DNA from: a virus
Direction: 5' to 3' (one strand)
IMG/VR virus record: IMGVR_UViG_3300009154_000161
Span: 1-32,644 of that record
Length of the DNA: 32,644 bases
Shown here: one piece after another, positions 1 to 32,644 of the stretch
Position numbering within the stretch: position 1 is the stretch's first letter
Layout of the letters: every line of letters begins with the position of its first letter
Program-made: the position numbers and the translations under genes
Notes under the pieces: generated by a model
The model's database searches: none
What the model was told of the DNA's origin: nothing
The model's input: only the letters and a program-made list of their open reading frames with translations

Positions 1-93
1 CACCACCGGTCAATCCTCCGGCACCACCGGTCAATCCTCCGGCACCACCGGTCAATCCTCCGGCACCACCGGTCAATCCTCCGGCACCACCGT
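1..93. repeat. 21-bp tandem repeat
   Basis: At least four copies of a 21-bp unit (CACCACCGGTCAATCCTCCGG) run head to tail with almost no divergence and no spacers, and they continue off the left edge. In one plus frame they encode the heptad PPVNPPA. They probably belong to the low-complexity tail of the preceding gene. Confidence 0.9.
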
Positions 94-101
94 CACCTTG
101 A
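1..101 (+). CDS. C-terminus of a Pro-rich repeat protein (partial)
   Basis: The third plus frame reads repeated PPVNPPA heptads, then PPSP and a TGA stop at 99-101, one base before the next ATG at 103. The tight stop/start spacing and the same-strand neighbour favour this frame. The other two plus frames and a Gly-rich minus frame (GGLTGGA) are also open, so the frame is not certain. A Pro/Asn heptad tail would suit an extended linker in a structural protein. Only the end of the gene is present, so no function can be given. Confidence 0.45.
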   Translation, partial: PPVNPPAPPVNPPAPPVNPPAPPVNPPAPPSP

Positions 102-102
102 T

Positions 103-816
103 ATGAAAATAACAGCGTACCAAGTCACAAAAGATACTTTGGAAATGAAGCCCTCCAAGACCACCAGAAAGTGGATGGATGAATCCATAAACAGACACCC
201 GTATAGGTGTTTGCCTATGTTGGTTGCTAATAGTTACGGATGGGATTTAATATCAAAAAGTGAGTTTACTGCTGAGTGGAACGGAGGCCAATATCCAAAG
301 GACGTAATAATAACAAAAGAATCTGGAACTTGCTTTCCAAATTCGCATTTCGGTGAAGGCACAATTACATGGCATACCGGTTTTCTTTTTAGAACGGAAT
401 ATCCTTATGGTGTATTTGTAATCGGATCACAGAACGAACCCATTAAAAACATCACATGCCTTTCGGGTATTGTGGAAACCCACTGGCTTTCTTTCCCATT
501 CACTCTCAATTGGAAATTTACGACGCCTTCTAAGATAAAGGTCAATATTGGAGATGTTATATCTCAACTTATGCCCATCAAGCTGGACATGTTTGATCAC
601 GTCGAGGCCGAAATAAAGAGCATAGACAACGCCCCAGAACTCAAAAAAGAGTACGAAGAATTCTGCAAGTATCGTTCAGAATTTAATTCAAAGCCGGACA
701 GAAAAAAAGAAGAGTGGCAGAAGAACTATTTTCAAGGAACAAAATTGTCGGGACAGTCCGAGGAATTTCATTTCACTAAAATCAAAGTGCCTTCTTTTAA
801 AGGAGAGCAAACATGA
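103..816 (+). CDS. DUF6065-like phage protein
   Basis: This 237-aa protein is unknown in function but resembles the DUF6065 family common in large phages. The features that recall the family are HPYRCLPMLVANSYGW near residues 32-47, the following EWNGG, and GIVETHWLSFPFTLNWKF near residues 122-139. There is no signal peptide or membrane segment. The last 60 residues are charged and probably helical. It ends four bases into the start of the tiny gene at 813, which suggests translational coupling. No clear ribosome binding site precedes ATG 103; the Pro-rich frame stops just before it. The family assignment is from remembered motifs. Confidence 0.7.
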   Translation: MKITAYQVTKDTLEMKPSKTTRKWMDESINRHPYRCLPMLVANSYGWDLISKSEFTAEWNGGQYPKDVIITKESGTCFPNSHFGEGTITWHTGFLFRTEYPYGVFVIGSQNEPIKNITCLSGIVETHWLSFPFTLNWKFTTPSKIKVNIGDVISQLMPIKLDMFDHVEAEIKSIDNAPELKKEYEEFCKYRSEFNSKPDRKKEEWQKNYFQGTKLSGQSEEFHFTKIKVPSFKGEQT

Positions 817-920
817 GTCAGAATGGCAAGGGCGACAACCCTAGAAAGAAAACTGTAAGCGAAGAAACTTGGGCCAAGAACTGGGAGAAAATATTTGGCA
901 AGAAAAAGAAGAATCCTTGA
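813..920 (+). CDS. Tiny conserved phage protein (35 aa)
   Basis: A 35-residue product beginning MSQNGKGDNPRK and ending KNWEKIFGKKKKNP. It matches a very common tiny phage protein with the pattern NGKGDxPR...W..IFG and a lysine-rich tail. AAAGGAGAGCAAAC just before ATG 813 is a strong ribosome binding site, and the ATG overlaps the end of the DUF6065-like gene. Its function is unknown. Small size and basic charge suggest binding to nucleic acid or to a partner protein, which is inference. Confidence 0.85.
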   Translation: MSQNGKGDNPRKKTVSEETWAKNWEKIFGKKKKNP

Positions 921-926
921 TCACGG

Positions 927-1559
927 CTACCCGGCTTTTACGGCTGCCGCATGTGCCGACCACTGTTGAGCCATCGCGTCGGCTATTCCTTGGAATGTCT
1001 TGCTTCTCACCTTCCCGCGGTCAACTCCCTTCTTGAACGCTTCCATATCCCAGACTGCTTGCCGCTTCTTCTTGCCCGTCTTCTTGTCGACCCATTCATG
1101 AAATGCTCCCTTATCCACGATCTTCGTGGGGGTAAGGTTGGGAAGCCCCTTTAGCCACAAGCACGTCGTCTTCTGAAACGGGTCTCCAAACATCCATGGC
1201 TGTATTATTTGGTCTGGTTTTCTTATTTTACTACTAATTATACTTACCGGGTTTTCTATTGCTATGTGTCTTATGTTTGCCGCCATAAGTTTTCTTACGA
1301 AGTCTAATGCCTCCGCTTGCTCCTTCTGTTTCTTGTGAAAGTGCCTGGCCCCGCTCACCGCGAGGTGAGTGCACGGCGGATGTGCAACCATAAGGTCAAA
1401 ACTGTCGTCCATGACCTCAAATATATCCCCTTGGTGATGGTTTCCCGGCGAGTCGGTGGGAAGGAGGTCGCAAGATATTGCGTAATGTCCGAGGGCTGAA
1501 AATGCGTCTCGCACCGTCCCCGAATACTCACATGCTATCAAAACTCTGAGTTTTTTCAT
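927..1559 (-). CDS. C5-cytosine-methyltransferase-like protein
   Basis: This 210-aa protein has a Rossmann-like start (KLRVLIACEYSGTVRDAF, residues 3-20) like the SAM-binding motif I of DNA C5 methylases. A Pro-Pro-Cys motif follows at residues 61-63 (AHPPCTHLAVSG) where C5 enzymes carry the catalytic PPCQ, and Glu-Asn at 102-103 (IENPVSI) matches the ENV motif. The fold and catalytic Cys are therefore retained, but PPCT replaces PPCQ, and the protein is too short for a standard target-recognition domain. It could methylate cytosine, act on nucleotides, or be a minimal relative. AAGGAG lies 11 bases before the ATG. It is convergent with the tiny gene at 813-920. Confidence 0.65.
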   Translation of the reverse strand: MKKLRVLIACEYSGTVRDAFSALGHYAISCDLLPTDSPGNHHQGDIFEVMDDSFDLMVAHPPCTHLAVSGARHFHKKQKEQAEALDFVRKLMAANIRHIAIENPVSIISSKIRKPDQIIQPWMFGDPFQKTTCLWLKGLPNLTPTKIVDKGAFHEWVDKKTGKKKRQAVWDMEAFKKGVDRGKVRSKTFQGIADAMAQQWSAHAAAVKAG

Positions 1560-1624
1560 AAAAACCTACTCCTTGATCCAATAATTTATCAATTCCCTCC
1601 TTGTCAATCTAGTCCGGTTTTCCA

Positions 1625-1631
1625 TATATAC
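1625..1631 (+). promoter_or_regulatory. T4-late-like box next to start codon
   Basis: TATATAC lies five bases before ATG 1636. No ribosome binding site fits between them, so transcription would start at or beside the ATG. Confidence 0.5.
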
Positions 1632-1635
1632 CTAC

Positions 1636-2097
1636 ATGAAGTTCCGAGAATGGATGGAAAAGAGAATAGACGAATCGACCCGATATAGCGTTGAGGTCAA
1701 CTACAGAACCAAGACGGACGAGGTATTGGAGGGTTTCGCCAAGATAGCCTTGGGGTACGTCAGTGCCGCCTTAAAGAAGCAAGGCTATCACGTTAGACAG
1801 ATATTCGACGAGAAGCCGATGAGGATAATCGTATCGTCTAGGAACTGGGACGATGGCGAGTGGGTAGGTTTGATTAGCTACCGTTTGCAAGACGGCTCAG
1901 GATGCTTTGTAATGAGTAACGGCTTCTACAACAAAGATAGAAAAACCGTCTCCATCCAGAGGTCAGAGAAGTGCAAGAATGACACGCCTTCTGATATGAC
2001 AAAGGATCTTGTTAATATGATGCATGGTCTCAGAAAGCGACCGGATCAACACCGTGAAAAACTTAAGCGCGTGCCGTTGAAGAGGGGCCCTAAGTAG
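1636..2097 (+). CDS. Unknown protein with capsid-targeting-like N-terminus
   Basis: A 153-aa protein not recognised as a family. It begins MKFREWMEKRIDESTRY, which fits the recurring M-K-x-F-x-E-W pattern of this window, followed by I-D-E/S like a T4 prohead-protease site. The middle (residues 45-110) looks like a small alpha/beta domain with VGLISYRLQDGSGCFVMSN. The C-terminal 40 residues are very basic (KRPDQHREKLKRVPLKRGPK). A basic tail would suit a DNA-associated internal head protein, which is inference. Its start lies directly behind a late-type box, and its stop abuts the convergent ligase gene. Confidence 0.7.
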   Translation: MKFREWMEKRIDESTRYSVEVNYRTKTDEVLEGFAKIALGYVSAALKKQGYHVRQIFDEKPMRIIVSSRNWDDGEWVGLISYRLQDGSGCFVMSNGFYNKDRKTVSIQRSEKCKNDTPSDMTKDLVNMMHGLRKRPDQHREKLKRVPLKRGPK

Positions 2098-3051
2098 TTA
2101 GATTCCCCATTCTTTGTACATGTCAAATCTTTTGGACCCCAGTTCGCAGATCTTGTTTTTTATTTTATCAGGAAGAAACTTGAACGCGAATTCTATGATG
2201 GAAGATCCTCTTTTTATGGCTTTTTCTCTATCCATTTGAAACATTTTTCTCAGTACGTTTGCATCATAGGCTTTGCATCTATGGCAGTCTGCCGGATCCC
2301 CGCCCGAATTCCAAAAATCGTCTGAATCGAGCCGCTCTCGGTCTACCGCCCAGAATTCTTCATGTACCCTATCTTCTGTTAGATGAACGACCCTTTGGCA
2401 TATGTCGTAGACGAGAGCGACGAGCCTCGGACTGGAAACCCAGAAATTGCCCAGCGTTCTATATTCGGCTCCGTGTTTTGGCTGGCGATATCTCCCTGCC
2501 CGTCCGTAGATCTTCCTTCTTTCGATGCTGCTAGGTCGTCTGTCAATCAAAAGGCTTGAAGTCCCTAAAAAAAGATCCAACATTCTGACCAGCATTATGC
2601 AGTTCTCGTGGGAATGTCCCAAACCGGTTCCCAAGTGAACGTGACCGCCCGCCGTTCTAAATCCACTTTTTTCAAAAAACTTGTTTACACCCGCAGCCGA
2701 GACGTTTTTCATCCGGTACGCACAGAATTCTGCCTCGCACCCCGCTTTCCTTGCGTCCTCATGCAGAAGTTCTCTTTTTTCAAAATTTGCCGCCGAGATA
2801 TTCGTCAAACGAAGCGGACGCACGACACTTGCGTATGTTTTTAAAACTTTCCCCATGTTCTCTATTGCAGCATCTTTGCTTTCAGCGGGCGCAACGGTGC
2901 ACTCCGCCAAGACATTATCGTAAAAGAATTGGTTATTTCCAATTCGAAGCCTCTTTTTCTTTGTTCCTTCCACGACCCCTATAGCGCTTTTGAACTTGCC
3001 TTTTTGGTCCATTAGGATAAACTCTGGGTCGCTTCCGAATGTGAATTTCAT
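2098..3051 (-). CDS. Phage COOH-NH2 ligase type 2 (phiEco32-like)
   Basis: This 317-aa protein resembles the phage COOH-NH2 ligase type 2 family, glutamine-synthetase-like enzymes predicted to join carboxyl and amino groups. Supporting features are FGSDPEFILMD at residues 4-14, an acid-lined core (NVLAECTVAPA), the histidine motif GGHVHLGTG in the middle, and an EYRTLGNFW motif. Members are predicted to make peptide-like tags or modify proteins; the substrate is not known. The start at 3051 is chosen because ATGGAGGACAAAC lies just upstream; a longer reading would begin at 3090. It stands alone, divergent from the gene at 3120. Confidence 0.8.
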   Translation of the reverse strand: MKFTFGSDPEFILMDQKGKFKSAIGVVEGTKKKRLRIGNNQFFYDNVLAECTVAPAESKDAAIENMGKVLKTYASVVRPLRLTNISAANFEKRELLHEDARKAGCEAEFCAYRMKNVSAAGVNKFFEKSGFRTAGGHVHLGTGLGHSHENCIMLVRMLDLFLGTSSLLIDRRPSSIERRKIYGRAGRYRQPKHGAEYRTLGNFWVSSPRLVALVYDICQRVVHLTEDRVHEEFWAVDRERLDSDDFWNSGGDPADCHRCKAYDANVLRKMFQMDREKAIKRGSSIIEFAFKFLPDKIKNKICELGSKRFDMYKEWGI

Positions 3052-3119
3052 GTTTGTCCTCCATGTGGCATTTTGGTTTACCGAGGCCAAAACGTCAAGC
3101 CTTTGACTACATAATCTGA

Positions 3120-4616
3120 ATGACTATCGCAGCATCACAAATCATCTTTCTTCTTTCTGGTGGCACGAGCAACTCCAATCCGAGTCGATCAATCGGTGGA
3201 CCTCCATCAACATTTCCTGTGCTAGGCACTTTGAACAACTTGTTCTCGGACGTGACCTCGGACGAAGCGACCTCCGGCAAGACTGATTTCCGTTGCTTCT
3301 ACGTAAAAAACAATAGTTCCAACAGTTACCTATACGATGTCGAATGCTTTATAGACTCCCAAGCCTCTACAGGATCAACTGCTGAGGTTGGGGCTGCGAT
3401 AGTGACGGATGTTCAAAATATAGAGGTAAGAGGTCCCGTCACTGGCGGAAACCTAGTTCTTAAATATGAACAGACAGAATTTGCCGCCGAATGGGGTGGT
3501 TCGCCCCAAAACTTTCTGGATAATCTTCTTTTGGCGATGCAAGGAGTCGGCTTAAATGGCGTAGGAATATCAACATCGTTTTCCGGCATTTCGCAGAACT
3601 TCATTGTTGAGTTCAAAGGATTTCAAGACAAAAGAAACCACCAGAAGATGGTTGTGAGCGAAAACAACCTAGTCGGTGCAGTCTCAGTTTCTATCTCCAA
3701 AGTGGCCGAAGGTCAACCAATAAATTCAAACGGACCTTTGTTGGCTGCGGAAACCGTTCCTCCTTCTAAAGTGAATTTTTACACTACCAACCAGAGGATA
3801 TCTCTCGGAAATCTTCGCCCCGGCGATTTTGTTCCTGTGTGGATAAAAAGAACCACAGTAGCAAACACAGACTTTAAAGAAAATGACTATTTTGTCTTCA
3901 AAATATTAGGAAAGCCTTTTGGCTCGGGAGGTCAGACCCCAAGACCGACTTCCACACCGATGGTGACTCCTTGGATATCGGGGCTTCCGGCGCCTACTCT
4001 AACACAGAGCGGGACTGGACCCACGCCAACACCGAGCGGGACTGGACCCACGCCAACACCGAGCGGGACTGGACCCACGCCAACACCGAGCGCCTCTTGT
4101 TTGTTCATTGAATGCGGAGGAGTCGCGTCATATGCCGATTGCGGCTTGATTCAAGAGGCTGGCTATTCATATTCCATGGATTGCAACCTGTGCAGATGCG
4201 TGAAATCCCTTGTTCCAACTCTGACACCCTCCGGAACAGGTTCTACACCAACACCCACACGTACACCAACGCCTAGTGGTACTGGACCCACACCAACACC
4301 GAGCAAGACTGGGCCGACACCAACTCCAACACCTACCGCCTCTTGTCTCTTTATCGAATGCGGAGGAACGTTGGCGTACGCAGACTGCGGGATGCTTAAT
4401 GAGACCGGCTATTCTTATTCTATGGACTGCAATTCGTGTGAGTGCGTTAAATCTCCCGTTCCGACACAGACCGTCTCTTGTGCATTCATCGAATGCGGAG
4501 GAACGTTGGCATCTGCCGACTGCGGTCTAGCCAACGAACCTGGATACACTTACTCCATGGACTGCGATCTTTGTAAATGTATTAAATCTCCCGTTCCGAC
4601 ACCTACCGCCTCGTGA
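3120..4616 (+). CDS. Virion-type protein with three Cys-rich modules on Thr/Pro linkers
   Basis: This 498-aa protein has two parts. Residues 1-280 form a beta-rich region with LNNLFSDVTSDEATSG and DFRCFYVKNNSSNSYLYDVE, which recalls a domain in phage structural proteins. From about 283, Thr/Pro/Gly linkers (TPTPSGTGP) alternate with three copies of a roughly 36-residue module starting near residues 327, 409 and 454. Each module has six cysteines in the order C-x4-C-GG-x6-C-x13-C-x2-C-x-C. The spacing suggests three disulfides, loosely like antistasin-type or EGF-like extracellular modules. An exposed appendage on the particle or a secreted adhesin is the best guess. No signal peptide and no clear ribosome binding site are visible. 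Confidence 0.7.
   Translation: MTIAASQIIFLLSGGTSNSNPSRSIGGPPSTFPVLGTLNNLFSDVTSDEATSGKTDFRCFYVKNNSSNSYLYDVECFIDSQASTGSTAEVGAAIVTDVQNIEVRGPVTGGNLVLKYEQTEFAAEWGGSPQNFLDNLLLAMQGVGLNGVGISTSFSGISQNFIVEFKGFQDKRNHQKMVVSENNLVGAVSVSISKVAEGQPINSNGPLLAAETVPPSKVNFYTTNQRISLGNLRPGDFVPVWIKRTTVANTDFKENDYFVFKILGKPFGSGGQTPRPTSTPMVTPWISGLPAPTLTQSGTGPTPTPSGTGPTPTPSGTGPTPTPSASCLFIECGGVASYADCGLIQEAGYSYSMDCNLCRCVKSLVPTLTPSGTGSTPTPTRTPTPSGTGPTPTPSKTGPTPTPTPTASCLFIECGGTLAYADCGMLNETGYSYSMDCNSCECVKSPVPTQTVSCAFIECGGTLASADCGLANEPGYTYSMDCDLCKCIKSPVPTPTAS
4007..4087 (+). repeat. 27-bp tandem repeat encoding SGTGPTPTP
   Basis: Three near-identical 27-bp units lie end to end inside the Thr/Pro linker before the first Cys module. 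A degenerate stretch of the same type separates modules one and two (about 4225-4340). Nearly identical DNA copies suggest recent slippage or recombination. Confidence 0.9.
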
Positions 4617-4620
4617 AATC

Positions 4621-5211
4621 ATGACATGCCCCATAAATGGCAAGCCTTGCTCTAAATACAAGGGATTCCACATAACCGAAAAGATAGGAGGCAAGACGCA
4701 AGTCTTCGAAGTATGCGAAGATTGCCTTCATGCAAATATGAAAAAGGTAATAGAAATTCCTCAAGAAGCCAATGATTGTGAAATGTGTGGGATGAGTCTG
4801 AGCGATCTTTTAAAATCTACCCAAGTCGGATGTCCTAACTGCTACACGCATTTCGAAAAGACGATTCAACATGTTGTTGCATCCGCCCAAGGGTCTGCGA
4901 ACCTCAGCCATGTCGGCATAGTGCCCGATCAGTACAAAATGCGCACGGCAGAAAACGAGGATCTTGCGTCGTTTTTAGTAGAGTTGGATCACGAAGTCCG
5001 TATGGCGGTATCGGGCGAGAGGTACGAAGAGGTTCCAAAACTTAAAACCAAAATAAAAGAATTTGAGGAAACTCTTGCAAAATACAAAGAGCGTGTTCGC
5101 CTCGACGAGTTCGTAGAGACCGAAAATGAAAGGCGAGCCCCTTCCATTAGAAAAGAACTCGCCAAAATCATTTTTGACTACCGCGAAAGCAAACTACCCA
5201 AGAGCCTCTAG
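4621..5211 (+). CDS. McsA-like zinc-finger/UVR-motif protein
   Basis: A 196-aa protein resembling McsA, the activator of the McsB protein-arginine kinase in hosts that use the Clp system. It has paired cysteines at about residues 3/10, 32/35 (CEDC), 53/56 (CEMCG) and 71/74 (CPNC), consistent with two zinc sites. Residues 118-153 hold a UVR-type coiled-coil motif (LDHEVRMAVSGERYEEVPKL). No McsB homologue is in this window. It could retarget a host kinase or protease system to help the phage, which is inference. It starts four bases after the previous stop and overlaps the convergent subtilisin gene by 18 bases. Confidence 0.7.
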   Translation: MTCPINGKPCSKYKGFHITEKIGGKTQVFEVCEDCLHANMKKVIEIPQEANDCEMCGMSLSDLLKSTQVGCPNCYTHFEKTIQHVVASAQGSANLSHVGIVPDQYKMRTAENEDLASFLVELDHEVRMAVSGERYEEVPKLKTKIKEFEETLAKYKERVRLDEFVETENERRAPSIRKELAKIIFDYRESKLPKSL

Positions 5212-6126
5212 AATTCTTTTCGGCTCCAATATGCCAAAGCCTTGGTAGAACTTGTTGTTCTTGAAAGTATCCGATGTGACTGGAATAGTGTGCTCCTTAA
5301 AGGCCACCCTATAGTCTTCGGCGTTATTCAAATTCAATTTCACATTCATGCTTCTTGAGTAAGACAACACTAATGCCGCTACGCCGGTTGCAAAAGGAGC
5401 GGCCATGCTCGTTCCACTGAGCACCGCATACCAGTTATCCGGAACCGTTGAAAATATCTTGCCTCCCGGACACATGAAGTCCAAATTGTCGCCCGTATTG
5501 CTGAAACTTGATCTGTTAAAGTTTTCGTCGATGGATCCTATCGCTATGGTCTCGGGATAATTCGCAGGATAGAAAATACTTTCGGTAAGACCCGAGTTTC
5601 CTGCCGCCACGAAGCACACAACGTTCTTTGTTGCTGCATATTGTATCGCCTCTCTCACTTCTTGTGTGTGGTTTGGCGATCCGAGCGACATGCAAACCAA
5701 GTCTGCTCCATTATCCGCAGCCCATCTTATGCCAGTGGCGACGCTGCTGATGCTTCCGTTGCCGCTACGATCAAGAACCTTTACGGGCATTACTTTAGCG
5801 TCTGGGGCAACTCCTACCATGCCGATTTCATTATTCTCGGCTACAATTATGCCCGCAACATGGGTTCCGTGCTGGTTGTCATCCCAAGGCATTTCTGATG
5901 GATCCAAGACGTTAAAGCCGGGCAATAAGTTCTTCTTTAGATCCGGATGGTCTAGATCCGCTCCGGTGTCTATCACGGCTATCTTCACCCCTTCTCCTCT
6001 AGACTTTGTCCACGCTTCAGGAAGGTCAAAGGCCGTTACGCTCCAACCCGCTTTTTGCTTGGCATCTTGTATGGAGAATACCTCTTCCCTCTCGAAAGGG
6101 AAAAGACTTAAAGTGTCTTTATTCAT
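5194..6126 (-). CDS. Intracellular-type subtilisin serine protease
   Basis: A 310-aa S8-family protease. The catalytic triad is visible: Asp53 (AVIDTGADLDHPDL), His86 (NQHGTHVAGI) and Ser240 (LSGTSMAAP), with the oxyanion Asn177 (AAGNSG). There is no signal peptide. The short leader has LFPF at residues 8-11, recalling the LIPY propeptide of intracellular subtilisins, so it probably acts in the cytoplasm on host or phage proteins. Its start overlaps the stop of the upstream 6123-6557 gene as ATGA, so the two are probably cotranslated. Length and residue order are normal for a minimal, active enzyme. Confidence 0.93.
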   Translation of the reverse strand: MNKDTLSLFPFEREEVFSIQDAKQKAGWSVTAFDLPEAWTKSRGEGVKIAVIDTGADLDHPDLKKNLLPGFNVLDPSEMPWDDNQHGTHVAGIIVAENNEIGMVGVAPDAKVMPVKVLDRSGNGSISSVATGIRWAADNGADLVCMSLGSPNHTQEVREAIQYAATKNVVCFVAAGNSGLTESIFYPANYPETIAIGSIDENFNRSSFSNTGDNLDFMCPGGKIFSTVPDNWYAVLSGTSMAAPFATGVAALVLSYSRSMNVKLNLNNAEDYRVAFKEHTIPVTSDTFKNNKFYQGFGILEPKRILEALG

Positions 6127-6557
6127 GAATACCTCCTTACGCTCAAAAATTCTACTTCAAGAGAAGGCTTCCACGATCCGCTCTGATACTTAACAACCAT
6201 CCAGTCTATTGCGCTAGAAACAAGCACGTAGACTATGTAATTCTTTATTGGAGCGGCGAAAGGCCTCATCCATATGGGCATCGCTTCCTTGACTGTGTAC
6301 TCATAAAGCCTATCGACCGCGTTAAGAACGGTGGCCTTCTTGTCCGGACCAGAAATTATGACTGTGCTGACCGTGACAACAAAGTCGTCCAAAACCATCA
6401 GAAGAAAGTTTGTGACCTTGTGAAGATTGGGCTTCTTGAAAATAAAGCCTTTTTTATCCTTGTTTTGATCCCATATTTTCTGATATTTGAGAATCTTATT
6501 CTCTATCTCGTCTATTCTTTGGACGACTCCAACGGGATTATCTTTTTCTTTGAACAT
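6123..6557 (-). CDS. Unknown protein coupled to subtilisin
   Basis: A 144-aa protein with no recognised family. Residues 1-45 are charged and helical; two hydrophobic stretches follow, near residues 47-70 (FLLMVLDDFVVTVSTVII) and 105-122 (NYIVYVLVSSAIDWMVV). These could be amphipathic helices or weak membrane segments. AAGGAGGTTGA immediately before the ATG is a strong ribosome binding site, with a late-type box upstream. The four-base overlap with the protease gene suggests a partner, substrate or localiser of the protease, which is inference. Confidence 0.7.
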   Translation of the reverse strand: MFKEKDNPVGVVQRIDEIENKILKYQKIWDQNKDKKGFIFKKPNLHKVTNFLLMVLDDFVVTVSTVIISGPDKKATVLNAVDRLYEYTVKEAMPIWMRPFAAPIKNYIVYVLVSSAIDWMVVKYQSGSWKPSLEVEFLSVRRYS

Positions 6558-6559
6558 TC

Positions 6560-6592
6560 AACCTCCTTGTTAATGTCCTACACTTATATATT
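6560..6592 (-). promoter_or_regulatory. Late-type promoter and strong RBS for the protease operon
   Basis: On the minus strand TATATAAG (6583-6590) is followed about 25 bases later by AAGGAGGTTGA and ATG 6557. This is a conventional leader, unlike the start-adjacent boxes elsewhere. Confidence 0.55.
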
Positions 6593-6630
6593 GATTTACA
6601 AGGGGTCTTTTAGAGGTAATATTTCCAAGA

Positions 6631-6813
6631 TCAGTTTTTTACTTCTTCTGACCTTCCGTGGTTCATGACTTCAATTTCATGCTCATCCCCAACAAGTTGA
6701 GACCAGTCCCAAGTATGTGGAGTGTGATCTTGATCGTCGTCGTATTTTACTTTGATAATAAGTACTTGTTCTTTGATCATTGTAATAGTAAACTTATTTT
6801 CTTTTAAGTTCAT
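6631..6813 (-). CDS. Small acidic unknown protein
   Basis: A 60-aa reading that overlaps the end of the upstream acidic-protein gene by 20 bases. A second ATG at 6780 would give a 49-aa form starting MIKEQVLIIKVKYDDD. The product has a short hydrophobic beta-like stretch, then an Asp/His-rich part (DDDQDHTPHTWDWSQLVGDEHEIEV). No family is recognised and neither start has a clear ribosome binding site. Translational coupling to the upstream gene would explain this. Confidence 0.5.
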   Translation of the reverse strand: MNLKENKFTITMIKEQVLIIKVKYDDDQDHTPHTWDWSQLVGDEHEIEVMNHGRSEEVKN

Positions 6814-7882
6814 CCAAATAGTATCTGATGGTGTCGTTCATTTGGCCCGCTCTAGTTTCTGGAGATACGAGGACATAACTAAAAGTTTTTGCTATAATTT
6901 CTAGAGCCTCTTTCACCCATTCTTTATCAACAGAACCATTTGTCTCTTTTGCTTCATGGTCGCCCTCGTCATGCAATCCGTGATTGCGGTCCATGTCGTA
7001 ATGACCTCCGTCATTAGGCCAAGATTCACTTATTACTTTTTTTTTGGGAGACTCAGCACCTTCTCTGATTGCTTGCTGAACTTCTCCGACTTGGCTCCAT
7101 ACACCGTCCCAGTTTTTCTGGTCTGGGTTTTCTCCGAGCATGCTGTTGACGCTGCTCCACCAATCCGCATCTTCCTTCTTCATGTATTTGCCACAGTACT
7201 TTCCGCACTTCTTTTCATCTTTGTCTTTGCCTTTGTTCTTCTCGGCAATCTTTTTCTTCAAGAAATCGGGAAGATCTTTCTGCTTGTCTGTGAGGCCTTC
7301 ATCTTCCTCTTTGCCTCCTTCCTTTTTCTTGGACTTCATGTTCTTGCAGAAGTTGCATTTGCAGCCTTCTTTGTGGCCCTTGAGTCCCTTCTTCAAGCCC
7401 TCTTTGAGAATCTCCATTCCTTTTTTGATCTCATAGATGGATTCCTCGTCATCAATTCCCTCTAGCACAGTCTCCAAGTCAGCCAAAACTTCTGACCACT
7501 CCTTCTTTGCTTTCTTCTTCATAAATTTTGGCTTCTCTTCTTCCTCCTCCTCTTCATCTTCATCATCATCTTCATCTTCATCCTCATCCTCGTCCTCATC
7601 CTCGTCCTCATCCTCATCTTTGTCTTCGTCTTCGCAATCTTCATCCGAAGGCTTCTTGGTCTCTTCCTCTTCTGCTTCCTCCTCATCTTCGCCGTCCATC
7701 TTCTTCTTCATCTTCTTGGCCTCTTCAATGGCCTCCTCGGCTTCTGCTTCAAGGGCAGCCTCGGTTCCGTTAATAGACGAGGCGCTGACAATGCCTCCCA
7801 CAGTGTTAGGATTCTTAAGGCCGAGGTTGAACGCTCCGTAGAGCGACTCGTTTAGCAACTTGTATTCTTTGTAGGAAAGCAT
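6794..7882 (-). CDS. Acidic-tract, Cys-containing candidate internal head protein
   Basis: A 362-aa protein beginning MLSYKEYKLLNESLYG, which fits the window's N-terminal targeting pattern with L-N-E/S as a candidate cleavage site. Residues about 55-120 are an almost continuous Glu/Asp tract with Lys patches. After it come Lys-rich stretches with GCKCNFC (near residue 175) and KKCGKYCGKY (near 225), which could bind metal. The C-terminus is ordinary globular sequence. Strongly acidic, Lys-rich composition recalls prohead core (scaffold) proteins of T4-like phages; that role is inference. GGAG precedes the ATG. Confidence 0.75.
   Translation of the reverse strand: MLSYKEYKLLNESLYGAFNLGLKNPNTVGGIVSASSINGTEAALEAEAEEAIEEAKKMKKKMDGEDEEEAEEEETKKPSDEDCEDEDKDEDEDEDEDEDEDEDEDDDEDEEEEEEEKPKFMKKKAKKEWSEVLADLETVLEGIDDEESIYEIKKGMEILKEGLKKGLKGHKEGCKCNFCKNMKSKKKEGGKEEDEGLTDKQKDLPDFLKKKIAEKNKGKDKDEKKCGKYCGKYMKKEDADWWSSVNSMLGENPDQKNWDGVWSQVGEVQQAIREGAESPKKKVISESWPNDGGHYDMDRNHGLHDEGDHEAKETNGSVDKEWVKEALEIIAKTFSYVLVSPETRAGQMNDTIRYYLDELKRK
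7533..7690 (-). repeat. Low-complexity GAA/GAT/GAG codon tract
   Basis: A degenerate trinucleotide run encodes the Glu/Asp stretch of the acidic protein. Read on the plus strand it gives a spurious poly-Ser frame. Confidence 0.85.
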
Positions 7883-7908
7883 GGCGACTCCATTAAAAGT
7901 TAGACGTT

Positions 7909-7930
7909 CGTATATATGATGCCGGGAGGC
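7909..7930. promoter_or_regulatory. Shared late-type box between divergent genes
   Basis: TATATATG (7911-7918) lies between the minus acidic-protein gene and the plus lipoprotein gene and is near-palindromic. GGGAGG (7924-7929) is the ribosome binding site for ATG 7939. Confidence 0.45.
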
Positions 7931-7938
7931 AATTTTTT

Positions 7939-8667
7939 ATGAATGTCCGTCCTAAATTCATGACCGCAATCGTCATGGCTTTTTTGTTGTCTTGCTCCCC
8001 AAGAAAAATAGAAGACAATAAATTAACTCCATCCGCTGATTCCATAAGCCAAATCAACGCAAAGAATTCATCTATAAAGAGCGTAATTTATGGCGAAATA
8101 ACCGGCTTTTCGCTTTCCCGCTCCAAACTCTCATACGAAAAACCCGACGAGTTTATTGCCGAAACATACTTGCTAGGCAAGAAAAGGTCAGAGGTGGCAA
8201 GCGACGGCAAAAATTATTGGTTCTGGATTGAAAGTTTCGACAAAGACTCACTTTATTTTTGCCTAAGAGATAAAATAGGGATAACTAGAGTCAAGCCGCC
8301 CTTGCATCCGTTCGTTGTCCAAGGACTAGCGTGGGTGGATGAGATAAAGCCCGAATCATACCGAGTCACGGAACAAGGTCTCGTGGCGGCTCTTCAAGAG
8401 TCGGGCGTTTATTCAAGAGAGGTCGTCACAGACGGAGAGAAGATACTTGAGCAGCATTTCTTCAAAGAGGGTTTGCCGGTGCTCAGTGCAAAAGCACACG
8501 AGTTCCATGAAATAGAAGGATTTTTTTTGCCCAAAAGAATGACTTTAATTTGGTACGAGGAGGGATTTTCTGCCGAAATGAGTACCGATATGGTATCTAT
8601 AAATAAAAAAATCCCCAAGGTGGATATGCCTCGGGGATTAAAGATGATGAACCTTGAGTGCAATTAG
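7939..8667 (+). CDS. LolA-like outer-membrane-type lipoprotein
   Basis: A 242-aa protein with a type II signal peptide: basic MNVRPK, a hydrophobic stretch and lipobox LLSC with Cys near residue 19. The mature part resembles LolA/DUF4292-type lipoprotein-binding folds: beta strands such as FIAETYLLGKKRSEVASDG, then YWFWIESFDKDSLYF. This style is common in planctomycete lipoproteins, so it may be a host-derived gene. It probably sits in the host cell envelope, perhaps altering the surface during infection, which is inference. The start has a good GGGAGG site. It overlaps the convergent gene at 8664 by four bases. Confidence 0.7.
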   Translation: MNVRPKFMTAIVMAFLLSCSPRKIEDNKLTPSADSISQINAKNSSIKSVIYGEITGFSLSRSKLSYEKPDEFIAETYLLGKKRSEVASDGKNYWFWIESFDKDSLYFCLRDKIGITRVKPPLHPFVVQGLAWVDEIKPESYRVTEQGLVAALQESGVYSREVVTDGEKILEQHFFKEGLPVLSAKAHEFHEIEGFFLPKRMTLIWYEEGFSAEMSTDMVSINKKIPKVDMPRGLKMMNLECN

Positions 8668-8951
8668 CCGTTTCGTGTGTTTCTAGATCTAAGAGAAACT
8701 TGAATTCTTCTCTTTCTCTCGGCCTCTTGCTCGCCTATGTTAAAACTTTGGGCCGGACTAACAGAACCCAAGGCTTGAACTTGGCCATTTGTCTGCGACA
8801 TTTCCCTAGCGCTTTGTATCAAAGCTTGGCGCTGGTTGGATTGTACTTGAACTTGCCTTGGATTGACCCCGCTAGAAAGGCGACCCGGCTGCAACGAATT
8901 CCTGGCTGCCGAATTTACGTTTCTTCTTCCTCCTCCGCAACCACATCCCAT
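8664..8951 (-). CDS. Small MGCGCGG-type phage protein
   Basis: A 95-aa protein starting MGCGCGGGRRN, a Cys/Gly start seen on small hypothetical proteins of T4-like and cyanophage genomes. The rest is Gln/Ser/Arg-rich and without hydrophobic core, so it is probably extended or helical. The paired Cys could bind metal. GGAGGTCAGC directly before the ATG fixes the start. It follows the 8967-9218 gene by 15 bases on the same strand, so the two are likely one transcript. Confidence 0.7.
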   Translation of the reverse strand: MGCGCGGGRRNVNSAARNSLQPGRLSSGVNPRQVQVQSNQRQALIQSAREMSQTNGQVQALGSVSPAQSFNIGEQEAERKRRIQVSLRSRNTRNG

Positions 8952-8966
8952 GCTGACCTCCGTTAA

Positions 8967-9218
8967 TCAATGGGTGTCTTTATTCTCTATGTTCTGGATA
9001 TCCAGATCAGCAGTTGCCTTGGAAGGATTGAAGTACTTGTGGGGATACTGACCCGAGACGTAGGCGGCGGGATAGTTCGCGCTTAACCCAGTCCTTTTGG
9101 TCTTTTCCTCAACAGACTTTTCCTTCGTGCCGGCTTCCACGGTCTTCTCCGCCGAGGGCGCGTCGAAAGTGGGAAGTTCGAGGTTTTCCTCTTTCAACCA
9201 ATTGAAAAATGACTTCAT
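8967..9218 (-). CDS. Short candidate capsid-targeted protein
   Basis: An 83-aa protein starting MKSFFNWLKEENLELP. Start 9218 is chosen over 9296 because AGAGAGGAAAAC precedes it and because it places the targeting-like peptide at the N-terminus. L-K-E/E is a possible prohead-protease site. The middle is Glu/Lys/Thr-rich and probably unstructured; the end has NYPAAYVSGQYPHKYF. No family is recognised. Confidence 0.7.
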   Translation of the reverse strand: MKSFFNWLKEENLELPTFDAPSAEKTVEAGTKEKSVEEKTKRTGLSANYPAAYVSGQYPHKYFNPSKATADLDIQNIENKDTH

Positions 9219-9245
9219 GTTTTCCTCTCTGTAAACTGGGACTCG

Positions 9246-9254
9246 ATTATATAG
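9246..9254 (-). promoter_or_regulatory. Late-type box for the 9218 gene
   Basis: TATATAAT on the minus strand lies about 30 bases upstream of ATG 9218, leaving room for the AGAGAGG site. Confidence 0.45.
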
Positions 9255-9283
9255 TCGTTCATATGAGATTTTTTTGACGAAAT

Positions 9284-9310
9284 CTATATAGTTCATAAGA
9301 CTTACGGGGG
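9284..9310 (+). promoter_or_regulatory. Late-type box and RBS for the 661-aa gene
   Basis: CTATATAG (9284-9291) is followed by ACGGGGG (9304-9310) seven bases before ATG 9317. Confidence 0.45.
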
Positions 9311-9316
9311 TTTCAA

Positions 9317-11302
9317 ATGTTCTGTTTTAAAGAATGGCTTCAAATAGATGGCATCAAAACCGATATTTATGATGAATTGGTGAAAATGTCTATTTTTGAA
9401 CGAGCCGCTAGAGACACCGCAAGGCTCGTTTTGGAATCGCTACTGCCGGGAAGCGAATATGATGATACAGATGACAAAGAAGATTTGCCTATTGAAGGCG
9501 GCATTTCCGGCAAATCTAGAAGGCAACTTAAAAAAGAACTCAAAGATGCCATTCTTTGGATAAGATGGCACGCCATTTTGGAAAGACAGCAAATGATCGC
9601 GAAACTCAAAGAAATGCGCGATCTTCATCTAGAAGAAAATCCTCAATTCAGAGACGAAGCGAAAGAAACAGAAAAAGTCAACGACGACCTAGAAGCAAAA
9701 GAAGTAAAGGAATCCGCCGACGATGACTTTGAAAGTTTGGGCGCAGAATTCGACCTTCTCGAAGCCATTCCTATGTTGGAGAAGACGGGCTACTTCGACT
9801 CCCAATCCGCGAGAGTAAAGGCTGGTCGAAATGAAGATAAGTATAAGGAATTAGTTCGCGAAGCACTTTATGCTGCCGCAAAAGAAAAAGGAAACGACCT
9901 TCCTATCGGCGTCGATGCGGAAGAAATAAATAAAGAACTACCCGAACAGAGAAAAAAATTCTTCAGCGCCCTGCACGATCTTTTCCTCAGACGATACAGA
10001 AAGATATTCTTCGACTCCGAAAGCAGTCACAAATTTTTTAGAGGAAAAGAACAAGTTAGAGGAGACAAACTCTTTAATGAACCGGAAGATGTATTTACCA
10101 AATTTGCCGAAATTGTACTTGACACAATTACAAATAGAAGTGTTTCCGAAAGAACATTGACCTCTTCAAGTTGGGAACCAATTGTGTCAAAAAGCAAAAT
10201 GGGTCAAATGGGAAGGCAAGAGATCGAAAAAGATAGCGAAGAAACACTCGATAGAATTATGAAGTTTTTAGGCTTTACTTTGGGAAAGATCAAAAAGAAG
10301 GCACAAGAAAGTTCAACAAAGGCTCATACTGTAAGTCTTAGGATGGATGATGAAATAACATCAAGATCTGAAAAAAGAACATTGATAAACAAGGACACCA
10401 AAGAAACCCCACCCGCAGGCTATGGCACAAGCTACTATACAGATTACTTGAAAAAGAGAAGTCAAGGAGAAGAAGAAAGTATACAAGAACCCTCCAACAC
10501 AGACAACAAGCGAAGATTTCAAATAATCCAAGATATAGTGTATCTTTCGTCCCGTTACCCGCAAGAACTATCTTTGGATCCCAATAAAATAAAAACAACC
10601 TTGTTAAACTACAAGGATAAGTTTTTGGGAGCCAAACAAAAAAGCCATAGTTTTATTGGACTAATAAGAACTAAAGACTCTGATTCGGGAGTCGGAGAAG
10701 AGGGAGGCTACGACCCAGTTGCAGACGATGGTCGCACCAGAGGCGGCGGTGGAGCGGAGTCAATTCCAAACCCATCATCGGCTGCTTCCCGCGAAGAAAG
10801 CGTTTCGAACTTAATAGGCGATTTGAAAAAAGTTCTTGATGAGTTGTCGCTCTATCCCAAATACCGCATAGGACTATTGGCATTTTGCATTAAATTTGGA
10901 CTAAATTGTTCGCCATTAAATGGAAAAACCAATTCTATTGATGGAATAAGAAAAATAATCACATATTACACATCAACTGGAGAAATAAAAGGCGCCGATA
11001 AACAACACACGTGCGTAGGAAGATTGATGTCTCTGGGCGCCGAAGGAATGGACACAGCAGATAAAATTGCCAGACAGATGACAAGCATAATTCCCTTTCC
11101 TGAAAGGCTAGGTCAAGAATGGCACTCTTACCAAGGCGGAATACGGGATAAAATGAATAAAGTGATTGAACAAATATGCAAAAAAGTCAAGGCTATTTCA
11201 GACAGTAGAAGCGCGGGCACTTTAGATCAGCCTGCGGCTATCAACACCAGATTCGACGCCTCTCGACCCTCGCCGCTGTCCAGATTCAGAAAGCCGGTTT
11301 AG
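9317..11302 (+). CDS. Large unknown protein, candidate internal head protein
   Basis: A 661-aa protein starting MFCFKEWLQIDGIKTD; the FKEWL part fits the targeting pattern but no clean (L/I)-x-E site follows. It is highly charged (Lys/Glu-rich), mostly helical, with no signal peptide or membrane segment. Residues about 40-130 look coiled-coil like. A Gly/Ser-rich hinge lies near residues 455-495. The C-terminal 170 residues are more globular, with CIKFGLNCSPLNG and KQHTCVGRLMSLGAEG. No family or catalytic motif was recognised. Size and charge would suit a scaffold, packaged or DNA-associated protein, which is inference. Confidence 0.7.
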   Translation: MFCFKEWLQIDGIKTDIYDELVKMSIFERAARDTARLVLESLLPGSEYDDTDDKEDLPIEGGISGKSRRQLKKELKDAILWIRWHAILERQQMIAKLKEMRDLHLEENPQFRDEAKETEKVNDDLEAKEVKESADDDFESLGAEFDLLEAIPMLEKTGYFDSQSARVKAGRNEDKYKELVREALYAAAKEKGNDLPIGVDAEEINKELPEQRKKFFSALHDLFLRRYRKIFFDSESSHKFFRGKEQVRGDKLFNEPEDVFTKFAEIVLDTITNRSVSERTLTSSSWEPIVSKSKMGQMGRQEIEKDSEETLDRIMKFLGFTLGKIKKKAQESSTKAHTVSLRMDDEITSRSEKRTLINKDTKETPPAGYGTSYYTDYLKKRSQGEEESIQEPSNTDNKRRFQIIQDIVYLSSRYPQELSLDPNKIKTTLLNYKDKFLGAKQKSHSFIGLIRTKDSDSGVGEEGGYDPVADDGRTRGGGGAESIPNPSSAASREESVSNLIGDLKKVLDELSLYPKYRIGLLAFCIKFGLNCSPLNGKTNSIDGIRKIITYYTSTGEIKGADKQHTCVGRLMSLGAEGMDTADKIARQMTSIIPFPERLGQEWHSYQGGIRDKMNKVIEQICKKVKAISDSRSAGTLDQPAAINTRFDASRPSPLSRFRKPV

Positions 11303-11622
11303 TTTTTTCCCATTCGTTTGGCCTTATCTGCATCCGACACGGACACATAACGCTCTGGGAGCATATGGGGCACACGCTCCCAGTAGCCCCAATGATCCTC
11401 GTTCTTGGGATTCTGGAACACCATGTTCATCTTCATATACTTTGCTATTATTTCTTCAACCCTCTTATGGCCGAGACCGCTTTCCTTTGCTATCGCTGCC
11501 GTACTCCGCCAGTCGTATTTCGGATGCCTAGCGAGACTTTTAAAGAAGCGCGATTCCTCGTCGCCTCCGTTTGTTCCCGATGAATAAACGTCCGTCCATT
11601 TTTTTGGCTTGATTTTTGGCAT
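11299..11622 (-). CDS. Small winged-helix-like DNA-binding protein
   Basis: A 107-aa protein. Residues 35-75 (YDWRSTAAIAKESGLGHKRV, then a long helix EEIIAKYMKMNMV) read as a helix-turn-helix with a following wing (FQNPKNEDHWGYWERV). It is probably a small transcription or DNA-binding factor of phage origin; the target is unknown. Its four-base overlap with the convergent 661-aa gene is tail to tail. No strong ribosome binding site is seen; a late-type box lies 8-11 bases upstream. Confidence 0.65.
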   Translation of the reverse strand: MPKIKPKKWTDVYSSGTNGGDEESRFFKSLARHPKYDWRSTAAIAKESGLGHKRVEEIIAKYMKMNMVFQNPKNEDHWGYWERVPHMLPERYVSVSDADKAKRMGKN

Positions 11623-11630
11623 TTTAATTA

Positions 11631-11640
11631 CCTATATACT
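11631..11640. promoter_or_regulatory. Shared late-type box between divergent genes
   Basis: The near-palindrome TATATA (11633-11638) lies 11 bases from the minus start at 11622 and about 43 bases before the plus start at 11681. Confidence 0.4.
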
Positions 11641-11680
11641 CCATTATAGTGTCCGAAAAAACAATCAGAGGGACACGAGC

Positions 11681-12133
11681 ATGAAGAGATCAAGTAAGAA
11701 AATGACGAAGATAGAAAGGGTCCAGAATAAGAAAGAAATGCTGGACTACTACCAGAAGGGCTCCGGGCTCTACTTGTTCAGGAACAGAAGCGATGTTGCT
11801 TCCCTTGAACTTCCTAAGCTGTCCAGCGACGGGAAAAGGTGGGTAGGCCCCAAGGAAACTTGGGAAGGAGATAGTTATTTCTTGAGTATGATCCCTAAAG
11901 AAGCCTCGCTCGTAAAGACAATTCTTGAACCGAAGACAGAGAATAAGGAGGAAAACATGGAAACTAAACTGATACTCGATCAGCCAGATCAAGTCACGAC
12001 AGCCGGTAAGGTTGAGCATAAAGTCGCACAAGGCGACTTGCCTCTCAACGAGACTACACCTCAAGACACAAATGAAAAGGAAAGGCTTCTTACGGAAGAC
12101 CCGCTAGCCGGCGTCACAATAATCAGGGATTGA
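11681..12133 (+). CDS. Unknown charged protein
   Basis: A 150-aa protein starting [18 protein letters not shown]. Start 11681 is chosen because GAGGGACACGAGC precedes it and an upstream ATG at 11609 would cross the intergenic promoter. The first half is basic, with a tryptophan-containing patch ([16 protein letters not shown]); the second half is Glu/Asp/Thr-rich and probably disordered. Residue 88 starts a second in-frame METKLIL preceded by a perfect AAGGAGG-like site (TAAGGAGGAAAAC, 11943-11955), so a shorter internal product of about 60 aa may also be made. No family is recognised. Confidence 0.65.
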
Positions 12134-12590
12134 AAATAATCCACTCCTTGAAACTGCCCTTTTTTAAAAAGTTCTTGACAACCATCAAGTGCCGATCCAT
12201 ATTTTCTTTAAATTTTGGGTGTAGTTTGTATTCGTTCAGCCCATCCAAATCGACCCAATCATAGTCGGTATGCTCGTCGCTCAATTCGCAATCAAAAGGC
12301 TTGTCTACTTTAAAAAAGAAGGTAGTCCAATCGTGAAGGCCGTCTTTTTCGTGTAAATCCTCAAATCTTTGACCACGTATTGTGCCACATTCCTCCTTGG
12401 CTTCTCTGATTGCGGCATCTATAAGAGATTCTCCCTCCTCCACTTTGCCCCCTGGGATTCCCCAAGTTCCGGCGCAGTCGCCTTTTTCACTTCTCTTGAG
12501 AAGTAAAACCTTTCTGCCGTCTGTGAAAAATATTCCGGCACCTTTGCGGCCCCAATATCGCTTGCCCCCACTTCCTAATCTCGACCACAT
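12123..12590 (-). CDS. Nudix hydrolase (MutT-like)
   Basis: A 155-aa Nudix protein. The Nudix box spans residues 48-70 (GKVEEGE-x7-REAKEECGT), with the catalytic Glu residues of REAKEE intact. A typical upstream strand ([10 protein letters not shown]) is also present. It probably hydrolyses a nucleoside diphosphate derivative, such as an oxidised dNTP, dinucleotide or capped RNA; the substrate cannot be told from sequence. It starts 16 bases inside the end of the upstream LAGLIDADG gene, with AAGGACAG as ribosome binding site, so the two are probably one transcript. Confidence 0.92.
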
Positions 12591-13138
12591 TTTCTGTCCT
12601 TAGGCAGATAGGGACTAACCAGTTTTAAGAACTCCTTGGATGACTCCACATCCAGTCGGACTCGGCAGTTTTTTCTCTCTAGAAAGCCTTCCGATTGCCA
12701 ATCTAAGCTCTTGAAGTACTCTACGATTATCTCCGTCCCTTTTTTCCCCCATATGTTGGTGTTTATCACCACTTGGTCTCCCTTGCATTTGCCGGCGTCT
12801 CCAAACCATATGGCTATACTTGAATCATGAAGCAAATTGAGGTGCTCTATCTTAAGAACTCTGTTTTTCCCCTTGTAGAACATCTCGTGGTATTCATTAA
12901 ATATCGGATAGCAGACGGAATGCCACCGGTTAGTTTTCTCTATAGTTAAAGGCGACTGGGAGGTCAAGTCCTTGAGTTGCTCGGCCTTGAACTTGAGCCA
13001 AGACAAGTCTTTATCTCTCATGGACATATAGCAATTCTTGCCTTTCTGCGGCTTTATTATTGAACTTCCGCCCAATATCGTCCCTATTATCAGGAACTTC
13101 TGCGCCTGTGTTATTTTGGGGTTGATCATGTGTGTCAT
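12575..13138 (-). CDS. LAGLIDADG-type homing endonuclease
   Basis: A 187-aa protein with two motifs of the LAGLIDADG family: [19 protein letters not shown] (residues 16-34) and [14 protein letters not shown] (about 107-120), where the acidic/Gly residues line the DNA-cutting site. Later [20 protein letters not shown] matches the T-x-F/W-S-x-x-E part. It is monomer-type and free-standing: no intron or intein halves are apparent around it. The first LAGLIDADG motif lacks an acidic residue at the catalytic position (GGSS), so cutting activity is uncertain. Such genes often move between phages. Confidence 0.7.
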
Positions 13139-13144
13139 ATGATT

Positions 13145-13152
13145 GTATATAT
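13145..13152 (-). promoter_or_regulatory. Late-type box for the LAGLIDADG/Nudix operon
   Basis: ATATATAC on the minus strand lies six bases before ATG 13138. Confidence 0.4.
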
Positions 13153-13160
13153 TCCCCCGG

Positions 13161-13673
13161 TCATACTAATAATTTTGATTCACGCAGCATTTTAGCCATT
13201 TTCATTAAGTGTTTACACATTCCTGGGGCCTTTTCTGGGTTTGCCTCCCAAAGACCTTTTCCCTCATATTTGCCCCTCTTCCTCCCGAATAAAGAACGAT
13301 CTAGACTGTTGTAGTAGTTAAATCTATAGAAGAAGTCCTTGCATGAGCACCGCACGAGCACATCGTCCCGTTCGCTGGATATACGCTCCAGAAAGACCTT
13401 GCGTCCGTCCGAAGCCATCAGCGGAATAACACCTTTTCCCTCTTTAATCTTGTACTTAACGCCTTTGAATAGCATCAAAGGCTCGTACTTTTTACTTTCG
13501 TTTCTTGCTGTTCCCTTTACGAAAAGTGTTTTCATTCCAATGAATGGAACCCACTCTACATGTTCTATTTTCACCGAATCGGTTGCGAACTGTCTCCTTG
13601 TGGTCTCGGGGAACGAATCCACCGAACTCTGATACAAATCCTCGATCGATGATTCTAGCCACAAGCCTTCCAT
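13161..13673 (-). CDS. SWIM-type zinc-finger protein
   Basis: A 170-aa protein whose C-terminal half has a Cys-x-Cys ... Cys-x-His arrangement (VRCSCKDFFYRFNYY at about 109-123, then GMCKHLMKMAKML at about 151-163). This is the SWIM zinc-finger pattern, with a roughly 40-residue insert. SWIM fingers bind DNA or proteins. The N-terminal half is beta-rich (VEWVPFIGMKTLFVKG). It starts directly after a late-type box, and its start codon overlaps that of the plus-strand gene at 13672. Confidence 0.75.
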   Translation of the reverse strand: MEGLWLESSIEDLYQSSVDSFPETTRRQFATDSVKIEHVEWVPFIGMKTLFVKGTARNESKKYEPLMLFKGVKYKIKEGKGVIPLMASDGRKVFLERISSERDDVLVRCSCKDFFYRFNYYNSLDRSLFGRKRGKYEGKGLWEANPEKAPGMCKHLMKMAKMLRESKLLV

Positions 13674-14055
13674 GCCCTATATAGAAGAGTTAATCACCAA
13701 AAGTGACGCTGTAAGCTCTAATTATTGTATGGAAGACAAAGGTTTTATTTACACAGAAGTCCCGCCCTTGGACGAAAGGGGCAATCCAAAGAGAAAGTTC
13801 GAGGTGAGAATGCGATCCCTCGGCTCGGACCCGGCCAAGGACGGCGTAGAGAAGGCAGTGTTCTTGGAAGGCAAGAAACTCGACTTCAAGATAGACGTGC
13901 TGGGGTTCCTTGAGGCGAAAAGCAAGGGCATAAATTACTTCATTCAAGAACAACAGAAGATAGAAAAGGCGTTTGTCAAGGCAGTCTCTGAGGGCCTAGG
14001 CAGAAAAGTCACAACAAAAGAGATCAAGAAGGCAATATTGGAGGGATGGATATGA
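13672..14055 (+). CDS. Unknown protein, first gene of aminotransferase operon
   Basis: A 127-aa protein of unknown family. It has a beta-rich middle (RKFEVRMRSLGSD, EKAVFLEGKKLDFKIDVL) and a helical end with a basic patch (EGLGRKVTTKEIKKAILEG). Start 13672 overlaps the divergent SWIM-gene start in a CATG; a later ATG at 13729 (MEDKGFIYTEV) is possible if the shared late box drives this gene. Its stop overlaps the next start as ATGA, so it is likely cotranslated with the following gene and the lysine aminotransferase. Confidence 0.65.
   Translation: MPYIEELITKSDAVSSNYCMEDKGFIYTEVPPLDERGNPKRKFEVRMRSLGSDPAKDGVEKAVFLEGKKLDFKIDVLGFLEAKSKGINYFIQEQQKIEKAFVKAVSEGLGRKVTTKEIKKAILEGWI
13674..13684. promoter_or_regulatory. 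Late-type box next to the SWIM gene start
   Basis: On the minus strand TATATAGGGC runs straight into ATG 13673. The TATATA core (13678-13683) is palindromic and lies inside the first codons of the divergent plus gene. Confidence 0.5.
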
Positions 14056-14372
14056 AAAATGAGGGTTACGGATACGAATGGGACGCGATGCTTTTCGGTG
14101 GCCCGGCAGATGGTTGCCTCGATATAGCCATAGAACTAAACACCCAAGAACCCCCCGCCATAATCAAGCGGATCGTCAATGGACAAGAGATGAAGAGAGA
14201 AACGCTGGGTGAGAAGTTAATCGAATACCTAGGCGATAACCAGATGGACGGAAATCAAAGGGTGGCCGTATATAAGTTAAGGGAGATCTCCGAAAATCAC
14301 GAAAAGTGCTTTTACGACTATGTGGAGACCATAGAGATGAAAAATTTCCGGCACAAATACGAGAGGACATGA
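14052..14372 (+). CDS. Unknown small protein, middle gene of aminotransferase operon
   Basis: A 106-aa protein starting MKNEGYGYEWDAMLFGGPADG. Start 14052 is preferred over 14046: GGAGG lies about eight bases upstream and the ATG overlaps the previous stop as ATGA. LFGGPADGCLDIAI recalls the short glycine-rich start of small uncharacterised phage proteins. Residues 60-100 (GNQRVAVYKLREISENHEKCF) are strand- and helix-forming. No catalytic motif is seen. It ends in an ATGA overlap with the aminotransferase. Confidence 0.65.
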   Translation: MKNEGYGYEWDAMLFGGPADGCLDIAIELNTQEPPAIIKRIVNGQEMKRETLGEKLIEYLGDNQMDGNQRVAVYKLREISENHEKCFYDYVETIEMKNFRHKYERT

Positions 14373-15583
14373 TTAATCCCAAAGATGTATTAAAAGTTCT
14401 TGGATCTAGATTGCTAATAAACAAGTCCTCCGTGGTTGTAGACTTGGAGAAAAGCCAAGGATCATGGCTAGTGGACGCTAGGACCGGCAAACAATACTTG
14501 GATTGCTTTTCTCAATTCGCCAGCCAAGCCCTCGGTTGGAACCATCCAAAAATGACGGCACAGAAGGAAAGACTCGCCGACGCCGCCGTCAACAAGGTCG
14601 CGAACTACACATACACCACTCAGTTCGCCGAATTCGTAAAAAAGTTTTCGGAGTTTACGCCCGACTTCAACCATCACTTCTATGTATGTGGCGGAGCCAT
14701 AGCGGTAGAGAACGCTCTCGAGGCCGCATTCGATTGGAAAGGCAAGAAGATGGGGATCTCTGAAGAAAAGTCACTCAACTCCCTCCAAGTGGTTTATCTA
14801 AAGGACGCCTTTCACGGACGAAGTGGTTGTTTACCAAAATTCAACTGGAAGAAGATACACAATCCTAAAGTCTGGCATGAACTCGGTGTCGTAGACGATA
14901 TCAAGGCCAAGAACTCCGAAACGATGGCCATAGACGAGGCCGTCAAAGTCTTGGAAAAAAGAAACGTAGCGGCCATAATAATAGAACCTATTCAAGGCTA
15001 TGGCGGAGACAACCACTTCAGAGTCGAATTCCTCTCCGAACTCAGAAGGCTTGCCGACGAGTACGAGGCCTTACTCATATTCGACGAGGTTCAAACTGGC
15101 TTGGGTTTGACAGGTAAGACATGGGCGTACGAGCACTTCGGCGTAGAGCCGGACATAATGTGCTTCGGAGATAAGGTTCAAGTCGGTGGCTTTTGCACCG
15201 GAGATAGAATTAATGAATTCAAGAAATTTTTCTCCACAGATTGCTCAACATGGGGCGGAAATATAGTTGACATGGTAAGGTCTACTATGCAAATGGAAAT
15301 CATAGAAGACGAAGATTTGGCGTCCAACGCTCACCATGTGGGAGAATATTTTCTCCAGAAACTCAAGTCATTCCACGGCAAGGCCAGCAACATAAGGGGC
15401 AAGGGTTTGATGATTTCGTTCGATCTTCCCACACCCGAAGAAAGGGACGCATTTCTCAAGAGACTAGAAAAAAATATGCTCGCCTTGCCTTGCGGTCAGA
15501 AATCTGTGAGTTTCAGACCTCACCTCACATTCTCTAAGTTGGATGTGGATGAAGCGATAGGATTTATAGGAAAGGCCATATAA
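14369..15583 (+). CDS. lat: L-lysine 6-transaminase (PLP, class III)
   Basis: A 404-aa class III aminotransferase closely like L-lysine epsilon-aminotransferases, which move the side-chain amino group of lysine to 2-oxoglutarate, giving allysine that cyclises to piperideine-6-carboxylate. Family blocks: LVDARTGKQYLDCFSQFAS (34-52), GGAIAVENALEAAFDWK (108-124), DAFHGRSG (146-153), IIEPIQGYGGD (204-214), LLIFDEVQTG (235-244, Asp239 facing the PLP ring), FGDKVQVGG (266-274, Lys269 the PLP lysine) and a STWGGN block. The loop after GRSG is about 15 residues shorter than in the bacterial enzymes I recall, joining directly to PKFNW. GAGAGGAC precedes ATG 14369, which overlaps the previous stop. Confidence 0.88.
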   Translation: MINPKDVLKVLGSRLLINKSSVVVDLEKSQGSWLVDARTGKQYLDCFSQFASQALGWNHPKMTAQKERLADAAVNKVANYTYTTQFAEFVKKFSEFTPDFNHHFYVCGGAIAVENALEAAFDWKGKKMGISEEKSLNSLQVVYLKDAFHGRSGCLPKFNWKKIHNPKVWHELGVVDDIKAKNSETMAIDEAVKVLEKRNVAAIIIEPIQGYGGDNHFRVEFLSELRRLADEYEALLIFDEVQTGLGLTGKTWAYEHFGVEPDIMCFGDKVQVGGFCTGDRINEFKKFFSTDCSTWGGNIVDMVRSTMQMEIIEDEDLASNAHHVGEYFLQKLKSFHGKASNIRGKGLMISFDLPTPEERDAFLKRLEKNMLALPCGQKSVSFRPHLTFSKLDVDEAIGFIGKAI

Positions 15584-15596
15584 GCCCCTTCTATCC

Positions 15597-15896
15597 TCAG
15601 ACGACTCCGGCGTCTTGAGTCGGAGCCATGTTGGCTTGCGGTTGAACTTGAGGCTGCTGTCCTTGGCCTTGCTGCTGACCGGTTTGCTGATCAGGTTGCG
15701 GCTGATTTCCGACATTATTCACCAAGTCTTTCACGACTTTAATTACATCTTGTCTGTTTTTGCTTTTATCCATTGCTATATCATCGATCATTCCCATCAG
15801 TCTTTTCTCCACAACCTTCTCAAAATCAAGGTTTCCCTCCCCTGCTTTGTCTTGAGGCTCAGATACGGTCTCTATCCACTTTGAAAAAGGAATCAT
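15597..15896 (-). CDS. Short candidate capsid-targeted protein with Gln-rich tail
   Basis: A 99-aa protein starting MIPFSKWIETVSEPQDK, with V-S-E/P as a possible cleavage site. Residues 20-65 are helical and charged (LDFEKVVEKRLMGMIDDIAM). The last 35 residues are Gln/Pro-rich low complexity. No family is recognised. It lies ten bases behind the 15906-16532 gene on the same strand, with TATAAAGAGG upstream as a late-type box overlapping a ribosome binding site. Confidence 0.7.
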   Translation of the reverse strand: MIPFSKWIETVSEPQDKAGEGNLDFEKVVEKRLMGMIDDIAMDKSKNRQDVIKVVKDLVNNVGNQPQPDQQTGQQQGQGQQPQVQPQANMAPTQDAGVV

Positions 15897-15902
15897 TTGA
15901 CC

Positions 15903-15911
15903 TCTTTATAT
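15903..15911 (-). promoter_or_regulatory. Late-type box overlapping the upstream stop codon
   Basis: On the minus strand GATATAAAGAGG lies six to ten bases before ATG 15896 and contains the TAA stop of the upstream gene. Confidence 0.45.
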
Positions 15912-16532
15912 CTTAGCTATATCTTCGTTAGGTGCGTTTAACTTAGTCGCCAAAGAATTAACGGAAGCCGTACCGCTGGTTACTTCTGCTTCAATAGCCG
16001 CAACAACAGCTACTATTTTCTGGAAAAGTTCGGCCTTGCTCTTGCCTTCCTCTTCGGCTTTCTTCGTTAGCATCAAAATCTTTGGACGTAGTTCGGCTTT
16101 TATTTCCGAATCGATATCCAAGCTCTGCCCACCAGCGAACCTGGCGAACTGGGCCTTATCAATCTTATATTCGCCCTCCATTTCCTTTAACACCAACTCA
16201 CTCAATCGGTTCCACTCTGCTTGCTGTGAGTCTGGGGCACTCAGTCCTTTAGCGGTGTTTGCTACGTTCAAATTTCCGCCCATCTTTCCTGTCACGGCAG
16301 ACCCGGCCACCGCCCAAACTTGTCGGACAAAATTGAGAGGGGTCATGCCAGACGCTTGGGCGTCTTTCCAAAGACTGAGTATCTTGGATCTCAAACCGGA
16401 CCTAATTTGAGAATCTTGCTTCAGCGTAGAACCACCGGCGAAATTTCTCATTGATGTCATGAGGTTAAACTCTAACAACTTTTGCGGGCTCACGCCGTCT
16501 TTCTCAATCCTCCACTCTCTGATGCTCTTCAT
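15906..16532 (-). CDS. Candidate capsid-targeted protein with internal duplication
   Basis: A 208-aa protein starting MKSIREWRIEKDGVSPQ, fitting the targeting pattern (R-I-E/K). Residues 31-100 and 132-201 are related repeats: FAGGSTLKQDSQIRSGLRSK aligns with FAGGQSLDIDSEIKAELRPK, each followed by a helix pair and an Ala/Val-rich stretch (VRQVWAVAGSAVTG against FQKIVAVVAAIEAEV). The fold is unknown but clearly a duplicated helical domain. The start overlaps the upstream stop as ATGA, with GGGGAAC as a weak ribosome binding site. Confidence 0.75.
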   Translation of the reverse strand: MKSIREWRIEKDGVSPQKLLEFNLMTSMRNFAGGSTLKQDSQIRSGLRSKILSLWKDAQASGMTPLNFVRQVWAVAGSAVTGKMGGNLNVANTAKGLSAPDSQQAEWNRLSELVLKEMEGEYKIDKAQFARFAGGQSLDIDSEIKAELRPKILMLTKKAEEEGKSKAELFQKIVAVVAAIEAEVTSGTASVNSLATKLNAPNEDIAKI

Positions 16533-16813
16533 TTTTTGTTCCCCGTTTTTATGAGTTTGTCCTTAGAACTGGTTTCGTCTGTATCTATCACCATTTCTTT
16601 CAATTTGCCGACCCTTCCAGTCAGACCCGTGATTTTATCTCTCGGAACGCCGAGAAGTTTTGACATTCCATCGGCATTGCTGCACAAACTCAAAAGGTCG
16701 TCCCAGAAGTCCGCACCCCTCTGCATGTTCATGCCTTTTCTAACCACATCCAACGCCTTCTGTTCGTCTTTTGAATCGTCGTTAGATTCCGAGAATTCTT
16801 TGAAGGTGATCAT
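16529..16813 (-). CDS. Small candidate capsid-targeted protein
   Basis: A 94-aa protein starting MITFKEFSESNDDSKDE, with F-S-E/S as a possible cleavage point. Start 16813 rather than 16828 is chosen because CTAAATAG lies four bases before it and because it places the peptide at the N-terminus. The body (WDDLLSLCSNADGMSKLLGV) is helical and has no known family. It overlaps the next gene as ATGA. Confidence 0.7.
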   Translation of the reverse strand: MITFKEFSESNDDSKDEQKALDVVRKGMNMQRGADFWDDLLSLCSNADGMSKLLGVPRDKITGLTGRVGKLKEMVIDTDETSSKDKLIKTGNKK

Positions 16814-16817
16814 AATG

Positions 16818-16825
16818 CTATTTAG
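16818..16825 (-). promoter_or_regulatory. Late-type box next to start codon
   Basis: CTAAATAG on the minus strand is separated from ATG 16813 by CATT only. Confidence 0.5.
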
Positions 16826-16835
16826 CATTCGGACT

Positions 16836-17555
16836 TCAAAAATTTGTCCATATGCATTCCTTGGGGCGACCGGGGACTCCCTTCCTAGTCCAGTCCGAAT
16901 ATATTCTTTTATATAGAGCCGTAACGTGTCCGCTTACAACCACTTTGCCCTTGAAATTCTTTAAAATATTGCCCAACGTCACATGCTTATCCGAGTCCAT
17001 TCCGGAATCTTTGACGGAAGGTGGATCGCAATAGGCGAGAGTATCCTTGTGGCTGAACGCATCTAGTATTTCCACGGCGTCCTTATCTAAAAAATGTACG
17101 CTCTCTATCCTCGTCGATACGGCCGGTATTTTTTCAAATACGTCACACCAGCAGTCCTTGCACTTAATGTTTTTATCCTTGGGGATAAAGTGCTTCTTCA
17201 GCCCACTCTTGCTCATCTGCCGGAGCACGAATTCGTTTGCCGCCCGTCCCAAGTAATCCGTCTCTTTCTTTTTGAGCAGTCTTTTGAAGGTCGACTCTTT
17301 ACATTCCATCCTTTTTGTCTTGGACATAAAAGGATTAGGCTCATCCCTAACAGCCCTCCAGATGTCCATGATGCCCGAATCTAAGTCGCTGGCTACTTCC
17401 TCTTTGGACGGCTCCTTGTTCAGAAGCACGCCCCCGGACCCAACAAAAGGTTCGATGTACACCATGTTCTGGTATCCCTCCGGAAACCTTTCTATGATCC
17501 ACGAGGCAAGGTAGTTTTTGTTCTCGCTAACCTTGATTATTGGCTTTAGCCTCAT
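16836..17555 (-). CDS. Dam-like adenine-N6 methyltransferase with DPPS motif
   Basis: A 239-aa D12-class DNA adenine methylase relative. YIEPFVGSGGVLLN (residues 33-46) is the SAM-binding FxGxG motif, and SDLDSGIMDIWRAVRD (56-71) matches the following D-x-N/S-x2-L region. The catalytic tetrad, normally DPPY, reads DPPS at 177-180 (AYCDPPSVKDSG), so activity is doubtful or altered. A pair of close cysteines (CKDCWCDVF, about 132-140) may bind metal. Target sites cannot be predicted. The start follows AAGGGAGAATA and lies 29 bases inside the end of the upstream zinc-ribbon gene. Confidence 0.8.
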   Translation of the reverse strand: MRLKPIIKVSENKNYLASWIIERFPEGYQNMVYIEPFVGSGGVLLNKEPSKEEVASDLDSGIMDIWRAVRDEPNPFMSKTKRMECKESTFKRLLKKKETDYLGRAANEFVLRQMSKSGLKKHFIPKDKNIKCKDCWCDVFEKIPAVSTRIESVHFLDKDAVEILDAFSHKDTLAYCDPPSVKDSGMDSDKHVTLGNILKNFKGKVVVSGHVTALYKRIYSDWTRKGVPGRPKECIWTNF

Positions 17556-17754
17556 TATTCTCCCTTATATGGATGGCGTTCTTGCAAGACGCGCAAAAAA
17601 GATCGTAGTCCCCGTATCCCATCTCGCCCTTCCATAGCCAACCCTTGTTCTGCTTCGTTGCGCAAATGGTGCAGAGAGCCATCATTTTCGCGTTTTCATC
17701 GTCTTCTTCACCCTCCACGTACCAGTAGCTATCTTGCTTTATAAGGGACTTCAT
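17527..17754 (-). CDS. Small zinc-ribbon protein
   Basis: A 75-aa protein with two Cys pairs, CTIC (about residues 28-31) and CASC (about 54-57), separated by a GW-rich loop (KGWLWKGEMGYGDYD). This is a four-cysteine zinc-ribbon arrangement. Acidic N- and Asn-rich C-terminal tails flank it. It probably binds nucleic acid or a protein partner. It overlaps the Dam-like gene by 29 bases, so both are likely made from one transcript. Confidence 0.7.
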   Translation of the reverse strand: MKSLIKQDSYWYVEGEEDDENAKMMALCTICATKQNKGWLWKGEMGYGDYDLFCASCKNAIHIRENNEAKANNQG

Positions 17755-17774
17755 TCAATAAGATAGTAAGCCGG

Positions 17775-17784
17775 GATATATAAG
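17775..17784. promoter_or_regulatory. Late-type box next to the 17788 start
   Basis: GATATATAAG ends three bases before ATG 17788 (TTC spacer). The palindromic TATATA may also fire leftward toward the zinc-ribbon gene. Confidence 0.55.
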
Positions 17785-17787
17785 TTC

Positions 17788-18294
17788 ATGGACTACAACA
17801 AGATGCGCGGGGCATGTAAAGGCACAGACAGACTCAATAAGAAAGCCCTCCTTTCCTTCTTAGGGCCCGAAAGGTATGTGGCTCCCGCCTCGTTTGTTCC
17901 TTTTTCCAACATCGAATACGAGACCAAAGTAAAATCCGCCAAGGCATTGGAAAATTTTAATGGAAGACAACAGTGGCCGTCGGTGGGAATTCAATACAAA
18001 ACTAAGGTAGATGCCCGGAATACGCTTAACGAATTTAGTGGCAATCACAAGGCTGCGGCGGCTAGTCTTGGACTGTCCATCGCCAGTTTTATGCGAAGAC
18101 TAGAAGGAGACCCAGGTCCGACCTCCAATGACGAGGCCCGTAGCATCGGAAATACTAGAAGGTATCTGGAGGGTCTCGTTGTTCCTTGGAACATCACAAG
18201 TTTTGATGTCTCTAAGCGCGAGGTCTGCTTAGACGTGAGGTCTGACTCTGGCACGACCCACCTCGCAGTAACCATCCCCGGCCAAAAGGTTTAG
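17788..18294 (+). CDS. Unknown protein with internal repeat and possible HTH
   Basis: A 168-aa protein of unknown family. Two short repeats are visible: IEYETKVKSAKALENFNG (about residues 42-59) and IQYKTKVDARNTLNEFSG (about 68-85). Right after the second comes AAAASLGLSIASFMRRL (about 88-104), which reads like a Fis/HTH_8-type helix-turn-helix. The C-terminus is beta-rich. It may be a DNA-binding regulator with duplicated arms, which is inference. There is no ribosome binding site; the start is directly behind a late-type box. Confidence 0.6.
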   Translation: MDYNKMRGACKGTDRLNKKALLSFLGPERYVAPASFVPFSNIEYETKVKSAKALENFNGRQQWPSVGIQYKTKVDARNTLNEFSGNHKAAAASLGLSIASFMRRLEGDPGPTSNDEARSIGNTRRYLEGLVVPWNITSFDVSKREVCLDVRSDSGTTHLAVTIPGQKV

Positions 18295-18350
18295 CCCATA
18301 CCTCCCGGACTACACCCTAAATTGTCTATTTTCCCATTATTGGCGTGCAT

Positions 18351-18379
18351 TTTACTTTTCTGGAGGATTCGACTATAAT
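18351..18379 (+). promoter_or_regulatory. Sigma70-type promoter
   Basis: TTTACT (18351-18356), a 17-base spacer, then a perfect TATAAT (18374-18379). It is unlike the late-type boxes elsewhere and would be read by unmodified host RNA polymerase. Confidence 0.8.
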
Positions 18380-18387
18380 GAATTTTG

Positions 18388-18406
18388 TCGCCGAACATTT
18401 CGGCGA
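18388..18406 (+). promoter_or_regulatory. 5'-end mRNA hairpin
   Basis: TCGCCGAA-CAT-TTCGGCGA forms an eight-base-pair stem with a three-base loop, starting two or three bases after the expected transcription start. A 5'-terminal hairpin of this kind often protects mRNA from decay. AAGGAG (18415-18420) follows as the ribosome binding site. Confidence 0.7.
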
Positions 18407-18425
18407 AAACATTTAAGGAGTTAAT

Positions 18426-18797
18426 ATGAAGACGATTTTTGCTGTTCTTTGCTTGTTTGCCCTCTCTGCTGCCGCCCGATCTGATGACGGCACCGTTAGC
18501 GTTTTGAAGCCAGTTTCCCAGACCTCTGCACCGACCGTCGCTCAGACAGCGGCTCCCGTCGCCGTTCAGACCGTCGCTTGTTCGGCACCCGTCGCCGTTC
18601 AGACCGTCGCTTGTTGTTCGGAGGAAGCCCGTGCCGTCAAGCTCTCGCCTTGGCACACCCGTCGCTTGAACCGCATTGCCGACAGGCAAGAGGCACGAGA
18701 ATCGTGCTGCGATGCTTGTAACAATGGTTGCGACTGCTGCAAGAAGCCCAAGGCTCTCGTCGTAGAAGCCAAGGTAAAGAAGTGCCGTTGCAAGTGA
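18426..18797 (+). CDS. Secreted Cys-rich repeat protein
   Basis: A 123-aa protein with a clear Sec signal peptide (MKTIFAVLCLFALSAAARSD, probable cut after SAAA or ARS near residues 17-19). Next comes an Ala/Val/Thr/Gln linker with the unit AVQTVAC repeated, then a Cys-rich end with about a dozen cysteines (SCCDACNNGCDCCKKP and KKCRCK). It is probably exported and disulfide-bonded or metal-binding at the cell surface. Strong promoter, 5' hairpin, AAGGAG site and a terminator make it a self-contained unit. The style recalls small Cys-rich proteins of planctomycete-like hosts, which is inference. No known toxin family is recognised. Confidence 0.8.
   Translation: MKTIFAVLCLFALSAAARSDDGTVSVLKPVSQTSAPTVAQTAAPVAVQTVACSAPVAVQTVACCSEEARAVKLSPWHTRRLNRIADRQEARESCCDACNNGCDCCKKPKALVVEAKVKKCRCK
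18561..18616 (+). repeat. 33-bp direct repeat in the Cys-rich gene
   Basis: Two copies of a 33-bp unit start at 18561 and 18594 and encode AVQTVACSAPV-type repeats; the second is incomplete. The DNA copies are nearly identical, which suggests recent duplication. Confidence 0.85.
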
Positions 18798-18822
18798 CGG
18801 TAATCACCGACATCTGCTGAAA

Positions 18823-18858
18823 ATTGAAGGGCGCGAGTTTTTGCTCGCGCCCTTCAAT
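18823..18858. terminator. Bidirectional hairpin between convergent genes
   Basis: A perfect 15-bp inverted repeat (18823-18837 with 18844-18858) has a T-rich six-base loop. It lies between the Cys-rich gene and the convergent Dps-like gene. Flanking T runs are weak on both sides (TTT on the minus side), so it may terminate both strands or protect 3' ends. Confidence 0.75.
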
Positions 18859-19238
18859 CATTTAAGGTTCTTCAATTTGTATATCGTTCTGTAGGTCAAC
18901 GCGACAATCTCGTCCATAATGTTCTGGAGGTGCGAATCCTTAATGGAATCCCTCCCCAAAATGAACATTTTAACGCAGTCCTCAAGGTATTCAAGGACGT
19001 TACTTACGGGCTGAGTCTGAATCTCGTAGTCTGAAAGTATCCCATATTGGCCTTGGTAAGTCTCCACAAACTCGTCCGCAAGTTCAAGTATCTCGTCATA
19101 AAACTTGTTCAAAGCCTTGTGTTCGCTAAAACTTTTCGACTTCAGATGACAAGTGTGAGTCACTTGCCTAGCCTCAAATATTTTCTGAACAAGCCCCTTT
19201 ACACTCTTGGATTGCTTGTATTCTTGCATGGATAACAT
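18858..19238 (-). CDS. Dps/ferritin-like phage protein (DUF5856-like)
   Basis: A 126-aa all-helical protein resembling the DUF5856 group of T4-like phages, thought to be related to Dps/ferritin helical bundles. Key stretch: THTCHLKSKSFSEHKALNKF (about residues 28-47), then LADEFVETYQGQYG (about 53-66), with His and Glu spaced as in ferritin-like sites. It begins MLSMQEYKQSKSVKG, a weaker form of the targeting-like start. AGGAGGAAAT directly before the ATG is a strong ribosome binding site. DNA or metal binding during infection is possible but not shown. Confidence 0.7.
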   Translation of the reverse strand: MLSMQEYKQSKSVKGLVQKIFEARQVTHTCHLKSKSFSEHKALNKFYDEILELADEFVETYQGQYGILSDYEIQTQPVSNVLEYLEDCVKMFILGRDSIKDSHLQNIMDEIVALTYRTIYKLKNLK

Positions 19239-19282
19239 ATTTCCTCCTGACTCAAAGAGCTCACCTTATCTATTATCAAGTG

Positions 19283-19314
19283 GAAAAAAAGACGGCCGCC
19301 CTAAGGCGGCCGTC
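19283..19314 (-). terminator. Rho-independent terminator
   Basis: Read on the minus strand, GACGGCCGCC-TTAG-GGCGGCCGTC is followed by seven T. It lies just after the 19340-19654 gene. Confidence 0.9.
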
Positions 19315-19339
19315 TAGAATCCTTTTCCTTGTGGTAAAA

Positions 19340-19654
19340 TTAGAGAGTGCTGCCCGATCCGCTGTTGGCTGTCGGATGTCCAACAGTCACATTGTCCCCG
19401 CTGATCACGGGCGTTCCCGCGTCAAAAACTGGGTTGCCAATCGGCAGATTGGACGAAACCGTGGCGAAAGTCGTGTCGTCATAAGTCTCGCCGTCGGCGA
19501 GCCTGTAAAGCTGCTTACGGTTCGCTCCGTTAACGACCAGCACGGCCTCCTTAGTCCTCTGGATGGAATTACCACCCACTACCGCAGTATCAAGACTGCC
19601 CTCTGAGACCACCGTCACAACGACGGGTGTCAAATCAACTGTGTATGATGCCAT
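19340..19654 (-). CDS. Small beta-rich, probably structural protein
   Basis: A 104-aa protein, Val/Thr/Ser/Gly-rich and free of Cys, with alternating strand-forming residues (YTVDLTPVVVTVVSEGS) and a Gly/Ser end. It resembles head-decoration or small structural proteins in composition only; no family is recognised. AGGAGAAAAA directly before the ATG is a strong ribosome binding site. It has its own late-type box and terminator, so it is probably highly expressed as a single gene. Confidence 0.65.
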   Translation of the reverse strand: MASYTVDLTPVVVTVVSEGSLDTAVVGGNSIQRTKEAVLVVNGANRKQLYRLADGETYDDTTFATVSSNLPIGNPVFDAGTPVISGDNVTVGHPTANSGSGSTL

Positions 19655-19681
19655 TTTTTCTCCTGTGTCTAAAGCCCAAAG

Positions 19682-19693
19682 TTATATATCTAG
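19682..19693. promoter_or_regulatory. Late-type box between divergent genes
   Basis: TATATATC (19683-19690; CTAGATATATAAC on the minus strand) sits about 30 bases before the minus gene at 19654 and about 42 bases before the plus gene at 19734. Confidence 0.45.
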
Positions 19694-19733
19694 GCAAAAC
19701 TCAAAAATTGCGTCCCCAAACTAGTTTAAAAAC

Positions 19734-19976
19734 ATGCAATACACCGATGACGAAGCCGATCTGGCCCGCAAGCACATGAATGGAGAGTACACAGAGACTC
19801 AGTTCAATTATCTCGTCAACCAGTACGGCATGGACAAGAAAAAGATGCTTGATCTTATGGATTATTTGCATGCGGCTGACCCGCTCGCTACCGCCGCAAA
19901 GTTCCTCATATTGTGCATGATGTTGCACTTTGCCATGTGCTTCTTATATGCTGTGTTTTGCTACATTAACCATTGA
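19734..19976 (+). CDS. Small single-pass membrane protein
   Basis: An 80-aa protein. The N-terminal 50 residues are acidic and helical (YTDDEADLARKHMNGEYTET); one transmembrane segment covers about residues 57-77 (LILCMMLHFAMCFLYAVFCY) with a short NH end. No family is recognised. It may act at the host membrane; a holin role is not supported by anything specific. No strong ribosome binding site is seen before the ATG. Confidence 0.6.
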   Translation: MQYTDDEADLARKHMNGEYTETQFNYLVNQYGMDKKKMLDLMDYLHAADPLATAAKFLILCMMLHFAMCFLYAVFCYINH

Positions 19977-20023
19977 AATTTTTTTACCAAACAACACTAC
20001 AATAATAGACAAGGAGAAAAATC

Positions 20024-20428
20024 ATGATAACAATCGCTAACTTGACAGACGCCCTTCCAATAATGGTGAAAGACGAAGCAGTATTCGAGCAGATCAAGGC
20101 CGACTTCCCCGACATCCTCGCCGACCTCGTGACGTTCAAGAACAACCCCAATTGCACTTGCAGAGGCAGAGTTTTCAAGTTCTTTACGGAAAAACTCGAG
20201 CAGAACAAGGACATACTGGAAAAGTATGTCAAGGATCCGGCTGCACTCCAAGCGGAAATAGACCAGTTGGTCAGCCAGAGAGTGGCCAGTAACTACGCTG
20301 GCAAGATTTTTGAAATTCAGAAGGGCGAGCAAGCTTGGCAAGTATTCTCTCAGTCTTTGGCCGGAAAAGCTTTTAGGTCTTTTGCCGTCGTAGAGAGGGA
20401 AAATACAGTGGCGGTGTACTTCCTATGA
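20024..20428 (+). CDS. Unknown protein coupled to DUF1360-like gene
   Basis: A 134-aa helical protein of unknown family. PNCTCRGRVFKFF (about residues 44-56) has a Cys-x-Cys pair; the rest is Glu/Lys/Gln-rich and likely coiled coil. CAAGGAGAAAAATC before the ATG is a strong ribosome binding site. The stop overlaps the next start as ATGA, so the two proteins are probably made together at the membrane. Confidence 0.7.
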   Translation: MITIANLTDALPIMVKDEAVFEQIKADFPDILADLVTFKNNPNCTCRGRVFKFFTEKLEQNKDILEKYVKDPAALQAEIDQLVSQRVASNYAGKIFEIQKGEQAWQVFSQSLAGKAFRSFAVVERENTVAVYFL

Positions 20429-20712
20429 ACCTAGTCTTGTATCTTATTGCAAGCCTTGGGATCTGCTACGCTTGGAGCGACACTGAGGCTAGCCGGCCCT
20501 TCCGGAACTTGGTTGCAAGAATCCCCTATGTTAACAAGCCGTTTCTATGCCACGAATGCTCAAGTTTTTGGATAAGCCTAGGACTCAGTTTCCTCATCAA
20601 CCCAATGCGAGATGAGACCTACCCGTACGTGAGCAACATCTTGAGTGCATTCTGCGGTTTCTTCGCGAACCTAGTCTTCACGAGGAAGCACTGGATCCCA
20701 TACAAGGACTAA
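20425..20712 (+). CDS. DUF1360-like small membrane protein
   Basis: A 95-aa protein with hydrophobic segments near residues 2-16 and 65-83 (ILSAFCGFFANLVF), and the motif FLCHECSSFWISLGLSF (about 40-56). The C-x2-C-x-S-F-W pattern is typical of DUF1360 phage and bacterial membrane proteins. Its role is unknown. It is the last gene before a strong terminator. Confidence 0.7.
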   Translation: MNLVLYLIASLGICYAWSDTEASRPFRNLVARIPYVNKPFLCHECSSFWISLGLSFLINPMRDETYPYVSNILSAFCGFFANLVFTRKHWIPYKD

Positions 20713-20739
20713 TCCCGTTCAAACTCCTTTTACCAACTC

Positions 20740-20779
20740 AAGCCAGCCATAGTCAGAAACGACTATGGCTGGCTTTTTT
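20740..20779 (+). terminator. Rho-independent terminator
   Basis: AAGCCAGCCATAGTC and GACTATGGCTGGCTT form a perfect 15-bp stem with a six-base loop, followed by a T run. It closes the 20024-20712 operon. Confidence 0.95.
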
Positions 20780-20789
20780 CATTAACGCC

Positions 20790-20797
20790 TATATACA
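20790..20797 (+). promoter_or_regulatory. Late-type box next to dnaJ start
   Basis: TATATAC (20790-20796) is four bases before ATG 20801. No ribosome binding site fits, so a leaderless mRNA is expected. Confidence 0.5.
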
Positions 20798-20800
20798 ATT

Positions 20801-21637
20801 ATGACAATAGAAGAAGCCTACGAAATACTCGGAATCAGCTCAGACCCTAAAGAAACGATCAAGAAAGCCTATCTCAAGATGAGCAAGGAAAACCACCCAG
20901 ACAGAGGCGGCGATCCCGAAAAATTCTTGATGATACACGAGGCCTACAAACTCTTAACCGAACTACAAGAAGACCAAGCCCCCAAGGAAGACAAAATAGA
21001 GGTTCATGTCCAAGTCTCTTTAGAAGAAGCCATATTCGGAACCACGCTGGAGACGCACTTGAGACAAGAGGTTGTCTCAAGCACACCCATGATAGTCGAT
21101 AAGACTCGGATGTCTTCCAAGGCCAACCTACACATACTCACGATAGTTGAGAAAATACCGCCGATGATTCTTTTGAAAGCCGCCCCTGTATCAAGACTTC
21201 ACAAGGCCCAGAGAATAGGAGGTTCGATCAAGGACATCAAAGTCCATTACTCAATAAAGGAACACGAACGCTACAAGCCCTCCCCGGACAAAGATGCTGG
21301 GTTCCTCTCCGTCAACGAGACCGTTCCCGTGATAGTTGCACTTCAAGGCGGAATTATAGAAGTCGAGACTCTTTTCGGCCAAAGAAAACTTCATATAAGA
21401 CCGGGCACAAGCGTTGGCGACACATACGAGATCAAAGGCCACGGAGAACTGGGATCTTTGATCGTAGTCATATCGGGCCTTCAGATGCCAGCCCCAGAAG
21501 AACTCTCAGAAAAATACAAAGAAATGAACAATAGATGGAAGAATGAAGTGGAGTCTGAAGACATTCAACTCAAGGAAAATGATATAGCAGCAAGAAAAAT
21601 CAAGAACGGTCCTAAAGGATCTTGCCCCGAGCAATGA
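20801..21637 (+). CDS. DnaJ/CbpA-like co-chaperone
   Basis: A 278-aa J-domain protein. The J domain covers residues 1-60, with the HPD triad at 32-34 (NHPDRGG), which triggers DnaK ATP hydrolysis. The C-terminal substrate-binding folds are recognisable: VSLEEAIFGTTLETHL (about 72-87) and IRPGTSVGDTYEIKGHGELG (about 199-218). The Cys-rich zinc domain and long G/F linker of DnaJ are missing, so it is CbpA-like. It probably recruits host DnaK to help fold or assemble phage proteins. Its end overlaps a tiny convergent gene. Confidence 0.9.
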   Translation: MTIEEAYEILGISSDPKETIKKAYLKMSKENHPDRGGDPEKFLMIHEAYKLLTELQEDQAPKEDKIEVHVQVSLEEAIFGTTLETHLRQEVVSSTPMIVDKTRMSSKANLHILTIVEKIPPMILLKAAPVSRLHKAQRIGGSIKDIKVHYSIKEHERYKPSPDKDAGFLSVNETVPVIVALQGGIIEVETLFGQRKLHIRPGTSVGDTYEIKGHGELGSLIVVISGLQMPAPEELSEKYKEMNNRWKNEVESEDIQLKENDIAARKIKNGPKGSCPEQ

Positions 21638-21725
21638 GCCAGTCCTTGAATCCGATTAATACCGGCTCTCCCCCTGCGTTCAAAACCATCTTAAGACCGC
21701 CCTTCTTCTTTTTTTTCTTTTTCAT
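21612..21725 (-). CDS. Tiny Lys-rich protein (37 aa)
   Basis: A 37-aa product: a run of seven lysines after Met, then GGLKMVLNAGGEPVLIG and FKDWLIARGKIL. Its ATG overlaps the stop of the upstream 21722-22444 gene as ATGA, which supports real, coupled translation. The C-terminal FKDWL echoes the targeting-like peptide found at N-termini in this window. It overlaps the convergent dnaJ end by 26 bases. No family is known. Confidence 0.55.
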   Translation of the reverse strand: MKKKKKKKGGLKMVLNAGGEPVLIGFKDWLIARGKIL

Positions 21726-22444
21726 TTTTTGACCCTTGCCATCATTTTCTGTGTCTCTGGTTGACCAAAAATTTGGTCATACTTATCTGGGAACGACATT
21801 CTTATGGCTCCTTGAATCTTTGCTCTTTGAGCAGGATTCTTCGAACCTTGGTAAGCCCCAATCAGATTTCGCAAAAGTTGCTGTCTTTCCTTTGCCTTAT
21901 CTGAATCTTCCGTCCGAGCAACCTTTTGCTGTCCGGCAGCAGACCGAGAAGTCGGCTTCGTTCTTGCAGCCTCGCCCGGCTTTTCGGCTCCCTTTGACCC
22001 ACCCCAATTGTTCATGCCGAACATGTCTTGCCAAGTTCCCTTGCCCTTCGGTGCGTAAACTCCGCTTACATCCGTAATTTTTTCGTTCGCCGCTTGAGCG
22101 CCTCTTAAAAGTGGAGTCACCCCACTCAGAGCCCCTGCTGCTTGCAATGCGCCTCTGCCGATTTGAAGGCCGGCTTTCTCGGCACCTTCCCAACCCTTTT
22201 TAACGTTGTCCCAGCCAGGCTCACGTCCACCACCGAGCATCTGAAGACCGCCAAGGCCCATACGCGTCGCAGACAATGCGCTCTTCGCCGTGCCCGCAAC
22301 AACATTACCTAATGCGCGACCGCTCTGGGTCGCAAGGTTTGAAACAGCCCCCGCAGCAAACTTGGGGGCCGTTAATAGATTGAACTCGTCGAGAGACATC
22401 TGCTCTCTTCGCTCACACTCTTCAAGAAACTCTCTAAATTCCAT
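21722..22444 (-). CDS. Candidate capsid-targeted Gly/Ala-rich protein
   Basis: A 240-aa protein starting MEFREFLEECERREQMSLDE, with F-L-E-E/C near the N-terminus. The middle (residues 28-120) is Gly/Ala-rich, low in charge and helix-forming, like the 31157-31669 protein. The end is basic and helical (NLIGAYQGSKNPAQRAKIQGAI). No enzyme motif is visible. It probably belongs to the set of head-associated proteins, with DNA or capsid contacts, which is inference. CTAGATAG lies just before the ATG. Confidence 0.7.
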   Translation of the reverse strand: MEFREFLEECERREQMSLDEFNLLTAPKFAAGAVSNLATQSGRALGNVVAGTAKSALSATRMGLGGLQMLGGGREPGWDNVKKGWEGAEKAGLQIGRGALQAAGALSGVTPLLRGAQAANEKITDVSGVYAPKGKGTWQDMFGMNNWGGSKGAEKPGEAARTKPTSRSAAGQQKVARTEDSDKAKERQQLLRNLIGAYQGSKNPAQRAKIQGAIRMSFPDKYDQIFGQPETQKMMARVKK

Positions 22445-22447
22445 GCA

Positions 22448-22455
22448 CTATCTAG
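22448..22455 (-). promoter_or_regulatory. CTAGATAG box next to start codon
   Basis: CTAGATAG-TGC-ATG on the minus strand places the box three bases before ATG 22444. Confidence 0.45.
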
Positions 22456-22460
22456 AGGTT

Positions 22461-22604
22461 TCACGCCCTTTTTTTGAACTTGCTCCATTTCAATGCGATT
22501 CCATATGTGAACCGCTGCCAGAGCGTCATCTTCATGTGGATTTCCACAAATTCCCGAAGCATCATCGGGTCGTTCTTCAACATGTCCCAAAGTTCGTTCT
22601 GCAT
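22461..22604 (-). CDS. Tiny Met-rich protein (47 aa)
   Basis: A 47-aa product starting MQNELWDMLKNDPMMLREF and ending YGIALKWSKFKKRA, one helix-forming unit with a basic tail. TTGGAGGACAAAA before the ATG is a strong ribosome binding site. The stop lies just before the CTAGATAG box of the next gene. It replaces a longer overlapping reading in another frame (22372-22623), which has no ribosome binding site and would run into the 22444 gene. Confidence 0.7.
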   Translation of the reverse strand: MQNELWDMLKNDPMMLREFVEIHMKMTLWQRFTYGIALKWSKFKKRA

Positions 22605-22701
22605 TTTTGTCCTCCAAGACCATTCTAGCCAGTTTTTCGGCCTAGTAAACCAACTCAGTCTTTTTGAACCAAAACCTTGTTATTTGGCACTATTTTATGG
22701 C

Positions 22702-23346
22702 ATGAAAAAGACTATACTCCCAGTTCTCTTCTTCCTTCTCATATTTCTCATAGGATACCTCTGCCTACAGAGCCACGAATCCCATAGTTCAACAAATACT
22801 GAGTTCTTTATCGACAAGCCGTACTTGGCTGTCATAAAAGGAATGGCGACCAAGAACTCCCTTGAGAAGATAGTGGAAGACAGCGACGGAGTCGTAACGA
22901 ACAAGAACTGGGATCACTTCCAAGTAGAAGTTCCCCGAAGGGTTTTGAGGGTCAAAGAATACAAACTAGAAGGACTGCTTAAGTTTAACGTAGAGAAGAC
23001 CGACCCTTCTTTAGGCAAGTTAAGACTTCCTTTCATTCAAGAAATGCGATTGGATGATCATGTTCTGCTACTCAGAACCAAACTTGCCGAATCTCAAAAG
23101 CATGTCATTGTGTGCGACAAAATCGTCGAGATAAGCCCGGTCATAGAAGAAGGCGGCCTTCTCCAACGAACACACGTTTTAATAAGAAGCGATCTCGCGG
23201 TTAGAAAGACCATTCCCTTCTTCTTCGGAAAAATGATGGATGATAAAGTTGACCAAGCAAATAAGAAGGATGCTGAGCGACTCAAAACCAATATAATAAA
23301 CGCATCTGGACAGAAGTCCCTTCTGACCATAGTCCGTCAAGACTGA
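22702..23346 (+). CDS. Membrane-anchored unknown protein
   Basis: A 214-aa protein with an N-terminal signal anchor (KKTILPVLFFLLIFLIGYLC, residues 2-21). The rest is a soluble alpha/beta domain with VPRRVLRVKEYKLEGLLKF and FFFGKMMDDKVDQANKKD, exposed outside or in the periplasm. The fold recalls SRPBCC-like proteins only loosely. Start 22702 is chosen because it places the hydrophobic segment at the N-terminus; the longer reading from 22474 lies over another gene. No clear ribosome binding site precedes it. It may modify the host envelope, which is inference. Confidence 0.65.
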   Translation: MKKTILPVLFFLLIFLIGYLCLQSHESHSSTNTEFFIDKPYLAVIKGMATKNSLEKIVEDSDGVVTNKNWDHFQVEVPRRVLRVKEYKLEGLLKFNVEKTDPSLGKLRLPFIQEMRLDDHVLLLRTKLAESQKHVIVCDKIVEISPVIEEGGLLQRTHVLIRSDLAVRKTIPFFFGKMMDDKVDQANKKDAERLKTNIINASGQKSLLTIVRQD

Positions 23347-23355
23347 ACCATGTAG

Positions 23356-23685
23356 TTATCTGTGGCCCATCTTCATAACCAGAAGACCTGCAATCATGCA
23401 TGCCATGCCTATGACACCCCACTTGTCCAATTTAACTCCGAAAAGCAATATGGGTGTGAGATAGAAAACTCCTATGTAGACAAAGTCCCACACTAGAACA
23501 AACAAAAAATATTCGCCCTTATCGGTCACCAGACGAGCGGACCAGTACCACAGTAGGCTGTAGAAAAAACCTACTGTCATCGAAGCAAAAAAGAACGGCA
23601 GCCCGTTCTTGTTTAACTCGCCAAATGCCAAACATGTGTAAGCAAAATACACGACCGCAATTGCGGCCAAAAAAATAAATTGCAT
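23356..23685 (-). CDS. Small four-helix membrane protein (SMR/EamA-like)
   Basis: A 109-aa protein with four predicted membrane helices (near residues 2-20, 30-49, 62-80 and 88-104) and little else. Length and layout match small multidrug-resistance or half-EamA transporters. The last helix (GVIGMACMIAGLLVMKMG) is typical. The substrate is unknown. AAGGAGGAAC before the ATG fixes the start. It could also be a host-derived permease subunit. Confidence 0.65.
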   Translation of the reverse strand: MQFIFLAAIAVVYFAYTCLAFGELNKNGLPFFFASMTVGFFYSLLWYWSARLVTDKGEYFLFVLVWDFVYIGVFYLTPILLFGVKLDKWGVIGMACMIAGLLVMKMGHR

Positions 23686-23773
23686 GTTCCTCCTTGAACA
23701 ATTACTTCCTTACCTATCATTATGTATCGGTTGATCGAACAAGAGACCAAATGAAGTTTTTCCACTAGGCTTA

Positions 23774-23803
23774 TAAAAAACCCCTCCGTTTTGAGCGAAG
23801 GGG
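23774..23803 (-). terminator. Rho-independent terminator
   Basis: On the minus strand CCCCTTCGCTCAAAACGGAG and the closing GGG, an imperfect stem of about nine pairs, are followed by TTTTTT. It lies after the YhaM-like gene. Confidence 0.85.
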
Positions 23804-23832
23804 CATATCGTCCTAAAATGAAAATATAACTA

Positions 23833-24726
23833 TCAGTCAGGTTTCCTTGAACTGATATAATCCGCCCGACAGAGTATTTTGGCCTCTATCGTGTCCGGCT
23901 CCACCACCGCACCCCATTCCTTGCGGTCGTGGTGCGAAAGTATGCAATGACTAACTGCCATGATAAAATCAGAACTCAGACCAAAATCTTGGGCAGCCTT
24001 CGTGAACATCTGGTTTGATATTGTGGGGTGGCCAACCCTTTTCTCCATGTCGGAATCTATCTTCGGAGCATCCCCCTCCATCTTATACACGTCCATCTTT
24101 CCCGCATCGTGGAACCACGCCGCCATATACAGAACATCAGAATCCACCCATCCTTCATCTAAGGCATTCATGGGTGCGTCCACCACACCCTTGCAAAGGC
24201 TGAAAACATCCCCTGTATGGATGAAGAGCCCTCCCTTGTAATTGTGGTGATGATCTGTAGCCGCAGGTGCAGTCGTGAACCTCTCGGCCTCACTCTTGAA
24301 AAAGCCCAAAAGAAACTCGTGTTTTCTCTTGTCCTTCCAACATGAGGCATCCCTCAGCATTTCAAGCACATAAGCCTTGTGCTTCGTTCTGTCTTTCTTG
24401 ATTTTTCTTCGAACTTCTTCGGGAACATCCTCTTCGTTCAAAGGAACCAAGTCGCAGAAATACGGCTTGTTGGAGGTGGAGTCTAAACTTAGACTCTTGT
24501 ACTTATCTAACTCCGCCATAGCCTCATCTATATCAATCATCTTGAGTTCTACGAAGTCCCCCGCAACAGGGAACGAATCCCTTTTGCGCATATTCCAGAA
24601 CTTTAAGCCCAATGGCCCATTTAAGGTGTTGACATTCAAAGCGTAATTTGTAAATTTGCCCTTTTCAGCGTCACCCGCGGACTCCACATAGGCAAACATG
24701 CGTTCTTCTAATTTAGTTTTGCTCAT
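23833..24726 (-). CDS. YhaM-like 3'-5' exoribonuclease / HD hydrolase
   Basis: A 297-aa protein. The first about 100 residues could hold an OB-like strand-rich nucleic-acid-binding region (FVELKMIDIDEAMAELDKY). Residues 150-290 are an HD phosphohydrolase domain: GGLFIHTGDVFSL (His171), WFHDAGKMDVY (His207-Asp208), then HCILSHHDRKEWG, with the metal-binding His/Asp set intact. This layout matches YhaM/CBF1-type exoribonucleases, which trim RNA or DNA from the 3' end. It may help degrade host RNA or recycle nucleotides. The first ATG is used; a GTG one codon earlier is possible. Confidence 0.85.
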   Translation of the reverse strand: MSKTKLEERMFAYVESAGDAEKGKFTNYALNVNTLNGPLGLKFWNMRKRDSFPVAGDFVELKMIDIDEAMAELDKYKSLSLDSTSNKPYFCDLVPLNEEDVPEEVRRKIKKDRTKHKAYVLEMLRDASCWKDKRKHEFLLGFFKSEAERFTTAPAATDHHHNYKGGLFIHTGDVFSLCKGVVDAPMNALDEGWVDSDVLYMAAWFHDAGKMDVYKMEGDAPKIDSDMEKRVGHPTISNQMFTKAAQDFGLSSDFIMAVSHCILSHHDRKEWGAVVEPDTIEAKILCRADYISSRKPD

Positions 24727-24743
24727 CACGGCATCATAGCCGA

Positions 24744-24751
24744 CTATTTAA
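24744..24751 (-). promoter_or_regulatory. Late-type box for YhaM-like gene
   Basis: TTAAATAG on the minus strand lies 17 bases before ATG 24726. Confidence 0.4.
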
Positions 24752-24775
24752 AAAATGCAATACTAAATTTTTACT

Positions 24776-25141
24776 TCATGCGCTTTCCATGTTGCCCTTG
24801 AGCCACTGATGAACTTCTTCCACGTCGTCCTTGCTAGTGGCAATGTGATCGGACGCCCAGTCGTGACCGTCATCCAATAGGGCGTCGACTTGCGAAGCAT
24901 CCATGGAAAGCATCTCCTCAACCATGCTCTTGATGACCTTGAGGTTAGAGAAAAACATATAATGCTTGGGCTTCTCTGAAGGCTGCTCTCCTTGGGTCGG
25001 GTCTTGTTCTACGCCTTGGTCTTGCGACTCTGGAGCTTGATCTTGGGGGGCTTGATCTTGCGATTGCGTTTGTGAGGCTTGGTCACCAAGCCCCAGTTCG
25101 TCCGCTTCCATCAACTTCATCATGTCGTAAAAACTCTTCAT
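24776..25141 (-). CDS. Candidate capsid-targeted protein with Gln-rich region
   Basis: A 121-aa protein starting MKSFYDMMKLMEADELGLGD, with L-M-E/A as a good candidate prohead-protease site. Residues 20-58 are Gln/Asp/Pro low complexity; residues 62-118 are a compact helical domain (HYMFFSNLKVIKSMVEEMLS). Start 25141 is chosen because ATGGAGTTTTT precedes it and because it places the peptide first. No family is recognised. Confidence 0.75.
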   Translation of the reverse strand: MKSFYDMMKLMEADELGLGDQASQTQSQDQAPQDQAPESQDQGVEQDPTQGEQPSEKPKHYMFFSNLKVIKSMVEEMLSMDASQVDALLDDGHDWASDHIATSKDDVEEVHQWLKGNMESA

Positions 25142-25174
25142 AAAAACTCCATGTATCACGATATTTACCACGAA

Positions 25175-25184
25175 CATTATTTAG
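25175..25184 (-). promoter_or_regulatory. Late-type box for 25141 gene
   Basis: CTAAATAATG on the minus strand lies about 34 bases before ATG 25141, leaving room for GGAG. Confidence 0.4.
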
Positions 25185-25206
25185 ATGTGGAAATCCAAAA
25201 AATACA

Positions 25207-25217
25207 GATAAATAGGG
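25207..25217 (+). promoter_or_regulatory. T4-late consensus-like box next to GNAT start
   Basis: GATAAATAGGG is one base from the T4 late box TATAAATA; its AT core ends four bases before ATG 25219. Confidence 0.6.
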
Positions 25218-25218
25218 T

Positions 25219-25608
25219 ATGGATTTCAAATCTTGGCTACTTTCCGAGTCCGAACCAGATCTCGCTTACTTACTCGCGCCCGCTGGCGGAACGCCCCACA
25301 TAGGCCCAGAAAAACAAATCGGAAACCCAAGAGACGGATCCGTCAAATTCCTATCTCCGCACGGATCATATCGCTATGTCCGGTACGTTGGAGAGAAACC
25401 CGTAAGTGCCCTCCAGATCGTGTCCAAGGATGGCAAAAATGGCAATGTAGCCAACGTTTACACCCTCCCCGAATATAGGAAACAAGGGTTTGCAAGGGAA
25501 CTTCTGGACAGGGCAAAACAAGGCTTCGAGTCGATCACTCACTCAAAGGACTTGTCATCCCTCGGAGCCATATGGAAAGGGAAAGTGGAGATTAATGCCC
25601 CCATCTAG
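25219..25608 (+). CDS. Candidate capsid-targeted GNAT acetyltransferase
   Basis: A 129-aa protein starting MDFKSWLLSESEPDLAYLLA, with L-S-E/S as a candidate cleavage site. Residues about 50-105 carry the acetyl-CoA-binding GNAT signature: VANVYTLPEYRKQGFARELL, the (R/Q)-x-x-G-x-(G/A) loop with Tyr before it. The acceptor-side N-terminal part is short. It probably transfers an acetyl group to an amine on a protein or small molecule. If it is packaged, it could act on host targets on entry, as T4 Alt does with another chemistry; this is inference. The mRNA should be leaderless. Confidence 0.8.
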   Translation: MDFKSWLLSESEPDLAYLLAPAGGTPHIGPEKQIGNPRDGSVKFLSPHGSYRYVRYVGEKPVSALQIVSKDGKNGNVANVYTLPEYRKQGFARELLDRAKQGFESITHSKDLSSLGAIWKGKVEINAPI

Positions 25609-25680
25609 CCCTTTTTAGGCTAAAAAATCATGGAGGACTACATACGTTGCGGCCCGTCCGCTTAACAATAGGAATATCAA

Positions 25681-27279
25681 ATGCCCAGAGAAACCAACAT
25701 TGAAATTAGAAAAGGTTCGAAGGTGGCTTGGGAAAGCACAAATCCAGTCCTCGAGGCAGGAGAACCGGGCTTCGAGACAGACACTAAGAAACTGAAACTT
25801 GGAAATGGAACCACCGCATGGAACAACCTTCCTTACTTCCGCGCGGATGGCGGAGAACTTGTCGACGGCGACGGCAACAATGCAAACATCGCCTTTGATC
25901 CGAATTATGTTGGAGAATTCATAGAGTTAAGCAACAATAGTTGTACCTCTTCATTTACATCTGACGCTAGTGAAAATGAAACATCAGTTTTAACAAACTA
26001 CGCAATAAAAAATAGTGAAAAAGTAGTTTTTAGTATGGTTACGAATTTTGGTGGAGCCATCTCATACACAGGAGTAGGTATAGCTAATCGCCAGCACGAT
26101 GTGAATTATCAAAACAACGGAGGTTACTTAGGTGCAAATAATAATTCTATTGGTATTTACGACAACGGAAGCATTTATTTTAACGACAAAGAAGTTGTTA
26201 ACTTAGATTTAAATTTTCAACTAGATGGAAGCGTTGTAGACGTTGCTGTTGATAGAGTAAACAATCTAATGTGGTTTAGAGCGAATGGAGGGTATTGGAA
26301 TGGAGACAACACACAAAACCCAGAAACAGCAACTGGTGGAGTGGACATTTCATCTATAACTGGCGATGTTTATCCGGGTGCTTGTCCATATGCTTATCAA
26401 GGCGTTTTCGGTCAAATATCTATCAACAGTTCAATATCGTCGCCACCAGCAGGGTTCAAAGTTTTGGTGAGTTCGCAACAAGCTCCATTAACAAGGTATT
26501 ATTATTTTATAGACCATTCACAACCACCATATGACTGGGACCATCAGTCACCACTAAATGGTGAGTGGAATGATCTCAACAATTGGTGGCTAAACGGAGT
26601 GTCTACAGTAGCGGCTACTAGACTTCCAAATTCAAACGACAATGTTAAAATATTTTCACAAGTTCAAACTAATAGAGGATCAACACCTACAGTACAAAAT
26701 ATGTTTATCTCGACACTGCCGAGTGTCGGTGAACTTGGAATTGGCATAGAAATAAATGTTTCAGGAATAGCTAGGTTCTATGGGTCCACCTACATACAGA
26801 ATGTCAGCCAGACTGTCACTGGCTTCCCCACAATCGCAAAAATAAATGGAAATTGTGTTTTCTATGGAACAGATAGCGGACCTTATGCCACTATAAGCGT
26901 AGCAGACGCTGTTGTGAATGGAAATGCTACTTTTTATGGCGAGTCAAAAAATAATGGGACTGTAGCAGGAAACGCTATATTTAGCGAGAGTTCAAAAAAT
27001 GATTACAACAGCACTGCTGGTTTTCTTGGGGTAGTGAGTGGGGAAGCTACCTTTGAGTATGGTGCTACTAATTACGGAGTTGTAAACAACAATGCAACTT
27101 TTAATGATAGTTCAATAAACTACAAGACCGTGAATGGAAATGCCACTTTTAATAGTGCATCACAAAATAGCGAATCTGGAGTTGTAAATGGCAATGCTAT
27201 TTTTAATCAATGCTCAAGAAATTTCGGAACAGTAACAGAAAATGTTACATTAAATAATGACGATGACGATGACTGCTGA
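25681..27279 (+). CDS. Tail-fibre-like protein with repeat domain
   Basis: A 532-aa protein. Residues 3-56 match the N-terminal domain widespread in phage tail and tropism proteins (NPVLEAGEPGFETDTKKLKL, then GNGTTAWNNLPYF). Residues 70-290 hold a beta-sandwich-like part. From about 400 there are repeats with the core V-x-G-N-A-T/I-F-x(5)-S-x-N, seven or more copies, which look like a beta-helix or pentapeptide-like rod. The end is DDDDDC. From about residue 75 onwards base composition is AT-richer than the neighbours. It is probably a receptor-binding fibre or spike. AGGAATATCAA precedes the ATG. Confidence 0.8.
   Translation: MPRETNIEIRKGSKVAWESTNPVLEAGEPGFETDTKKLKLGNGTTAWNNLPYFRADGGELVDGDGNNANIAFDPNYVGEFIELSNNSCTSSFTSDASENETSVLTNYAIKNSEKVVFSMVTNFGGAISYTGVGIANRQHDVNYQNNGGYLGANNNSIGIYDNGSIYFNDKEVVNLDLNFQLDGSVVDVAVDRVNNLMWFRANGGYWNGDNTQNPETATGGVDISSITGDVYPGACPYAYQGVFGQISINSSISSPPAGFKVLVSSQQAPLTRYYYFIDHSQPPYDWDHQSPLNGEWNDLNNWWLNGVSTVAATRLPNSNDNVKIFSQVQTNRGSTPTVQNMFISTLPSVGELGIGIEINVSGIARFYGSTYIQNVSQTVTGFPTIAKINGNCVFYGTDSGPYATISVADAVVNGNATFYGESKNNGTVAGNAIFSESSKNDYNSTAGFLGVVSGEATFEYGATNYGVVNNNATFNDSSINYKTVNGNATFNSASQNSESGVVNGNAIFNQCSRNFGTVTENVTLNNDDDDDC
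26905..27265 (+). repeat. Coding repeat of VxGNATF-type units
   Basis: Degenerate repeats of 51-66 bp, each encoding V-x-G-N-A-T/I-F, then a Ser/Asn/Gly linker, form the C-terminal rod of the tail-fibre-like protein. Confidence 0.8.
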
Positions 27280-27284
27280 TCAGT

Positions 27285-27300
27285 GCCTATCTAGCGCTTT
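27285..27300. promoter_or_regulatory. Orphan CTAGATAG motif between convergent genes
   Basis: GCCTATCTAGCGCTTTTT matches the element found upstream of minus-strand genes at 29614 and 29180. Here it lies between two convergent stops, so it does not precede a gene on either strand. Confidence 0.4.
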
Positions 27301-27681
27301 TTAAAACAAATTCGAAGGCGGATTTTCAAGCCTAGATATTATATTCTGCACCATCTTGGTGCTCTCAATCGGCACAAAATCGTCGGAATAATCATCCAAC
27401 TTGACAGATATCATTTCCGGCAGTATCGGCGATTCTGTCACAAAATAGAAAGGACTGTTCCTCGGATCGTCTTGGGCGTCATGAGGCCAAGGAAATCTGA
27501 CTATGATCGTGCCGTAACGCCTCGCCTCATCCTCAGAGTTTGAGAAATAAAGGAGCAACTTGCCCCTATGCTTCCAATTGGGAACCAACCCCATTTTCTT
27601 GCACAGTAAATAATCACTAATGCCCCTGTATCCAAATTGACTCGCTTGCTCACCTATCAAGAATTCACGGAAATTATTCAT
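27301..27681 (-). CDS. Candidate capsid-targeted ART-like protein
   Basis: A 126-aa protein starting MNNFREFLIGEQASQFG, with I-G-E/Q as a candidate cleavage site. After it comes GYRGISDYLL, KMGLVPNW and LLLYFSNSEDEARRYGTIIV (residues about 17-63). The order Arg-Gly-(S/T), GL-x-P, then (V/L)YFS-x-S-x2-A-x2-YG is seen in small ADP-ribosyltransferase-like folds. An E-x-E signature is not clear, so this is a weak fold guess. If correct, it would be a packaged ART, the same idea as T4 Alt. TATATAAA lies three bases before the ATG. Confidence 0.6.
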   Translation of the reverse strand: MNNFREFLIGEQASQFGYRGISDYLLCKKMGLVPNWKHRGKLLLYFSNSEDEARRYGTIIVRFPWPHDAQDDPRNSPFYFVTESPILPEMISVKLDDYSDDFVPIESTKMVQNIISRLENPPSNLF

Positions 27682-27684
27682 GAA

Positions 27685-27692
27685 TTTATATA
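27685..27692 (-). promoter_or_regulatory. Late-type box next to start codon
   Basis: TATATAAA-TTC-ATG on the minus strand; the box ends three bases before ATG 27681. CGTTCG just upstream is also seen at the 7909 box. Confidence 0.6.
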
Positions 27693-27699
27693 CGTTCGT

Positions 27700-27954
27700 T
27701 TATATTTGAATTTCACCCGGCTTAGAAAAGATGCCGATGAGCAAGCCCATGCAAAATTGAAAAGATGCCATGTAGGGCATAATCTCATAATACGACCTCA
27801 CAGACTCATACCCATAAAAAAGATCACGAGCCATATATTGCTCAAATGGACTGTGGATAAGGACTTCAAGTTCATGCATAGATAGACTTGTCCCTACCCA
27901 AGAAAATAAAAATCCAAGGAACAACACTCGCACCCAATACCTCAAAGAGTTCAT
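27700..27954 (-). CDS. Small two-helix membrane protein
   Basis: An 84-aa protein with two hydrophobic segments: residues about 8-24 (VLFLGFLFSWVGTSLSM) and 59-77 (MPYMASFQFCMGLLIGIF), joined by a polar Tyr-rich loop. TTAGGAGGGCGTCTT before the ATG is a strong ribosome binding site. No family is recognised. It may act at the host membrane. Confidence 0.65.
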   Translation of the reverse strand: MNSLRYWVRVLFLGFLFSWVGTSLSMHELEVLIHSPFEQYMARDLFYGYESVRSYYEIMPYMASFQFCMGLLIGIFSKPGEIQI

Positions 27955-27989
27955 AAGACGCCCTCCTAATGAAATCCTAACAATTATGT

Positions 27990-28676
27990 ATGCATGAAAT
28001 AGAAAAATCCGACGCCATAATAATAAGCGATATCCACTTGGGCAGCGATGTTAGTCAAGCAAGGCTTTTGACGGACTTTTTAGAGAAAGTTGACAACGAA
28101 AATTTGACTAAATGCCTCATTTTAAACGGCGATTTTTTCGATAATATGGACTTTCGTCGCCTCAAGAAATACCACTGGAAGGTGCTCTCGACCATAAGGA
28201 GTATGTCCGACCACATTAAGGTCGTCTTGATCTTGGGCAACCATGACGGCCCCGCCGAGATTCTTTCCCATTTGCTAGGGATGGATTTCTTGGAAGAATA
28301 CGTGTTCGAAAGCGGAGGCAAAAAAATCCTCGCTTTGCACGGCGATAGATTCGACAGCGTAATAACAGATAAGCCCGTACTAGTCTATTTCGCCGACAAG
28401 ATCTATAAACTAATCCAAAAAATAGACAAGAGTTTTTATCTAGCAAAACTGGCAAAGAAAAGTAGCAAGATATTCTTGAGGAACGCCGAGATCATAGAAA
28501 AGAGATCTACCGAGTACATGAGGAAAATCGGATGCGACATGGTTTGTTGCGGACACGTACACTACGCTACAGCAAAACCTCACACCGGATATTACAACAG
28601 CGGAAGTTGGACCGAACTACCGTGCAACTACCTCGTCGTCAAGGACGGGAAGATAGACTTGTTCAATTTTTTATGA
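27990..28676 (+). CDS. LpxH-like metallophosphoesterase
   Basis: A 228-aa calcineurin-type phosphoesterase. All metal motifs are visible: SDIHLG (13-18), NGDFFDN (46-52), LGNHDG (82-87), ALHGD (about 114-118) and CGHVHYATA (about 187-195). The closest style is UDP-2,3-diacylglucosamine diphosphatase (LpxH) and relatives, which cut lipid A precursors. It lacks a signal peptide. A lipid-envelope or nucleotide substrate is possible; LpxH activity would fit a Gram-negative host. No strong ribosome binding site is seen. Confidence 0.85.
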   Translation: MHEIEKSDAIIISDIHLGSDVSQARLLTDFLEKVDNENLTKCLILNGDFFDNMDFRRLKKYHWKVLSTIRSMSDHIKVVLILGNHDGPAEILSHLLGMDFLEEYVFESGGKKILALHGDRFDSVITDKPVLVYFADKIYKLIQKIDKSFYLAKLAKKSSKIFLRNAEIIEKRSTEYMRKIGCDMVCCGHVHYATAKPHTGYYNSGSWTELPCNYLVVKDGKIDLFNFL

Positions 28677-28679
28677 TTT

Positions 28680-29147
28680 TTAACGCGGCAGCATACGAAG
28701 CGTCTTTTCGTAATCTCGGTCATTATCCCAATCTTCACGCCACGCATTAAATAAGGCGTCGTATGTAAGTTGAACCCTTATTGAATGTATCGCGGCAATA
28801 TCTGAAGGGTTGAATTCTTTGTTGTTTATTTGAAAACCACTGATGCGCCCCCCGCCTCCGCTCGATCCCTCGTCGGGGTCTCCATCGTTCTCATATCTAT
28901 CCGCATCCACCATTCCTTGTACCCTTTGGGTTCTATCAGGAGAGACATAAATATCCATATCAACAAACTTTCCATAAAGAACATTGAATTCTTCTTGGTC
29001 CCAAGGAAGCCCGGCCTTATCTAAGGCTTGTTTTATCGTCTCGAAGGCCAATTTTTCTTGATCATCGTACGACGATCTAACCAAAGGCCCTTTCGCGTCC
29101 TCCCCCAATCCCTCCATAATAATCAACATCTCGTAGAAACTCTTCAT
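28680..29147 (-). CDS. Candidate capsid-targeted protein
   Basis: A 155-aa protein starting MKSFYEMLIIMEGLGEDAKG, with I-M-E/G as a strong candidate prohead-protease site. Start 29147 follows CCAAGGAGATGATA, a good ribosome binding site; a TTG start at 29168 is unlikely. Residues 30-80 look alpha/beta; a Gly/Ser/Asp hinge lies near 90-103; the end is helical and acidic/aromatic (YDALFNAWREDWDNDRDYEK). No family is recognised. Confidence 0.75.
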   Translation of the reverse strand: MKSFYEMLIIMEGLGEDAKGPLVRSSYDDQEKLAFETIKQALDKAGLPWDQEEFNVLYGKFVDMDIYVSPDRTQRVQGMVDADRYENDGDPDEGSSGGGGRISGFQINNKEFNPSDIAAIHSIRVQLTYDALFNAWREDWDNDRDYEKTLRMLPR

Positions 29148-29183
29148 TATCATCTCCTTGGTGCTCAAATAATTTCTTCATGC

Positions 29184-29191
29184 CTATCTAG
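29184..29191 (-). promoter_or_regulatory. CTAGATAG box upstream of 29147 gene
   Basis: GGCTAGATAGGCATGAAG on the minus strand places the box 37 bases before ATG 29147; a short reading starts at its own ATG 29181 in another frame (34 aa), and the AAGGAG lies within it. Confidence 0.45.
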
Positions 29192-29227
29192 CCATTTCCA
29201 AGGCGTTTTCTTGAAGGCAAAACGCGC

Positions 29228-29614
29228 TTAACTCTCCGCCTTCAACTTCGCCAAATTATACGCAATTCCTACAAGATTGTCCCAATTCTTCTCGATGTAC
29301 TCAGGAGGACCGCCAATCTGGGCAACAACGTCGGCTGCCTTTTCCGTCGGAACCATTTCAATAGCATCCCAAGGACAAACCTTCAGATCATAAGGATTGG
29401 TTTTCTTTCCGGGAATATGAACACAGACCTCGCAACCAACACATCTGTCCAAATCAATCTGGCACCAACTCTGAAGATTATGGAACTTGTCGTGCTGCTG
29501 AATCTTGATAATACAATCAACAGGACAAACCTCCAAACAAGCCTCGCACCCAGTGCAATTATCTGCATTTATAATGGCCAACTCTTTTGGAAGTTTCTTT
29601 CTGGGGCTCTTCAT
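29228..29614 (-). CDS. Dicluster 2[4Fe-4S] ferredoxin
   Basis: A 128-aa ferredoxin. The first Cys set is CTGCEACLEVCP (residues about 19-30); the second is CVGCEVC (about 58-64) with its last Cys after a 15-residue insert (VCPWDAI, about 80-86). The extra insert is unusual: clostridial-type ferredoxins have three residues there. The remaining 40 residues are a helical tail. It probably shuttles electrons to a host or phage redox enzyme in the cytoplasm. The sequence recalls planctomycete-type dicluster ferredoxins. CTAGATAGGGC directly precedes the ATG, so its mRNA is probably leaderless. Confidence 0.88.
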   Translation of the reverse strand: MKSPRKKLPKELAIINADNCTGCEACLEVCPVDCIIKIQQHDKFHNLQSWCQIDLDRCVGCEVCVHIPGKKTNPYDLKVCPWDAIEMVPTEKAADVVAQIGGPPEYIEKNWDNLVGIAYNLAKLKAES

Positions 29615-29617
29615 GCC

Positions 29618-29625
29618 CTATCTAG
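29618..29625 (-). promoter_or_regulatory. CTAGATAG box next to ferredoxin start
   Basis: CTAGATAGGGCATGAAG on the minus strand. The box overlaps the last base of the three-base GGC spacer to ATG 29614. Confidence 0.5.
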
Positions 29626-29707
29626 CCACTTTCAAGACTCATTTTTCGCTCGAATCCATACGGAAGAATTTTTAACAAAACCAATCCAAATGTCTCTTAC
29701 GCAAATA

Positions 29708-29719
29708 ATAGATATATGT
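29708..29719 (+). promoter_or_regulatory. Late-type box for tail-collar gene
   Basis: AGATATATGTG lies about 32 bases before ATG 29750; AAGGAGGAAAAAT follows it. Confidence 0.4.
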
Positions 29720-29749
29720 GAAGGCATCCTAATATCAAGGAGGAAAAAT

Positions 29750-30355
29750 ATGTCCGCTACAACAACGGAAGGAACAGGACCAGGCTCAGCAGAAGAAAGC
29801 AGAAGAAAAATACAAAACGCCCTAGTTAGAGAGGAGAATTTGCTGCCGGAATTGCTCCTTCCGGTCGGCGCTGTACTTGCCTATGGCTCAAGTAACGCCC
29901 CGAACGGTTGGTTGAATTGCCAAGGCCAAGCTGTCTATAGGGGTGATTATCCCGATTTGTTCGCCGTAATCGGAACAACATACGGAGTGGGAGACGGAAG
30001 CACGACTTTTAACCTCCCCAACCTGTCGGGCAGAGTGGTCGTCGGTCAAGGAAACGGAGCCGGATTGACATCGAGGGCTATGGGAGCCACGGGGGGCGTA
30101 GAAACCCATGCATTAAACGTCGGTGAGATGCCAAGCCACACCCATACTTCCAACGCAGTGGGAAACACTGTGGGTCTAATCAAAGCAGACGGATTAAACA
30201 CCGCAGTTGGCGTGGACAACTCGGCAGTAGAACCCAACTTATATGCTGCACCTGTTGCAGTGAGCATAGATAGTGCCGGTAGCGGCAACGCGCACAACAA
30301 CATGCAGCCTTTCGCCGTCCTGAACTACATTATCAGATACGGTAAGAGAACCTAA
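29750..30355 (+). CDS. Phage tail-collar domain protein
   Basis: A 201-aa protein. Residues about 40-100 carry the tail-collar fold typical of short tail fibres and of microcystin-dependent-type proteins: PVGAVLAYGSSNAPNGWLNC, then DLFAVIGTTYGVGDGSTTF and NLPNLSGRVVVG. It ends with the usual MQPFAVLNYIIRYGKRT. Start 29750 is set by AAGGAGGAAAAAT; a longer upstream reading has no ribosome binding site. It is probably a particle tail component. A terminator follows. Confidence 0.9.
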   Translation: MSATTTEGTGPGSAEESRRKIQNALVREENLLPELLLPVGAVLAYGSSNAPNGWLNCQGQAVYRGDYPDLFAVIGTTYGVGDGSTTFNLPNLSGRVVVGQGNGAGLTSRAMGATGGVETHALNVGEMPSHTHTSNAVGNTVGLIKADGLNTAVGVDNSAVEPNLYAAPVAVSIDSAGSGNAHNNMQPFAVLNYIIRYGKRT

Positions 30356-30372
30356 TATCAGATAACTTTGAG

Positions 30373-30406
30373 AACGGCCTCCGGGGAGACTCGGGGGCCG
30401 TTTTTA
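30373..30406 (+). terminator. Rho-independent terminator
   Basis: ACGGCCTCCG pairs with CGGGGGCCGT (one G-T pair), and a T run follows, just after the tail-collar gene. Confidence 0.85.
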
Positions 30407-30418
30407 TTGGTGGATGGG

Positions 30419-31081
30419 CTAGTTACTTTCAAGGCGTTCTGCCGCCAGCTCAGCAATAAAAAGTTCTCGAAAATCCTTGTCGTGAGCCAACATCTTGGCC
30501 AACATATCTTTCCCCTTAAACACAGCCACCTCGCACGACAATTTAATGTATTCTTCGGGCAGACTGTCGCCGTGTCCTTGGTTGGCTTCCCTACAAGCCA
30601 GAACGCAGTTTTTAAGCGAGTTATCCCCGCCCCTAGACTTAGGAATTAAATGGTCAAGGTTATAAGACCTCCTGCTGTTGAGGTTTATCTTACGCCCAGT
30701 CCAGTAGCACCTAGGATTATCCCCTATTTTCTTTATTAAGTCCTTGAGTTTGAACATGAATTTATATCCCATCCTTTTGGCCTTCGTCCCTATCATACCG
30801 AAATGATTAATTTTGGAGCGTAGTATTTGTTTCTTTAATCCAAAAATCTCGACAAAAGGATCTTTGTATTCTTTGATCCTACCGTGCTTGAAGGCCTCCA
30901 TCTTCGTACGCAAAGGACAAAGTCTCTTCTTCCTAGTGCGCGCCAAAGTCTTGCCCTTTTGGCCCGCCCCGCAGTGGTAAGAAATCGTCCCCTTGGAACA
31001 ACCCAGACGAACCTCTATCTGTCTGTAGGACAAGCCTTCGTCCCTCAATTTTAAAATTTTTTCTCCTAGTCCGAGTTCCAT
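30419..31081 (-). CDS. HNH endonuclease with N-terminal HTH
   Basis: A 220-aa protein. Residues about 14-35 read as a helix-turn-helix (LSYRQIEVRLGCSKGTISYH) that may guide DNA binding. The HNH nuclease motif lies near residues 155-185: YNLDHLIPKSRGGDNSLKN (the catalytic Asp-His) then CREANQGHGDSLP. A Lys/Arg-rich linker joins them. It is probably a free-standing homing endonuclease, as is common in T4-like phages. No intron signals are seen around it. No ribosome binding site is visible at ATG 31081. Confidence 0.85.
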   Translation of the reverse strand: MELGLGEKILKLRDEGLSYRQIEVRLGCSKGTISYHCGAGQKGKTLARTRKKRLCPLRTKMEAFKHGRIKEYKDPFVEIFGLKKQILRSKINHFGMIGTKAKRMGYKFMFKLKDLIKKIGDNPRCYWTGRKINLNSRRSYNLDHLIPKSRGGDNSLKNCVLACREANQGHGDSLPEEYIKLSCEVAVFKGKDMLAKMLAHDKDFRELFIAELAAERLESN

Positions 31082-31156
31082 CCAACAGATTTTAATAGAA
31101 ATCTATAGGATGGACAATATCAATTTTTAATTGATACCACGAGAGCGGAATCAAAA

Positions 31157-31669
31157 TCAGACCGCTACCTTGGTGCGACTAGAAGACACGGCTTGCATTA
31201 TCTGATTGGCCTTGTTGGTTAATATCCCATTCGCCAGCTTTTGAGCATACCCAGACCCCACGGAGCCATCCTTGATGGCTTGAAAAAGATTGCTCGCTAT
31301 CTGGCCCTTCTCTTGCTCGGTAAGATAAGTCAAGCACGCATCCGATATTTCCACATAAGTATCAACCGTTCTCTGAATCAGAGAGGGATCGCGAGTTTGA
31401 GCCTTCTGGGAAGCCCTCTGGCTGGCCAACTGCATCGCTTGCTTGACGGCCCGGTTTTCCCTCCAAGCCTTCTTGAGATCGCTTACGGCCCCCACCGCAG
31501 CCTTCGCAACCCCTCCAAGCCCTGGAACAAGGCTCATGCCACCCGTAACGGCCGCAACCCCAGCATCAGTCGCCATATCTCCCGCCGCCGCTTTAGCACG
31601 ACCTGCCAAACTGGAGCCTACGCCTCCACCTATCGCCTTGGCTTCCAAAAATTCATAAAATGTTTTCAT
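31157..31669 (-). CDS. Candidate capsid-targeted Ala/Gly-rich protein
   Basis: A 170-aa protein starting MKTFYEFLEAKAIGGGVG, nearly the T4 internal-protein start (MKTYQEFIAEA); F-L-E/A would be the cleavage site. Residues 10-70 are Ala/Gly-rich and lightly hydrophobic. The rest is helical with AVKQAMQLASQRASQ and a Gln/Thr mix. No family is recognised. CTAGATAGAGC directly precedes ATG 31669. Confidence 0.78.
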   Translation of the reverse strand: MKTFYEFLEAKAIGGGVGSSLAGRAKAAAGDMATDAGVAAVTGGMSLVPGLGGVAKAAVGAVSDLKKAWRENRAVKQAMQLASQRASQKAQTRDPSLIQRTVDTYVEISDACLTYLTEQEKGQIASNLFQAIKDGSVGSGYAQKLANGILTNKANQIMQAVSSSRTKVAV

Positions 31670-31672
31670 GCT

Positions 31673-31680
31673 CTATCTAG
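31673..31680 (-). promoter_or_regulatory. CTAGATAG box next to start codon
   Basis: CTAGATAGAGCATGAAAAC on the minus strand, box three bases before ATG 31669. Confidence 0.45.
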
Positions 31681-31705
31681 TCATTTTCATTGAGTATTTA
31701 GCCGC

Positions 31706-32029
31706 TCATGCTCGTACATCAGAGCCAGGCCCCATCCACGTAGGCCTCTTGTAACTGGGATCCCGCGACATCTGAAAGGACAACTCTTGCTCCATCGCAT
31801 CTATCCCTTTCTGAGTGGGGACAAAACCGCCCGAAGCTCCGCGCTCCAAGAAACCCGCCCCCAAACACTTACGAAGATGACTCAAATGGGTCGGCTCTAC
31901 ACGATCAGATATCATACCAAGACCCTTCTCCAAAGAGTCAAACATAACCCAGATGTTAAGACTGGTGGGAGTCCCCTTCGGAGCACGAGCCTCGGCCAAT
32001 ATTTCTAGCATATCGTAGAATGTTTTCAT
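31706..32029 (-). CDS. Candidate capsid-targeted winged-helix protein
   Basis: A 107-aa protein starting MKTFYDMLEILAEARAPKGT, with L-A-E/A matching the T4 prohead-protease consensus closely. Residues about 25-85 look like a winged helix: SLNIWVMFDSLEKGLG, HLSHLRKCLGAGFLER, then a wing (GGFVPTQKGIDAMEQEL). A DNA-binding regulator delivered with the genome is one possibility, which is inference. Its start overlaps the upstream stop as ATGA; TAGGAAAACAGC precedes it. Confidence 0.72.
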   Translation of the reverse strand: MKTFYDMLEILAEARAPKGTPTSLNIWVMFDSLEKGLGMISDRVEPTHLSHLRKCLGAGFLERGASGGFVPTQKGIDAMEQELSFQMSRDPSYKRPTWMGPGSDVRA

Positions 32030-32313
32030 GCTGTTTTCCTAGTTCTGATAGCCATGGCCCTGTCAGTCACATTAAAATCTTTAATGGAAACATTGCCACG
32101 GAGAATTTGTTTTATCCTCGCCGCGAAAAGTTCTGGTGAGCAGCCGTACCAAGGCCTCTCCGGGTCGCCGATCATATTCATCACATAGAGAGCGTCAAGT
32201 ATCTCCGGCACATTCGCCTCCGGATCCATGCCCGCCCCTACGAGTTTCTTGCCAGCAAACTCGGCGTCCTCAAACTGCTGTCTGTTTTTGAGCCATTCTT
32301 TAAATATCTTCAT
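32026..32313 (-). CDS. Small candidate capsid-targeted protein
   Basis: A 95-aa protein starting MKIFKEWLKNRQQFEDAEF. The M-K-x-F-K-E-W-L start fits the window's pattern; the cleavage site is less clear. The middle (VPEILDALYVMNMIGDPERP, then FAARIKQILRGN) is helical; the tail is basic (RTRKTA). GAGGATTGAA before ATG 32313 is the ribosome binding site. It lies one base after the upstream gene's stop, so an operon with 32315-32620 and 31706-32029 is likely. Confidence 0.7.
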   Translation of the reverse strand: MKIFKEWLKNRQQFEDAEFAGKKLVGAGMDPEANVPEILDALYVMNMIGDPERPWYGCSPELFAARIKQILRGNVSIKDFNVTDRAMAIRTRKTA

Positions 32314-32314
32314 T

Positions 32315-32620
32315 TCAATCCTCGATTTCGTCGAACTCCTTCATGGCGGCCGCGAACTCCTCCAGCTTGGAAGTGACCTTTTCCAGAGCATGGTAGTACT
32401 TGTCTGCTTGCTCGCTGCCCAACTTCTTCGCACCCGGACCATGCCATACGTAGGCCGTTGCCCACTGGGCTGCTCTGAGTCCCTCGGTGGATATCCGCCG
32501 GAGCTCGTCCAGTTTTTCCCTCCATGTGTAGTCGCTCATGGGCCCGCCCATGTCGTTCTGGAACGCATAGTGCTCCGTGAGGCCCGCCAGATAAAGTTCG
32601 TAATTGTTCGCTTTCTTCAT
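32315..32620 (-). CDS. Small helical unknown protein
   Basis: A 101-aa protein starting MKKANNYELYLAGLTEHYAF, without the targeting-like start. It is mostly helical with a Trp/Tyr-rich middle (GLRAAQWATAYVWHGPGAKK) and an acidic C-terminus. No family is recognised. CTAGATAGGGAT directly precedes the ATG; it is the first of three tightly packed genes. Confidence 0.65.
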   Translation of the reverse strand: MKKANNYELYLAGLTEHYAFQNDMGGPMSDYTWREKLDELRRISTEGLRAAQWATAYVWHGPGAKKLGSEQADKYYHALEKVTSKLEEFAAAMKEFDEIED

Positions 32621-32624
32621 ATCC

Positions 32625-32632
32625 CTATCTAG
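32625..32632 (-). promoter_or_regulatory. CTAGATAG box next to start codon
   Basis: GGCTAGATAGGGATATG on the minus strand, box four to five bases before ATG 32620. Confidence 0.45.
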
Positions 32633-32644
32633 CCTTCTTTTTGG

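Follow-up and report, generated by a model that had tools for sequence, protein, structure and literature searches.

A stretch of 32,644 nt from an uncultivated T4-related phage (the window) encodes about 16 proteins that begin with a short tag of the kind that loads internal proteins into the T4 head, the capsid-targeting sequence (CTS). Since about a quarter of its genes bear this label, the phage probably packs, and injects at infection, different proteins in unusually large number. We infer the packaging role of the set, which is supported indirectly, though on firmer ground than in an earlier reading of the sequence alone; judged from the sequences, the tagged proteins are probably cargo of the T4 CTS type, made late, packaged, cut and injected. 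The mechanism is already known as the T4 CTS, and what differs is its scale, the placement of the promoters and the cargo found in relatives. Tagged genes were scored with a position matrix (F-x-E-[W/F/M]-L, with the F at residue 3-5), whose threshold, set on nine contigs, passes 0.4% of internal methionines (15/3628). Gene and start calls come throughout from a home-made caller, in which one start-calling rule rewarded TATA boxes; a second gene set was made without that reward. Thirteen of the 52 called genes of the window match the matrix under one start-calling rule and 11/52 match under the rule that ignores TATA boxes (binomial p 3e-16); a looser regular expression finds 16/52 starts, against 3/205 internal methionines. 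With two variants and one eroded copy added to the 13 matches, the count agrees with a sequence-only reading of the window, which had put it at some fifteen, and all ten N-termini quoted there are encoded where it had placed them.

On the plus strand, the gene at 1636..2097 starts with MKFREWMEKRIDE/ST (here and below the slash is the putative cut mark, in this case before ST) and has an orphan body, 153 aa in all, with a homolog in contig G003 (matrix score 16.5). MFCFKEWLQ heads a 661-aa protein (9317..11302; score 18.2) that has no Pfam or PHROG match and whose homologs G003_160 and G004_044 are also tagged, and MDFKSWLLSE/SE (25219..25608; 13.4) precedes a GNAT acetyltransferase body (PF00583; 27.0 bits in Pfam against a cut-off of 20.7). 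The other genes are on the minus strand. An acidic protein of 362 aa (6794..7882) has a variant tag with Tyr, MLSYKEYKLLNE/SL, which is found by the loose regular expression and not by the matrix, carries the site LNE/S, and is identical in G003_164 and G004_048. MKSFFNWLKE/EN (8967..9218, 83 aa) lies at an internal start of a 109-aa ORF, yet G003_161 and G004_045, which belong to its family, have their starts called at the corresponding place. The eroded copy, MEGLWLE/SS (13161..13673), was recognized by alignment and family membership, as 5/7 other members have a full CTS; its CxC...CxH body is SWIM-like by our own reading. Further tagged starts are MIPFSKWIETVSE/PQ (15597..15896, 99 aa, score 8.4), MKSIREWRIEK (15906..16532, 208 aa, 10.8), MITFKEFSE/SN (16529..16813, 94 aa, 12.0), MEFREFLE/EC (21722..22444, 240 aa, 14.5), MKSFYDMMKLME/AD (24776..25141, 121 aa, 12.1), MNNFREFLIGE/QA (27301..27681, 126 aa, 15.2), MKSFYEMLIIME/GL (28680..29147, 155 aa, 16.0), MKTFYEFLE/AK (31157..31669, 170 aa, 17.2, with a Gly/Ala-rich body and relatives 98% and 92% identical), MKTFYDMLEILAE/AR (31706..32029, 107 aa, 13.2) and MKIFKEWLK (32026..32313, 95 aa, 16.8).

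The bodies behind this start had been described as unrelated, and the 13 matrix-positive ones indeed form 13 separate blastp families (at E 1e-4, a level at which remote homology is still possible); likewise, 136 tagged proteins fall into 102 body families by blastp. GNAT is the one Pfam domain over its cut-off among the 16 candidates of the window. A guess that 27301-27681 encodes an ADP-ribosyltransferase was dropped, since neither relatives nor matches in PDB or Pfam were found for the protein and AlphaFold, run on the single sequence, gave a model too poor for use (pLDDT 36); a similar guess for L221:100-606 gave only a non-significant Tpt1/KptA match (E 0.18), and PDB and contig searches did not help.

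It had also been claimed that most of the tagged proteins have (L/I)-x-E plus a small residue shortly after the start. In counts made by eye from the table of 16 candidates, 9/16 have [L/I]-x-E downstream of the tag within ~15 residues and only 6/16 then have A, G or S, so the claim, which joins motif and small residue, is overstated. Three further candidates have F or V at P3 (FLE/A, FSE/S, VSE/P), the eroded copy has WLE/S, and no convincing site was seen in 9317-11302, 15906-16532 or 32026-32313. Over the window and four contigs, a downstream [L/I]-x-E is present in 37/65 tagged proteins (and missing from 28/65) compared with 61/377 untagged ones (Fisher 2e-11; shuffled, 0.24). The T4 internal proteins, whose start had been given as MKTYQEFIAEA, correctly for ipII and ipIII as translated from AF158101, provide the closest likeness: IPI, IPII and IPIII have the tag M-K-T-[F/Y]-x-E-F with the same spacing, a hydrophobic-x-Glu after it and unrelated mature bodies, and the T-even internal proteins are described as a diverse set with only the CTS in common (PMC3012670). 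Mutagenesis in T4 assigned positions 4 and 7 to targeting and position 8 to processing (section 2.6 of PMC9026906), and by matrix counts it is at these positions that the hydrophobic residues of the tag fall: the anchor F in 82/89 matches and W/F/M at +3 in 87/89, both of which the matrix itself selects for, and L/M/I/V at +4 in 76/89. In the mechanism that we propose, the first ~8-10 residues, M-x(1-3)-F-x-E-[W/F/M]-L, would dock unrelated bodies into the scaffold core of the prohead, and a gp21-type protease would cut after hydrophobic-x-Glu a few residues beyond the tag. The mature body would then stay with the DNA in the head until its ejection into a new host, and could act there ahead of any phage gene expression, in host takeover and counter-defence.

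The gp21-type protease to be expected on this mechanism is found in relatives but not in the 32.6-kb record: Peptidase_S77 exceeds the Pfam cut-off in 10/20 related records, and the same 10 carry a gp23-type capsid protein, the presence of gp21 and gp23 in one lineage being a further likeness to T4. One of these contigs, G001, holds DNA 95.5% identical to positions 31139-32031 of the window. A gene of ~300 aa, which might encode the gp22-type scaffold core that would receive the tag, lies between the protease and gp23 in 8/8 contigs examined, 7 of which also have a gp20-type portal match. Moreover, the motifs GEL[D/N]HP and SSRG, which we take to hold the catalytic His and Ser, are retained in 9/9 protease copies aligned with T4, and an alignment of gp23 suggests [I/V/F/Y]-N-E as the cutting site of the protease in this clade. 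S77 had no match in the other 10/20 records, among them one of 126.6 kb and one of 114.2 kb, and a 20.9-kb part of the latter has 4/29 tagged genes. For T4 gp22, gp67, gp68, Alt, the internal proteins, gp55, gp33 and gp45, phmmer gave no match at E 0.01 in the contigs. As for a sigma factor of the gp55 type, which with gp33 and gp45 belongs to the T4 late promoter, Sigma70 region 2 was detected in G004 and in LR756511, a 595-kb relative which we take to be from the 2020 huge-phage survey (the main text of which, PMC7162821, does not contain the accession), and not in G003; with this domain even gp55 of T4 reaches just 14.5 bits.

Many of the tagged genes would be driven by a TATA box of the T4 late type placed close to the ATG. 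Because one start rule rewarded such boxes, promoter statistics were taken from the gene set called without that reward. A box lies 2-9 nt before the ATG in 24/59 tagged and 25/398 untagged genes of the window group, and in 26/43 and 52/1019 genes, respectively, of the 595-kb relative; for boxes at 4-9 nt in genes with no same-strand neighbor within 30 nt upstream, the figures are 15/34 and 22/253, and 14/19 and 34/450. In the window, boxes end 4 nt before the ATG at 13678..13683 (TATATA, minus strand, for 13161-13673), 22449..22454 (TAGATA, minus, for 21722-22444), 25209..25214 (TAAATA, plus, for 25219..25608) and 31674..31679 (TAGATA, minus, for 31157-31669, where it resembles the promoter-ATG-CTS unit shared by near relatives), and 5 nt before it at 1625..1630 (TATATA, plus, for 1636..2097), 16819..16824 (TAAATA, minus, for 16529-16813), 27687..27692 (TATATA, minus, for 27301-27681) and 32626..32631 (TAGATA, minus, for the untagged 32315-32620), 13 nt beyond which the record ends. 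The T4 late promoter is given as TATAAATA at -13 to -6 (PMC1524935). The boxes resemble it in sequence and, as judged by eye, in being present before virion-like genes, but here they end 4-5 nt before the ATG, which would place the start codon at about +1. Their sharp position fits a transcript start at the ATG, and their enrichment so near to it implies that the late mRNAs of many tagged genes would be leaderless, in which case the cargo would be expected to be made together with the head. No box at 4-5 nt was found in T4 (0/250 genes), RB49, KVP40, S-PM2, pf16 or phiKZ.

The same box precedes untagged genes that, by their starts and by eye, resemble tail-fibre or baseplate genes, identities that are our own reading and not database matches. 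The box alone thus marks virion genes, not cargo, and this would suit a tag that serves as a general mark of virion proteins, bringing tail, baseplate and decoration parts to a common assembly platform, and not as a signal for loading into the head. We consider such a role unlikely, since genes of the tail-collar and tail-fibre type in the window (29750-30355 and 25681-27279) start without the tag, the tag agrees in residues and spacing with the head-internal ipI-III, a cleavage-like site of the gp21 type follows it and enzymes are found among the tagged bodies.

It seems just as improbable that the motif serves for docking or stability in the cytoplasm, or that it follows from what the start codon and leaderless initiation require. 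Many tagged genes are of the leaderless type, several S77-bearing phages lack the tag above background, and some tagged relatives look like ordinary enzymes, all of which could be so explained. However, many other tagged genes have a Shine-Dalgarno sequence in place of the box, and the tag is spelled with a mixture of synonymous codons close to expectation, which together argue that the tag is a protein signal and that selection acts on the protein; in addition, the tag reproduces residues needed for head targeting in T4 and is followed by the protease-like site. The tagged or tag-like enzymes of relatives comprise an RNA ligase, CCA/poly(A)-type polymerases, a helicase, AAA_33 kinases and a HAD RNA-repair phosphatase, identified among 26 tagged relatives (10 + 10 + 6) that were run against Pfam and were mostly picked by length, not at random. 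They could fit injected cargo like T4 Alt, or count against packaging. In the window, 12 proteins untagged by the matrix have an enzyme, chaperone or ferredoxin domain, and 0/12 start with the tag, in line with the packaging of the tagged set. As to the S77-bearing phages, RB49, KVP40, S-PM2, HTVC008M, pf16 and CP30A give matrix counts close to background, so that protease and tag abundance are not generally coupled; SPO1, without S77, has 2/189 matches. A motif broadened to include Tyr is in excess in KVP40 (16/376, p 6e-6) and HTVC008M (8/195, p 7e-4), which indicates that expansion of the tag is not strictly limited to the clade of the window; the excess is weak in T4 (8/253, p 0.04) and P-SSM2 (11/315, p 0.08) and not significant in S-PM2, pf16, RB49, CP30A, phiKZ or SPO1. 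Conservation of the N-terminus above that of the body in orthologs was set aside as evidence (p 0.17), the values being 0.70 and 0.58 for 15 tagged pairs and 0.62 and 0.66 for 82 untagged ones.

The profile scan of relatives that the sequence-only reading called for yields matrix matches at 89/783 starts, with 3.2 expected, in the nine contigs on which the matrix was also trained. Outside the training set, 47/1064 genes of LR756511 are tagged, against 2.1 expected from its own internal methionines, as are 18/303 starts and 1/1199 internal methionines of additional contigs; in three of these contigs, tagged genes are the same, or nearly so, as in contigs of the training set. Tagged genes number 16-21 per ~150-kb contig and 43-47 in the 595-kb genome. 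That the pattern is due to chance, to wrongly called starts or to a single divergent N-terminal domain held in common, as home-made gene calls and certain false matrix matches (T4 lysozyme) might suggest, is hardly credible, because the controls contradict it, the excess over internal methionines being roughly 20-fold or more, also in contigs outside the training set, and because a tag of 6-8 residues sits on unrelated bodies in proteins of 53 to 1076 aa.

Packaging by a T4-type tag, the reading that we favor, may have been elaborated further in these phages. Tentatively, and with somewhat less than an even balance in its favor, we suggest that the clade, in which genomes reach ~600 kb, employs the T4-type tag as an all-purpose export code, in which a unit of ~45-75 bp (late promoter 4-5 nt from the ATG, leaderless start, capsid tag and protease site) would stand before dozens of unrelated genes per genome and make of them late-made, packaged and injected effectors. 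Repetition of the unit can be seen in the nearest relatives of the window: in one contig, two unrelated genes are 90% identical from -16 to +24, 20% downstream and 28% upstream. In G001 and G002, the sequence ahead of 9/13 tagged genes resembles the 3' end of a TnsA-like, zinc-ribbon endonuclease-like gene, in most cases no more than its last ~11 codons; two of the nine are themselves the reference copies (two of ten tagged loci counted), and G001_019 and WIN_049 have only ~16 nt of match before the stop codon. Further module loci were chosen by a search pattern of which box and tag are part, for which reason only long upstream matches are informative. These junctions hint that homing or recombination at them spreads and swaps cargo. 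As a general origin of the tag, copying at the DNA level was rejected, identical codons being about as frequent as expected (0.43 and 0.44 in the window group; 0.50 and 0.47 in LR756511); such copying shows in some of the near relatives and not elsewhere.

The system differs from T4 in scale, with 16-47 matches per long contig or genome against 3/253 in T4 (ipI, gp61.1 and lysozyme; positions 112001-118999 were absent from the T4 sequence scanned), in having Trp as the commonest second aromatic of the tag, in promoter placement and in the enzyme cargo of relatives. Some matrix matches are certainly false, such as that of T4 lysozyme, presumably due to chance; a looser expression gives 6 matches in T4, including ipII and ipIII and not ipI. 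In phages of the SPN3US/phiKZ type, many proteins are head-internal and some lose propeptides to the prohead protease, those of SPN3US being mostly far longer than the 10-20 residues of T4 (PMC5694885); phiKZ has 0/356 matrix matches and no PF03420 match. An N-terminal signal packs the large counter-defence protein DarB of P1, 30 residues being enough for a reporter, and the Dar N-termini were reported to have no consensus by BLAST (PMC9024508), whereas here dozens of proteins share one tag. In the literature searched, which mostly excluded subscription journals, no report appeared of large phages with a tag set of this kind, or of leaderless T4-type late promoters.

In uncultivated large phages, orphans make up the majority of the proteins, and nothing indicates at what time or place they work. 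Should the tag be a packaging code, a start pattern of six residues would sort injected first-response proteins from the rest, for dozens of orphan families per genome, and supply at once a list of candidates for counter-defence and takeover, as well as natural targeting peptides with which to load cargo into T4-type capsids. The placement of the promoters would offer a simple model for the expression, and perhaps the exchange, of such an arsenal. The RNA ligase, CCA/poly(A)-type polymerases, AAA_33 kinases and HAD RNA-repair phosphatase of relatives would, if export is indeed their fate, amount to an RNA-repair kit delivered before gene expression. As for the bodies in general, the charge of tagged and untagged proteins does not differ significantly in the window group (p 0.10); the T4 internal proteins are described as basic (section 2.3 of PMC9026906), and in the 595-kb phage the tagged bodies are the more basic ones (p 7e-6).

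The sequence-only reading had proposed that about 15 unrelated proteins of the window share a T4-like capsid-targeting start and form a packaged set, and the shared start stands. A position matrix of six columns, anchored on the aromatic at residue 3-5 and with a threshold at which 0.4% of internal methionines pass (15/3628), recovers 13 of the 52 window genes; two more (6794-7882 and 8967-9218), missed through a Tyr or the choice of start, and an eroded copy (13161-13673) bring the tagged set to about 16. Over nine contigs, 89 of 783 starts pass (3.2 expected). F serves as the anchor in 82 of these, E follows at +2 in 59, W, F or M at +3 in 87 and L, M, I or V at +4 in 76. Outside the material used for training, hits are found in 47 of the 1064 genes of the phage genome LR756511 (2.1 expected) and at 18 of 303 starts, as compared with 1 of 1199 internal methionines, in 12 other pieces of contig (three of them have tagged genes in common with the training contigs). 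Synonymous codons within the tag vary about as much as they do outside it, and thus the signal is one of protein, not of DNA.

For counts across phages we used an alternative set of starts that disregards TATA boxes. The matrix then finds 11/52 genes in the window, 9/30, 5/25, 18/174 and 16/179 in the related contigs G001 to G004, 6/78, 6/85, 7/99 and 4/59 in G007, G009, G012 and G019, and 43/1062 in LR756511. With the same matrix, the control phages give 3/253 (T4), 2/259 (RB49), 2/376 (KVP40), 4/315 (P-SSM2), 1/215 (S-PM2), 2/195 (HTVC008M), 0/227 (pf16), 2/169 (CP30A), 0/356 (phiKZ) and 2/189 (SPO1). Since all of these except phiKZ and SPO1 carry an S77 protease, the protease by itself does not bring the tag. 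In KVP40 (NC_005083), a Tyr-containing variant of the tag is in excess (16/376 starts, p 6e-6), as in two adjacent genes that start MKFSEYQ (66579-68353 and others).

T4 ipI is a matrix hit, like the tagged genes described here, whereas ipII and ipIII, whose anchor residue is Tyr, score too low for the threshold (4.6), yet are caught by a looser regular expression. Section 2.6 of PMC9026906 ascribes targeting in T4 mainly to residues 4 and 7, and processing to residues 8 and 10; positions 4, 7 and 8, three of these four determinants, are those conserved in the tag. In the window and G001-G004, [L/I]-x-E occurs soon after the tag in 37/65 tagged and 61/377 untagged proteins, the control fractions being 0.11 for internal positions and 0.24 for shuffled sequences; the corresponding counts are 18/47 and 161/1014 in LR756511 and 9/22 and 52/295 in G007-G019. 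The motif is absent from 7 of the 16 window candidates. In one zinc-finger-like family, all six aligned sequences have Glu-Ser at the predicted cut, while most residues on its N-terminal side vary. The capsid protein alignment, placed by what we take to be the cut position of T4 gp23, has [I/V/F/Y]-N-E nearby, suggesting a cleavage site with a looser P3 than that of T4. A T4-type, capsid-targeted set of packaged proteins, as the sequence-only reading proposed, is the best explanation and, we think, a probable one. This kind of system is already known from T4; new are its scale, its tie to a promoter seemingly placed for leaderless transcripts, and a repeated promoter-ATG-tag unit. T4 gp61.1 (18966-19130 of the T4 piece L080), annotated as hypothetical, starts MKTFKEFIKE, and an RB49 gene (11412-11588) starting MIGFKQFVEE matches it downstream by eye; gp61.1 is possibly an internal protein that has been overlooked.

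The bodies behind the tag are diverse: 136 tagged proteins fall into 102 families, 70 of them singletons. Only one of the 16 window candidates, a GNAT protein, has a Pfam domain over cut-off, as do 12 of 26 tagged relatives, picked mostly by length. These are six of ten from G003 and G004 (FMN reductase, GP88, poly(A)/CCA polymerase, AAA_33 kinase, SNF2/ResIII helicase and DnaJ), four of ten from G019 and LR756511 (AAA_33, phosphoribosyltransferase, C39 peptidase and poly(A)/CCA polymerase) and two of six from other contigs (a PGDYG-family protein and an RNA ligase; PF09414, 41.8 bits, cut-off 27). A HAD RNA-repair phosphatase of LR756511 starts in a tag-like way but does not pass the matrix. 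The tagged or tag-like loci of RNA-repair type (L226 1395-2135, minus strand; L045 15585-17081, minus; L115 680-2206 and 2920-3582, plus; L049 16590-17291, plus; L077 624-1115, minus) encode an RNA ligase, two poly(A)/CCA polymerases, the HAD phosphatase and two AAA_33 kinases. Taken together, these ligase, kinase, phosphatase and CCA-type activities, although drawn from different genomes, suggest RNA repair delivered with the phage genome.

Many tagged genes lack a Shine-Dalgarno sequence and have instead a TATA box of T4-late type, TA[A/T/G]ATA, whose end lies 4-5 nt from the ATG, in the window at 1625-1630, 13678-13683, 16819-16824, 22449-22454, 25209-25214, 27687-27692 and 31674-31679. This spacing is a sharp peak over all genes, with 38 boxes in the 457 genes of the window group (the window and G001-G004) and 50 in the 1062 of LR756511; none was found among the genes examined in T4, RB49, KVP40, S-PM2, pf16 and phiKZ, one each in SPO1 and CP30A, four in P-SSM2 and 12 in the pelagiphage HTVC008M (KC465899), the last count being uncorrected for base composition. 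A box 2-9 nt before the ATG is found at 24/59 tagged and 25/398 untagged genes of the window group, and at 26/43 and 52/1019 in LR756511, an enrichment for which operon position does not account. Shine-Dalgarno-like matches of at least 4 bases precede 11/49 genes with such a box, as against 268/408 without. In PMC1524935 the T4 late box is given as -13 to -6, so that a box 4-5 nt from the ATG would set the start codon at about +1. We infer transcription from these sites, and the position of the boxes, mostly without Shine-Dalgarno sequences, suggests leaderless late mRNAs in this clade. Among the untagged LR756511 genes with the same box are several that, on our reading, resemble genes for tail fibres or baseplates. 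G004 and LR756511 encode a sigma-70 region-2 protein; none was found in G003.

When tagged genes of the window group whose bodies are unrelated are compared, mean DNA identity is 0.47 across codons 1-8 and 0.25-0.31 in other parts. G001_018 and G001_021 are 90% identical from -16 to +24, 20% downstream and 28% upstream, and other near-relative pairs reach 80-85% over the unit. A scan found eight such stretches in seven contigs, with 12 different ORFs behind them; among the 11 long enough for comparison there is one related pair only. Several units, leading into unrelated cargo genes, directly follow a gene with a TnsA-like domain (26.0 bits, below the cut-off of 26.5) and a C-terminal zinc ribbon resembling that of endonuclease VII, or only its last ~11 codons (L060 18706-19818, minus; L062 16371-17675, plus; L221, L222, L224 and L226). 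Similarity to this gene lies upstream of 10/67 tagged genes, two being the reference copies, and of 2/394 untagged genes. Codon identity is not raised over all tagged pairs, and copying of the unit is thus at most part of the story.

The window is an entire IMG/VR record (32,644 bases, 52 called genes), and megablast of bases 5000-25000 against 50,697 phage records gave no match. Between it and G003, a contig of 143.6 kb, there are 40 reciprocal best hits; apart from the last three, they run along one end of G003 in conserved but inverted order. The gp21-type protease that the sequence-only reading called for (PF03420) exceeds its cut-off in 10 of 20 related records, the same ten that have a gp23-type capsid (PF07068). 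In G003, which is among them, it lies ~10 kb beyond the region corresponding to the right edge of the window, and in the small contig G001 ~7.5 kb from a stretch that matches window 31139-32031 at 95.5% DNA identity. The closest gp23 in the phage collection, and the sole one above 60% identity among 2508 matching records, is that of LR756511, a 595-kb unannotated metagenomic genome (77.6%, full length). The window thus belongs to a lineage of the T4 superfamily in which very large phages occur. LR756511 has a second, divergent S77-type match (242621-242989, piece L085; 34.8 bits) far from the head genes.

The left end of the window (1-92) is a perfect 21-bp tandem repeat of 4.4 copies, and the right end (32626-32644) appears to lie inside the repeated promoter-tag unit or its upstream sequence, as expected where repeats break assemblies; both ends look like such breaks. 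Window 28687-32626 matches G001 (piece L060) in blocks of changed order, and the last three genes shared with G003 are reversed relative to the rest, which argues for continuing rearrangement of this cargo region from one relative to another. Repeat arrays also lie within coding sequence, of 27 bp and 135 bp in a 498-aa ORF (4001-4612) and of 18/6 bp in an acidic 362-aa protein (7539-7633).

Follow-up and report, generated by a model that had tools for sequence, protein, structure and literature searches.

The window, that is, the whole stretch of viral DNA analysed here, is a linear virus record of 32,644 bases in which three co-directional genes lie head to tail on the + strand: ORF1 (P0002, 13672-14055, 127 amino acids as listed), ORF2 (P0003, 14046-14372, 108 amino acids) and ORF3 (14369-15583, 404 amino acids from the ATG at 14369), encoding a protein of the L-lysine 6-transaminase (LAT) family that has lost active-site residues. 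An earlier, sequence-only reading of this DNA had described two small genes in front of the transaminase with ATGA overlaps. This is correct for ORF2 and ORF3, which share ATGA at 14369-14372, but the overlap between ORF1 and ORF2 is 10 nt and reduces to ATGA only if ORF2 begins at its second ATG (14052). The mechanical ORF list places the beginning of ORF3 at 14306, which was rejected as too long, homologues beginning at the ATGA. Judging from where P0002 homologues start, the true start of ORF1 is probably 13729 (Met20). The mechanical P0002 start at 13672 collides with the start codon of a divergent gene (13161-13673, - strand; window positions 13671-13674), an overlap which vanishes with the homologue-supported start. 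The divergent gene and the gene for a LAGLIDADG_2 family protein (12575-13138, - strand) are conserved neighbours, found in 16 and 17 viral LAT loci, respectively.

By profile, tree and structure, ORF3 belongs to the LAT lineage. Its product matched Pfam Aminotran_3 (PF00202) with 270 bits and has the class-III aminotransferase fold. The best NCBIfam model was LAT_fam TIGR03251 (417.6 bits, the next family scoring 201.6), 103 bits under the equivalog cut-off of 520.8 bits. Missing this cut-off is not decisive by itself, since scores slightly under it (477-514 bits) were also obtained for several viral LATs whose active sites are complete. The closest solved structure, both by sequence and by fold, was M. 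tuberculosis LAT, Rv3290c (PDB 2cin; mutants 2jje, 2jjf and 2jjh), with about 297 bits versus 142 for GABA aminotransferase. An AlphaFold2 model of ORF3 (pLDDT 85, pTM 0.87) aligned to it with a Foldseek TM of 0.92 and a VIA-align Z of 48.6 (rmsd 1.9 over 397 residues), compared with a Z of about 41 for GABA aminotransferase. In a tree of 64 sequences ORF3 sits on the LAT side of a 100/100 branch and not with the other class-III enzymes. The assignment to a phage-borne LAT lineage made from the letters alone was thus borne out, tree, profile and model excluding the ornithine and GABA aminotransferase clades. Cellular LATs of Bacteroidota and Acidobacteriota (TIGR03251) are of the same family and 41-46% identical to the window protein; unlike it, they retain a complete active site and fall outside the viral clade.

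The same reading knew of no common phage gene of this type, a view that did not survive the search for relatives. A tblastn search recovered a 48.6% relative in LR756511, a 595-kb uncultured phage record, and the close relatives of ORF3 in IMG/VR were L002 (71%) and L003 (70%), hereafter the sister phages. When IMG/VR was searched with an alignment query, 38 loci were obtained. At least 34 distinct viral LATs, the window included, formed one clade (100/100) apart from the bacterial LATs in the 64-sequence tree, in which the window groups with L002 and L003, then with L007. The records carrying them reach 595 kb, and terminase was present in 9 of the 20 records tested, among them LR756511, the L002 record and one record of the aldehyde dehydrogenase group described below. 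The LATs of LR756511, L007, L011, L018 and others belong to the same viral clade as the window protein; they keep the equivalents of Lys300, Glu243 and Arg422 of the M. tuberculosis enzyme, which the window protein does not. Many viral LATs also share its neighbours, the LAGLIDADG and P0002-like genes. One viral row, L036, fell outside the viral clade, and a second origin of viral LAT is possible there from its placement. A divergent viral LAT at L033:5479-7191 (+ strand), which as called carries a long extension at its N-terminus, shows 12 near-invariant changes with the catalytic lysine kept, and may represent a second functional shift. Literature searches of open-licence papers found no description of a phage LAT, and neither transaminases nor aminotransferases come up in the main text of PMC7162821, a paper on huge phages. 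The viral LAT clade is a recurrent and apparently undescribed part of many giant phage genomes.

To what use such an enzyme might be put is suggested by the genes found beside it. In 9 loci (L008, L013-L016, L018, L033, L037 and L038) LAT is followed at a distance of about 1.6-3.2 kb, in the same orientation, by a gene for glutamate dehydrogenase (GDH), and GDH was also present in 5 of 9 further LAT-positive records. None of the 8 P0002-bearing records without LAT had GDH, giving 14 of about 34 LAT-positive versus 0 of 8 LAT-negative records (Fisher p 0.037, the records being fragments and related to each other). In 16 other loci the companions of LAT are an aldehyde dehydrogenase gene and one resembling arginine dihydrolase; this operon was seen at L027:3331-7188, L017:3735-7218 and L042:3715-7212 and in 13 similar viral loci, and in the three loci that were measured consecutive frames touch or overlap. 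The best model for the arginine dihydrolase-like gene was NF052232 (237.6 bits, under the cut-off of 450), and its best PDB match was Sll1336/Alr4995, cyanobacterial arginine dihydrolases. This gene order suggests a breakdown of arginine to ornithine and glutamate, and the substrate of LAT in this group may be ornithine rather than lysine. The aldehyde dehydrogenase was also considered as a piperideine-6-carboxylate dehydrogenase, a reading that was not adopted, both proteins tested being middling matches to NF050084, far under its cut-off. In LR756511 an aldehyde dehydrogenase 54-56% identical to those of the operons is located elsewhere in the genome, and GDH was not found. Neither partner was seen in the window, L002 and L003 records, all of which are fragments.

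As far as gene neighbourhood can tell, the common theme of the LAT partners is nitrogen and reducing power released from basic amino acids. In the large-phage clade, LAT most likely transfers the terminal amino group from lysine (or ornithine) to 2-oxoglutarate; the resulting glutamate would be deaminated by the phage GDH or, alternatively, the semialdehyde would be oxidised by the phage aldehyde dehydrogenase. Ammonia, 2-oxoglutarate and NAD(P)H would in this way be gained from amino acids of the host. The partner genes thus predict a route from amino acids to ammonia and 2-oxoglutarate during infection by very large phages. Three uses had been proposed beforehand, namely a modified base, a modified phage protein or host lysine breakdown for nitrogen. 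Nitrogen supply fits the GDH, aldehyde dehydrogenase and arginine dihydrolase genes of the relatives, but nothing was seen for base or protein modification. A D12-type adenine methyltransferase is the one base-modifying gene seen repeatedly in the vicinity of LAT, and a role in DNA-base modification found no support among the LAT neighbours.

The two small genes differ in their relation to LAT. Single-protein scans returned one relative for P0002 and none for P0003, and 37 viral relatives of P0002 were collected. LAT lies nearby in 25 of these and is absent from the other 12, so P0002 is resident in this region, where LAT is the accessory gene; P0002 as an obligate partner of LAT was rejected on the same count. 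P0002 gave no consistent family and no PDB fold match, with 2 of 30 members weakly matching phrog_1339 'internal virion protein'. P0003 is the better candidate for a functional link, because it was seen only beside LAT and is missing together with LAT in the related record L087.

The active site of M. tuberculosis LAT comprises Glu243, Arg422, Gln274, Lys300, Arg170, Phe167, Thr330 and Asn328, with Lys300 forming the Schiff base and Glu243/Arg422 acting as a substrate switch (PMC9780415). Counted along the chain, Lys300 corresponds to the first of the two lysines in FGKK. In our alignment its column is occupied in the window protein by Asp268 (codon GAT, 15170-15172, + strand), the sister phages L002 and L003 having AAA and AAG. 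The switch is replaced by Tyr211 (TAT, 14999-15001, + strand; GAC, Asp, in L002 and GAG, Glu, in L003) and Ser381 (AGT, 15509-15511, + strand; AGG/CGA in the sisters). Asn328, a contact for C5 substrates, is lost through an in-frame deletion of three residues before STWGGN (approximately 15236-15250, + strand; low model confidence at residues 290-294), or is Cys under an alternative alignment. The loop after HGRSG is 17 residues shorter than in both sister phages, the frame being unbroken across the junction (approximately 14822-14836, + strand; low model confidence at residues 150-156), which agrees with the previous remark that a shortened loop after GRSG marks an unusual subtype.

Lys300 is retained in 59/59 other LATs aligned, in 5/5 non-LAT class-III enzymes and in 8/8 further viral LATs. 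The register of the alignment is fixed by the non-LAT enzymes, which have lysine in the Lys300 column and G, S or A, never lysine, in the next. It follows that the lysine of FGDKVQVGG, taken beforehand as the PLP lysine of a complete lat pattern, was off by one: it is Lys269 (Mtb Lys301), the Schiff-base column holds Asp268, and the equivalents of Lys300, Glu243, Arg422 and Asn328 are all gone. This register ruled out an active LAT that would use the lysine of FGDK for PLP, the class-III lysine being Asp here. No weight was given to a PROSITE-type class-III pattern, which in the full form used missed some good LATs; its lysine core occurs in every other row and is absent from the window. A sequencing error was also rejected, the catalytic codon being two bases off that of either sister and the deletions in frame.

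The window protein retains 10 of 11 PLP-pocket residues, a pocket which it has in common with Rv3290c, and the equivalents of Arg170 (Arg151), Asp271, Gln274 and Thr330 remain; what it lacks relative to Rv3290c is Lys300, Glu243, Arg422, Asn328 and the post-HGRSG loop. Of 80 near-invariant positions 13 are changed in the window, 6 in L002, 3 in L003 and none in the median row. Both sisters have active-site changes of their own (E243D and N328R in L002; F167V in L003), and the full set of catalytic losses was seen in the window sequence only. According to alignment and model, an essential catalytic residue is replaced and the fold is kept, as in a pseudoenzyme.

These losses bear directly on the proposed production of allysine/piperideine-6-carboxylate. 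That ORF3 encodes an ordinary lysine 6-transaminase with this activity agrees with its family, fold and phylogeny, but we consider it very improbable, because the protein lacks the catalytic lysine, the substrate switch and Asn328 and misses by 103 bits the TIGR03251 cut-off that L003 and L007 pass. It is also improbable, if a little less so, that the protein is still an enzyme of another kind, in which Lys269 or a non-covalent PLP mechanism would operate and another amine would fit the pocket as altered by Tyr211, Ser381 and the missing loop. The adjacent position of Lys269 and the remaining Arg170, Asp271, Gln274 and Thr330 equivalents would be consistent with this. Other viral amino-acid enzymes have changed substrate: retrieved passages of PMC9992855, which are not about LAT, describe virus-encoded polyamine and amino-acid decarboxylases, some with shifted substrate. 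Like viral LAT these are virus-carried amino-acid enzymes, and they have been shown to be active. However, Lys301 already accompanies Lys300 in other LATs, so Lys269 is not a new replacement, and the joint loss of the aldimine lysine, the switch and Asn328 is hard to square with transamination.

A more serious alternative is that the gene is on its way out, LAT being dispensable and this copy, functionless, having been inactivated recently with stops and frameshifts yet to come. The record L087 (150 kb) is syntenic with the window, its LAGLIDADG gene being 85% identical. There P0002 is followed directly by the genes that follow LAT elsewhere; P0003 and LAT are missing, and the record contains no class-III aminotransferase. 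The loss of LAT from so close a relative shows that the gene is dispensable in the lineage of the window. A six-gene tree did not decide whether L087 or L003 is nearer to the window (support 57-67). The separate changes in L002 and L003 are as expected under relaxed need, and TIGR03251 scores drop from 547 (L007) to 526 (L003), 494 (L002) and 418 (window). The reading frame, on the other hand, is open, and none of the four gaps in the alignment with the sisters shifts it. Random changes introduced into an ancestor proxy create a stop in about 3.8% of cases, so that a lack of stops carries no significance of its own. Branch pN/pS, counted only at sites with the same codon in both other sequences, was 0.071 for the window, 0.089 for L002 and 0.086 for L003; the window value, no higher than those of the sisters, argues that the protein was constrained overall for most of its branch. 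Synonymous sites are saturated, which leaves room for a recent neutral decay. Substitutions in near-invariant columns numbered 5/40 on the window branch versus 1/38 and 1/43 on the sister branches (Fisher p 0.039), and 3 of 6 near-invariant substitutions fell within the set of eight active-site residues (p ~0.012), p values which come from few changes and from residue sets chosen after looking. The PLP pocket was spared while the reacting residues were lost, which speaks against simple decay. Taken together, these observations make a gene on its way out a serious possibility, though somewhat less likely than not.

All in all, the window protein is probably a dead or repurposed enzyme whose fold is preserved. 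The choice between a gene on its way out and a retained pseudoenzyme is close, and we lean slightly towards the latter. That a phage nitrogen-salvage transaminase has turned non-catalytic and been kept as a pseudoenzyme has, in our estimate from sequence, nearly an even chance. The window protein would then descend from an active phage LAT and no longer be able to transaminate, the reacting residues and the loop having gone and the rest of the fold and a non-covalent PLP pocket having been kept. It would be folded, probably dimeric, and might hold PLP or PMP without reacting; its retained role would be non-catalytic, for example to bind the cofactor or to associate with a transaminase subunit that is active. 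Retained dead PLP-fold subunits that act by binding a partner include antizyme inhibitor and, in serine palmitoyltransferase, the SPTLC1 subunit. They resemble the window protein in having lost catalytic residues, but belong to other families and hosts, and the partner of the window protein is hypothetical. The more specific version, in which the pseudoenzyme holds PLP/PMP or enters inactive mixed dimers with a transaminase of the host or of a co-infecting phage within a huge-phage nitrogen-salvage system, seems rather unlikely. A second class-III aminotransferase, considered as a partner encoded in the same record, was found neither in the window nor in 19 related records, mostly fragments.

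LAT, viral metabolic genes and pseudoenzymes are known kinds; their combination here is new. The relatives form a natural series from the complete enzyme (L007) through altered sites (L003, L002) and loss of the lysine (window) to loss of the gene (L087), which makes the phages' need for LAT testable. Caution is warranted in annotation, where the family name alone would make the window protein an active lysine transaminase.

Other genes were recognised in the window. These encode a phiEco32-like COOH.NH2 ligase (2098-3090, - strand; PF14395, phrog_3815), a subtilase-family protease (5194-6126, - strand; PF00082, 200 bits), a tail-fibre candidate with a Major tropism determinant N-terminal domain (Mtd_N; 25681-27279, + strand) and a ferredoxin-like protein with 4Fe-4S motifs (29228-29614, - strand; Pfam Fer4).
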